A stretch of DNA of 64,000 bases, taken from Strigamia acuminata. Its lineage: Eukaryota > Arthropoda > Chilopoda > Geophilomorpha > Linotaeniidae. Both the position numbers and the translations under genes were made by a program. Under the pieces are notes generated by a model that was not told where the DNA came from, made no database searches, and saw only the letters and a list, made by a program, of their open reading frames with translations. The stretch is from the NCBI GenBank assembly GCA_949358305.1, contig OX442314.1:28257118-28321117 (forward strand), written 5' to 3'. Below, piece by piece: positions 1-64,000 of the stretch; positions within the stretch are counted from its first letter, which is position 1, and each line of letters starts with the position of its first letter.

Positions 1-1
1 A

Positions 2-2728
2 GATGTACTTCGATTTCTTTGGGTTAAGCCGGAATTTTTCCAACAACCATTCAGTTGGGCCAACCTATGGAAGAATCTGATCGTATTAAGGATGAAAGTT
101 GTACCTTTTGGCGTCATTTCATCGCCTTTTCTACTTTGCGCTTCCATTAGACAACAGGCCAAGCTATTCCAAAACGAATATCCCAAGGAAGCTGAAGCAT
201 TGGACAAAGCCACTTATATGGACGACCTTACAAGTGGGGCAGGTACTCCTGACGACACAGTTGATCATTGCGAGAAGCTCAAGACCATCTTGGATGATGC
301 ACAGATGCCCTTAGTCAAGTGGGCTACTGGAAACGACAATGTTCACACACAGTTGAAAGAGAAAGGATTCCACATGCGCTATGAAAGAATAGAAGACGCA
401 GAGTATATTAAAATGCTCGGAGTCAAGTGGGGCGTTATTGAAGATAACATCATGTTTGCGATTGTAGATCGTCAGACTAAGGTTCAAACGATGCGGGAAA
501 TTCTATCTGCGGTTGCATCGGTATTCGATCCGTTGGGACTTTTAGCACCCATCATACTGCCAATGAAGTTGCTGCTTCAGAAATTATGGAAAGAATCTGC
601 CAAATGGGATGTACCACTTTCCGAAGAGGATGGAAACGTTGCCGCCCAATGGATCCAAGACATCCAAAGCCTGAACACATTGAAAGTCGAGAGATGGATG
701 CAAACTCATTCCGGACAGGAAGTTACCGTACACATCTACTGCGATGCTAGTCCGTTAGCATACGGTTGTGCGGTCTATTTTGTCGACGATGTCAGATTTC
801 GAAGGCTTTTGATGAGTAAATGCCGAGTAGCACCTGTAAAGAAAATAACGTTGCCGAGATTAGAACTAACTGCTGCCGTTTTAGGAGCTCGTATTGGGAA
901 ATACATCAGAGATAATATGAGCACAGAATTTCCAATTAAGGAGATTTCTTACTTTTCTGACTCCATGATTACTTTAGCGTGGATACATTCTCCTAAGAAC
1001 CAATGGAAGCCCTATGTGTCAAATCGGATCTATGAAATAAATAGTCTGTCAAAACCAGAAGAGTGGCATTACGTATCGACACAAAACAATCCAGCTGACG
1101 CGCTAACTCGACCAATGACTTCTGAGGATTTGATAAGTCACCCTCTTTGGTGGAGTGGAAAGATATCAGAGATTGAAGGGATCACAAGTGATGTTGTTTT
1201 TCCTGCAGAAGAATACAAGGCCGATAACGTCAATCTAGCCACCATAGACACAGGACAGCTGCATATTTCCAATTTCATTCGGAAATTTAGCTCTTTCCAA
1301 AAACTCAAGCGAGTCGTCTCTTACATAATGAAGTGGAAAACACGAAACTTTCGCGCGGGAGAGATCTCGACTGACGAGTTGGAGTGTAGCGAAGCTGTAT
1401 TACTCCATCTGTCTCAAGAATTTTATTTTAAAGACGAAATAACCGAGTTGAAAGGCGGAAGAGTAATTGCAAGGAAATCATTGATCAGCAATCTAAATCC
1501 GTTTCTTGATGACAAAGGATTTCTTCGACTAGGTGGTAGACTCAAACAGTCGTTCTTAACCTATGAAGAAACCCATCCGATAATTTTACATCCGAATTGT
1601 TGGATTTCTCGATTAATTATTCGTTCCGTACATGAAACTCTCAAACACGGAGACCAGAGTGAGACATTGTATCGAATCAGAGATCGTTTTTGGTTGCTGC
1701 GAGCCAGACGGACGATCAAGTCTGTGATCCGGAACTGTCCGATATGCCGAATCGCTAAGTTGGAAAGGAATCAACCTATGACTGGAGACTTACCTGAGGA
1801 AAGAATGAAACCATCCAGTCCTTTTACTCATACGGGTATGGACTATATGGGTCCTATTTATGTCACAAAGGAAAAGAAGCAACTTAAAACATACATCCTT
1901 CTTTTCACATGTCTTGTCACAAGAGCATTGCATCTGGAGGTTACCGAGGATTTATCAGTACCTAAGTTTCTGATGGCGTTCCGTCGCTTTGGCGCCCGAT
2001 ATGGTTATCCTACTCTATTATGTTCTGACAACGCTCGAACGTTTGAACGTGGTAACATAGAGTTGGAATCCTGGGGTCAATTTTTGAAACATTCAGACGT
2101 GAAAACGCTGTTTGCAGATCGGAAGATTGTCTGGAAGTTCATACCGCCCAGATCGCCCTGGATGGGAGGTGCCTGGGAACGTCTTGTGAGATCTGTAAAA
2201 GACAAGTTACGTCGCATATTCCAAAAAAGGAAAGTCGATCTTGAAACCCTTCAAACTGTGACATTGGAGATCAGCTCCGTGCTAAACTCTCGTCCGCTCT
2301 CATACGTGTCAGAAACACCAGACGGCGGTTATGTCTTATCTCCAGAACATTTCCTCACGGGTGGAATGTCGAAGATCTTGCTGAACAAAAACCCAGAAGC
2401 GATAAAACGACGTGACCTCGTCAAGCTAGAAAAATCAAGGAGAAAGTTGATTTCAGATTTCTGGGAGGTCTGGAAGAACAGCTATCTGAAACAACTGAGA
2501 AACGTACACGAAGTCAACGGAGATCCTTCTTATCAAAATGTCAAGCAAGGACAAGTCGTACTACTCGAAAGGGTAGGCCAGAATCCATACTTTTGGCCCA
2601 TGGCGAGAATAACCGAAGTCTTTCCCGGCGAAGATGGTTTAGTACGTGTGGTTAAGGTGGTCGATCCACAGGGAAAAGTTTTGGTTAGGTCGGCACGTCA
2701 TGTGCGTGTCCTAGAAATGGATTTGTAA
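2..2728 (+). CDS. BEL/Pao retrotransposon Pol, 3' part (cut by window edge)
   Basis: The frame is open from base 2, so the first Met at 92 is internal and the polyprotein begins outside the window. Numbering from that Met: reverse transcriptase palm with YMDD at 42-45; the Pao-type region joining RT to RNase H; RNase H with CDAS at 217-220; integrase zinc finger (His514, His519, Cys549, Cys552); integrase core triad Asp584, Asp646, Glu696; and a C-terminal domain typical of BEL/Pao integrases, ending RHVRVLEMDL. There are no internal stops or frameshifts, so this part looks intact. It copies the element's RNA and inserts the cDNA. It lies downstream of, and opposite to, channel gene 1. The family call is firm; whether gag and the 5' LTR are intact cannot be seen. 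Confidence 0.95.
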   Translation, partial: DVLRFLWVKPEFFQQPFSWANLWKNLIVLRMKVVPFGVISSPFLLCASIRQQAKLFQNEYPKEAEALDKATYMDDLTSGAGTPDDTVDHCEKLKTILDDAQMPLVKWATGNDNVHTQLKEKGFHMRYERIEDAEYIKMLGVKWGVIEDNIMFAIVDRQTKVQTMREILSAVASVFDPLGLLAPIILPMKLLLQKLWKESAKWDVPLSEEDGNVAAQWIQDIQSLNTLKVERWMQTHSGQEVTVHIYCDASPLAYGCAVYFVDDVRFRRLLMSKCRVAPVKKITLPRLELTAAVLGARIGKYIRDNMSTEFPIKEISYFSDSMITLAWIHSPKNQWKPYVSNRIYEINSLSKPEEWHYVSTQNNPADALTRPMTSEDLISHPLWWSGKISEIEGITSDVVFPAEEYKADNVNLATIDTGQLHISNFIRKFSSFQKLKRVVSYIMKWKTRNFRAGEISTDELECSEAVLLHLSQEFYFKDEITELKGGRVIARKSLISNLNPFLDDKGFLRLGGRLKQSFLTYEETHPIILHPNCWISRLIIRSVHETLKHGDQSETLYRIRDRFWLLRARRTIKSVIRNCPICRIAKLERNQPMTGDLPEERMKPSSPFTHTGMDYMGPIYVTKEKKQLKTYILLFTCLVTRALHLEVTEDLSVPKFLMAFRRFGARYGYPTLLCSDNARTFERGNIELESWGQFLKHSDVKTLFADRKIVWKFIPPRSPWMGGAWERLVRSVKDKLRRIFQKRKVDLETLQTVTLEISSVLNSRPLSYVSETPDGGYVLSPEHFLTGGMSKILLNKNPEAIKRRDLVKLEKSRRKLISDFWEVWKNSYLKQLRNVHEVNGDPSYQNVKQGQVVLLERVGQNPYFWPMARITEVFPGEDGLVRVVKVVDPQGKVLVRSARHVRVLEMDL

Positions 2729-4200
2729 ACGATGCTAAGTGTTCTCGTTAAGTGAAAGCTGTAGAAAGCATCTGTTACGCGGGAACGCTGTTTCCAGCAA
2801 CATGGAGTGTCATGAGCCAGTCACTTGTCTGGACGTTAAATCATTAGTTCCTAGAAAATAAAATTCATTGTTTTTAATTTACAATCTTAAATTAGATTTA
2901 AAAAGGGCTCTTATCTGACACAGTCCAGTTGCAATCCCAGTGATTCTTTAAGTCTCTCAGGTTTTCCTCATGAGTTAATTTTATAATTAACTAACCAATT
3001 AATTTGTATTAATTGAGGAAGCCATTTTGGTGTGATACAGTCCTGATGATTGTTTACATTTGAAATAAGACAAATACCAAGGGTTTTAGTATTTGATAAT
3101 TGATTTGTTATTAATAAGAAAATATTAGAACATATTACAAAAGTTTTTACTTGGATTGGAGTTTTTAACTATTCATTTGTCTAATTAGTATCGGTTGTAA
3201 TGGAGTGATGCTTTCCTATTGGCTGGCTTCATTTCCAAATGCTTTGAGGATGTTTTAAAAGGATTAAAACATTCCTGTTATCTGTTGAGTTAACTGTTAA
3301 TTTAAAATACCTTTTGTGGTCATTATGAATCACTTCATTTTAAGTTATCTGTAGTTTCTCTTGTGTAATTCTCTTTGGAATTTCTGTGCACCTTATACGG
3401 TAGCCTATAGTGTCTATCTGTTTGGTTAAAAATACTGATGTATGGAAGTTCATGAGAGCTTTTCTGAATTCTTCTCTATTTAGTTGATTGTTCAGGAGCA
3501 CACAAGATTGTTGTGAGTGTGCTCTCGGCTTGTTACAAAGAAAATGGATGATTAAACACCTTTTTTATATCGCTGCTGCTTTTATTATGCTCGAGGAGTA
3601 AAACAACTCGCTTTCCCACCGGTGCGTTGTTGGCCCAGCTGGATGTTGTCTCGATTTTGGATCCCAAGCCACTCGTAATTTTTCACCACTATACGATCAG
3701 CCATCGCTCAACCATCATGACAGCAACACCACCTTTGTTCCCGAGTATCTCGACGTGATTGCCAATCTACCAAACGTTCCAGTAACAGGGACAAGCATAG
3801 TAACGCGGACCGAAACCCGCATTCACTTTGACGTAAAAAGAGAAATTCCGGCCGTCGCTCAATCCGAGCGCATCGACGTGATTTGACAGCTTTGCGTGGA
3901 GTCAATTGTCGTTCTCACTAGTATTTTCCTTCTTATTTCATTCTTTCTGTTAATCGTTTATTTTATATTTAAGCCGTATATTAATTAATCACCCAAACTG
4001 TATTAAAGTCGAGAAAGTCACTCGCATTGTAACTATCGAATTCTATATCATTATTGTAAATTCATATTTCATTACTAAAAGTGTTATTAAATTTAAGAAA
4101 GTTTAAATTGAGAAAACTTGGTTATTAATAATAACCAAGTTATTATATTATTTATGTCTTTTAAAAAGCATCCGCGTTCTTAGTTTCTTATCAATTAAAG
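2729..4200 (+). repeat. Probable 3' LTR region of the BEL/Pao element
   Basis: No gene is visible here. This stretch follows pol directly and should hold the polypurine tract and 3' LTR. A plausible LTR start is TGTTACGCGGGAACG at 2771. I could not fix the 3' end because the partner LTR is outside the window. Sequence homologous to the downstream flank of channel gene 2 resumes by about 4205, so the LTR must end before that. A 13-bp perfect inverted repeat with a 1-nt loop (4115-4141) lies near the end. Confidence 0.5.
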
Positions 4201-4310
4201 ATTGAGGAACACAACAATGCAAATAGATAAATACTGTGCAAATAATTCATAATTAATAATTGCATTTTAGGAAATTTCAGATTTGACGCTTTAAATTAAA
4301 ATCTGACATT

Positions 4311-7300
4311 TTAAACTCGAGAAAATGATGGGAGGTTTGCATGAATGGTTATAAACTGATCAACTATCTTTTGCAATAGTTCTGGAATTGCAAGAATTGA
4401 AAGGCCAAGCATTAGTGCAAAAGAATTTCCAATATCACAGCACAATGCAACTGTAGTGTAGGTTAAAATTTGGGTAATCTCTTCAATTATGTTATTCATT
4501 GGAAATATACCAAGAATCTTGACTGGGAATGCGTCTTTATCTTGAATGAAAACGTAAGTGTCAAATATTTGTTCTTCGCAAGGTGGATCACAACCACAAT
4601 CTTTCGTTACATCAAGTTTTAAAGAATTGTTCATAAATAGTTGTACCGAAAAAATTGCTTCTTCAGCATTTGCACAGGTATTATTTGTTACATTGAGCAG
4701 GAATGGTAGCCTAAAATTGTAAACTTTCATTATGACCAATGTTGAATTATTACTGTTCAGTGATATCTCTAGAAATGATGTTACCCAGTGCACTAACTCT
4801 TTCGTGTCACCCCCTTCGATTTTCCCCGTGCACTTCTTTCACGTCCTCTTGGCCCAAGCAGTAACATGCTCACATTAAATTCTATGAAAAATTACTACTC
4901 ACTTGCATCGAACAGAATTATAAACCTTTTTTTCATAGCAATCATCTTGGCATTGTTTGTATTTGTCGTGGTGAAGACAAGGTTGAGCTTGCAAGTTTAA
5001 TCGAACGGTCTAAATTAAGCAATTGTTAGAAGAGGTTGTATGTAATCATCTGATGTATTACTTTGAGCATTTTAAATGTAATAATGACGAAACTGTTATC
5101 TACAACAGTTCTTCTACTTCTGAGAATTGATGGTATTTTAGCATCATTTTGTCGAAAGTATACCTAAATTGTAAGAAATAACGATTTACCACAATTTCTA
5201 CTTTCTACTTATACTTAAACTTGTAAGTTTACCATATCTATAGAGAGTTTGCGGGATGCATTTTTCCCTTATTTTGCTCCATGGTACACTATTTTATCGT
5301 AAGGAAAAAATCTTTAGTGTATCGTTTTCAACACTAAATTAAAATATAGCGTAGCCAATCAGAATTGAGAACACTATATTGTTAACTATATTGTTAACTC
5401 CGCCCATTGCAAATGGCGATTATTTTGTTGTCCCGATCAAAGACATCACAGTCATAGGTACGTAGATTGAATGATAAGTGAGGCCCAAAACCATACTTTA
5501 TAGGCATAATAATGGCATTTTATGCAGAAATTTGCACATTTACGCCCCCAAATTGAATTTTTAGGCCCAAAATTACTAACTGTCAGTAGTTGGCTGAAAT
5601 AGTGTAGCGATAAGGGAAAAGTGCAGCCTGCAAAAACTTAATTTATCATTTTTCCCTTACGCTATTTTTCTACCGTATAGTCTTTAACTGTAAGGGAAAA
5701 ATGCATCCCGCAAACTCTCTAATAACTTTTCTAAAGAACACCTTACCTATTCCAAATACTCAGTGGTGAAAAATATAGCAGAAAACAGGCCTAACCAAGC
5801 AGCCTCATATTCAGTTTTATTGTTTCAATTTGAAGGCATTACGACTTTAGACTTTAGACTTTAGACTTAAGATTTTAGCAACTATTTCGCCACTAAACTG
5901 TGTGTTAGTACAGAACCTACAGGGTGGGCCAAAAGTCACAAACCGGTCTGAAGTCTAAATGACTTTTTTATAAATAACTCACGACCAAAACAGTGAAGAC
6001 AAATTGAGAATTTTACTACCAAAAGCGAGGGTCAATTAACTCAATTTTGACCCAATGAGCGTATCAATTATTAGACATTTGATTGTTAAGACGTTTGATT
6101 ATTGGATGTTTGTTTAGGATTATTTTAGTAGAATTTAACTATTTTCGTTCTCTGTTTGATCGTGAACTTTTTCATGATTAATATTCAAAGTGTTCTTAAC
6201 AAAATAGTTAAAGTTCGTTACTTGTCCAATCCTGTATTATTCTACTACATAAACTGAGCTGGTTGACACTACTGTACTCGTATTCAAGTAAACTGAATAA
6301 ATACTACTACCACTACTACTTCACTTGTTATTTGAGTTTTGATGTGCATTAAACTACTGTATTTAAGTCAACTAAGTGCAATAATTGACGTTTAAACAAA
6401 TTCTACATTACGTCAAGCTCATGCTGATTACATTGACTTCTCAATTGTTGTACACCAAAAAATATTATTGAAGCAGTTCCTGCATATTTCATTGGAGCTG
6501 CAACAAGATAATGCTCGTATAAATATTGTTTATATAATTTCTGTAAAATGTCTAGTTAAGTACCGATGTCAGATTGATAGCATATTCCAGTCGGCATAGC
6601 TATTTCACTCCACGATACATTAGCTTTTACTCCAGCACCCTGCAAAAACATTTCTGATCAACTTTGAGTTAAATTGAATACAAGTACATGTATGTGCAAA
6701 ATTTGAGCTAGGCGATTAGAACATGTGACGGTTACGAATCGATAGTACATAAATACTTAATTTTGTCAATAGATGGCGCTGTTTGCAAATAGCGCCAAAT
6801 TCAAGCTACGAGTAAGATAAAGAAATATATAAATAAACTTATTTATTTATTTGCCAGATTTGATATAGCTTTATATCAGTAATAAATCAAGATTTATATG
6901 CAATACATACAAGAATAACTAATTTCCAAGGAAATTAGTTAAACTTGGCCAAAAGAATTAACAAGGGATTATGTCACCCCTCACACCTACACAGGTTAAG
7001 ACAAAAGACTTAATCTGAAATTGTCCTGTGTATCCAGTTTCTGTTCTCTTCTAAAAGAGAACTAGTGTCCTGTGTATCCAGTTGCTGTTCTCTCCTAAAA
7101 GAGAACTAGTGTCCTGTGTATCCAGTTCCATCAATACACTCGGTGCAATATTCGCGTAATGTCGATTTCATGTGAAACTGACATATGAACCTTATTCTGA
7201 GTTTTGGATTTAGATTTAGATTTTAGATTTATATTAATGTCTAAAACAACTCCTTTATTTGTTTAAAAATATATTTTTATATTTAATACCGAGAACTATC

Positions 7301-10300
7301 AAGTTCGTATTCGAATTTACCGCTAATATACTCTGGCCATGTGTAAGTTTGGTCTAACTCCGAGCCTCATAACTCACTTTGTGCTGCCACCAAGAAAAAT
7401 AGTTCATAGTTTATTGCTTGCTTCTTCCAGAAACCAAAACAATTTTAAAATTTATTATTGATTGTTAAGTCTGAAACAAAATGGATACCACTAACTCTGG
7501 CAGTTGGATCTATTTTCTGGTATCACTACACCAGAGAAAAGGCTCGGAGTTAGGCCAAACTTACACATGGCCAGAGTATAGCGGCAACATGTAGCATTGA
7601 CAAATGCGGGTTTTGCCGATAAATTTTCATAATTCGGACGAGTTAATAATAAATAACACTTTTAATTTGTCACAATACTTACAGAAATAGCCATCTTCAT
7701 TGCTGTTTTATCCCTCGAAGGCGTTTGGTATCGCCACACTTCTTCTATTGACGGTTTTTTGTTCTTAATAGTCATGTTCATTAAATTGATAAAATGAATC
7801 TTGCATTCATTCATGCCTATTTCTTGTGCATATCTCCTCCTGTAGCTAGTCATTAATGATACATCCTTACATGCAATTAAATTGGGCAAATATAATGTGT
7901 TATTTTCTTGAATAATTACCACATATCTTGTTGGTTCACTCAGATATAATGTGATTCTTTCTTTGCTCACATAAACTGCCAATATCGCAGAAGTAAATAT
8001 AAGAAATATATTCAGTGCAGATTGCAATAGAAGTCGTATTGGAGAGTGCTGTATCATAACCCGTGAAACACCTTTCTTTTTCTCAATGGCCAAATGTATT
8101 TGCTTAATAATTTTCTTTTTTATGCCCGCTTTAAATTGAACAGGTCTCATGTATTTAGACAAAATGAGAAGAAAGATTTGTCCAATTTCAATCAAAGATA
8201 GAAGAGAAAATCCCAAAGAGAATCCCAAATTGCCCCCAAAATCGACCACCAAGTCTGGAATGGTGTAAATGTAGACTTCTGTCACTCTGACAAACAATTC
8301 TTCCAATACTTTTAAATTTAGACTAAATAGATCTTTGCCACTTGGTTCATCTTCAAAATCTATCAAAAACATTAACAATTCTGTTAATTATGCAACAAAA
8401 TAAAAGAGATTATAGTTTAACTTGTATCAGTATGCATTATAAACAGATAAACACTCTGTTCACAAGGTCTCAAGCAACCACATTCTTCCGCTGACTGTGC
8501 AGTAGTCGTTGCAAATGCTTCGTCATACATTTCAGCCACAATTGATTTGTTTGGCTCTAAACTGCAATCCATCAAATTGTTGTTGGACATAAAAGGCAAC
8601 CTAAGTTAAAAATCTATGAGTATGTCAATGTTTATGTTTCAATGTTCAATGCAAATCTGACCTGCATCGTAGAGGATTCATTCTTGTCATACAGTCTTGG
8701 TAACATTGGATTTCTTTTATTTTATCCGGTTCGCATGAAGGGTTTCTTGAAGATAAAAATTGATACTGCCATAAAAGAAATGCAGCATTACTGTGTTTTG
8801 CTGAGCAATCACAATAAATAAGATGAATTAAATTAGTGATATCTGATACCCTTACTTTTCGAATGAGAAATTGCGCGTCTGATTCAATTCCTGACATCAC
8901 TGTAAAAGTATATTTGTATGGCATGACGTCAGTTAACACAGCCATCTAATTTTCAATTATGTAAAAATAAAAGAATAAGTTCACACTGTAGTAATAAAAT
9001 GGTAAAAGCTGAGATTCTTACGGAAATCTGTGGATTTTCACAACTTCCATTCTTTTTAAGAATCGTATGTAATTTCATATACTGCACTAATTTTCGATCT
9101 AAAAAGATTTAGCCAAAAAATTTTAAACTTTCAACCATAATTGATTTTTTTTTATTTTTCTAACCAGAATTAAGGACCAATGATTTTCCACTTATGTAAT
9201 CTCTATAGCTTACTGAAATTTCTGTGTTATCTTTCCTAGAAATTCCTTCTTTAATTGTTGTTTCATGCAGTACAGTTTTACCCTAAAAAAATAATACATC
9301 TGTAAGCCTATATGTGATTCAACAAATTATAAGGACAACGTAAATGAATATTGATGAATAAATAAATATTTTTTATATCCGTTTGATCTTACGTCATTTG
9401 TTGTGATCCCAAATATTCCCGTAATATTTGGGTGAATTTTAATGTATACAATATATAAATAGGGGATTTTATGTAATTATTGCATGCATTTTATTTCACA
9501 CCTGCTACTGCTCTCAGCTGTTAAGGGAAAGCCATTGCTCGTTTCTTAGTATCAAAACTGCCAAATTGGGGGGTTGCTATAGCAAACTCCTAATGAGCAC
9601 CGTTGCTAGGCACGAAGTGTGCCAGGCACCCTCACCACTTTCACCACACTGTCCACAGCTCTGCACTCAACACACAGTTTACAATTAACAGCTAATAGTA
9701 TACAAGGTGTCCCAAATGAACGAAGCCGGTCAAATAACGAAAAGACTATTTGAGTGAGATGAATGAAACAAATGTAGTACTAGTAAACTAAGTGAGGGCA
9801 TTTCAAAAATGTGAAAAAATTTGACCTCTGACCTTTTCTTCAAGGTCATTCCAACTCTAACTTTTAAACTAAGACTGGTAGAGCAAAATTCTCAATTGAA
9901 AAAAGAAAGAGCACCTTCTGTTTAGTAGAAAACTGCTCATCAAATTTACTCCGACACAATAACAAATAAAATTACGAAAAAAATAAATCATGAAAAAGTC
10001 TTGATCTTGGTTTTCTTTTTTGTATATTTTAACTTTTTCATAATTTTATTTGTTAAATATCATTTAAAATACTAGTTAAATTCATAACAATTCATGACTG
10101 CATAGTAATTGAATACAAAAAAGTCAAAAAATACAAAAATGAAAACCAAGATCAAGACTTTTTCATGATTAATTTTTTTCGTAATTTTATCTGTTATTGT
10201 GTTAGAGTAAATTTGATGAGCAGTTTTCTACTAAACAGAAGGTGCTCTTTCTTTTTTCAATTGAGAATTTTGCTCTACTAGTCTTAGTTTAAAAGTTAGA

Positions 10301-13300
10301 GTTGGAATGACCTTGAAGAAAAGGTCAGAGGTCAAATTTTTTCACATTTATGAAATGCCCTCACTTAGTTTACTAGTACTACATTTGTTTTATTCATCTC
10401 ACTCAAATAATCTTTTCGTTATTTGACCGGCTTCGTTCACTTGGGACACCTTGTATACCTTACTAATTATTATTCATGTGGAAGGTGGTCAGAAATAACG
10501 AACAGTCTTGGTAAGGTTAAACTAACAAGTGATTTTATTAATATGCAAAATACATAGGTGGCGCTGTGGGTACAGCGCCCAAAGAGAACATGGCAGTCAC
10601 TACACACAAACATGCAGTGAAGCCGAACACAGCATCATTCCCCATTAATGGAACATTAATCAACTTACAAAAAACAATTAATTGAATTAAGACTAGACAA
10701 TGAACCAAATCAATAAAAGACATAAAATTACACTCAATTTCTTGCGTCGTATCCGTAGAATTCTGTCGGATTGCGCGTGCGATGGGGACGTGAATACGGC
10801 ACAACAGGAGTACGGACTGGGACGGGAGGAAGAGTAGGAGCTGGAATCACGTCCCGAACATTCGGTGGGTTGGGTGAATTGGGAGGAGCATCAAACACTT
10901 GCGGTTGGGCAACAGGCGGAGTGTTTACAGGAATTAAATCCACGTCAAGGAGCGGAAAATGCTTACAATTTCTCCCCCCCTCCGAAGGCTGAGTGCTCAG
11001 GGTCTGGCGCTTTTGTAGTTGATCCGCGTGTCTGTTTCACATCACGGCGTTTCTGACGGTCACATCGTAAGTGGTTGACGAAGTTTTGGAAGAGATTACG
11101 CCAGGAACCCATCTTGAGGCGTGCAAATAGTCGCCCGCGAACACCAATTCCCCAGGCTCGAAGGAACGTCGCGTTTCTACAGTTGTTGGTTCCGGCATTA
11201 AGCGCGGATTGAGCAGATATAACCTAGTTCGTACAGTTCGTTGTAGGAATGCCTCGGACGGCGTAGTCCGTGTAGAAACATGCGGCGTCGAGCGATAGGC
11301 GATTAAAAACTGGTAGACAGCTTCTGCAATGTTCAAATTTAGGTTTAAAAACTTTCCGACTTGGTTTTTGAAGGTCTTCACGAAGCCTTCCACGGCTCCA
11401 TTTGTGGCTGGGTGGAAAGGCGGTGAGCGCGTGTGGCGAATGCCGTTTTGTGATAAGAAGTTGACAAATTCCGCCAAGATGAACTGCGGCCCGTTGTCCA
11501 AGTGAATGTGAATCGGCAGGCCGTGGCGTTTAAACCAGCACTTTAAGACAGCAATCGTCGCTTTCGAGGTAGTAGTGGGCATCGCTCGGACTTCGCACCA
11601 CTTGGTCCGCGCATCCACAGCTAAAAGGAACATTTTGCCATGGAAAGGACCGGCGAAGTCGAGGTGAACGCGCCCCCAAATTTCGTCGGGAATGGGCCAA
11701 CGCATGTCGGATGTCTTTGGTGGATCCGGCAGCGCGCGCTGGCAAACGTCGCACGAGCGCACCATCGTCTCGACGTCACGGTCGATGGACGGCCACCAAA
11801 CTGTTGCACGAGCGAGCGACTTGGTGCGGACGATTCCGAAATGTCCTGCGTGTAATTCCGTCAGGACTGCACGGCGAAGCTGCTCTGGCACGACCAAACG
11901 CTCCGACAAGAACAAGAATTGTCCATGTGTAGAAAAGGCGGACCTGTGCTTATAAAAGTTCATTAATTCGGGCGTTCTCAATTTCCAGCCGTCTCGAATG
12001 CACTGCAGGACTGCTTGCAACTGGGCGTCTGCGTCGAAGGCTGCACACAAGGCTGTTTGAGATACAGGGAACTGTGAAAGAGAAACAGAAAATATCTCGT
12101 TAACATGCCTATCGAGGTCTTCTCGACCATCGATCACTGGCTGGGGATTGCGTGACAATCCGTCTGCGATTTCGTTGTCGGCAGCCGGCACATGCTCGAT
12201 CGCATAATCGTAGGCGCTTAGAAATATTGCCCACCAGTGCAGGCGAGCGGCGACAATTTGATTGCATCCTTTCTTTTTTCCGAAAATAGCTACCAGCGGT
12301 TTATGGTCAGTTTGCAAAATAAATTTTCTTCCAAATAGGTGATGGTGGAATCGGCGGACGCCATAAACGATCGCAAGACCTTCGCGGTCAATTTGCGCAT
12401 AATTTTTTTGCGCGCTGGACAAGAGGGAACTGGCGAAGGCGATTGGACGGTGGATTCCTCCTTCCAAGTGGGAAATGAAGGCACCGACACCAACCGGCGA
12501 GGCATCAACGGTCAAGTAAAGCTGTTTCTGGGCGTCGTAGTGTGCCAACGCTGAATCGACAGTCACTGCAGCCTTGACCTTCGTCCAGGCCTTGTGCTGT
12601 TCCGGTCCCCATGTCCACAGAGTGTCGTCGCGCGTCAGGCGGTAAAGCGGCTCTAATAAAGTGGATAAGTTATGAATAAATTTGCCATAATAGTTTATGA
12701 GCCCCAGGAACGACTTCAGTGATAACACGTCGGTGGGCTGCATGTAGGGTTTCTCAAAAACGCACTTTTTGAAAAACCGGTATTTCGGTATTCAATGTCC
12801 AAAAAAACCGGTAAACCGGTAATTTTCGGTAATGAAGTAAAATAAAATATTTTTATTTTTATTTTCCTTTTTTATAAAGTAAAATTTTAAAAAATATTTT
12901 TTTTTCTGAAGATTTTTGTCACATTTTGGATACGATCTTTAATACACTTCATGTTCTGATTTAAAAAAAATTATTTTCTGGTTAATTTGTCTGCTTAAAC
13001 CAGTTAATGAAACAGAATTCAGGGTCAAGTTAATAACACACTTCTTCAATTGGGTTTGTAATTTTGACGCCATTTTAAAACATACAAGAAAACTTTCAAT
13101 AATTTTGAGAAATTTTTTTTTTAAATATGGTAATAACAATAATAATTATAAATAATAATAAAGTAGAGAAGTTTTTTGTAAATAAATTTCTTGCTCTTTT
13201 AAATCCGAATCAAACAAGGTCAGAGAAAGGGAAAGGGGAACCTCAGTGAGTCAAACCCCTCAAGCACGTGCCTCTCACATTCCTAAAAATATTACAACTA

Positions 13301-15397
13301 CTATTGGACCAAATTTTTACTCAAAAAAAATATAAAAAACAACAATAATAATTAATTGAAAATAAAAATAGTTAAAAACCGACCATTTCCATCCCTAAAA
13401 TGAAATATTTTGGCGGTGTTTTCCCTATTTTTCTCCCAATAAAAACCGGTAAAAATACCGAAATAAAGACGGTATTCGGTATTCGGTTTTTTTAAAAAAA
13501 ATACCGGTTATTGATACCGGTAAATACCGGTAGAGAAACCCTAGCTGCATGGCGTTGCAAAGTGGGGCCAGTTTTGAGTCCACGGGCGTGATTCCTTGCT
13601 TGGAAATGTTCAGCCCTAAAAACTGCACGCACGCACGCAAAAACTTGCACTTTTTCCTATTTAATGTTAAATTGGCCTTATTAAATGCACCCAGGAGTTG
13701 GTCCAAGTTGCATAAGTGAGCTGCATTCGTGGCACCAGTCACAGCCGAATCATTGATGAACGGCTGCTTGCTCTCGACTTTCGCGGTCAGTTTGTCCATC
13801 TCGCGCTGGAAAATTGCTGGTGCACTTGAAATCCCATAAAAAAGACGATTTACTGTAAAGAGACCCAAGTGGGTATTAATTGTACACACTTGTTTGCTCT
13901 CTGCATCCAACTCGAGCTGATTGTAGGCGTGATTCATATCTAAAGTAGAATACGTCTCATGTTTGTTAAAAAATTAAATTAATTAATTAAAGTTTTCTAA
14001 AAACAAACATAAAATTACAAACATTAAAATTACTGCTAAAAAAATTAAAAAATAAAAGTAAAAATTTTCACACACACACACACCAGGATTTGAACCTGTG
14101 TTGAAAGATTCCTAGTCCATTGCCTTAACCACTGGACCACAACTACAAACTATTATTGTCTTCATGAAGACAGTCATAAAATTCCTGGATGTAACCATGT
14201 GACCAGAAAACAACTCCAGAAAAAATAGTTCTGGATTAGTGCTCCAGAACTATTTTCCTGGAGTTGTTGCTCAGCAACCAGTTGTTTACCATATCCCTAC
14301 ACACAGCCTTTTCACTCAAAATGTCTACTAGAGCCCCAAAAGAGTACAGATTTGGGATAATTACTATGGTTAATCAGCTGACCAGGGAGATTTAAAAATT
14401 TAGGCAATTATTAAGCTCACTTTAGACATCATTTGGCCAAAATTTGGCCAAAATCTAAAATAACTTATTCATGTGGTTCCCTTGTTAGTATATACCTTAC
14501 TAATTATTATTCATGTGGAAGGTGGTCAGAAATAACGGACAGTCTTGGTAAGGTTAAACTAACAAGTGATTTTATTAATATGCAAAATACATAGGTGGCG
14601 CTGGGGGTACAGCGCCCAAAGAGAACATGGCGGTCACTACACACAAACATGCAGTGAAGCCGAACACAGCAGCTAACTTTTTTTTCTCTAAAAAAATCAA
14701 GTCTAAAAGTGTGGGGTGCGTCTTAGAATCGGGTGCGTTTTAGAATCGATACTGTAATAACAATTTTTGCATGGGTATGTACACTAGTACTTTTAATGAC
14801 AATGGTGTCTGTAGAATGCTGGACTCCAGCATTACAGTAACCAATTACTTGACCAATACATGATTTCCATCCAATTTTATGAAAGTAATAAAAATTAAAT
14901 ACCTGTCTTATCTTTATGTGTTGTAAATTGCTTGAAATGTTGCTTTTCATCCAGAAATCCGTATAATTCTCAACATTGATTGCTTCAGAAATCATTCCTT
15001 TCAGTGGTAGATAACAAAGAAATAATATTTGAAAATCGCCTTTTCCTTTCGAACTTTCATCTAGTTTTTGCCAGTAGTCGGACAAAGAATTGGTATCGAG
15101 GCCAAAGTACATCAGTTCCGGGAATGTCAGTTCACCTATTGGAACATATTCAATTTCAACTTTGAAATGTCCAGCAATGTAGTATTGAATTCTTTCCATT
15201 GTTTGATAACAACAGACGGTGAAACAGACGATCAAAACAACTAACCATACCGCACGGATGAAACCACTCTTTTTTTTGTTGAAAACATTGTCAATAAACT
15301 TCAAACTATCTTTGCCTGACAAGGAAGTTTGCATTTCTTGATGCACAAACCGACGGATATGGCTTCGACGAAACCTAAAAGCATTCACTACAGTCAT
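4311..15397 (-). CDS. Double-unit DEG/ENaC channel, gene 1 (12 exons)
   Basis: Exons in transcript order: 15397-14903, 9282-9165, 9098-9022, 8945-8856, 8765-8662, 8600-8422, 8359-7683, 6639-6564, 6497-6412, 5163-5062, 5009-4903, 4710-4311. They sum to 2511 nt, 836 aa plus stop, with GT-AG borders and compatible phases. Unit A: TM1a at about 46-70, ectodomain with ECGCLRPCEQ, TM2a with FGGNLGFSLGFSLLS at about 395-409 (filter GFS). A Lys-rich linker of about 40 residues leads to TM1b at about 464-485. Unit B has the CY(x)SD region, DCGCDPPCEEQ and TM2b with GNSFALMLGLSILA at about 798-811 (filter GLS). The family forms cation channels at the plasma membrane, gated by ligand, proton or force. 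The N-terminal His-Gly gating motif is SG here. Intron 1 holds a Gypsy element. The start Met is conserved in gene 2. Ligand and partners are unknown. Confidence 0.88.
5243..5719. mobile_element. MITE with 29-bp perfect TIRs, TA target duplication
   Basis: GAGAGTTTGCGGGATGCATT begins the left end and its reverse complement closes the right end (perfect for about 29 bp). TA flanks both sides (5241-5242, 5720-5721). No coding capacity. A second, imperfect copy of the terminal motif lies internally near 5611-5640. TA duplication and short TIRs suggest a Tc1/mariner-type non-autonomous element. It sits in the intron of gene 1 between exons 9 and 10. Confidence 0.85.
6725..7180 (+). repeat. Diverged solo LTR related to the large Gypsy element
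   Basis: It begins TGTGACGGTTAC, followed about 45 bp later by AATAGATGGCGCT. Both also occur, in the same order, at the transcriptional start of the 1590-bp LTRs at 41955 and 54355 (read on minus there). It contains a 44-bp tandem repeat (starts 7023, 7067, 7111) built on GTCCTGTGTATCCAGTT, also found in diverged form inside the large LTR. Each 44-bp unit has a small hairpin (GTTCTCT/AAGAGAAC). The right end is uncertain. It lies in intron 7 of gene 1. Confidence 0.55.
7329..7578. mobile_element. MITE with about 37-bp TIRs, nested in an older repeat
   Basis: CTCTGGCCATGTGTAAGTTT at 7331 is matched by its reverse complement ending at 7576, and the inverted match continues inward through the GGCTCGGAGTTAG motif. 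TA borders both ends. The flanks (GAATTTACCGCTAA on the left, AACATGTAGCATTGACAAATGCGGGTTT on the right) recur in inverted order at about 23105-23190, so the MITE sits inside an older dispersed repeat. Confidence 0.8.
7683..8359 (-). other. Fusion exon 7 of gene 1: TM2 of unit A joined to TM1 of unit B
   Basis: One uninterrupted 677-nt exon (acceptor after TTTTTGATAG, donor TCT|GTAAGT) encodes the pre-TM2 helix and TM2 of the first unit (FGGNLGF..GFSLLSLIEI), the cytoplasmic linker (KAGIKKKIIKQ...), the second TM1 (LQSALNIFLIFTSAILAVYV) and the start of the second ectodomain (LYLPNLIACKD). The same exon is 677 nt in gene 2 (37007-37683) and gene 3 (62238-62914). Since both membrane segments share an exon, the units cannot be two separately spliced neighbouring genes. 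Confidence 0.92.
9701..10455. mobile_element. Foldback element with about 314-bp inverted arms
   Basis: TACAAGGTGTCCCAAATGAA at 9701 is mirrored at 10436-10455, and the match continues with few differences for about 314 bp (9701-10014 versus 10142-10455). The unpaired centre is about 127 bp. TA lies on both sides (9699-9700 and 10456-10457). No ORF. It interrupts the left LTR of Gypsy A, so it is younger than that element. Confidence 0.85.
10734..13965 (-). pseudogene. Gypsy A pol remnant: RT (part), RNase H, integrase
   Basis: Read on minus, pol begins within RT (STLDMNHAYNQLELD) and runs to 13552, is interrupted by a hAT-like element, and resumes in the same frame from 12744. The RT active site reads FIND where YIDD is expected, so one catalytic Asp is lost. 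RNase H (TVDASPVG), the H2C2 finger (HAGHFG..CDVC) and the integrase acids (HLDFAGP, HLDNGPQ, NGAVEGF) are readable. A TGA near 11036 interrupts the C-terminal HADQL segment, and the frame then stays open to 10734 with a Pro-rich tail. Non-functional. Confidence 0.9.
12745..13543. mobile_element. Non-autonomous hAT-like element
   Basis: The ends are TAGGGTTTCTC and GAGAAACCCTA, an 11-bp perfect TIR. A perfect 8-bp duplication GCTGCATG lies at 12737-12744 and 13544-13551, the length typical of hAT. Subterminal ACCGGTA/TACCGGT motifs repeat near both ends, as is usual for hAT transposase binding sites. It carries no transposase. The pol reading frame is continuous on either side, which confirms the borders. 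Confidence 0.9.
13966..14482 (-). repeat. Solo arm of the tRNA-Ser-carrying foldback family
   Basis: This stretch matches one arm of the large palindrome at 23201-24999: an AT-rich segment, the tRNA-Ser-like unit, then ACTATTATTGTCTTCATGAAGACAGTCAT, after which it diverges. It stands where the 5' internal part of Gypsy A should be, so it either replaced that part or inserted into it. Confidence 0.6.
14077..14146 (-). repeat. tRNA-Ser-derived sequence, copy 1
   Basis: Minus strand reads GTAGTTGTGGTCCAGTGG, then TTAAGGCAATGGACTAG and GGTTCAAATCC. These match box A and box B of animal tRNA-Ser. The long variable arm is missing and the acceptor and anticodon stems are mispaired, so this is a derived pol III promoter-like sequence and not a working tRNA gene. 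Confidence 0.7.
14483..14671 (-). repeat. Right (5') LTR of Gypsy A
   Basis: TGTTAGTATATACC...CACAGCA, 189 bp. It is nearly the same as 10456-10634 (for example the shared GTGATTTTATTAATATGCAA and GGTGGCGCTG segments), with a handful of substitutions, so this element is older than the two elements with identical LTRs. Confidence 0.75.
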
Positions 15398-17284
15398 TTT
15401 GCATCAAAATCTACCGTGATAATGAGAATGACAACCTTGGACAAACTCATATTAACGCTCAACCTACAATTTTTAATTATAGTTTACATTTCTGTATGAA
15501 AATCAATTGGTGTCTTTTGCATAAAGAAATCAATAAATATAAATAATTCATTTCTTTTAAAATTCAGCTGCATTGAGAACATGAATTGAAAATTCTCAGA
15601 GTTGATTTTTTTTTATAGTCAGTACATAAATAACTAAGAAACTGTATTTCTTCGAATTAAAGTCGTCCTCGGTTAAAAGTCATGACAAAAATTCAGTTTG
15701 TGGAATACAAGTCACTGTCGATTCAGAATTTCACAAAAACAATTACTTACTGGTTCATGTAATTTCTTCTCTTTCTCGGGTCCCTCGCGATTCATTGTAA
15801 CGAGGTTCGACTGTATATCGTACAAGTGAAACACAAAATTTTATTAATTATAGTGAGTGTGTAGATACGTAATGTAGTCAGTGATCGATATGTTTATCAA
15901 TAATTCAAATTTAAATTTAAATTTTTTTCTATCAGAAACGTAAAAAGTAATAATTATACGCTGAGGTGCATATTTTAATTTTGTCACAAACATTGGAGAT
16001 AATTATACAATATCATAATTATTAGTTTTACACACGAGAGAGATCGGCACCACCCATCTCTGCTCAGTGCTCACCTCCCAGTCAGCCAATCCCGTTGCTC
16101 CATCTATTTCCACCACCAGACCGCGCGAAATTCAATTTCGCCATTTGTGGTGCATGTTTTTTTATCGCCGTTAACACGTGTCGTATTGATTGAAAACAAC
16201 TATTCAAGGTAAAATCCATTTTTTGATTATATTTTCTATTTTTTTTTTCATGATGTTTCACAATTTTTTTAATGAAATATTCGTTTCTTTGATGTTGTAT
16301 GCAATTTCATTTCGATTTTTGAAAAAACATTAGATTTTTTTAATCAGTTTACGAATACATTAACGTGGGTGAAACTCGCAACGAAACGGATGATAAATCA
16401 GCTCCAGTAGAACTACCCCCAAAAGAGTCGCCACAGTTACCAACATTATCATCTCCGGTTATATTGAAACCTTTATTACCGTTGACAATGTTGCCTGTAA
16501 TCAAGGACATTTAAGTGTAAATTATTATCTCTAGACAAACTAAAGCCGCTGAGTGGATTAATGTTGTTAATTTTGGCCAAGAGTTCAGCCAAGAGTGTTG
16601 TTGTGTATAACTTGAATGATTATAAACTCACATGACACTTAATAGTTTTATGTAATCTCTAAACCAAGTCTAGTGACATGTCTAAAAAACTTGACTTGAT
16701 GACATGCAAATAAAATGGCGACTGCCAGGTAATAGTTTAATTTATCCTGTGTGGATACTTCTATAACATGAAAGATGCCGATCGCGACTGGCGTAAACAC
16801 AAAGATGGCGCATACTTTTATTTACTGCCCTTTCGTGGCATTTGTTTCGAGGGTATGCCAAAAACGTATGCTCATACATATACGCTGAGCATGTGCAATG
16901 ACATTCCTACGTTTTCGCTTTTTAATGCATTTAATCAGCAGTTCCTCTCTTTTCTGAGCCTTCCTAATCGCGCAACTCGCCATTCAGTTCGTAAAACATC
17001 TACTGTGAAAAAAATTTCAAAATAGAATAAGCTTGAAGTTTTTATTTATCTGAAAGTGTGCCTAGAGCCTATGAATAAGAGGCATTCTATCTTATTAATT
17101 ATATCTGTTCCACAAGTGCCAATATTGTGCTAAGTCGAATAATTAAAACAAAGTGATTACAATGTTCAAGTTTTAAAAAAATAAATCTCACTCGCACTTA
17201 AATGTTAACAATTTTTAAAAGCTCTTTCAATTATAAAAAATTGTGAATATTTCAAAATAAAAAAGTAAACTTATTCAATAAATA
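15398..17284. other. 5' flank of gene 1 and intergenic DNA; no firm gene
   Basis: Bases 15398-16015 resemble 40226-40810 upstream of gene 2 (shared motifs such as TTGGTGTCTT, GTATTTCTTCGAATTAAAGTCG and TAATTATACG), so they probably hold the promoter and 5' UTR. Beyond that the copies diverge. A weak exon-like pair occurs on plus: a donor ATTCAAG|GTAAAATC at 16208, then after TTTTTTAATCAG an open stretch at about 16349-16514 ending in TAA. I do not recognise it and would not call a gene. An 85-codon open frame at 16768-17025 has no recognisable domain. Confidence 0.4.
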
Positions 17285-17286
17285 GT

Positions 17287-17317
<31 letters not shown>

Positions 17318-18600
17318 TTTGATCGCACTCCAAAGGAGTAAAAAGAAATGAGACACAAGTATGATACAATGATACAATGATACAATATTGTATCATTGTA
17401 TCATTGTATCATTGTATCATATGATACAATGATTATTGAACTGATAATAAGTGACGATGTAGACGCCGATGGAAATGGCGGCAATGAGACGCACACATAG
17501 CTGACGAACATTCAAGGGCAGAGGAACGAAGCTCGATGGGGAGATTGTTCCAAGACGAGAAACAACGAAATGGGTACGATTTCGACAAATATGCAGTGAT
17601 ATGCGTGGCAGGTTCAAACATGTGTCTACGAGTGGTGCGAACGAAGGCCTCCGGGTGGTATTGGTTGGTGATGAAATGTGCGGGATGAGCAGGGTCGCGG
17701 AGAGCATCACACAATGATGACAAATCAAAGAGGAGCAGTAGGTTGACCAATGACAATATCTTATGTTTTCTGCAGTGCGGTGTGATGTGGTCGTACCTCG
17801 GGATTTTAAAGGCGAAACGAAGCACGAGGTTATATGCAGTAATGAGGGGGATTTTAAATCTATGAGGGGACGAATTCCAAATCGGGGAAGCATACGTGAT
17901 TTTAGGATGAATTTTGGTTTTAATATACGTTGACAATTCAGGCTGGGACAAAACTCGACGGAGTTTGTTAACAATGAAGCCTGACCGGGAGAGGAATTTT
18001 GTAAGGAGAGATATGTGTGGGGCAAATGTCAAGTGGGGGTCTAAGGTAAGACCAAGAATGGAAACCGAGTCGGTGGGGTTGGAGGACCGAGCATTAGGAA
18101 CTCGTTTGAAAGTGACAATATTGGTTTTAGAGGGGTTGAGGCACATATCATGAGACGTATACCAGTCAGTTAGAATGGAGATGTCGGCTGAAAAGAGGTC
18201 GGAGGAAACGATATTAAGGTTTGATGGAGTCGTGCGGGACAGAAAATTGTCATCAACGAACGAACGAATGCTGGAAGTCAGTGGAAGATCCAGAACAGGA
18301 TTGGAGACAATGTTGTACAGCAAAGGTCCGAGCACAGAGCCTTGGGTCACACCACGGGTAGAAGGAAACACAGTCTTTTTGGGGTCAGAGGCAATTTGGC
18401 ATGACCGGTTGGAGAGGTACGACGAAAACAGTGTCAGCGGGATAGGACCAATGGAGAGCTTTTCCAACGAAGAGAGGGTATGGGAGTGAGACGGGGTATC
18501 AAAAGCCTTGGATACATCAGTTTTCGCAATGTGAACATGACGATGGGAGTCACAGCCACGAACGATTACGAAGTAAAGAGTAAAGATGAGCTTCAGGGCG
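17285..18600 (-). mobile_element. 5'-truncated non-LTR retrotransposon with RT remnant
   Basis: Minus-strand frame encodes RT motif A (DVSKAFD), motif B (TRGVTQGSVLGPLL), motif C (SFVDDN, both Asp kept) and the thumb and C-terminal region, ending LHRHLLSVQ at 17433. The element ends in an (AAAT)n tail at about 17285-17320. Just inside the tail is an inverted array of GATACAAT units (17361-17432) that can form a hairpin. An ATG-initiated frame from 18647 would include about 17 codons of flanking host DNA, so that start is spurious. The matching place downstream of gene 3 (about 57560-57600) has the flanks joined without the element. Confidence 0.8.
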
Positions 18601-19274
18601 TAAATAGCATAAATATAATGTGACACTAAACAAACATTAAATACCATACGTCTAAATTGATCAAGTTAACAACGTTTTTGAGTCAATGAACAGAAGAAGA
18701 AAATTCAATCAAAAGATGAAGAAATATGGAAATATACAAGTTAATAATTACGGTAATAAGCATTCAATACTAGTATAGAATTACTAGGTGCATTCAGATT
18801 GATTAAGCAAAGACTTGAAATTTACTTTCATGAATAAAAAGGTAAGTTTATAGACAATTACTGACACAACTGCTTGCTTAAAGTTAATCAAAATAAATGG
18901 ACTAACTTAAGCAAAATATGATTTAAAAGTACCATATCTGGATAGAAAAACGAGGTTATCAACTTAGTGCAGTCAAGCAGATTTTTCTGAACCAATTTGA
19001 ACTACTAAAATTTTAAATGATTAGACAAGCATTAATATTCTAAAAGTTTCTTTAAATATTAAACAGTTTAAACAACATTCTAGTTTTGTAGACACAATTC
19101 AGTGAAGGGGGGGGGGTCCCCACTTCAAAATTAGTGTGTTGTACTAAAAATATAGTTATTTCTATCTACAAATTGTTTCAGTCAGTGCAACTACTAGATA
19201 AACAGTGTGTAAATAATTGATAATTAGTAATTGGAGAGCAGCATTTTACGTAACTTCAGATTTGATGCTCTGAT
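18601..19274. other. Downstream flank of gene 2, shared with gene 3
   Basis: No gene. The stretch resembles 57590-58520 downstream of gene 3 (shared AACAACGTTTTTGAGT and AAGCAGATTTTTCT blocks), so the duplicated unit includes 3' flanking DNA. A run of about 10 G lies near 19108. Confidence 0.6.
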
Positions 19275-22200
19275 TTAGTATCTGGTTTTTTTAACTCGAG
19301 AATATGATGGGAAATGTGCTTTTATATTTATTCCGAGTACCATAAACTGATTTACTGTCTTTTGCAATAATTCTGGAATTGCTAGAATTGAAAGGCCAAG
19401 CATTAGTGCAAAAGAATTTCCAATATCGCAACACAGTCCAACTGCAGTGTAGGATAATATTTGTGTAATCTGTTCAATTATGTTATTCATTGGAATTAAA
19501 CCAAGAACCTTGAGTGGAAGTAATTCAGGATGTTGAATGTACACATAAGTGTCAAATATTTGTTCTTCGCAAAGTGGATGGCATCCACAGTCTTTCGTTA
19601 CGTCAACTTTTATGGAATTCTTCATGAATAGTTGTAATGAAGAAATTGCTTCTTCAGCATTTGCACAGATATTATTTGTTACATTATCCAAAAATGGTAG
19701 CCTAAAATTATAAAGACTTATTACAATCCGGTGCAGTAACTCATGATGCCTTCCCCTTCGACTTTCCCCATGGACCTCCTCCGAGTCCTCTTGAACCAGC
19801 CCGAAAGAATTGGCCACCTTTCACTCCCTAAGATGGGTATTTTTTGACCCAGATTCTGCGCATGCGCAAAATCCGGGTTTTAGGGAATTCCGAACATCTA
19901 GCAAATGGGGTTAGATTGTCTATTCATGTAGTGAACGCCATATGGACGTGGTGGACATGATTGACATTAGCGGAGCCTGCTGATGATCATAATTTTTGAC
20001 CTTTGGATTCCTAAGATGGGTCTTTTTTGACCCAGTTAAACTGAGTTCAAATTATAGAAAAACATAAAAAATTAAAAAAATTTCAACTGTGGTATAGTGT
20101 CTGGTGATGTTTCAAAGGAATAGTCACCAAAAATCAGATAAAAAAAAATTATTAAAATAATAATTTTTTTAAAACGGGGTCACAAAATGACCCATCTCAG
20201 GGTTGGAAGGGTTAATGTTTGTAAACTTAGATTCTAATTTAACCAAGAACTTGAAAAAAAAATTAGAGATAGACACACGACAGTCTTATTTTGCAGTCTG
20301 ATGTCACCCTGATTAATGGTGTAAGCCAGTGCAGCCCTGAATTGTGGGAAAGAATTTTTATTTCTAACTCTAGTACTCCTGGACTTTGATGGCCCAAGTA
20401 GCAACATGCTCACATTCAAATCTGTAAAGAATTACGACTCACTTGCATCGAACAAAATTATGAATCATTTTTTTATAACAATCATCCTGGCATCGTTTGT
20501 ATTTGTCATGGTCAAGACAAGGTTGTGCTCGTAAATTTAATCGAACAATCTAAAAAAGAGCAAATGTATCAAGAGTTTATGTGTAATAAACTGATGTATT
20601 ACTTTAATCATTTTAAATGTAATAATGACAAAGGTGTTATCTACAACATTTCTTCTACTTCTGAGAATTGATGGTATTTCAGCATCATTTTGTCGAAAGT
20701 ATATCTACAAAAGAAATTACAATTACCAACAATTTCTACATTTACACATGTAACTAAACATAACCGCAGTACAAGTACACCTGAGAAACCCGTCCATCTA
20801 AACAGTTTACCATTAACCATGACTTTCCCTGAAACTTATACATTACGTTACGTTTTCCACATACTCTCAGTGGTGAAAAATATTATAAAGAACAGTCACC
20901 ATAACCAATCTGTACTGAAGGACTATTACAGAATTGATCAAAACATACATGACGGCACACTGATCTGTTTAGTCTTGTAGTCAGTTTGATTAAGATCTGG
21001 AATAGCAGATATTGGTAGCAACTATTCTAACCAGATTTTTTGAATTGAATATTCCATTCTTTTATTATCATTTTTACCGTACCGAATACTTAAAATTGCA
21101 ACAACATTTTTCAGTTCTCTTTTAACTGAATTGTAGCTAAATAATGGTCGAATGTAGAATCATATCTTAACACCATGATTCATTACGTACTTTATTTTGT
21201 TATCTTTAAAAAATTATATGAAAATTGGTCATGACATGAACTTTGTTTTGACCAATATTCCATTTATTTGGCAAGAAGTTGTACATTACTTCATACTCAT
21301 GCTGATTACATATTTGACCTGCCAATGGTCGCAGACTAAAAAATATTAGTGAGCCAACTCCGGCAAATTGCAGTGGTGCTGCAATAAGATAATGCTCGCA
21401 TTAATATTTTATGTACAATTTATATAAAATGTCTATTTATCTACCGATGTCAGATTGAAAGCATGTTCCAGTTGGCATAGCTATTTTACTCCATGTTACA
21501 TTAGTTCTTACTCCCGCACCCTGAAAAAACATTTATGATCAACTATGATCAATCTAGGTTACGTTTGATGCACCGGTACAGCAGATCCTCAACTTAATGT
21601 AATGGTGTGAAATAAAGGAGTACTACTCAGTTTGATTGCTTGTTAACAAGTGGTCTTTATTATTTTCTCCTCAAACGGCTTTGTCATTGGCCTTGACATT
21701 ACCGCCCTCTAGTGGGCTATTGCGACACTACATCCCTCCCCCCAATACATCTTTGAGAGACATTACAATACAATAAATTCGAGGAAAGACCATCAGATCA
21801 CACAATACATAAAATATCATTAAAGATAGATTTTCACATCACATACAATTTCACTATTTCTTCTTTCCTCGAGACGTCGATACAAAGTTCCCGTGCCATG
21901 CAGGTGTCGATCTTTGCGACTTCCGTAAAGCCACCGGTGGTTCAGCTTGTTGTGGCGGCTCAACATGAAGCATCAGCTCGGCTTGGGGTATCTGTTCTCT
22001 CTGGGGTCTCAATTCCTCATCAAGCAACGGCACAAGTTCAGTTTGGAGCGTCGGCACCAGCTCGACTTGGAGTGTCGGCTCCATCTCCTCCTCCTCAGCC
22101 ACCTCCCTCTCCACGACAACTTTCTCATCCATCTCCTCCTCATACTCCCGACCATTCCTCTCCTTCCCTCCTTCAGGTTGTCCATGTATCCTTTTAAAGA

Positions 22201-25200
22201 AAGAAGCGTGCCAAACGACAGTTTGTGTCCCTCTCCTAGTTCCAATCTGGGATCCTGCTATCGATATTATCTTAAATGGTACCAAGTCGTACAGGGTGGT
22301 CAATTTGTTCATCTTTTTTCTCTTGATTAAACTAAATTTCCCATTGCCAAATTGTGTTCCTTCACTTGTCTCTTTTCATCTGCTAACGTCTTCATCTTCA
22401 TCTTCCTTTCTTCATCTCTTTTTCTCACCAATTCATCCTCTTGTAGTGCGAATGTTTGCGGTAATCTGGTTTTTATCGGTCGCCTAAACAACAATTCGGC
22501 CGGTAGAACACCTGTCGTCGCATGCGGTGTTGCCCTATAATTCAGCAGGAATTCACCAATTTCTTTATGCCATCTCCGGCCCTCTGTCACGGCCTCCAAG
22601 ATGGCTTTGTTTAAAGTCCTCATAAAGCGTTCCACTTCACCATTGGCCTCTGGCCACAATGGCGTCACACGCTAATGTTGTACTCCCATGTCCTTTAAAA
22701 ATTCAGCAAACTCGCCTGATGAAAATGGCGGCCCGTTGTCCGACTTAATAGCCTCCGGAATACCCAATTCCTTAAAACGTATAATTGTATTACTTGCTAT
22801 TTTCTTATTTTGAAGCAATCCCTAGTACAAAACTTGCAACCATTGTGGAAATCGCTGAAATAAAGTGATTAAAGGCACTGTTGTGACGGTATACAATGGC
22901 TATAAATGCTTATTTTTTCACCGGAAAGCACTGTTACGCCATTATGGTGGTATTTAGGCTATATTTGCTGTAAAACTGATAAACGTCTGAAATAAAGTTA
23001 TTTATGATGTTTCAAATACAAAGATGTTCGTTCATTAGGAATAAACACTCATTTTTACATGACACTAAAGTATCACGGCGTAATTACGAAGAGTCGTCTG
23101 CTAAACCCGCATTTGTCAATGCTCCATGCTGCCACTAGATGGCGCGATTGCAAATTAGAGGTAAATTCGAATACAAACTTGAAGACCTCATGATTAAGTA
23201 TAAACATACAAGATGTTTCGTTTAAGACTCCCCAGTCAATTTCCAGAATAAGTATATGTTTTTTTAAAAAACCAAGCAGATTATTCTATAGCAAAGTTCG
23301 GATGACGAATCCAATGGTGTAATCATATTTCACGCCAGACATGCAACAATGCACTTTTCATTTGCTAAATCGTTAGCTGGTTAAGATAGAGCAAAATTTC
23401 CAATTACAAAGTTGTAGAGCACCATCAAATTAGTACTATCCAACTTATCTTACAAGGGGAGAGCACCAATAAGCTATCACAGATTGTTGTAATATTAAAC
23501 AAGAAGGATTGTTAGATCATGCTGAATGAGACCCTAAAATAATTTCATTCCATAAACAGCCAACAATGCAAACAATGAGCTGAAAGTTGGCACTATTTTG
23601 TCTGTGTATACATCAAATCTGAGCAATCAGGCCTAGTGTATGAATACTGTAAACAACAGTTGCTAGGTAAAAAATAGTTCCAAGATCCAAGTTCAATTTT
23701 ATCATTTGAGATTCAATGATGTCATTTCCTCTTTTGATATCACATGACATATGACATCAGAACTTTGTTCAACAACATGACTGTCTTCATGAAGACAATA
23801 ATAGTTTGTAGTGGTGGTCCAGTGGTTAAGGCAATGGACTAGGTATCTTTCCACACAGGTTCAAATCCTGTTGTGTGTGAAAATTTTTACATTTATTTTT
23901 TGTTAAATTTTAGCAGTTATTTTAATGTTTGTAATTTTATATTTGTTTTCAGAAAATTTTAATTTGATTAATTTTAATTTTTTAACAAATATAAAATTAC
24001 AAACATTAAAATAACTGCTAAAATTTAACAAAAAATAAATGTAAAAATTTTCACACACAACAGGATTTGAACCTGTGTGGAAAGATACCTAGTCCATTGC
24101 CTTAACCACTGGACCACCACTACAAACTATTATTGTCTTCATGAAGACAGTCATGTTGTTGAACAAAGTTCTGATGTCATATGTCATGTGATATCAAAAG
24201 AGGAAATGACATCATTGAATCTCAAATGATAAAATTGAACTTGGATCTTGGAACTATTTTTTACCTAGCAACTGTTGTTTACAGTATTCATACACTAGGC
24301 CTGATTGCTCAGATTTGATGTATACACAGACAAAATAGTGCCAACTTTCAGCTCATTGTTTGCATTGTTGGCTGTTTATGGAATGAAATTATTTTAGGGT
24401 CTCATTCAGCATGATATAACAATCCTTCTTGTTTAATATTACAACAATCTGTGATAGCTTATTGGTGCTCTCCCCTTGTTAGTCATCTTAAGTTAATTTT
24501 TTCATTTTAAAATGAAAACAAATCAGTTAAAATAAAGCCAGCCATTGTGGCAAAAATTAAATTTCGACTGCAAAAGTACTGAATTTCTTCAATAAATGCA
24601 TTCAAATTTGCATTATTATGCAAGTAAACAAGAAAAACCACTGTATTTTTTTAATGCCTAAATTATTTTATTTTGTAAGAATAAAAGTTTTCAATTTGCT
24701 GATGTTTTCCTTTTTTTAAAAAAAAACAACAGTTAACTTAAGGTGACTAAGATAAGTTGGATAGTACTAATTTTATGATTCTCTACAACTTTGTAATTGA
24801 AAATTTTGTTCTATCTCGACCAGCTAATGAGTTAGCGAATGAAAAGTGCATTGTTGCATGTCTGGCATGAAATTTGATTACACCATTGGATTCGTCATCC
24901 CTACTTTGCTACAGGATAGTCTGCTTGCTTTTTTAAAAAAGCATATACTTATTCTGGAAATTGACTGGGGAGTCTTAAACGAAACACCATGTATGTTTAA
25001 TCAAGTGAATGAATTATTTTAAACATTAATATAAATATATATTAATATCTGACATTGTTGAATACAATGTAACTTCCATTTTCTGCGGAATAGAACATTT
25101 GATGATCAAACAAATCATTCGAATGATCTGATTGGTGGAATCCATTTCCGGTCCTGGGTATCCAGTTTCAGTTATAACCGGATTAGCATAATCTGCATTA

Positions 25201-28200
25201 TGCTCCCCCGTATCCACTTCCAGTATTACGGGATTGGTGGGATTCACGGAAAGATCAAATTATTGACACCCACAAAACAATTGAAAAAACCCACAAAAGT
25301 ATTTAATTCCAATTATACACCAATTATTCACACACTATTTTTATTTATTTTTCCACCAATTCTAGTTATCAACACCCCAAAAATATTTATTTCCACACTG
25401 TTTACTTATACACTATTTCTCTTGATTTTGCCACCAAATATTAAACATCCCCTAGTTTTAAGTTTGCATGTCTTATAGAATGTTGGACAAGTACAAGTGG
25501 CTTCATCCCATTTGTCCCCAGTCATGGTTACAAACCAGAGGGAGTGTACGTTTGTCGGTAGGTATCGAATCGGCGCCAATTTTGAAGTTGGGTCTGCCTC
25601 AAACTCAAGTATGTGCCAATGTCTTGTTCACGCAGACAATGACCAACATGCCACCCAACAAAACGATTCAAGTACTCCTCCTCAAAGTAATCCTGAAAAT
25701 CAACAACACTTGTATCCGGTCTCCACTTCTTCAACAATAGGCCTTTTGCTACGTCGAACCTGCAGATATGGCATTGAATAGAAATGCAAAGTCATCTTTA
25801 GTTTCTGATTTCACAACAGCAATGTAGGTAGGATGAAACGTACGATTCGCATCTGAGCACCCCGCAACCAACACAGGAAAGCCCTGCCACAAAAGCTTGT
25901 ATGTCGCATCGGTTTGAAGTGTTGAACACTTTTCCTGTATGGCTAGCAATCGTTTTGTGGTGTAGCAGAACCGAAAATAATTATCCCTTCCATCATCGTC
26001 GAAAACGTCATGAAAACGTTTGGAAATCGATAAAAAGTCTTGTAAACGTTTTGGGAAAAATAATGGAATTTGGGGGTTACATTCAAGGATTTGGGGACAA
26101 AATCAATATGTGTGCATTTAAATATTTTCGGTGTTTTGGAAAATATAAATAGGGTGTCGATAAATACAACCCATTCATGGAACCCATGTTCCAATTGGAT
26201 AAGTGGCCAAATCACTTAATCCAGTCCAGGGTATATAACTCCTGACAACAGGAAGTTAGTTAGTTGTATTTGTTTTCTGCACCACACTACAGCTGTTCAC
26301 ACCCACGACTTGAAGCCTGCAAGGAGTATCCCCGAAGAAGTTAAGCAGAAAATTATAAAACTGCACCAGAATGGCGTCACACAACCTATATTAATTCTGC
26401 GCAAGCTTCCTGCAAGGCGTTCGTTGCACTCCATGTGAGCCGATTTTTTCGCTCGGCCAGCTGCAACAAAGAATTGAAGCCGATTCTACGAGGCCACTTA
26501 GTGACGATGACGCGTTTATACTGCAACAGGGATTTAAAATTGGCGACAATGATGAAGACTGCTGGTTTAGGATTTGTTACACAGCAAATCGGTTGTTACA
26601 AATTAGTTTTAAATGCGAGATGTTGCAAGCGGATGCAACATACAAACTAAACTGGCATGGTTTTCTCGTTCTAATTGCAAGCTGTTCTGATGGACATCGC
26701 GTTTTCCATCCACTTTGTGTAGCTGTCTGCAATGCAAGTACAAGACCGCTGAAGACTTTGCATTCATATTTCGAGCCTTGTCGAATAAACCCGCGACCGT
26801 TTTAGGTGATTGTGCAGTAGCAATCACTAACGTGAGCAATCTGGTGTTTGGGGCTGACACCGTACAAGTCTATTGCTGGGCCCACGTAATACAGAATGTT
26901 GATTTTAATATAAATAATTTTAATTTTTTAACAAATATAAAATAACAAACATTAACTTTACTGCTAAAAATAAATAAAAAATAAAAGTAAAAATTTTCAA
27001 CACACTATTGTTGCCTTCATGCAGGCAGTCATGTTGATGAACAAAGTTGTGATGTCATATGTCATGAGATATCAAATTACTTGGGTTCCAGAGTAAGGTT
27101 TGAACAGGCTAATCACCAAGTGTAGTGCTACACTTGACTTTTTTACTCAGTCTATTTGCATGAAAAATGAACTCCCACAGCCAACAAAGTTCTACTTTGG
27201 CAATGTCATTGTTATTTAACTCTAGCTTAAAGAGCAAAATGCTTTGAAATGGTTAAAGAACTACTTGTAATTGTTATCTCACATAATTAATTTTAAAATT
27301 TTAAAATAGCTTATTAGCGCTCTCCCCTTGTCAGATGATTGGTTAAGTGTTGGTCACTCAAAAGGAACATGGAATGCGTTAATGTGAAAAAGTTCGCTGT
27401 GACGCCATCTGTTTCTTTGCAGCATTACACAGACTGCTACAATTGGAAACAAACTAAACCATGTGTGATTATCCGGTCAGCTGAAAATGTGAAGTCACCC
27501 CGAATGGACAGCCTTGTTTAAATGACAACCCTATTGACACATATCTACGTCAGGAGGAACGAAAAAGCTGGCGCCAATTTGAGACATACATCCAGTCAAG
27601 AAATTGTTTGTGGCATGTGAGGATTGCTAACAATGAATATGGTGTCGCTTTCTGTTGTGTAGCTAGTTGTGGTTTTGAGGAGATAAGCCAGTGACGAGCC
27701 ATCTTAGATGAGGGTCAAGACAAAAGTCGTCTTTTTAATACTCTACTTTTACAAGGGAGGTGACTACTGGTGCGTCACAAACAAAATGGGTGTAACAAAC
27801 CCCTTGTTACACTTAACAATAAGCTTATGCATAATCTCGCAATCATGTGATTGGATGCAGAATGCTGGGTGCATTCGTACTCAATCCTTAATATTGGCGC
27901 CCTATTAAAACACTGGTGCCAATACTGTTTAATTTACTGTCACGTCTGGAACTCAAGTTGATGTTTTTCCATGGTTGACTAATTAATTTGCGCAGTTGTT
28001 AAGTTCGCGCAAATGGGTCGCAGGCTCGTGAGAACGTTCGTAACAATGCCGCCGCGCAATATGGACGGTTGGCGGTAAAACGCTCTCAACTCGCTGTTAT
28101 TACAACTAATATTTTTACGACAGGTTACTCTACTTACAGTTGATGTTGTTTGTAAGAATAAACGTGCACTGGGTCAAACTTCAACATGGGTGGAGAATGA

Positions 28201-31200
28201 TAGCCAGGCATGGTAAAATATAGGAAAAGGCATTAGGTTTGCGCAATAGGACTAGTTTAGGATGAATGCGGTGTTTAGGCGCAAAGAGAGAGAGAGGTTT
28301 GACATTCTCGTTCCACTGAACCAGGTGTTGGCAGTTCAGATGGAAGAGGAGAAGTGTGGTTATTGTGGTCAGCAAAGCTATAAGTAACCTCCTGGTCAGG
28401 TGATCAGAGGGCCAAACTATTTGTGTGAATAATTATTTATAAGAGGAGGGGGAAAGTAGAATTAACTGTGATTGTTGGAAATAAATGAGATGCGCAAGAA
28501 GCTTCATGCGCATATATTGTTAGAATGAGTCAGCATCAATGAGTCATTTAGGTTAAATAACATAGGAAATAATATATAAGATGTTGGAAGAGTTTAACTA
28601 ATAAGAAAGAAAGGGGTAAGGTAAAAGAAACATGATGCGCAAAGAATTATTTGCGCCCATTCAAAGTAGAATAACTTAGGAACACTGAAATGAAATAACA
28701 GAGAGAAAAAGGTAGGAATAATATAAATTAAGAGAAATTAGAATGGGTTGTGAAAACCATGCCCATGACATCCCCCACCCTTTAAACTTTAATTACTTTG
28801 TTTGTAATTAAGGCAAAAAGAGAGAGCATGCGCACTCAAACGATACAATCATAATCAAAATAATCAAAAATAATACAATGAAATTATAAATAATCAAAAA
28901 TGAACATGTAACCAACTAAAATTACTGGTATAACTCAAAAAGTATTAAGAACAATTCAATATTCTTTTGACAAGTGACAATGACATGACATGGACGATAC
29001 GGGAGGACATGTACTTAAAGAGTTATGGGTCAGACATCACATGGACAGACTAAAAGGGACTCAAATCAATGATATTTTCATAAAATAAACAATAATAAAG
29101 GCATACCAAACCTAGAACATCAAATCATCAGAAATAACCATAAATGAAATTATAATGAATGAATTCTCGACCCGAGAATGAAAACGAAAAAATCGTACTT
29201 GATGGTTTAGGTTGATGGCTATCACACTGAAAATCAGGATAAATGATAAAATTAAACAAAATAAATGAATGCACTTCAAAATAAAAGTCTTAATTGTTCG
29301 CTAACAGTCTTTTCGAAGCACAAAATCATAATAACTAAAATTAAACACTTCACAACGTTGAATTATCACTGTGATGAAACTTATTTGCGCAAAAAACACT
29401 TACTGTTTCTAGCAGTTTGTAGAATATTAACACATATGAACACAAAGTTATTTGTTGAACACAAAATTTACGGATTTGAATTTGGCGGTCCATCGCTGAG
29501 TGATAACCCACGTGATTTTAGCTATCCTCAAATGGTTTCTAGATGGGCCGGGATCCGTAAATGTTTCAAGGTATTGGAGGCAATGTTGACCACTATTTTC
29601 TGGGCCTTCTCACATGTGGTGGCCCCCCCGAAGGTTGATTTCAATTACAGTGGTCGAAAATCATCTCACCATACCTTTGAAAGATCAAATCCAGGAATGG
29701 TTCCGTTTCAGTGGGTGGTATGCGCAAATCGGCATAGGCCAATGAGCGAAACAATTGCTTCTGCATATTGTTTGACATACCAAATTACACACACACTCGG
29801 GTGCCCTGCATGAAATTGCAAATAATTCCAGATGCTGGCAAAGGCTGGGCATCAGCTCGAGTGTGACGGTCGATTAGAAAGTCATCCCAACCATGTGGTC
29901 CTTGAAAGACACTAACAGCTGGGGCAAACATTGCATTGTAGGAAGCGGTGCTCTATATTTCTTTGTTGTTGTTGGGCAGCTTTCTTTGCAACGAATTTGG
30001 CAGCTTGTTTATCAGCAAACTGTCTGTATTCTGCCAATTGTACTTTATCAGTTGCGTTCTTGATGTCTTGTGGTCACTGTTACTCTTCATTCTTTATGCG
30101 CAAATACTCCATGGCTCTGTTGTTGGTGTGGTGAAAACACTACAGGTGACTAAGATACTGCGCAATGGGATTTGCGCGTATGTAATCGGTCCAGGTGTCG
30201 ATTTCGAAATGCTCACTGTGGGGTTGTTATAACACGGTGATGCCGTGACAACTCGTGGAACCTGTAGATGAATTCAAGTTATTAATTGCACTCGTTACTG
30301 GTTTAAGTGGTTATTGAGGTCGTTGAGGGCACACGATGATCATTGGAGAGCACATTCGTTCTTGTCGCCTATGATGGAGCCAAATGATCCTTCAACAGTG
30401 CCGGCATTTGTGCACTTGACAATGGTCCTTTGGTCGTTGTTGATTGCTTTTAGCCAACGGATGGACTGGTTAATAATCTCGATCTCGATTTGCTGCACAT
30501 CTGTGATTTCCGCAGATAGTAGATTCAATTGCGCAACCATTGTTCCAAGCGTTGTTTTTCCAGGAATGTATCTGGCACAAGTTCTGAATGTTCATTGGCG
30601 ATGTCCTTGGTCCAGTTACAAGCAAAGGCGACATTGGGAAAGTGTTCATGTATTTTTGCCCAATTTGATCATTCGGATTGATGTTGGCCATGTTGGTTTC
30701 CGCTCGAATGTGCCTATTTGCTCAACGACATATTTATATGTGAACAATAAATTCAACCACACATCACAATCGTTATTCACGAGACACAAACAGAACACGC
30801 ACACAACGTATAAAATATGTAGTTTGAAGAATAATCACACATTTCTCAGCGCGAACGCATCAAGAAATTCTTATGAACTAATAGTTGTTATCACATGCAC
30901 ATATGTGAGGGGAAAATCATAAACAAGTTGTTGTTGAGATTAAATTTCTATAGTTTAGTATAGAAGAGAAACTTCTAGTGAGAAGATGTAGAAACTCAAA
31001 GAATGTTAAACTGTGAGAGTTGCTTACCACATAGTTAAGTTTAGTCAGTTTAACTTGTGCTTGGAAACATAAAACATAAAAACATAAAACGAAAATAATT
31101 TTTTGCGAAAATGAAAACTGCGCATAGTGCATCACATTCGGTTTTTTTTTTTTTTTTTTTTTTGTATTGATATAAATATTTTAAACAAAATACTCGGTAA

Positions 31201-32992
31201 GGCTTTTTGGTTGTTGTAGCGCCGATGCTGTCGGTGGTATGGGCCCGAATCCACCGCATTTTCCAACTGTCTGTCTCTAGCACTGGTTTTTGCTTGACGA
31301 TGTCCAACCCGAGGTACAAAGTTCAACCCCATCCAAGATGACATTAACACGGGCTTAGGGGATGGGATTTGGACGTACACATTAGGTCCATTTGATCATC
31401 GGGTGGTGCTAGACATGATATTACTGACATTGATGTAGTAGTTGAACTCATGTTGGAATCAATGGAAATTAGTTAAGATGATGAAACAATGGGCAAGGGA
31501 AATAGTTCAAAAACAAGAGTAGGAAAGATTTAGTTACTTTGGTAACATAGAAGAAATAAATCAAAGTCCACGACGTTGGATTATCGTCGCGGGGTTTTGC
31601 GCAATTTACAACACAAACACATAGAAGTTTTTAAGTTATTAAAGAAATATTTGCCCAATTGTAACACTTCAATAATCCGCAACACTGAACCGGCACCTAA
31701 ACCGCCATATTGTTGAGCAACGAAAGTCTGTTGACACTACAACACTCGGTTGACGTCGCCGGGTCCAGTTGTCGTCGCCGGGTCCAGTTATCGTCGTGAT
31801 TCGTCGGTGGTATTTCCAATCATTCTCATGAAATATCCTTGTCCCTAATTTAATCAATGCAAAAGTCAGAGTTCTATAATTACGCCATATTGCATCTAGA
31901 TGAAATTCAGGTTCAGAAATGCAAGCAGTCAGTCTCCGTGGGTATGCAGAGAAGCCATATTCATCTTTGTATCACAGTGGTCAAAGTTGCGGCAGATGGC
32001 TCAGCAGATTGAACTGAAGGACTCACATTGGTCTGGCTCAGATGAAGCATCAACGACTGTGGGTGGACTCAACACACTCAAAATGGTGGTGGTATCTGGA
32101 ATGTTTAGATCTTTGGACATCACAAGTATTAATCACAGAAATAATGACGATTTCGTAGCTGTCCTTAAAGTTCAGGCATCAATGCAAACAATGGATCACA
32201 TACCAATGCTGTTGGGTGCTCCAATACAATTGCTGAACTTGTAAAACTGTTTGCTGATGTTAAAAGGCGATAACACATTACCTTAACACGGCACACAACA
32301 CCAAACACACCTGACAAACGGTAGTTCAATATAGTGTTGCTCTAACCAGGATAGTATGCGCAATTGAAATTGCGCTTTAAACAAGGAATGATAATCGTAT
32401 ATTCATGCTGCCTCTGCTGACACAAAGATCCGAAGGCAAGGTACCACTTGGCACCTTGCAGTAGTGTTTGCATACACTATAAGCCCCAGAAGTGACCTCA
32501 GATATGGAATCCTTAGTAGCAAAGTTCAGTGTTCCTCACATTTATGGCACAAAGATTCAGAGAATGGCGTACTGGATTCCAGTCCAGATCCATAGCAAAC
32601 CAACTATTGTTTAGAAATAAGATGTGGGTGGTCTGAAAGGATACCTAGGTGACAGCTGGGTACTTCAGTTGGTTTGTTTGCCCAAATGGGGTCTCTTGAT
32701 GCACAATGAGTAGAAACAAAGCTGCGCAGTAAAATCATGACCTGCCGCATCCCTGACAGCACATGGAGTACAGTAGACTTTTAATTCAAAGTGAAACACC
32801 CAAATGCACGTCACAATGCTGATGGTCACCCTGAGCTGGAAGCCTATGATGGTGCTTACAGATTGTTTAATACTATGAATGATTGGTAATAAACACTTGG
32901 AAAATAAAGGTGAAAGAATAAATTAAACAATAAAAACGATAAAACAATTAGAAACAAAGATAAACAAAAATATAGGTGGGTAGCACTATTTT

Positions 32993-33027
<35 letters not shown>

Positions 33028-36000
33028 GTTAAGAATGATATTGAAAAGATGTGAAATAAAATATTAAAGAAACAAAAACAGAATGATTTAAAGTGATATT
33101 ATAGTATTATGGTCCACTAACAATGATATTAGGGCTGACTAATTTAAAGGATCTTGAAAATTTCACTTGTTTGCAAGTCTGAAGCCATATTTGGATGTTA
33201 TTTTCATATTGGCAGACAGGGGAATTAATTAATGACTATTTTTACAAATTCTATTCATGAAAATGGGGAAAAACTACATCATATTTTCTTATGCATATCA
33301 AAATCTTGCGCGCTTATTTCAAATTATTCTAGATCTAAAAATAATATTTGAATAATTAAATATAGTGTTATCTCACGTGACCATGGATCTGAATTCTGGG
33401 CATTGATGATTTCAGCGGCGCTTGTCAAGAGTTTGAAATGTGCATGTTCGGCTGATGAAATTTGTTCACTTCCTGTCCATTTCCTTTTAAGTTTTCCTTT
33501 TCACTTATCCTTTCTCCTCGTGGATGACCTTTTGATGATGTTCTTGGCATTAAAAGTTTATCTTTTTGGTCTTTCCTGACTATAAGTTCTTGCACAATGA
33601 TCCACATTAATTGGTGAACTCGGAAAAAAGGAATGATGAGGGATTTAGTCTTTGACTTGATGTCAACTGTCCGACAGGAGTAGGAATTCTAATTCTTCTT
33701 TGTCCTGCTAATGTATTTATCATCACTGGGGGTGATGTATTCAGTTCCAGTGAATTTTGAAGTTCTTCAGGCGATTCTATCATAATGTGCGCATCCAATA
33801 AAGTGATCAAGTCTACTGGTGACACCTCTGATTTATCCCTGGCAATAGACTAATTAGGTTTCATTTTAGTGATTTTACTCACCAATTTGTCACAAATAGG
33901 AGTTTTCAAATCAATTGTCCATGAATTGTTTGTTTGATGAGATCAGGAACAACAGTCTCCAATGACTAGTCCAGACTCATTCGCATCCCTGCAAATGGAG
34001 TCATGTAAAGGCATCATTTAACGTTCCTTTCGGTTGCGCAATCTATCGAAAAGTTGTTTAGACATGGCACAGGTTTGAGCACGAGGATCAAGCAGTGCAA
34101 CACAAAAAATGTCTGTGCACATAATCTTGATGTATGGTGCCTTGTTCTGTTGCGGATGTCTTCTCACAAATTCAATGATTAGCTTTGATGTTAATAGATG
34201 TCAGTTGGTTTTAAATCTTGTGATGAAGAAAATTCCTTTGATGAAAACTTCACAAATCCAACATCATCCAGAGCAGTTAGTTGGTTCCTTATGAATAGAA
34301 GACTAACACTTTCTCTGGAAATAAGGCTATGTGAATTAGACATTTTAAGAACAAATTTACAATTATTGGGTTCCTTAATCCTAGCACTAACAATTTCATT
34401 ATTAGACTAAGAAATAAAGTTAGATTCAAATTCAATAATTCTAGCACTAGCAACTAGGTCAAGAATAGAATCAAAGTCACTGATATTTAAAGTCAAATTC
34501 AGGAAAAATCAAAGCAGAATTTAAAAATTAAGATTAAAAATCAAAATTAAAAATTAAAATTAACAAAGTTCAAATTCAGAAATGAGATTAATAACTTTAT
34601 ACTCCCTAGGAGTTGAGATTAAACATGATGAATGTTGATTGGACACTGTGATACTTCACTATTTCTAGAAAATGATGAAGTTGATAATTAATTCATACTT
34701 CCCAGAGTTGCTAAACAGTGCCCTCGAATGATTGAGGCTATTGGGTCCTAGTTTGGCTCTCTAAGTTCACAATTCCTGGTTGGGTGCTTCCTTCCTTCCT
34801 TTGATCAAGTCCTAGAAGTAAATCTCGCAGAAAGGAAGAAAATACTTTAAACTAAGAACACTGTCCAACTCCTGGGAAAGTTGCAGAGTTAGAATCCCTC
34901 TTCAGCTGCAGCACTGTGGGATTTCTAATCTCGGCTGACAAATGTCTTTTAATCAGTGATCTTCTTGGGCTCGAGCAGCAAGAGATCAGGTGATGATGGA
35001 ACATGTTCCCGGGTTTCTAGGAGTCTTGCGCGTGTTGGATCCGGTTGCTCCCTTCTTGGGTTGTCCATGCTGATCATTGACTTCCAATTGCTGGATTTAT
35101 CCGGATGTTGAGTGTATTGTTGACTTCCAGAGGTAATGGTACCGGTCGTAACATTAAAAACTGCAACTAACTGTTTCAATAGTGGCGCAAGGCATCTAGA
35201 TCTGGAGAACATGGGCAGGTTTGGTCTCTTCACCTCCTTCAACTCTTCAACAGGTTTAGTTATGATTGTGTTCCCCGGTGGCGTCATAATTGCACGGATT
35301 TGTTGCGCCGTGACAATTAGTACCCTGGTTTGATAATCAAAATTATTTAGAGTTGAACAATCATACGTACTTCCTGTTAGGAGTCCATTTTCAAATGATG
35401 TTGAGTGGCCTTGTTCCCTAATGAATCCATGTGGGGATCCACTTCCATGAAGCTGGGTAGTTTCAGGAATTTGGAGGGCTTAAGCCTTGTTGGAAAATGT
35501 TGCGCAATTCTTCCATAAAAATTCCGAGTCTGTGTGAAAGTCCGCTTACGTCCTTGGCAAGGTTAAAACTTCAGAAAATGGTGTTATTAAAGATGAATAC
35601 CCTGGTGCATGTGCAATCCTCTCCATTGTAATCGGTATGCTGACACTGTTCAGTATGGGTGTAAAGTTATTCAATGTCACTAATGGCGTCGAGGTATTTT
35701 TTGCGCTATCACGTGAAGGGCGGACATCTTGTCTTCTTCTTCATTTCAAACTCTTACCAATGCAGCAGAAATCCAAGCTCATCAGAATCTAAAAAGACTA
35801 CGCAATAGGCACTGAGACACTAGGTGCTCAGCGCCGTTGCTTTCCAACCGACTCAACATGATAAACAATGAAAAATAATAATAATATAAACTAAATATGA
35901 TAGGAAAATATACTAGTGTTTCTCACGCTTGTATGCCTATGTAAGCAGCGAATCCTGTCAGGCTCGCCAAGTTGTCACGTCTGGAACTCAAGTTGATGTT

Positions 36001-39000
36001 TTTCCATGGTTGACTAATTAATTTGCGCAGTTGTTAAGTTCGCGCAAATGGGTCGCAGGCTCGTGAGAACGTTCGTAACAATGCCGCCGCGCAATATGGA
36101 CGGTTGGCGGTAAAACGCTCTCAACTCGCTGTTATTACAACTAATATTTTTACGACAGGTTACTCTACTTACAGTTGATGTTGTTTGTAAGAATAAACGT
36201 GCACTGGGTCAAACTTCAACATGGGTGGAGAATGATAGCCAGGCATGGTAAAATATAGGAAAAGGCATTAGGTTTGCGCAATAGGACTAGTTTAGGATGA
36301 ATGCGGTGTTTAGGCGCAAAGAGAGAGAGAGGTTTGACATTCTCGTTCCACTGAACCAGGTGTTGGCAGTTCAGATGGAAGAGGAGAAGTGTGGTTATTG
36401 TGGTCAGCAAAGCTATAAGTAACCTCCTGGTCAGGTGATCAGAGGGCCAAACTATTTGTGTGAATAATTATTTATAAGAGGAGGGGGAAAGTAGAATTAA
36501 CTGTGATTGTTGGAAATAAATGAGATGCGCAAGAAGCTTCATGCGCATATATTGTTAGAATGAGTCAGCATCAATGAGTCATTTAGGTTAAATAACATAG
36601 GAAATAATATATAAGATGTTGGAAGAGTTTAACTAATAAGAAAGAAAGGGGTAAGGTAAAAGAAACATGATGCGCAAAGAATTATTTGCGCCCATTCAAA
36701 GTAGAATAACTTAGGAACACTGAAATGAAATAACAGAGAGAAAAAGGTAGGAATAATATAAATTAAGAGAAATTAGAATGGGTTGTGAAAACCATGCCCA
36801 TGACATTACATACAATAACAACTAAATTTACTTTTGAGTGATATTTGTCATTAGTGCTCAAAATTTTATTTGGTTTATAAACCTTTCGTGATTGGACGAT
36901 ATGTTGTGTGTATTATGATGGGCCCACACCTGCGTAATATTGCGATTTTGAAGCACGTTTCCGCGATGTTATTCAGATGTGAACCCATCTTTAGCGGAAT
37001 ACTTACCAAAGTAGCAGCGTTCATTACTAGTTTATCCATCACAGGCGTTTGGAATCGCCACACATCTTCTATTGATGGTTTTTTATGATTTATAGTCATG
37101 TTCATTAAATTGATAAAATGAATCTTGCATTCATTCATGCCTATTTCTTTAGCATATGTGCGCCTGTATTTAGTCATTAAGGGTCCATCCATACATGCAA
37201 TTAAATTGGGTAAATACAATGTGTGATTTTCTTGAATGATTACCACATATCTTGTCGGCTCACTCATATATAATGCAATTCTTTCTTTGCTCACATAAAT
37301 TGCCAATATTGCAGAAGTAAATATAAGAATTAAATTCAATGTAGATTGCAGTAGAAGTTTTTTTTGTGGCTGCTGCATCACACCTCGTGAATCACCTTTC
37401 TTTTTGTCGATGACCAAACGCATTTGCTTAGTAGTTTTCTTTTTTATGCTCGCTTTAAGTTGAGCAGGTCTGATGTATTTAGACAAGATGAGAAGAAACA
37501 TTTGTGCAATTTCAATTAAAGACAGAAGAGAAAATCCCAAAGAGAATCCCAAATTGCCTCCAAAATCGATCAATAAGTTTGGAATGGTGTAAATGTAGGT
37601 TTCTGTCATTCTGACAAACAATTCTTCCAATACTTTAAGATTGAGACTTGTTAGACCTTTGCCATTTGGTTCATCTTGAAAATCTAACATAAAACATAAT
37701 AATTTTGAGAATGATGCATAAAAATAGAAGATATTATAGTTTAACTTGTATCAGAATAGAATATAAACAAATAAACATTCCGTTCACAAGGTCTCAAGCA
37801 ACCACATTCAAACGATGGTAGTGTAGTTATTTCATGGAAATATGCTTCTTCATACATTTCAGCCACAATTGATTTGTTTGACTCTAAACTGCAATCCATC
37901 AAAGTTTTGCTGGACATAAAGGGGAACCTGGTAAGCCAAAAATCAATGAGTTTATCAATATTTAGATGTTGCATGCAATTAGACCTGCATCGTTGAGGAG
38001 TTTTTTTCCTCACACAATCTTCGTAGCATTGGGTTTCCTTTTTCTTATCCGGTTCACAATAGGGATATCTCGAAGGTAAAAATTGATACTACAAAAAAAC
38101 AAATGCAGCATTACTATTGTTGGTGCTCCATCACAATAAACAAGATTGAAAAACTGGTATCTAGTATATTCAAACGTACCGTACCGCCCCGTTTAAACGC
38201 CCGGGCGTTTAATTCTTTTTTTTAGCCGCCGCCCCCGGCGGCTATTTGAACTAAAATGAACCGGGCGCTTAACCAAATAAAAAGTGCCAAATTAGTTTTC
38301 GGGAAAATAAATGGTCAAAAACAGATTTCGTAGGCGCCAAAACGATGATTTCCCAGAAGAAATGAAGCAATTGAACAGTAAGATGTTAATATATTTTACC
38401 GACGGGAAATAGTACCGTCATACATAACGTATTCGGCACTTTCGGTACGTTATCTGATCGTAATTTAACAATTACCCGGCGCCAATTTGAACCCCGGCGT
38501 TTATACGGGCCAGGCGCCTATAAACTTTTGTGGCGATGACTGCCAGGCGCTAAAACGGGGCGGGCGCTTGAATGAACCCGGGCGTTTAAACGGGGCGGTA
38601 CGGTATACACTTTTGTAATGCACTACAAATTTCACAATATCTGCAACAGGTTAATTGAGCTTACACTTCGAATGAAAAATTGCATATCAGATTCAATTCC
38701 TGACGCCACTGAGAAAGTATATTGGTAAGTCATGACGCCAACTACCGCTGTCATCTAATATTCAAGTGTGTAAAAATAAAAGTCTAAGTTACAAACTCCA
38801 ATAAAATAGTAAAAGATGAAATTCTTACCGAAATCTGTGGGTTGACACAGTTGGTGCTATTCGTTTTAAAAAGCAAGTGTAATTTCATGTTTAGTGCTAA
38901 TTTTCGATCTGTAGAATTAGCCAAAAATATTAAACCTTCAAAATTATTTTATTTTGTTTTTATTTCTAACCAGAATTAAAGACCAAAGATCGTCCAGTTA

Positions 39001-40225
39001 CATCATTTCGATAGCTTAGTGAAATTTCTGTGTTATCCTTTCTAGAAATTCCTTCTTTAATTGTTGTTTCATGCAATACAGTTTTGCCCTGAAAGATTAT
39101 ACGATTATAGATGTAATTCAGCAGATTACTGTATACATATAGAATACACACTACACATACATGTGACGCCAATAATCAAGTAGAGGGCACCTGTGCCGGG
39201 TACGATCTAGACTTGGCTTTCAGGTTATACTAGTTAGTATGTCTCTATATTAAAATGCTTTCACCAAATGTATGTATGTACATATGACTTACAACTTTTA
39301 ATGAATTTATCACACAAGTCAGACATAAACAGACCAATGGCCCTGAGATAAGCCCTAGCCTACATGGGGTGATCTGACCCAGCAATGAAGTGGAGAGGTT
39401 TGAGTAGTGCAGGGAGTCCTGTTGTGGACAAGGAACAGGGATGTGAATAATTTTCATTCCCCATATTATAAAAAAATTATGGCATCATGTTCATGAATTT
39501 ACTATCATTTACTGTCATTTACTGTCAGCAGTGTCATGTACTACTAACACTTGTTTTGCCTTATTTTTTAATAACAATTTTTACTTATGGTGACAACTGT
39601 AGGATGCTGGGCTTCAGCATCACAGTGACCAATCCTCTGGCATCCCTTCATTAAAAACTAACAATTACAAGAACAGTTTCATAACAACTAATATCCGATC
39701 CAGTAATAAGAAAATAATAAGATTAAATACCTGTCTTATCTTGACGTGCTGTAAATTGCTTGAAATGTTGCTTTTTAACCAAAAATCTGCATAATTTTCA
39801 ATTTTCACAGCTGCAGAAATCATGCTTCTCACTGGCAAAATACATTGACGTAATCTTTCGAGTTTGTCTTGCATTGAAGAAACTTCTTCCATTTTTTCCC
39901 AGTATTCGGACAAAGATCCGGTATCGAGACCAAATAACCTAAATTCTGCGTATGTCATTTCACCTATTGGAACATATTCAATTTCAACTTTGAAATGTCC
40001 ATCAAAGTAGAATTGGATTCTTTCCATTGTTTGGTAACAACAAATGGTGCCACAAACGATCAAAACAACGAACCAAACAGCCCGGACTAAACTTCGCTTT
40101 TTTTTGTTGAAAACATTATCAATAAACTTCAAACTATCATTGCCTGACAGGGAAGTTTGCATTTCTTGCCGTACAAAACGACGAATATGACTTCGACGAA
40201 GCCTAAGAGCTTTCACCACAGTCAT
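19275..40225 (-). CDS. Double-unit DEG/ENaC channel, gene 2 (12 exons)
   Basis: Exons: 40225-39731, 39088-38971, 38908-38829, 38754-38665, 38088-37985, 37927-37746, 37683-37007, 21520-21445, 21378-21290, 20704-20603, 20549-20443, 19701-19275. Total 2547 nt, 848 aa plus stop, all in frame. Exons 1, 2, 4, 5, 7, 8, 10 and 11 have the same length as in gene 1; small in-frame differences fall in exons 3, 6, 9 and 12, and the C-terminus gains a KKTRY tail. Both units keep the CGC...C cluster (ECGCLRPCE, DCGCHPLCE) and the GxS filter. Intron 7 is 15,486 bp against 1,043 bp in gene 1 and 369 bp in gene 3, because it is full of nested transposons. The ORF is intact, but whether so long an intron is spliced efficiently is unknown. 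Confidence 0.85.
19815..20216. mobile_element. Possible piggyBac-type MITE
   Basis: CCCTAAGATGGGTATTTTTT at about 19826 is inverted imperfectly as GGGTCACAAAATGACCCATC ending at about 20203. Reading inward from the right border gives TTAACCCTTCCAACCCTGAG, the TTAA-plus-CCCTT pattern of piggyBac ends. The left border lacks a clean TTAA. A second copy of the left motif lies at 20009. Gene 3 lacks this segment at the matching place (about 59045-59075). Confidence 0.5.
21598..21732 (-). repeat. Short 3' LTR of truncated Gypsy element C
   Basis: TGTAATGG...CACTACA, 135 bp, followed at 21733 by TCCCTCCCCCC. That is the complement of a polypurine tract for a minus-strand element, placed exactly at the LTR edge. 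No partner LTR is visible. Confidence 0.7.
21854..22815 (-). pseudogene. Gypsy C integrase and C-terminal tail remnant
   Basis: Minus strand shows the integrase core (IKSDNGPPFSSGEF, then PLWPEANGEVERFMRTLNK) and the post-integrase region with GTRRGTQTVVWHASFFK and a Glu/Pro-rich tail. A TAG near 22669 interrupts the frame and a frameshift near 22320 separates the last part. Sequence upstream of about 22815 is lost, so no RT remains. Confidence 0.85.
22816..23200. other. Non-coding; edge of an old dispersed repeat
   Basis: No gene. Bases 23105-23190 are the reverse complement of the repeat flanking the MITE at 7329-7578 (AACCCGCATTTGTCAATGCT, GGTAAATTCGAATACAAACT). I see nothing else recognisable. 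Confidence 0.5.
23808..23879 (+). repeat. tRNA-Ser-derived sequence, left arm
   Basis: GTAGTGGTGGTCCAGTGG, then TTAAGGCAATGGACTAG and GGTTCAAATCC follow the animal tRNA-Ser pattern. The T-arm pairs perfectly (ACAGG/CCTGT); the acceptor stem does not, and the long variable arm is missing. Boxes A and B would support pol III transcription. Confidence 0.7.
24053..24123 (-). repeat. tRNA-Ser-derived sequence, right arm
   Basis: Inverted copy of the left-arm unit with the same sequence. The two units are divergent in position and convergent in direction: transcription from each runs toward the palindrome centre. Confidence 0.7.
24482..24747. mobile_element. MITE inserted in the right palindrome arm
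   Basis: Ends GTCATCTTAAGTTAA and its inverse (one mismatch), with TA on both sides (24480-24481, 24748-24749). The left palindrome arm has the uninterrupted target (CTTATCTTACAAGGGG), which proves the insertion and its TA duplication. Confidence 0.9.
25000..25527. other. Non-coding; no clear feature
   Basis: AT-rich sequence with a GGGTATCCAGTTTC-like motif near 25155 that resembles the repeats in the Gypsy LTRs. Otherwise nothing I can support. Confidence 0.4.
25528..25949 (-). pseudogene. MULE transposase fragments, minus strand
   Basis: The stretch TDATYKLLWQGFPVLVAGC with SDANRTFHP and FAFLFNAI matches the DDE core of Mutator-like transposases. A second piece (FEEEYLNRFVGWHVG) resembles the region after the core. 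They are in different frames with the intervening part deleted. Confidence 0.75.
26300..27700 (+). pseudogene. MULE transposase remnant, plus strand, split by a foldback arm
   Basis: ADATYKLNWHGFLVLIASC with SDGHRVFHPL and, after a frameshift near 26735, TAEDFAFIFRAL, GDCAVAITNV and YCWAHVIQNV mark the DDE core, here on plus. The match stops at about 26905, where a copy of the foldback arm begins. After it, RQEERKSWRQFETY at about 27555 resembles the C-terminal segment of the minus-strand fragment. The two fragments are in opposite directions about 0.7 kb apart, so they may be the remains of two insertions. Confidence 0.65.
26905..27337 (-). repeat. Solo foldback arm lacking the tRNA unit
   Basis: It matches the palindrome arm from the AT-rich centre (TTTAATTTTTTAACAAATAT) through ATGTCATATGTCATGAGATATC to a GCTCTCCCCTTGT end, but the tRNA-Ser-like segment is deleted between TTTTCAACACA and CTATTGTTG. 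Confidence 0.65.
27938..28770 (-). repeat. 3' LTR of the non-autonomous element
   Basis: TGTCACGTCTGG...CCCATGACA, 833 bp, with no difference from the right LTR that I could see by eye. It contains about nine GCGCA/TGCGC motifs. The 64-codon frame inside it is not conserved coding sequence: it simply recurs because the LTR does. Confidence 0.92.
35952..35969 (-). promoter_or_regulatory. Primer-binding site, probably for tRNA-Ser
   Basis: Minus strand reads TGGCGAGCCTGACAGGAT, 3 nt inside the right (5') LTR. Its complement ends ...GGCTCG-CCA, a tRNA 3' end with G at the discriminator position, the serine identity base. That it is tRNA-Ser is my inference from G73 and the AATCCTG T-arm. Confidence 0.75.
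35973..36805 (-). repeat. 5' LTR of the non-autonomous element
   Basis: 833 bp, apparently identical to 27938-28770. It starts TGTCACG and ends ATGACA. On minus it is the upstream LTR and so should hold the active promoter. Confidence 0.92.
36865..37006 (-). other. Candidate alternative 3' end of gene 2 in intron 7
   Basis: Beyond the exon 7 donor the frame stays open for 43 codons and stops at 36875. AATAAA follows 4 nt later (36865-36870, minus). Gene 3 has the same arrangement at 62096-62237 with no indels. Use of this end would give a chain with all of unit A plus TM1b but no TM2b. This is inference: intron retention alone would produce the same open frame. Confidence 0.4.
38177..38605. 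mobile_element. GC-rich MITE in intron 4 of gene 2
   Basis: Ends TACCGTACCGCCCCGTTTAA and its exact inverse, with about 29 bp of perfect TIR including the terminal TA. Internally it repeats GGGCGTTTA/GGCGC-type modules and a CCGCC...GGCGG hairpin, so it is far richer in CpG than its surroundings. No ORF. Genes 1 and 3 lack it in this intron. Confidence 0.88.
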
Positions 40226-41100
40226 TTTGCATCAAATTCTACTGTCATAATGTGAATGACAACCTCGGACAAACGCGTGTCAACGCTCAAACTATAATTT
40301 TTCAAACTATAATTTTTAATTATAGTTTACATCTGTTTGAAAAGTAATTGGTGTCTTGTGCATAAAGAAATCATTAAAATAAATAATTCATTTCTTTGAG
40401 ACTCAGCTGTTAGCGTGGGGATATGAACTGAAAATTCTCAGGATTGGTTTTTTTTTATAACCAGTACATGAATTACTAAGAAACCGTATTTCTTCGAATT
40501 AAAGTCGCCCTCGATCACAAGTCGTGATAAAAATTCAGTATGTGGAATACAAGTCGCTATCGATCCTAATATTCAAATATACTACCATTTTGAAAAATAC
40601 TTGAAAAACATAGCGTGTAGTACAAAGTAAAAAGCACAATTTTATTAATTTTAGTGTGCATAACGTGTATTATAGCGTGTATTACAGACGTATAATTTAC
40701 TCAGTGATCGGTTGTTTATGAAATTTTAATGAATTTTTTTTCTGTCAGAAAAGTTGCAAGTAATAATTATACGTTAAAGTTCATGTTTTAATTTTGTCAC
40801 AAACATCGTCGCTAATTATATAGTGCATGCACGCTATATAAATAAATTGCAAAACATTATTAAATATTCAAAAAAATATTCTCAGTATATGTAAATGAAA
40901 AATATTTCCAATAACAACAACGATCTCAACAGTATGCATTCACAGGAAAAGTGAAAAAGTGTTTAGTATGAACGGGTAGTGAGATAAAAAAAAAAAAAGG
41001 CCTGGTTAAATTCAAAAGTTCTATTTAAATATATTTAAGATTTCTGTTTTAACGAATAGTTGTGATTTGCAGAGCATTTGATAAATTACAATTATATAAT
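40226..41100. other. 5' flank of gene 2
   Basis: No gene. The first ~600 bp match the 5' flank of gene 1 and probably hold promoter and 5' UTR. After about 40830 the similarity ends. I found no clear TATA box or initiator that I could assign. Confidence 0.5.
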
Positions 41101-41224
41101 ATAAAAATTTGCTAACTAATGGCTTGGGGATGGTTTCCCGTATGGATATTGGTCCAAATCATCAAATTAAGGATCTCATGGGCCAATATACTTATAAAAA
41201 AATAATGTGCTTCCATTTGCAGAT

Positions 41225-41836
41225 GATAACCTGTCTTTGACATGGATATTTCAGCAGGATAATGATCCTAAGCATAAAGTCATTTCGGTTACTCAGTGCT
41301 TACAAACCCATCACATTTAGGTTTTGACTTGGCCTGCACAATCGCCAGATCTAAATCCTACAGAAACAGTGTGGAATGATGTTGAGAAAGCAGTAAAAGA
41401 TGCAAAACCTGCAAATTTGCCGAAATTATTTGACATTATCTATGTGAAATGGGAAAACATTCCTCTCGAACGCTGTATTAGTTTAGTTCGCTCAATGCCT
41501 CGTAGGTGCGCTGCGGTTATACAGAATTTTGGTTATCCAACAAAATATTGAATAGATTATTCAAATAAACAATGAATTTCTGAAGAAACCGGGTTTTTTG
41601 TGCTTTTTTGAATGTGCTGCTAAACTATTGTGTAGCAACAATTTGTACACAAACACTAAAAATTATTATTGATAATTACAAAGTATGATTTGTTTAAATG
41701 TTTTTGCATTTTCTAAAAGCAGAATTTAATGCCAAATTCATATTTTGTATCAGAAAGACTTTTTGTTAAAACACAAAATAGTGCAAATGACACTACTACC
41801 GGTAGTAGTGGTGCTAAACTTTTGGCCACCACTGTA
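41225..41836 (+). pseudogene. Tc1-like transposase relic with 3' TIR
   Basis: WIFQQDNDPKH and, after an in-frame TAG near 41323, WPAQSPDLNPTETVWNDVEK are the second Asp and the Glu regions of a DD34E transposase. The frame ends at 41551. The right end TTTTGGCCACCACTGTA (to about 41836) is the usual terminus of this group. The first Asp region and the 5' TIR are not recognisable. It belongs to a different Tc1 lineage from the intact copy at 59174. Confidence 0.85.
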
Positions 41837-41954
41837 AATTCACTGCTTACCGGTAGCTAAAAACTTACCTCGCGATATGATAAGTGATGATTAACGGTAG
41901 TCCGCCATCCGCCATCGTCACAAGTGTTTTTCTTCCGTTTTTGATCTACTAACT

Positions 41955-43544
41955 TGTGACGATTACCTTCTGGAGATAGCAATTGCTAAACTAAAGTGTG
42001 AACTATCTGTGTGAAAATGTAAAATATGCAAACCTGATGTTTTCTCAAAACATATAACATTTATTCCGGTTTGAACCTTATATAAATACTATGCCTACAA
42101 GTGGCTAAAATGACGAGAAGTTAAACTATACAGTTGTTTGGCAAAAGCCCTGAAATAATATCATTTGAAGGCTTCAGTCATGCAATAAGAATTTGTAACG
42201 GTCTTATTGCTGTGACGTAAAAGATGTCATCTATGAATGGCTTTGGCTTCTAAATGGTCCGGGGTTTGGTTCTAAAAGGCGTGTAAATGGTTAGGCTGGG
42301 TGGGTTATATCCGAGAGGTGCGGTTGACTTTTCTGTATCGTCACACACATCGCATCGCAGATAATTGTTGTAATCAATAATTACCGCGAGATGTAACAAT
42401 GTGAGAATAAATATTCATATTAATTCTATAGAATTAATCATGATATTTTAGAGTCACAAACTTAACTAAAACTATGAAAATAAGTAAAATATATTAAAAT
42501 AGCGCCGAGCTATTTTTTGCCCCGAGTGCAATCAACATCTAAGTTAGACTTAAATGTTCCGTCAAACCAATAACGAATTGAATCGAAATATCTCGCAGGA
42601 AAGGTTATCCATCGCCGGGAAATTACTCCACTCGGTCCTGGCTGGCGGGAGAGTAACCGGGAAATTACTCCGCGTCGATTACTCTGATAATGCGTCTGTG
42701 AAATATAAATACTCCACTCTAGATTCTACATTACCAATGCGTCTGTGAATTTTACTCCACTCTAGATTCTGCACTCTACAACGGAATGTTGGCATGAAGC
42801 TGGAGGGAGTGCGTCTGTGGGTTGTACCCCACTCTAGATACTACACTTAAATGTGTCTGTGAATTACTCACTCTAGTTACAACATTTCTACAACGGAATG
42901 TTGGCATGAAGAGGCGGGCAGTGTGTCTGTGAGTCTTCTACCCACTCTAGATACTTACACTAAATACAAAGTATTTCTACAACGGATTGTCGGAACGCAG
43001 AGAAGTATAATATGTGCTCAAGTAATATCAGTATCAAACAAAAACAGAACAAGAGCGAGCTATATCCGTTTTGCAGGGGGATATATACTCGGTGAGGAGA
43101 ATAGCTGTTCAGTGATCCAATGGGATCACTGGGCAGTCAAATCCATCCAATCCTAGGTCATAGGAAGTGGATACTCAGGACATAGTCTTCTACTAGGTCC
43201 AAAACAGGAACTGGATACGCAGGACACATTTTGGATTAAGTCCCTTTGACTATAATCCAAAAGGAGTCCAACTCACAGTGGGTGATGGGGGGTGACTTCA
43301 CCAGGTGTAGAGTTTGCACATAATTCAATAGAATTATGTGACAAATAAATCAACTAGCATTTGAACATCCAAAAGTATTTAAAAGTGTCTAAAGTTGCAG
43401 TGGAATAAAATATAAATAGTAATTTATATTTTATTCACTCAAAAATTGTCGAAATTTGAATTTACCGCTAAAACGCATCAGCGCCATCTATTGGTGAAGT
43501 AATCGTCCTATACTAACAAAGTGCATGACAGTGTAACCGTCACA
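41955..43544 (-). repeat. 3' LTR of Gypsy B
   Basis: TGTGACGATTACC...GTAACCGTCACA. It is 1590 bp, unusually long. Between about 42680 and 42990 it holds five or so diverged subrepeats built on ATGCGTCTGTGAATT plus ACTCCACTCTAGATTCTACA, and a second pair near 43148-43225 (GGATACTCAGGACA). Short frames inside recur in the other LTR and are not genes. Confidence 0.95.
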
Positions 43545-44200
43545 AGTCCCCCTTAAATATATGTTAATACCTGTATTAACATACTATTTATTCCGAATAT
43601 CTTGAGGATCAAGACCACACTGTCATCTAGGGGACTCGAGCTGTAATCCTTGGTAAGCAAAAACCTTTATTTTATATCTTAATAGTATAAATAAAGAGTA
43701 TTTCTTAATCAAATGCTTCAAAAAATATTTATTAAGGTTATAAAACTTTCAATTATCAATAATAGCTTCCATCTCTCTTTACAGGTGGACTTACAACTGC
43801 ATCAAGAAAAGGCGATAACTTAAACTAACATCAAACTCTTGTACCAAACAAATGATTAATAAAATTTAACAATTATTTTCACAAAACTTAACTTCTCACT
43901 GGAAATATAATGATTTGCAAAATAACACTTTACACGTTAAAATTCAAGTATTAAAATTAGTATTCATTTAAACAAACTCACATTGACTCGTAATCAAATT
44001 TTAACAAAATTGTTAATTTAAATATTAAAGATCTTTGAATTATTCACAAAAACGGCATAAAATACACCTGAACCTGACTAAATCTTTGTTTCAACTCGGG
44101 TCAAGAAATGGAGATGGAGAAAATGGACTCGTTACTTCTGGTCTTGCCTTAAAAGGGAAGATATCGGGAAAGTAACGGATCCCGACATCGTTGACGCTTT
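43545..44200 (-). other. Gypsy B polypurine tract and 3' untranslated region
   Basis: The tract at 43545-43556 reads AAGGGGGACT on minus and adjoins the LTR. The remaining ~640 bp are AT-rich and non-coding. Confidence 0.7.
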
Positions 44201-45844
44201 CTAGTCCAACTCTTCATCCTCAATAAATCCTTCCATGGATGTAACAACTTCCGAGACGGCTGCGGGTGGAGAATTAAGTTGAATAGCTACCAATTCCGGT
44301 ACTACATCTGTCTCAACGTCATGGGCCAGGGGATTCAGGAGCATTCTGTGTTGTTCCTCGGTGAATACTTCCAGGGGATCAGGCCCTCCTAACGGAATGG
44401 TGTTAGCGCTGGTTGGCTCGGAGAAAACCAAGTGATGGTCGGGTAAGCCGGAGTGCCATCCCTCACGAATCAACGGGTGTGCTGCTGCTGAGACCTGTTG
44501 CAAAATCTTACACCAAATAAAAGAGCGAGTTTGAAAAGATTCCGGCCGGGATGGATGGAAAATCCATTGGATCACGGCCAGTGGCACGCTCAAATCTGGA
44601 ATTCGGTCGTTTGAAATCGACACACTAATACGCTTAGCTGCTTCCAATAAAATTGGGAAATAATGTTCCACTTCCGCCTTAGTTTGCTCCGTGAGCGACA
44701 TGTCTGGTCTCGGCATATATGGGTGGACCAGTAAAATAACCGGTTCAGCAGCGTGGCTTGCTTCTGGGAGCGGGATAGTCGCTACAATCATGTTGTTAGT
44801 CGACGTTCCCGCTGGAGAAGCGGCGGCTTGTGGACCAGAATCGGATGCAACCGGCGGAGAATCAGACGCAATAACTGACGTTGGAAGGTTTTCTGCCGAG
44901 GCAACTGGAGTTCCATCAATCGCAGGGGTGGGAGTTTCCGGCTCGCGTTGTGGCTCCGTAAATCCTCCTCGTGGAGTCGAGGTGCTGGACATTTGTGCCG
45001 GGTCTACATAAATAGCCTGCTCCGGGCCCTGGTGGATGAGGCCACATTCGCGACACATCGCCCAATTGCGTGCTGTCGGCGTACTTAGCCCCTTGACGAT
45101 AAATGGAAGAATTTCTTCATTCCACATGCTGGATATGGCAACGCGCTTACCACCGTGACAGTTCACGCAGACTACGGCGTGAATGCCGGATAACAAGGAC
45201 GACAACCATCCGCATCCTGCGCACAATGGGCAGAACATCAGCTTCGACTTTGGCATGATGTTAGTCCCCAAGGCGGCAGCTTCCATATCTCGAAATACGT
45301 GTTCTCTTCGCTGCTTCCGGTAACTTGGCAAATTTAGCTCCGATATCGAACGAGCTTGCGATGTTGGGCGGGTCAGCGCTTCGGATGAAGATGCCAACGT
45401 GGACTTGGTGGGTCCTTTGGATTTGCCAGTCTTGCCTCGACTAGCGGTATCACGCGGATTTCGTGGTCGGGCAAACTGCCTGCTGGTAGCTGGAGGCGGA
45501 GCTTCTTCAACCGATTCTTCTTCTTGTGAGAAGTCATCTTGGCGCCGTCTCCTCGAGGCAGAACGGGAGTATTGTGACGAGTCGTCAGAAAAATCCCAAT
45601 TCGGCGCATCATAGGTTACAACACGCTGACTAGCTTGACGGCCTCTGGAAGGACGCGAGTCGGTCGGGCTAACACCCATGGCGGTCCTAATTCGTGGCGG
45701 TACGAGATCCGGGTTATCACGGGCCCAGTTGGCGACGAGCTCGGGGTCAGAGGAGGGATTAACAAAGCGATAATCCGTCTCTTCCGATTCTTCTGGATCC
45801 CAATGCACGTACTGTCGCTTGCTAGCACGACCTCGGCGACTCAT
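44201..45844 (-). CDS. Gypsy B ORF3, 547-aa protein of unknown function
   Basis: An intact frame sits in the position where some Gypsy-like elements carry env, but no signal peptide or membrane segment is visible. Residues 1-190 are basic, Ser/Arg/Pro-rich and probably disordered. At about 200-270 there is a cysteine cluster (CPLCAGC, CVNCHGG, CRECG) suited to binding zinc. A Pro/Thr-rich stretch follows, then a folded-looking C-terminal region (VEHYFPILLEAAKR, AVIQWIFHPSRPESF) and an acidic end. TTATATTTTCTTGAAG just before the start is a plausible splice acceptor, suggesting expression from a spliced RNA. I do not recognise the family. Nucleic-acid binding is a guess from composition. Confidence 0.75.
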   Translation of the reverse strand: MSRRGRASKRQYVHWDPEESEETDYRFVNPSSDPELVANWARDNPDLVPPRIRTAMGVSPTDSRPSRGRQASQRVVTYDAPNWDFSDDSSQYSRSASRRRRQDDFSQEEESVEEAPPPATSRQFARPRNPRDTASRGKTGKSKGPTKSTLASSSEALTRPTSQARSISELNLPSYRKQRREHVFRDMEAAALGTNIMPKSKLMFCPLCAGCGWLSSLLSGIHAVVCVNCHGGKRVAISSMWNEEILPFIVKGLSTPTARNWAMCRECGLIHQGPEQAIYVDPAQMSSTSTPRGGFTEPQREPETPTPAIDGTPVASAENLPTSVIASDSPPVASDSGPQAAASPAGTSTNNMIVATIPLPEASHAAEPVILLVHPYMPRPDMSLTEQTKAEVEHYFPILLEAAKRISVSISNDRIPDLSVPLAVIQWIFHPSRPESFQTRSFIWCKILQQVSAAAHPLIREGWHSGLPDHHLVFSEPTSANTIPLGGPDPLEVFTEEQHRMLLNPLAHDVETDVVPELVAIQLNSPPAAVSEVVTSMEGFIEDEELD

Positions 45845-47150
45845 TGCATCTTCAAGAAAATATAAATTTTATTTGAGAACATGAATCAACCGTCGGAAAT
45901 TAATTTAATTTCAAATTAAATTAATTGTCGACCAACAACTGGATTAATTTCATAATTAATTCTTAAGTTCCCTTGTTAGCGTGTTTCCTCCATTTGTCGA
46001 ATAATTATTAAGATTAATAATTATTCTCGACTTGGCATATAATTTCATTTTATCGTTTAACACAATATCGCTGATAAAATATTCAAATTAGTGTTTATTT
46101 AATGAAATAAACCTAATTTTTGTATCTACACGACATAATAACTAAAAAACATATAAAAATATTAAAAAAAAATATTTTTGTAAGTGTTTTTTAGCATCCG
46201 ACAATAGTCATTTTACATGGTTTTAATTGTACGAATAATTCCACAATTCGTCCGAGTAAATAATTTACTACCGACATCTGGTGGCGTTTGCCCCTATCAT
46301 ACACGTGACTTGTTAACCCATGTCTGCTCACCAATTTCCAAGGAACTTAAGAGATATTTTATCTTTCAAAAAATAAACACTTACTAACTAGGTGTAGTCC
46401 TAGAAGGGTATACTTGGCTAGTTTAATGTCTAGCTTCACGTATTTGCGAGGGCTGTTCGGTTCCGGCGATGTTGGCCGATAAAAACGTTGTGCGGCGCGT
46501 GCGAATTCTAAGTCCGCCGTAATGAACGCTTAACCAAAATAAATGTTGTCAATTAATGTCAAAATATTATAAATTTTGACAAAATATTGCTTAAATGTTT
46601 ACCGGGAATTCACTTAGTGAGTTCGTGAAAGGCTTACTCGCGATTTTGTCCACGAGATGGTTTCGATAATCAGCGTCGTGTCGATAATTTCTGAATTTGA
46701 ACTGATATTTGTCAAATGAAAAAATCAGTAAAATAAACGATAAGTGTTCAAAATCATCTAGATTTTAACTCACTAAATTTCAGCGAAAATCCGTTAAAGC
46801 GTCGAAGGGTCGAGAATAATCCTTGATTTCAGTCCAGTACAAAACTTGGCGAACAAGTGAGTGATAATCTCAAACCAGGGGTTAAGGGGAGTTTCGAGGA
46901 GTAATTTGATTGGTTTGTAATTACTCATCTCGAAGTTTCTATTAACCCAAAGGGGGAAACACAGTTTCAAGTAAATGTTTACACGTAGATTAATTTGAAT
47001 ACAATCAGCTTGTGTAAAAAATAACTCAAACATTTGTTAAATTTTATCCACATCAAAAAAAAATGTTTTTAATTAATAAAATTTAACAATTCTTCGTGAA
47101 TATGATTGGAAATATTTATTTAAAATAAAATATTTTCAATATATTGTGTC
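45845..47150. other. Gypsy B spacer between pol and ORF3
   Basis: About 1.3 kb without a convincing gene. It contains TTAATTTAATTTCAAATTAAATTAATT-type inverted AT repeats at about 45900-45930. A 79-codon frame on minus (46794-47033) has no recognisable domain. Confidence 0.5.
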
Positions 47151-50100
47151 CTAACCCAACTTGACTTGTTTTAGACAATTTACGAGTTGTACAAAATCGG
47201 TCACGTATTTTGTGTTCGGCTTGGGTCTACGTTTAGACTGTCGAACGGGAGATGGAAATCTTTTCCTCTTTTTGGATGAATTTTGAGGAGTTTCGTCCTC
47301 TTTAGAAGAAATCTGAGAAGTTTCCTCCTCTTTCTCTTCAACTAAATCCTCTGTTTCCATGGACACAGGTTCATTTATTAATTCTGAAGAATTAATAACC
47401 TGACCTGCCATCCAATCTGGAGTCGGGTGTGATTCGTTGGTACCGACTTTCTGATCTAATGTCCATTCCTCAATCGGGTAACTTGGGATATAAGGCATTA
47501 AATCCTGTATGTTGATCGCTTTTGCTTTCGTGTTATCAGAAAGCTTACGTAGTGTGTAGGAACCTCCGCCGAGAACAGCCGTAATTTCCCAAGGTCCATC
47601 ACGTTTCTCAGCGAATCCTGCCGAAATCCCTTTATCTTTATTTGATAAAATATGTGTGGCTTTCCACACGAGATCTCCTTTGGCAAATTGACAAATATAA
47701 TATTTGTCTTTATGTAGTCGATCATGCTTTTCGTAATTCGATTGAATTTTCCGATGCATTTCGCTGTGTGCACGTCTAATTACGTCTAAAATACTATAGA
47801 CATAAGCTTCGGGATTCTCTTTGTCGAATTTGATGGCGTGTTTAGTAATACGCGGGTCAAATGGCAAAGGGACGATTCTTCCCGTATTAAGAATCATCGG
47901 TGAACAATTTGTTGCCTCGGACTTAGCGGTGCGCATCGCAAAGGCAAAAGAATTTAAATATTTTGGCCAGTGGGAGTGAATGTCCGAGTATAAAGCTAAC
48001 ATCATTTTTAAAGTCCTGTTAGCCCGCTCTGTAATATTAGCGGCAGCGTGATATGGGCTAATGTGAGCAATATCTACGTGATTTTTTCGACAAAAATCAT
48101 TAAATATTGTTGACACGAATTGTTTGCCGTTGTCGGAGATTATCTTTTTTGGATATCCCCAACGGTGGAAAACTTCGCTCATTTTATTAACGATGCATTC
48201 ACTTGATGCAGTCGCTAGTGGGAAGACTTCAATCCATTTTGTACAATTATCAATGATTACTAAAATCCATTTTAATTGTGAACGACCGGCTGGTTTTGGT
48301 CCCATCAGGTCAATGCTTACAGTCTCCCACGGGTTGGTCATGTTGTGAGGTGTATAGCTTGCCCGATGCTTTTGGTGTTGGCTAGGTTTGTATTGTTGGC
48401 AATGAGTGCAACTGCGAACGTAGTTTCGAGTGTCTTTGCTCATTCTAGGCCAGAAATACATCTGTTTTGCTCTATCTAGGGTTTTGCTCATGCCAGCGTG
48501 TCCTGTAAGTGGGTGGCCATGGCATGCGAATAATGCACGTCTCACGAGAGAGCGTGGAATTACCGCCTTAAACCCGTTGCCAGAGTCGTTTAACTCTTCC
48601 TCATCGGTCGGAGCAAAATAAATTAGCATAACACCTTTATTTTCTTCCGGTTCGTCGAGAGTGTAGCCACGAATCGCGTTTAACCAATGTTTATCCGTGA
48701 CACGATTTTTTAATTTTTCGTCTCCTTTTAGGTAAACAAGGATTTTACTACATGCTGGATCTTTAAGCTGCGCTTCGATAATTTCGTCTCGCGTCGGCGG
48801 AACTACTTTTAGGATATCTGTTAGCGCAGTGTGTACATTTTCGTGATTACAATTGTGGACATCTATATGTCTGCAATTTTCTCTTGTACATCCTTCTTCC
48901 TCCCCCTTTTCTCCAGAATCATGAAATCTAACTGGATTATATGATTCTGAGAAAAAGTCTAAACTAAGGCCAACATTTGTAAGAAAATGTTTGCGCTCAG
49001 TTTCCGTCACTTGTAAAGATGCACACCTGTTTCCATTCCAAGTTGGATAGAAATGGGTGATCTCCTCTGGTTCGATATAATCATAATCCGGAGTGTCTAG
49101 TGCAGACAGTGGAGCGCGTGATAATGCGTCCGCTACTTGGTTCATTGCGCCGCGTCTAAAAATAATTTTAAACGCGCCACATTGTATTTTGACGGCCCAA
49201 CGACCAAACCTTCCGGATGGTTCCGGCGTACTCATCAACCAGCTAAGGGCTTTAGCATCGGACTCGAGAGTGAAAGTCGTGTATTCTATATATGGGCGAA
49301 ATCTCTCGATTGCCCATACAACGGCCAAACACTCCAATTCCGGCGTAGAATACCTTACTTCGGCCCCGTGCAACACTCGACTGGCGTACGCGACTGCCTT
49401 TGGAACCATGATTAATTTCTGTTTCTTTTCACAGAATAACTCGACATCTTGGCAGAGTACTGCACCTAAGCCTGAATGAGAAGCATCTGTCAAAATGACA
49501 AAAGGCTTATTCATATCTGGCATGTGGAGAAGGGCCTGGTCCTTGTCACACAAAATATCTTTGATAGTTTCGAATGCAGTTGTTTGTGGATCATCCCACA
49601 CAAACTTTGCTTGATCATGCATAATATTGGTCAATGGACGAGCAATATTTGCGATGTTAGGAATAAATTTTCGGAAAAAATTCGCAAGTCCTACAAATCT
49701 TTGAATGTCTTTAGAGCAAGTCGGTTTGGGAAAATTCCTTACAGCCGAGACTTTGTCAGGGTCTGGAAGAAGAGATCCCTCCGAAATTAAATGGCCTAAA
49801 AATCGTAATGATGTTCGACCAAATTTTGACTTGTCTTTATTGATAGTTAGATTCGCGGCATCCAACTTCTCAAGTACGTCTTTAATATGTAATAAATGAT
49901 TTTCCCATGTGTCGGAAAAAATAATTATATCGTCTAAATAGACCAGAGCATGTTTATATAAAGAGTCACCCAATACGGTAGTCATGAGGTGTTGAAAAGA
50001 ACTAGGTGCATTACAAAGACCAAATGGCAATCTCTTGAATTGAAATTTGCCTTTTGGGGTGTAAAAAGCAGTTTTGCTCTTATCCTCCTCCTCCATTTCC

Positions 50101-51386
50101 ATTTGATGATAACCTTTAGTTAAATCAATGGATGTAAAGTACTTGGCCTGATTAGTATGGTGAATTAATAGGTCAATACTTGGCATTTGAATTGCATCAA
50201 CTTCTGTGATCGCATTCAACCAGCGGTAGTCGATACATAATCGATACTTCCCGCCGGGTTTAGCCACTATGACGGGGTGACTTATATAAGGGCCAGTGGC
50301 AGGTTCGATCAACCCATCGGCCTCCAACTCCTCGACCAATTCCGTCATAATCGCCTTCTTGGCCGGATTGTACATTCTATATGGCTGGTGTTTCCAAGTA
50401 GCACCAGGTTTAAACTTGATGCTGTGCTTGGCCACCTTCGTACAGCCCAGTTGGTCTCGAAATACGTTTTTTAATTGTACAAGAACGTTTACGAGTAACT
50501 GTTTTTCTTCCGCCGAACTGTTGCAGCCTTCGACGAGTTTTTCTGCCCAGTCCGGTGAAGTGGGAGTTCCTTCACCTTGGAGACCCAAAGTCTTAATGCT
50601 TGCTAAGCAACAGTTAAGTTCAGTGGTCTCGTACGGGGCTGTCCATCCGGGCATGTCATCACAGGTGAACACTGCTCGTCGGGGATTAGGGTTTATCCCC
50701 GTTCTACGCATAAAATTGTGACCCAAAATCAACCCACATACATTCTTGTGTAGAATTATGAAGGTCATAGGTGTAACTCTCCTTTTATCGGCCCATTTGA
50801 CACAAAGACAAACTTGACCGATAGGTCGGTGATCTATTCCGACCGCGCAGACACGCATTCCCCGGGGACATTCTTGTATGAATTCCACCGGAATTTCCGT
50901 GTTTGAGAGGAGTTGTACTCCAATAAAACATTGGGTGGCTCCAGAGTCCATTAGTGCGTTGTAATCCAAACCTCCAATTTGGACATTCATACGCGGATCA
51001 TCTTTGCCACCATTAATTAATTTGCTATTGCAAAGTTTGCCAAGCAATACTTTTCGTTCTTTCTTGTTCCATTTTTCAAGTTTAAGAAGTTTTCTTAACT
51101 TGAAAACCTTGGGTACAAGCGGTTTCTTGGGTGCATTCCAGCTTCCACTGAAAATACTCAAATTTTCTAGTTGGTCTGTCATGACTTTTAAATTTTCATC
51201 GACACCGCCACTAGAGCTGCTAGTCTTTCGACAGACAGGTACTGCTTCGTAAGAAATGACCAACGATGGTGGTTTATTCTTCGAATCATCGACATAAGGT
51301 ACTGTGAGATGACTAGGCTTATGTCTTAATTTAAATTCATCTTTTCGTAAAAATAAATCATTTGACAATTCCGAGAAAGGAAACAA
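47151..51386 (-). CDS. Gypsy B Pol polyprotein (protease, RT, RNase H, integrase)
   Basis: 1411 aa without interruption. Aspartic protease DSGA at 147-150; RT with YRLCIDYRWLN at 381-391, LPFGLCNAP at 453-461 and YLDD at 483-486; RNase H with TDAS at 633-636; integrase zinc finger (H956/H963 ... C993/C996); integrase triad Asp1026, Asp1085, Glu1120; then a basic C-terminal region without a recognisable chromodomain. All catalytic residues are present, so it looks competent. It is in a different frame from gag, whose stop is 42 nt upstream of this Met, so translation by frameshift or reinitiation is possible. The Met at 51386 may not be the true N-terminus. Confidence 0.95.
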   Translation of the reverse strand: MFPFSELSNDLFLRKDEFKLRHKPSHLTVPYVDDSKNKPPSLVISYEAVPVCRKTSSSSGGVDENLKVMTDQLENLSIFSGSWNAPKKPLVPKVFKLRKLLKLEKWNKKERKVLLGKLCNSKLINGGKDDPRMNVQIGGLDYNALMDSGATQCFIGVQLLSNTEIPVEFIQECPRGMRVCAVGIDHRPIGQVCLCVKWADKRRVTPMTFIILHKNVCGLILGHNFMRRTGINPNPRRAVFTCDDMPGWTAPYETTELNCCLASIKTLGLQGEGTPTSPDWAEKLVEGCNSSAEEKQLLVNVLVQLKNVFRDQLGCTKVAKHSIKFKPGATWKHQPYRMYNPAKKAIMTELVEELEADGLIEPATGPYISHPVIVAKPGGKYRLCIDYRWLNAITEVDAIQMPSIDLLIHHTNQAKYFTSIDLTKGYHQMEMEEEDKSKTAFYTPKGKFQFKRLPFGLCNAPSSFQHLMTTVLGDSLYKHALVYLDDIIIFSDTWENHLLHIKDVLEKLDAANLTINKDKSKFGRTSLRFLGHLISEGSLLPDPDKVSAVRNFPKPTCSKDIQRFVGLANFFRKFIPNIANIARPLTNIMHDQAKFVWDDPQTTAFETIKDILCDKDQALLHMPDMNKPFVILTDASHSGLGAVLCQDVELFCEKKQKLIMVPKAVAYASRVLHGAEVRYSTPELECLAVVWAIERFRPYIEYTTFTLESDAKALSWLMSTPEPSGRFGRWAVKIQCGAFKIIFRRGAMNQVADALSRAPLSALDTPDYDYIEPEEITHFYPTWNGNRCASLQVTETERKHFLTNVGLSLDFFSESYNPVRFHDSGEKGEEEGCTRENCRHIDVHNCNHENVHTALTDILKVVPPTRDEIIEAQLKDPACSKILVYLKGDEKLKNRVTDKHWLNAIRGYTLDEPEENKGVMLIYFAPTDEEELNDSGNGFKAVIPRSLVRRALFACHGHPLTGHAGMSKTLDRAKQMYFWPRMSKDTRNYVRSCTHCQQYKPSQHQKHRASYTPHNMTNPWETVSIDLMGPKPAGRSQLKWILVIIDNCTKWIEVFPLATASSECIVNKMSEVFHRWGYPKKIISDNGKQFVSTIFNDFCRKNHVDIAHISPYHAAANITERANRTLKMMLALYSDIHSHWPKYLNSFAFAMRTAKSEATNCSPMILNTGRIVPLPFDPRITKHAIKFDKENPEAYVYSILDVIRRAHSEMHRKIQSNYEKHDRLHKDKYYICQFAKGDLVWKATHILSNKDKGISAGFAEKRDGPWEITAVLGGGSYTLRKLSDNTKAKAINIQDLMPYIPSYPIEEWTLDQKVGTNESHPTPDWMAGQVINSSELINEPVSMETEDLVEEKEEETSQISSKEDETPQNSSKKRKRFPSPVRQSKRRPKPNTKYVTDFVQLVNCLKQVKLG

Positions 51387-51427
51387 CTCTTTAAGCGGGG
51401 GTTGGGCAACTTGAACAACCCCCTGAA

Positions 51428-53485
51428 TCAGTTTTTTGTCTCGTCGGGAGTGACTGACTCAGTGGCTGCTGGTAAATGCTTAATTAACAGGTCAACCATG
51501 TTTTTCTGGAAGTCAGTAAATTTGGAGTCTAAAGTTTCTGACGTAACCCAATTTTGTTTGGGTCGTTTAAACTCGGGGTTGGGAGCAGAGTGGTTAAATC
51601 TTTTATTTGAATTTAACGAGTCTGTTTTCCCTGCTAATTTTTTGGCAAGGGCGGGACATTCTCTTTTAAAATGTCCAGGCTCGTGACAGAAAAAGCATTT
51701 TCCAGTAGTCTTTTCATACTGGGCGGCAAATAATCGCTCCATTGAACCATCGTCAGTTGAGTCGTCATTTTCCGACTCGTCTTCATTTTCAACTTCATCT
51801 TGAGTTTGCGTTAAACGTAGTGAAGTTTTAGATGGAAAAATCTTAGATTTTTCGTGAAGTTTGGGAGTAGGATGATTCTCTCGATTATCGTACTCCAATT
51901 TTGCTGCAAGTTGAGAACTTTCAAACTTAGAGCGATTTGCTCCTACATATTGTAGAATGTCATCTACTGTAAAGTTACCATACATTCCTTGTGTACATAA
52001 CGCCGTGAAACTTTCTTGAGTTAAATTGTCGAATAATTGCGCACGTCCAGTTTTATCACCTGGCGGCACTTCACCTTGTTCTTGCGTATAACGCAGAAGA
52101 AAACTATAAAGTGACTCGTCGGCTCGTTGTTTTACATTAAGAAGTCGCCTTTCTCTTGTAAGTGGAACGAGGTCGAAACAATCGAGAAAAGAGGCTTCGA
52201 AAGTTCGCCAACTGTTAAAAGTATGGCGTTGCTTATGGAACCAACGTTGTGCATGGCCTAATAGTCGTCCAGGTACAGCAGTGTGTACCATGTCGTCTAA
52301 AGGGATGCCTTTCCCGAGTGCGACAGCTTTGACGATTTCAAGGAATCGCGCAACCTCTGTCTGTTTCCCGTCAAAAATAGGAATCTCGATTCCTTTTCCA
52401 AAATTCTGACTGGGATTACTCGGGCTTCGGATTTGACCAACTAAACCCTGAATAATTTGTTTTACATTTTCGTCCGACAAATTAGAAGCAGAGTTCGAAT
52501 TGGGTGTAGACCGACTTTCTTGGTCTCTGGGTGGCGGATTTGGCTCTCCTCGAAAATTTTGGCGTCTATCAGGTGGCGGAGGAGAACGAGAATTATTACG
52601 TCGGTGGAAATTATTGTTATAATTTCCCCCTCCACCAGCGTGAGATTCGTCACTACTCGAGTTAGGATCGGAGTCACGAGGATCACCAGGAGCTCCGGGA
52701 AATCGTTGATTTCTCGGCGGAGCTCGTCCACCTTGAGAGCGGGAATTTCTATAATTCCTAAAATCTCCATCAGATTGGGTGTGAGATTGAAAATTTTGAT
52801 AATTTTCATTTCTCCCCCTTGGTTGGACCGACAGATTAGTTCGAGGCTGTGGAACTCTGAAAGAATCATTCAAATTCCCAGTGGGAGCGGGTAAAATATT
52901 ATTTACAGCCGTCGCACTTGGTAAATTTCGGGAAATTGGCGCCGAAATATTTCCTTGTCCGGAATTTCCCATTCTTTCGGCCGAATTCGATCGCCAAGAA
53001 CTAGTTGGTAACTGAATCGAAGGTTGAACAGATAGTGAAGAATTTAACTGCCCATTGTCGTCACGAGCAACATTCATTCGCCATCCAGGCAATTGCTGGT
53101 AGCGATATGTGGCCGGCGAACGAGGGCCAGTTCGATCTACAGAAACACTTCGTTCGTTGGTTACAACTACATCGGGAGTAATTACACGATTTCTCTCGTG
53201 ATGATTATTCGCCGTGTATTGTTGAGCTTCACACAAAGAGGAAAACTGCGTCACTTCCAATTGGTAATGGCGACAGTAAACTTCTAAATCATGTGGGACT
53301 GATAGTGGATCCGTTCGAGAACTACCTGGGTTGGAAACGTCTCTAGGAACATTCTCTTCCCCCTGGCTTTCTAGATCAGACTCCACAATTCCTCTTGGTG
53401 TTTCACACATACCACCACGTCGTCGTGCTCCACGATTTCCTCGTGTTCCACGAACTCTTACAGGTCTACGGGCCATAATACTCAA
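51428..53485 (-). CDS. Gypsy B Gag
   Basis: 685 aa, intact. Arg/Gly-rich N-terminus, a long Asn/Pro/Arg-rich region, a capsid-like helical segment around 370-500 (FLEIVKAVALGKGIP, RRLLNVKQRADESLYSFLLRY) and one CCHC knuckle, CX2CX4HX4C, at Cys597-Cys610. It packages the element's RNA. The knuckle and its place before pol make the call firm. Confidence 0.93.
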   Translation of the reverse strand: MSIMARRPVRVRGTRGNRGARRRGGMCETPRGIVESDLESQGEENVPRDVSNPGSSRTDPLSVPHDLEVYCRHYQLEVTQFSSLCEAQQYTANNHHERNRVITPDVVVTNERSVSVDRTGPRSPATYRYQQLPGWRMNVARDDNGQLNSSLSVQPSIQLPTSSWRSNSAERMGNSGQGNISAPISRNLPSATAVNNILPAPTGNLNDSFRVPQPRTNLSVQPRGRNENYQNFQSHTQSDGDFRNYRNSRSQGGRAPPRNQRFPGAPGDPRDSDPNSSSDESHAGGGGNYNNNFHRRNNSRSPPPPDRRQNFRGEPNPPPRDQESRSTPNSNSASNLSDENVKQIIQGLVGQIRSPSNPSQNFGKGIEIPIFDGKQTEVARFLEIVKAVALGKGIPLDDMVHTAVPGRLLGHAQRWFHKQRHTFNSWRTFEASFLDCFDLVPLTRERRLLNVKQRADESLYSFLLRYTQEQGEVPPGDKTGRAQLFDNLTQESFTALCTQGMYGNFTVDDILQYVGANRSKFESSQLAAKLEYDNRENHPTPKLHEKSKIFPSKTSLRLTQTQDEVENEDESENDDSTDDGSMERLFAAQYEKTTGKCFFCHEPGHFKRECPALAKKLAGKTDSLNSNKRFNHSAPNPEFKRPKQNWVTSETLDSKFTDFQKNMVDLLIKHLPAATESVTPDETKN

Positions 53486-54334
53486 AGAAATACACGTACA
53501 AAAGAAAAAATAAACTTTAACTGAACTAGCGTAAATGTAACACGCTTAATATTAAACTAAGAAATAATTTGAAAAAATACAACCTTAGCTGCTGAAACTG
53601 AAGTGGCTTCGGAAAAACTGTCCTATTGCGTGGTCAAGAATGGTCCAAACGGGCACTGGTCACAAAGGCACAACTGGATGGTCGCACTGTCGAAAAGCAA
53701 GTGTGGCTGAATATTGGTTGTCAAACTAGCTTCCGGAAAATCTCCTTTGTCAAGACAGTCTGCTGTGATTGGCGATGTTGACAAATTCCTGATAATTTCT
53801 AATCCGAAATTCTCAACAATGTCACATCTGGATGACCTACTCCGAGCTGCATCGTGAGTGGTTCTCTTTGTCACATTCTTTACTTTGTTAAAGATTAAAA
53901 TAATAATCAAAAACATTGAAAACAGAACAATAGAAACTTGGTCAAGTTTTTAACCAGCAAAATAAAATACTTTAACTTTTTATTTTTCAGTCAGCAGGAT
54001 TTCTAGTCAAATTCGTTTTTTGATCAAAATTCAAGGTTTCGAAATTTTCCAGAATATAGCTGAATATTCTGGGAAACTCAATAAAATCATAATAGATTTT
54101 TCGTAAGAGATTCGGAATTATAATGAGTTTTTTTTCAAAATAATCCAAAAATTCGAATTCAGATATTTCCAAAAGATAATGAGAATTTTTTGAAAACAAA
54201 TGGATATTTCACAGTAAATTTATAGAGAAAAATCGGAAATTTTCTAATTATAATATCTATATAAAATAATCAAGAAAATTCATTTTTTCAATTTACACTT
54301 TGATCACAGAGTTCACTTCGATAAAATGCAACCT
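53486..54334 (-). other. Gypsy B 5' untranslated leader
   Basis: About 850 bp between the primer-binding site and gag. Short frames occur but none has a recognisable domain. Leaders of this kind usually carry packaging signals; none can be assigned here. Confidence 0.6.
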
Positions 54335-54352
54335 ATCTCGGTGGAACCTCCA
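54335..54352 (-). promoter_or_regulatory. Primer-binding site for tRNA-Gln
   Basis: Minus strand reads TGGAGGTTCCACCGAGAT, 2 nt from the 5' LTR. Its complement ATCTCGGTGGAACCT-CCA is the 3' end of animal tRNA-Gln as I recall it, over the full 18 nt. Confidence 0.85.
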
Positions 54353-54354
54353 CG

Positions 54355-55944
54355 TGTGACGATTACCTTCTGGAGATAGCAATTGCTAAACTAAAGTGTG
54401 AACTATCTGTGTGAAAATGTAAAATATGCAAACCTGATGTTTTCTCAAAACATATAACATTTATTCCGGTTTGAACCTTATATAAATACTATGCCTACAA
54501 GTGGCTAAAATGACGAGAAGTTAAACTATACAGTTGTTTGGCAAAAGCCCTGAAATAATATCATTTGAAGGCTTCAGTCATGCAATAAGAATTTGTAACG
54601 GTCTTATTGCTGTGACGTAAAAGATGTCATCTATGAATGGCTTTGGCTTCTAAATGGTCCGGGGTTTGGTTCTAAAAGGCGTGTAAATGGTTAGGCTGGG
54701 TGGGTTATATCCGAGAGGTGCGGTTGACTTTTCTGTATCGTCACACACATCGCATCGCAGATAATTGTTGTAATCAATAATTACCGCGAGATGTAACAAT
54801 GTGAGAATAAATATTCATATTAATTCTATAGAATTAATCATGATATTTTAGAGTCACAAACTTAACTAAAACTATGAAAATAAGTAAAATATATTAAAAT
54901 AGCGCCGAGCTATTTTTTGCCCCGAGTGCAATCAACATCTAAGTTAGACTTAAATGTTCCGTCAAACCAATAACGAATTGAATCGAAATATCTCGCAGGA
55001 AAGGTTATCCATCGCCGGGAAATTACTCCACTCGGTCCTGGCTGGCGGGAGAGTAACCGGGAAATTACTCCGCGTCGATTACTCTGATAATGCGTCTGTG
55101 AAATATAAATACTCCACTCTAGATTCTACATTACCAATGCGTCTGTGAATTTTACTCCACTCTAGATTCTGCACTCTACAACGGAATGTTGGCATGAAGC
55201 TGGAGGGAGTGCGTCTGTGGGTTGTACCCCACTCTAGATACTACACTTAAATGTGTCTGTGAATTACTCACTCTAGTTACAACATTTCTACAACGGAATG
55301 TTGGCATGAAGAGGCGGGCAGTGTGTCTGTGAGTCTTCTACCCACTCTAGATACTTACACTAAATACAAAGTATTTCTACAACGGATTGTCGGAACGCAG
55401 AGAAGTATAATATGTGCTCAAGTAATATCAGTATCAAACAAAAACAGAACAAGAGCGAGCTATATCCGTTTTGCAGGGGGATATATACTCGGTGAGGAGA
55501 ATAGCTGTTCAGTGATCCAATGGGATCACTGGGCAGTCAAATCCATCCAATCCTAGGTCATAGGAAGTGGATACTCAGGACATAGTCTTCTACTAGGTCC
55601 AAAACAGGAACTGGATACGCAGGACACATTTTGGATTAAGTCCCTTTGACTATAATCCAAAAGGAGTCCAACTCACAGTGGGTGATGGGGGGTGACTTCA
55701 CCAGGTGTAGAGTTTGCACATAATTCAATAGAATTATGTGACAAATAAATCAACTAGCATTTGAACATCCAAAAGTATTTAAAAGTGTCTAAAGTTGCAG
55801 TGGAATAAAATATAAATAGTAATTTATATTTTATTCACTCAAAAATTGTCGAAATTTGAATTTACCGCTAAAACGCATCAGCGCCATCTATTGGTGAAGT
55901 AATCGTCCTATACTAACAAAGTGCATGACAGTGTAACCGTCACA
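54355..55944 (-). repeat. 5' LTR of Gypsy B
   Basis: 1590 bp at a constant offset of 12,400 from the other LTR, with no difference seen by eye. On minus it is the promoter-bearing copy. Confidence 0.95.
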
Positions 55945-58521
55945 AACTGCTTGAGATAGCTCCATTCACAATACTCATTACGAGTTTGCTTGATTTTCTG
56001 CGCTGTTCATATTTAAAATTAAAATTATTTTTGAACTTTGAAATTATGTTTATCAAATTTTATGATGTAATTTTACCTGCGGAATCGTTTCTGGGTGTTA
56101 GTCTTGTATAGTCTTGAATTTTGACCTCTCATTTCTTTGTTTTCAGCCGTGTTTAGAGACCAATCGTTCAAGCTTTCAAACCAAGGCAACCATTGCTTTT
56201 TCGATGACGTCACTTCTGCAAAGAGTTATAATATAAATATTTATTGATTATAAGAATTCCAATGTTTAAGAAAATTAATTAATTAATTCTAAATATATTT
56301 ATGACAATCTTTGCTCTCTACCGTGTATAATTCAAAATTTTATCATTTAACTTGAGAAATAACGAAATATCAGCTCTGTGATTGGCTGATTTTTTTATTT
56401 GACTAACAAGTAAGCGACTGGAACAACCTTCATTTTTAAGGTTTCTGGAAGTGCTGAATTGTAATTTAAATATATTCATAGTGTTTTAGAAGTGATTATG
56501 ACCTGAAATCTCTATTTTTTTAATGACTATTCTCGCAGCCGGATTTATAACGGCTGTCTCGATGCTTGCGCGGATACAGCCTACTCGTAAATTCGTGTGG
56601 TAGCAAGATTGCTAGAGAAGTATCAAATATACTTACACAACTGTATCGTCTATCGCTCCAATTTGGTTCAAAGTTGGCCTGATGGTTGAAGTTTTGCTGT
56701 GTTCTGTTGTATAGTTTGGTAAGTTCTCTCCAAAGGTGGGAAATTCCCAAGGTTTATACAGTGGGGCCACGTGACTTCTCAGGGTGCCCACCTGCCCTTC
56801 AGGAGTTCAATTTTAATTTTATAAAATTTAATTTAACATTCAATTTTAATTTGGTACAATTTAATTTAACATTCAATTTTAAGATGATACAATTTAATTT
56901 AACATTCAATTTTAAGATGATAAAGTTTAATTTAATATTCAATTTATTAATTTGATAAAATTCAATTTAATATTTAATTTTAATTTGATAAAATTTAATT
57001 TAATATTTAATTTTAATTTGATAAAATTTAATTTAATATTTAATTTTAATTTGATAAAATTTAATTTAATATTCAATTTTAATTCTAGGCTACAATGTTT
57101 AAATTTGGTCTCATTATTACATCAATGCAAATTATTGCCTGAGAGTAGTAAAGCTTAAGTAATGTGAGGAATACATAGCACAACGCACATGTACAAGTAC
57201 AATTCTGGTCATAAAAAGGGGGGGAGGAAAGTCAGCAATAATTATATGTTTGCAATTAAAAATATGTATATTTTTAGAGCCTTTAGGCACTGTATCACTA
57301 ATATGTAAGAACGCAGCTTAATATCTTATGTGTGGTCGTGAATATGACTCGATCCGGAAATTGAAATTGGAAAAATGTGATTGCAAATTTCAGTGGTGCT
57401 GCTACGTTACAATGGAAAAAAGAATGGCTTTAAGAATTGTAAATGTTCCAAAAATGTATGTGTAAATGTAAGCTTTACAGTTTTTGTAAAGTTATTGTAA
57501 AATTGAATTGAAATTCGAAAATTAACATGGTATTTACAGGCTTTGTATTAATGAAAGAGTAAATAAATTCAATAAGTAGTTTATGATTAGCATAAATGTA
57601 ATGTGACTCTAAAAAAACATTCAGCAAGTCTAAATTGATGAAGGAAACAACGTTTTTGAGTTAATTAACAGAAGAAGTAAAATCTATCAAACGATGAAGA
57701 AATATACAAGTGAGTAATTATGTGTTTAAGATCATTCAATAAGGAATTACAAAGAGCATTCAAATTGGTTAGGCAAATACCTGAAGTTTGCTTTAATGAA
57801 AAAAGGTAAGTGAAAGGACTGACATAAGCCCCTTGCTTAAAGTTAATCAAAATAAATGGACTACTTGAGTAAAATACGTCGTAAATTACGTCATGTGCGA
57901 AATACATGGTCAAGCAGATTTTTCTAAACTAATTTAAACGCACCTACTTAAGTTTTAAATGATTAGACAGGCATTAAAATTCTAACTATTTCCCTACATT
58001 ATATTAAAGAGTTAAAACTATTCTAGTTTTTCTAGAGGCAATACAAAGAAGTGTTAAACTGTTGGGGTGCTTGAGGCTTACGGAGGTGCCAATGTACCTG
58101 GCTAAAGTTGGTTAATTGGGGATTAAAATTTGATGACCCGGACTTCCACTCGAAACAATGGACATGGGGGTATGACGACTATTTCTGGGTATTGAAGGAA
58201 CCAATCACGTTGCGGAATACATGGTCAAGCAGATTTTTCTAAACTAATTTGAACGCACCTACTTAAGTTTTAAATGATTAGACAGGCATTAAAATTCTAA
58301 CTATTTCTCTAAATATTAAACTATTCTAGTTTTTCTAGAGGCAATACAGAGAAGTGTTAAACACCAAAAACAAGGGTGTTGTACAATAAAACTGTAGCTA
58401 TTTTAACGTACAGATTGTTTCAGTCACTGAAACTAGATAAACACTGTGCAAGTTCAGAAATTGATAATTAATTATTGAAAACCTGCATTTTAGGTAACTT
58501 CCGATTTGATGCTCTGAATTA
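55945..58521. other. Intergenic DNA between Gypsy B and gene 3
   Basis: No gene. It holds the minisatellite at 56805-57090 and, from about 57540, sequence homologous to the 3' flank of gene 2. A segment of about 150 bp occurs twice (57899-58059 and 58213-58363: AAGCAGATTTTTCTAAACTA ... AGAGGCAATACA), separated by a unique ~155-bp block. Confidence 0.6.
56805..57090. repeat. 33-bp AT-rich minisatellite, about 8-9 units
   Basis: The unit is built on AATTTAATTTAATATTTAAT followed by TTTAATTTGATAA. Later units are nearly identical; earlier ones diverge. Since 33 is a multiple of three, the array stays open on plus and yields meaningless FNLIFNFNLIK repeats. Confidence 0.9.
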
Positions 58522-61500
58522 TTAGCATCTGGCTTTTTTAACTCGAGAATATGATGAGAGGTGTTCTTTTAGATTTATTCCGAGTACCATAAACAGATTT
58601 ACTATCTTTTGCAAGAATTCTGGAATTGCAAGAATTGAAAGGCCGAGCATTAGTGCAAAAGAATTTCCAACATCGCAACACAATGCAACTGCAGTGTAGG
58701 ATAATATTTGTGTTATCTGTTCAATTATGTTATTCAGTGGACTTATAGCAAGAACATTGAGTAGATATGCTTTTGGATGTTGAAAGTGAATGTAAGTGTC
58801 AAATATTTGTTCTTCACAAGGTGGATGACATCCACAGTCTTTTGTTACGTCAACTTTTAAGGAATTCTTCATGAATAGTCGTAATGAAGAAATTGCTTCT
58901 TCAGCATTTGCACAGGAATTATTTGTTACATTATCCAAAAATGGTAGCCTAAAATAATAAAGACTTATTATAACACGGTGCAGTAACTCATGGTGTCATC
59001 CCCTTCAACTTTCCCCATGGACCTCCTCCGAGTTCTCTTGTACCAACCTAAACAGACTCTTTAGTTAGGTTTGTAAATTTAGATTCTAAATTTACAAATG
59101 ACTAAAAAAAAGGACAATAGAATTTGAGATAGACACACGACAATCTTATTTTGCATTCTGATTGAATGGTGTACACTCCAGGTCAAATTTTTTTGACCAC
59201 CTGATATTTTATAGAAGGACCAGTCTGATGGCAAAATTATTTTTGTATTTGAAATCTACATGTAAGATAACCCTAAATTCTATAAAAATAGAAATAATAA
59301 TGAGTCGATATTAACAATGAGAAGAAAATTTTGATTTTTTTCAAATTTTCCAAGTCAAATCTTTTTGACCAATCAAAATTTCTGCTAAAATTTTGCTCAT
59401 ATTCAAATTATATGTGATGCCTAATTTCCGTATCATCATATTACAGCCATTTTTGCTAGATAAACATGTATTCTATGACTATTATCACTAAAGTAAGAGA
59501 ATTAGTGGCAACTGGCAAAAGTTATCACAAACTCGCACAAGATATGAGTATTCCATACACTACTGTGCGGTACATGTGTTCAAACGCATATAACAGACGT
59601 AAAAAGAAGTGTGGACCCAAAAAAAAATTGAATTGCCATGATAAACTGAGATTAAAGCGAGAGTTGCGCCAACTGCAGGCTGCGAAGAAAAGAGTAACCG
59701 CACCAAAACTCAAGAAAACATTAGAATTACCAGTCCGTGTGAGAACACTTCATCGGGAACTTAAAGCCCAAGGCTTTTGCTACACTATTGTGCAGAAAAA
59801 ATTACCTCTAAGTGATAAACATAAACTCAAACGTTTGGAAATCGTTAAGGCCTGGATTCACAGGAATCATCCATGGACCTCAGCTATCTTTACTGATGAG
59901 AAACGCTTCCCATTCGATGGGCCAGACAATTTTGGGTCTTATATAGATGGCAATTCATCAATCCCACTAAGAAAAAAGCGACAACAAGGTGGTGGCTCGA
60001 TAATGGTGTGGGGCATGATGCAGCCAAATGGTATTCTTTATTTGGATCGACTACATGGACGTGTGAATTCACTTCAATACATTCAACTACTTGCTACATC
60101 AGTTCTACCCTTTCTCCTGACTCAATTTGGAAAGGAACTATTTTGGTTTCAGCAGGACAATTGTCCCATTCACACCTCAAAAGCAACAATGAAATGGTTC
60201 GGACAGAAGAAAGTTCCTGTTTTAGAGTGGCCTGCCTGCAGTCCGGATCTGAATCCGATGGAAAATGTGTGGCATTTGCTCAGCAACATTGTTTACGATG
60301 GACAGCAGTTCAATAACACTGATAACTTATGGAATTCTATCCTTGATGCCAGTGAAAAGCTGCAGATTGAGAAAACTGATGTTCTGCTTAATTTGTACAG
60401 CACTTTCCCACACAGACTCACCGAAGTGCTTGTGAACAAAGGCGGTGAGACGAAACACTAGTGTGTATCATCAAAATCAGTTTGTATGCAACAAGATTGC
60501 CATTTTTCTAAGATGGTCAAAAAGATTTGGCTTGGAAAATTTGAAAAAAAATCAAAATTTCCTTCTCATTGTTAATATCGACTCATTATAATTTCTATTT
60601 TTATATTGTTTAGGGTTATTTTACATGTAGATTTCAAATAAAAAATTAATTTTGCCATCAGACTGGTCCTTCTATAAAATATCAGGTGGTCAAAAAAATT
60701 TGACCTGGAGTGTAAGCCAGTGCAGTCCACACTCTCTGAACTCAGGGAAGGAATTTTTATTTTTAACTCTTAGTAGAACTCCTGGATGCAATTATACAGT
60801 ATTACAATGTATTTTGAAATGCATTAAGTTTTACAATACACTTGATTGGCAATGCGTTTTCTAATACATTTTTGCATGCTATTTGTTACAAATAACAATA
60901 CATTTTTGAAAATGTATTTTTAACTATTCACATTTCAGCTAAGACTAAATTAACGTTATGCCAATTCTGCAATATTCTCGTCTGGTTTTTTGCATAAAGC
61001 TCCACAAGTCCTGGATTTTGAGGGCCCAGCCGGCAACATGCTCAAATTCAATTGTGTGAAAAATTATGACTCACTTGCATCGAACAGAATTATAAATATT
61101 TTTTTCATAACATTCATCCTGGCATCGTTTGTATTTGTCAGGGTCAAGACAAGGTTGTGCTCGTAAGTTTAATCGAACTGTCTAAAATAGAGCCAATGTT
61201 TCAACAGTTTATACAGTATGTAATAATCTGATTATTACTTTAAGCATTTTAAATGTAATAATGATGAAAGTGTTATCGACAACACTTCTTCTACTTCTGA
61301 GAATTGATGGTATTTGAGCATCATTTTGTTGAAAGTATATCTATGAAAAAAAATACGATTTACCGCAATTTCTACATTTATACTCATAAGTAAAAATATG
61401 AGCAGTTCCTGTGTGCTATTTAAACCCGTGAAACAACCATCCATGTTCATTTACCATAACATGACTTTCCTTAAAACTAACATTACCGTTGTTATGTTGT

Positions 61501-63888
61501 GTTTACCAAATACTCAAAGTGGTGAAAAAAATTTGAAAACTATTTGAATAATGAGTTAGTTGCCACTATTCTTGACAAAAGTGTTAATTGAAACGTGATA
61601 GGTGCATTAATTGACGTGTACACGAATTATACATTACTTCATACTCATGCTGATTACATATTTTATCCCGCAATGGTAGCAGCCTAAAAAATATTACTGA
61701 GGCAACTCCCGTAAATTTCATTGGAGCTGTAACATGATAATGCTCATATTAATATTGTAAGTAAAATTTATATAAAATGACAATTTATGTACCGATGTCA
61801 GATTGAAAGCACTTTCCAGTTGGCATAGCTATTTTACTCCACGTTACATTAGTTCTTACTCCAGCAGCCTGCGAAAACATTTATGATCAACTTTCAGTTA
61901 AATTACACACGTTTGTAGATTAAACAATTCTATTTATTATAAAGTGCAACCTGATTTTGAAACCTTCTCTAAAAATTAATTCTGTTTTGAATAGAAACTG
62001 TAACCCACGGTAACCCACTAAGAAAATAACATCCCAGAACAACAGAATTTTCTATTCTACATTCTGCCTAGCACATCCACTTCATTAGTATAAATTTTAT
62101 TTGGTTTATAAACCTTTCGTGATTTGATGATACGTTATGTGTATCATGATTTGCCCACACCTGCGTAGCATTGCGATTTTGAAGCACGTTTCCGCAATGT
62201 TATTCAGATGTGAACCCATCTTTAGCGGAATACTTACCAAAGTAGCAGCGTTCATTGCTATTTTATCCATCACAGGCGTTTGGAATCGCCACACATCTTC
62301 TATTGACGGTTTTTTGTTGTTGATAGTCATGTTCATTAATTTGATAAAATGAATCTCGCATTCATTCTTGCCAATTTCTTTAGCATATTCCCTCCTTTTC
62401 TTAGTCATTACGGATCCATCCATACATGCAATTAAATTGGGTAAATACAATGTGTGATTTTCTTGAATAATTACCACATATCTTGTCGGCTCACTTATAT
62501 ATAATGTGATTCTTTCTTTGCTCACATAAACTGCCAATATTGCAGAAGTAAATATAAGAATTAAATTCAATGTAGATTGCAGTAGAAGTTTTTTTTGTGG
62601 CCGCTGCACCACACCTTGAGAAACATCTTTCTTTTTGTCGATGACCAAATGCATTTGCTTAATAGTTTTCTTTTTTATGCTCGCTTTAAGTTGGGCAGGT
62701 CTGATGTATTTAGACAAAATGAGAAGAAACATTTGTGCAATTTCAATTAAAGACAGAAGAGAAAATCCCAAAGAGAATCCCAAATTGCCTCCAAAATCGA
62801 TCAATAAGTTCGGAATGGTGTAAATGTAGGTTTCTGTCATTCTGACAAACAATTCTTCCAATACTTTAAGATTGAGACTTATTAAATCTTTGCCATTTGG
62901 TTCATCTTGAAAATCTAATTTAAAACATAATAATTTTGAGAATTATTCATAAACATAGAAGATATTATAGTTTAACTTGTATCAGAATAGAGTATAAACA
63001 AATAAACACTCTGTTCACAAGGTCTCAAGCAACCACATTCATACGATGGCAGTGTAGTCGTTTCATGGATAAATGCTTCCTCATACATTTCAGCCACAAT
63101 TGATTTGTTTGACTCTAAACTGCAATCCATCAAAGTTTTGTTGGACATAAAAGGCAACCTGGTAAAATAAAAATCTATGAGTTTATCAATATTTAGATGT
63201 TGCATGCAATTAGACCTGCATCGTTGAGGAATTTTTTTCCTCACACAATCTTCATAGCATTGGGTTTCCTTTTTCTTATCCGGTTCACAATAGGGATGTC
63301 TCGAAGCTAAAAATTGATACTACCAAAAAACAAATGCAGAATTACTATTGTAGGTGATCCATCAGAATAAACAAGATTGAAAAGCTGATATCTGATGTAC
63401 TCAAACTTGTACACTTTTGTGATGCACTATAAATTTCACAATATCTACAAATACAACAGCTTACACTTCGAATAAAAAATTGAATTTCAGATTCAATTCC
63501 TGACATCACCATGAAAGTGTATTGGTAAGACATGACGCTAACTATCGTTGTCGCCTAATATTCAATTGTGTAAAAATAAAAGTATAAGTTACAAACTCCA
63601 ATAAAATAGTAAAAGATGAGATTCTTACCGTAATCTGTGGCTTGACACAGTTGGTTCTATTCGTTTTAAGGAGCATGTGTGATTTCATATTTAGTGCTAA
63701 TTTTTTATCTATAAATTTAGCCAAAAATATTAAAACCTCAAAATTATTTTATTTTGTTTTTATTTCTAACCAGAAGTTAAGACCAAAGATCGTCCACTGA
63801 CATCATTTCGATAGCTTAGTGAAATTTCTGTGTTATCCTTTCTAGAAATTCCTTCTTTAATTGTTGTTTCATGCAATACAGTTTTGCC
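58522..63888 (-). CDS. Double-unit DEG/ENaC channel, gene 3 (exons 2-12; exon 1 off-window)
   Basis: Exons: 63888-63771, 63708-63629, 63554-63465, 63319-63216, 63158-62977, 62914-62238, 61868-61793, 61726-61638, 61340-61239, 61181-61075, 58948-58522. Every exon has the same length as in gene 2, and all join in frame with GT-AG borders. Unit A keeps ECGCLRPCEQ and FGGNLGFSLGFSLLS; unit B keeps DCGCHPPCEEQ and GNSFALMLGLSILA. The C-terminus is VKKARC. It is closer to gene 2 than to gene 1 in indels and tail. Exon 4 begins GCG where genes 1 and 2 have ATG, so that ATG is internal. The intron between exons 11 and 12 holds a complete Tc1 element. Exon 1 should lie just beyond 64000. Confidence 0.85.
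59174..60712 (+). mobile_element. Complete Tc1-type transposon with about 198-bp TIRs
   Basis: TIRs 59174-59371 and 60514-60712 begin CACTCCAGGTCAAATTTTTT and match closely over about 198 bp. TA flanks (59172-59173, 60713-60714). Gene 2 shows the unoccupied site at about 20315-20335 (AATGGTGTAAGCCAGTGCAG), which confirms the borders and dates the insertion after the gene duplication. Confidence 0.95.
59466..60461 (+). CDS. Tc1 transposase, intact (DD34E)
   Basis: 331 aa. Paired helix-turn-helix domains: YHKLAQDMSIPYTTVRYM at about 20-37 and a second at about 78-104. The catalytic triad is Asp144 (FTDEKRF), Asp231 (QQDNCPIH) and Glu266 (DLNPMENVW); 34 residues separate the last two, the Tc1 spacing. 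There are no stops or frameshifts, so it may be active. It binds the TIRs and cuts and pastes the element at TA. It is transcribed opposite to the host gene. Confidence 0.95.
   Translation: MYSMTIITKVRELVATGKSYHKLAQDMSIPYTTVRYMCSNAYNRRKKKCGPKKKLNCHDKLRLKRELRQLQAAKKRVTAPKLKKTLELPVRVRTLHRELKAQGFCYTIVQKKLPLSDKHKLKRLEIVKAWIHRNHPWTSAIFTDEKRFPFDGPDNFGSYIDGNSSIPLRKKRQQGGGSIMVWGMMQPNGILYLDRLHGRVNSLQYIQLLATSVLPFLLTQFGKELFWFQQDNCPIHTSKATMKWFGQKKVPVLEWPACSPDLNPMENVWHLLSNIVYDGQQFNNTDNLWNSILDASEKLQIEKTDVLLNLYSTFPHRLTEVLVNKGGETKH
62096..62237 (-). other. Candidate alternative 3' end of gene 3 in intron 7
   Basis: The frame stays open for 43 codons past the exon 7 donor to a stop at 62106, then AATAAA at 62096-62101. 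It has the same length and layout as gene 2, with about ten substitutions in 132 nt and no indels. Gene 1 stops after four codons instead. Confidence 0.4.
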
Positions 63889-64000
63889 CTGAAAAGTTGT
63901 ACAATTACAGATGTAATTCAGCAGATTACTTATTGTGACCCCAAATGTCCTTTTTTTGGAATATGTTGAGAATAAGAAATTAAAGATTTAATTTGTTTGA
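63889..64000. other. Start of gene 3 intron 1 (window edge)
   Basis: Acceptor-side intron sequence resembling gene 2 (GATGTAATTCAGCAGATTAC). Nothing else visible before the edge. Confidence 0.6.

Follow-up and report, generated by a model that had tools for sequence, protein, structure and literature searches.

The 64-kb stretch of DNA analysed here, referred to as the window (C1:28257118-28321117), carries three genes on its minus strand, each of which, as read from the DNA, very probably encodes one chain of two complete DEG/ENaC units. Gene A (4311..15397) consists of 12 open coding exons, located on the minus strand at 15397-14903, 9282-9165, 9098-9022, 8945-8856, 8765-8662, 8600-8422, 8359-7683, 6639-6564, 6497-6412, 5163-5062, 5009-4903 and 4710-4311, which are separated by GT..AG introns and encode two units in 836 amino acids. 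Gene B (19275..40225, minus strand) likewise has 12 open coding exons with GT..AG introns and encodes two units in 848 amino acids. For gene C (58522..63888, minus strand), exons 2-12 lie inside the window, where they are open, are joined across GT..AG introns and encode 683 amino acids; an open exon homologous to exon 1 starts past the window end, at 65781 in window coordinates (L031). Rebuilding the chains of genes A and B in frame gave the same lengths as in an earlier note on this DNA.

The join between the two units lies within a single exon. The earlier note had claimed that in all three copies one uninterrupted exon of 677 nt holds TM2 of a first unit and TM1 of a second, and an open exon 7 of this length was found in each gene on the minus strand, at 7683..8359 in gene A, 37007..37683 in gene B and 62238..62914 in gene C, with the exon ends at 7683, 37007 and 62238 reproduced. 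In gene A, exon 7 contains TM2 of unit 1 (TM2a), a linker, and TM1 of unit 2 (TM1b) together with the first part of the unit-2 ectodomain; the order TM2a, linker, TM1b is the same in genes B and C. The linker of gene A (8034..8159, minus strand, coordinates derived from codon numbers 422-463) comprises 42 amino acids with a net charge of +11; it is 42 residues long in all three genes, with net charges of +11 to +12, and 34-46 amino acids long over 30 close copies (L001-L030, genes A, B and C among them), all of which are open. Hydropathy analysis of genes A and B recovered the four expected segments, TM1a, TM2a, TM1b and TM2b. The chain would run from TM1a through an ectodomain to TM2a, and then via the short basic linker to TM1b, a second ectodomain and TM2b, with both chain ends and the linker predicted to be cytoplasmic by analogy with two-TM members of the family.

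Between genes A and B, 8 of 12 exons are identical in length and the remaining four differ by 3, 3, 3 and 27 nt, an agreement that is qualified by the fact that exon boundaries were picked with the reading frame in mind. Intron 4 of gene A and intron 5 of genes B and C are short and could be read as open frame; that they are introns is evident from the remaining copies and from the matching junction of the partner unit. Intron 6 has a weak donor, GTTAAA. Exon 7 is free of stops after TM2a in all three genes, and the interval between TM2a and TM1b contains no methionine common to the three window copies, so that unit 2 has no conserved start of its own. Its separate translation is further disfavoured by the 30 close copies, among which any linker column has a methionine in at most 12. 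A cryptic linker intron was also considered and rejected, as the only GT common to A, B and C sits at the edge of the linker and fits 2 of 8 donor positions. Outside the exons, 17 matches were obtained in the window, the best with an E value of 0.59, and none represents a leftover single-unit piece. Beyond the exon-7 donor, the frame continues for 43 codons in genes B (36875-37006) and C (62106-62237), with an AATAAA 136 nt into intron 7, whereas gene A has just 6 further codons before a stop; transcripts polyadenylated early, within intron 7, may be a minor form in genes B and C. An AlphaFold prediction of exon 7 alone gave no usable fold (pLDDT 39.6), and scans of the window for tRNA genes and Rfam families were negative.

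The assignment of both units to the DEG/ENaC family is based on several features. Taken singly, units 1 and 2 of gene A match the Pfam ASC family (PF00858) with 76.7 and 43.7 bits, respectively, at a cut-off of 23.6. Each cysteine-rich ectodomain has TM segments at both ends and contains 13-15 cysteines in the five complete units; nine are present in unit 1 of gene C, whose exon 1 lies outside the window. The selectivity filter G/SxS reads GFS in unit 1 and GLS in unit 2 of all three genes. By eye, and with the window included in the counts, it is kept in 10 of 11 unit-1 lineages (L046 has GLA) and in 4 of 4 unit-2 lineages. The HG motif preceding TM1 is not visible by eye in either unit; according to the available text of a review, it is also absent from another family member (PMC8536179). 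The nearest solved protein for both units is the centipede broad-range thermal receptor BRTNaC1, followed by PDPNaC1, few arthropod members having solved structures. Judged by these centipede matches, the source animal is probably a myriapod. Units 1 and 2 are ca. 21% identical and match each other with 57.8 bits (BLASTP), while phmmer scores against BRTNaC1 are 47.3 bits (E 1.1e-11) for unit 1 and 65.7 bits (E 3.6e-17) for unit 2; allowing for the different programs, the units thus appear about equally distant from each other and from BRTNaC1. Scans of prokaryotic and viral contigs with exon 7 returned no relative. With four TM segments per chain in the gene models, against the two that define the family, the chains are DEG/ENaC members by unit and a variant by chain.

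Both units bear marks of selection. When neutral drift was simulated over the synonymous distances observed, a mean of 15.1 stops arose for A-B and 11.2 for A-C, with 0 of 1000 runs free of stops in either case, and 6.3 for B-C, with 2 of 1000 runs free of stops. The dN/dS values (Nei-Gojobori) for units 1 and 2 are 0.44 and 0.43 for A-B, 0.40 and 0.55 for A-C, and 0.71 and 0.61 for B-C, a pair whose value of 0.65 is relaxed. The linker, with few sites, looks unconstrained in the window pairs (1.51 for A-B, 0.74 for A-C, 0.87 for B-C). Over the 30 close copies, dN/dS along exon 7 is 0.41 before TM2a, 0.20 in TM2a, 0.44 in the linker, 0.36 in TM1b and 0.25 in the unit-2 ectodomain part. The ectodomain exons 2-6 and 8-11 evolve faster than TM2a and TM2b, while the ectodomain part within exon 7 is slow. 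As judged from these comparisons, the absence of stops and the dN/dS values show coding constraint. In pairwise alignments of introns, those above 800 nt omitted, 7 of the 34 gaps have a length divisible by three; the exon gaps, which come in multiples of three, were dropped as evidence of constraint, since the protein-guided alignment forces this result, and raw exon lengths were used instead. With three open gene models, both units constrained, exon 7 free of stops after TM2a and no shared methionine, the four-TM, two-unit chains proposed in the earlier note are well supported at the DNA level.

The three genes are only a small part of a much larger set. The genome (237,517,015 bases on 157 contigs) was searched six times with fused-exon proteins, which gave 150, 144, 142, 139, 149 and 147 matches; of these, 149, 140, 118, 131, 133 and 147, respectively, cover both TM2 and TM1b of the query and were retained and clustered by place into loci. 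At least 517 loci match across TM2, linker and TM1, a lower bound because each search scored the best 137-150 of 909-1897 candidates. The description of three tandem genes therefore holds for the window and badly underestimates the scale. An internal stop was noted in at most 20 of the at least 517 loci, ca. 96% being without one, a count in which decayed copies are under-represented because partial matches, several of them with stops, were dropped. Among the matches listed, 239 loci lie on C1, 135 on C6, 63 on C3 and 29 on C8. Identical scores were obtained for some loci, such as a group of three at about 3.02-3.05 Mb of C4; these loci may have arisen by recent duplication or be copies introduced by the assembly.

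The letters of 40 loci were examined (L001-L030 and L037-L046), while the others are represented by their match coordinates. For the more distant loci L037-L040 the evidence consists of signature exons rather than full gene models. In L037 (C6) and L040 (C3), a TM1a exon and a cysteine-rich exon are followed by a fused open reading frame of 288-300 amino acids with LPF (LPY in L037), TM2a, linker and TM1b, then by another cysteine-rich exon and a final exon that holds TM2b and a stop codon, after which L037 continues with TM1a of the next gene. Within the stretches examined, L038 (C4) lacks TM1a and L039 (C9) lacks the end of unit 2, the remaining exons being in the same order. These exons show exactly two units in L037 and L040, and L038 and L039 fit this over the stretch examined. 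All six of L041-L046 have TM2 and TM1 inside one open frame. There is no sign of genes with more than two units, as L037 and L040 stop after TM2b and the nearest loci among 503 gaps are 4.3 kb apart. At L047 (C11:5268700-5275600), two adjacent and apparently ordinary single-unit DEG/ENaC genes are found, so that single-unit and two-unit designs apparently coexist in this genome.

The intron plan bears on how the two units came together. Intron phases are 0,1,0,0,2 and then 1 in unit 1, and 0,1,0,0,2 in unit 2, in agreeing order. The intron before LPF is of phase 2 and splits the same codon in both window units, with the junction RC|LPF aligning exactly between them; the three loci inspected at this point (L037, L039 and L040) have an AG at the corresponding position ahead of LPF. 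Counted by eye, ten residues separate the preceding junction from the first cysteine of the exon that follows it in either unit, and the other three junctions match in order and phase only. Intron 6 is an extra of the window clade, located inside what elsewhere is one exon. In a tree of the TM2 half with 22 rows, unit 2 of four lineages groups together (support 68/75), and the three labels require 2 changes, the minimum possible, compared with a mean of 8.2 after shuffling and none as low in 200 shuffles. Most deep forks of the tree are weak, and unit 1 of the window stands apart from the other ten unit-1 rows. The equal intron phases and this weakly supported tree suggest that the two-unit genes probably go back to one old fusion. 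A pair of adjacent single-unit genes that shared one intron plan would have been joined once, the last exon of the first gene and the first exon of the second becoming one exon, and the two-unit genes would then have expanded in arrays.

The two units differ in the pore. Positions are numbered as in the available part of the review cited above for the HG motif (PMC8536179). The pore region of TM2 in the window reads DFGGNLG..GFS in unit 1 and D(I/V)GNSFA..GLS in unit 2. All 11 lineages read by eye for unit 1 (the window counted once, and L037-L046) keep glycine 3', and all 4 lineages read for unit 2 (the window, L037, L038 and L040) have N, N, N or S in its place; unit 2 of L040 has lost D0' as well. 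In PDPNaC1, the pore constrictions are formed by D372 and G375, as given in the available text of PMC12714832. Glycine 3' being kept in unit 1 and replaced in unit 2, the units are not equivalent in the pore.

As the known channels of the family are trimers, chains of two units are predicted to assemble in an unusual way. We tentatively favour an arrangement in which one chain fills two adjacent positions of a trimeric, cation-conducting sensory channel, and the third position would be taken by a single-unit relative or by one unit of a second chain; such a two-plus-one trimer is possible, if less than probable. Unit 1 would retain a canonical pore, and unit 2, without glycine 3', would take a specialised position. 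The single-unit genes at L047 indicate that partners for the third position could exist. A two-unit chain appears feasible by analogy with an artificial dimeric ASIC1a chain, which gives typical currents according to the available text of PMC4529235. The large number, diversity and clustering of the genes suggest receptors for chemical cues, and clustering and diversity, together with the fast ectodomain exons, fit sensory receptors; we lean towards the view that they form a sensory receptor set. Taken as a whole, the reading that combines a two-unit chain, a single fusion, a sensory trimer with two positions held by the chain and a specialised unit 2 seems reasonably likely, its assembly being the part that we infer.

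Other assemblies can be envisaged. Three chains might bridge two trimers in a double-barrelled channel, with unit 1 in one pore and unit 2 in the other. The units would then divide evenly, and the distinct pores, with glycine 3' in unit 1 and its replacement in unit 2, would suit two homomeric pores; however, a linker of 34-46 amino acids may equally serve neighbours within one trimer, and the literature search gave no precedent, so that we consider this arrangement unlikely. About equally unlikely is that two chains form a pore of four units, or a trimer with one unit idle. Tetramers of ASIC1a have been reported at the cell surface and the dimeric ASIC1a chain is functional, but in the accessible text of the same work the authors state that there is no direct proof of the tetramer being the functional form (PMC4529235), and the solved channels of the family are, in the sources available, trimers.

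The genes might also yield mainly single-unit chains by exon skipping. The joins 1-8, 2-9, 3-10, 4-11 and 5-12 each drop exon 7 and leave one normal subunit of 421-445 amino acids with TM1a and TM2b. All five of these homologous joins are in frame and open in genes A and B, and in length the products come close to the centipede channels with one unit, which have 421 and 431 amino acids. Matching phases are, however, explained by duplication alone, and 19 of the 55 possible skips are open, a share close to the third that chance alone would give. Moreover, a mostly skipped exon would not keep the purifying selection seen in exon 7, nor its lack of a noted stop in ca. 96% of the loci, which makes predominant skipping rather improbable. 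That the fusion is an artefact of annotation or assembly, or that the loci are decaying pseudogenes, is very improbable: some loci do have internal stops and broken partial matches were left out of the count, but a single uninterrupted exon contains the join in genes A, B and C as well as in the at least 517 matches, and the rarity of stops and the dN/dS values already disfavour such an explanation. Proteins with two ASC matches may exist in database entries of other animals, and such entries may be merged gene predictions, a point counted in favour of an artefact.

BRTNaC1 (PDB 8ymr, 8ymw and others) shares with both units the plan of TM1, cysteine-rich ectodomain and TM2. It differs in having a single unit per chain, with 431 amino acids in a trimer according to the material available on it, and in the presence of glycines 3' and 6' of the pore in the aligned TM2. 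PDPNaC1, a proton-gated centipede channel (PDB 9jf7) and the next-best match of the units, is described in the accessible text of PMC12714832 as a trimer of two-TM subunits of 421 amino acids encoded by nine exons; it also has one unit per chain, with Gly-Ala-Ser as its filter and with glycine at positions 375 and 378. Artificial ASIC concatemers such as 2ASICFP resemble the present chains in carrying two family units per chain and, as reported in the available part of PMC4529235, are functional in oocytes, but they are made in the laboratory from identical units, whereas the chains described here are genome-encoded and composed of unlike units. The pickpocket family is another large arthropod DEG/ENaC family, with 31 genes in Drosophila melanogaster, and is described as consisting of two-TM subunits in the available text of PMC3583452, in contrast to the at least 517 loci found here across a two-unit join.

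A limited literature search, with most subscription journals outside its scope, found no description of a natural two-unit DEG/ENaC chain. Such a chain in a family of trimers would make the subunit arrangement testable without engineered concatemers, and raises the question of how chains of two units are accommodated in a three-fold pore. With at least 517 loci, this would, to our knowledge, be the largest DEG/ENaC repertoire. Compared with the 31 genes of Drosophila melanogaster, this number would point to a receptor system that goes unmentioned under the respective words in two genome papers: in the text available, the main text of the Strigamia genome paper (PMC4244043) does not contain 'ENaC', 'pickpocket' or 'sodium channel', and the 2022 paper on myriapod genomes (PMC9151784) contains none of these terms nor 'degenerin'. 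The loci may thus represent a large, unrecognised set of sensory receptors. A more speculative and rather doubtful extension would be a chemoreceptor mega-family in which a variable two-unit chain provides two positions and a shared single-unit partner the third, comparable to an odorant receptor with its co-receptor. On that equally doubtful footing, the family would supplement the usual arthropod chemoreceptors, and the loss of glycine 3' in unit 2 would mark the specialised position.

Mobile elements are found in and around the genes. Between genes B and C lies an LTR element (41952-55945) with direct repeats at 41952-43545 and at 54352-55945, which share 99.94% identity and enclose gag-like and pol frames; for a 555-aa frame within the element (44204-45868), Pfam gave no match at E 0.01. 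Intron 7 of gene B, 15,486 nt long, contains mobile-element repeats, among them two of 834 bp that are 100% identical (27938-36806) and may be LTRs from a recent insertion by which the intron grew to 15.5 kb. In intron 11 of gene C (59172-60714), a Tc1-like transposase frame (59460-60461, DDE_3) is flanked by inverted repeats of ca. 200 bp with 95% identity. Frames of a Pao-like element are present at 2-2728 and those of a Gypsy-like element at 11040-13973, where they lie within intron 1 of gene A; another reverse transcriptase is encoded at 17436-18665.
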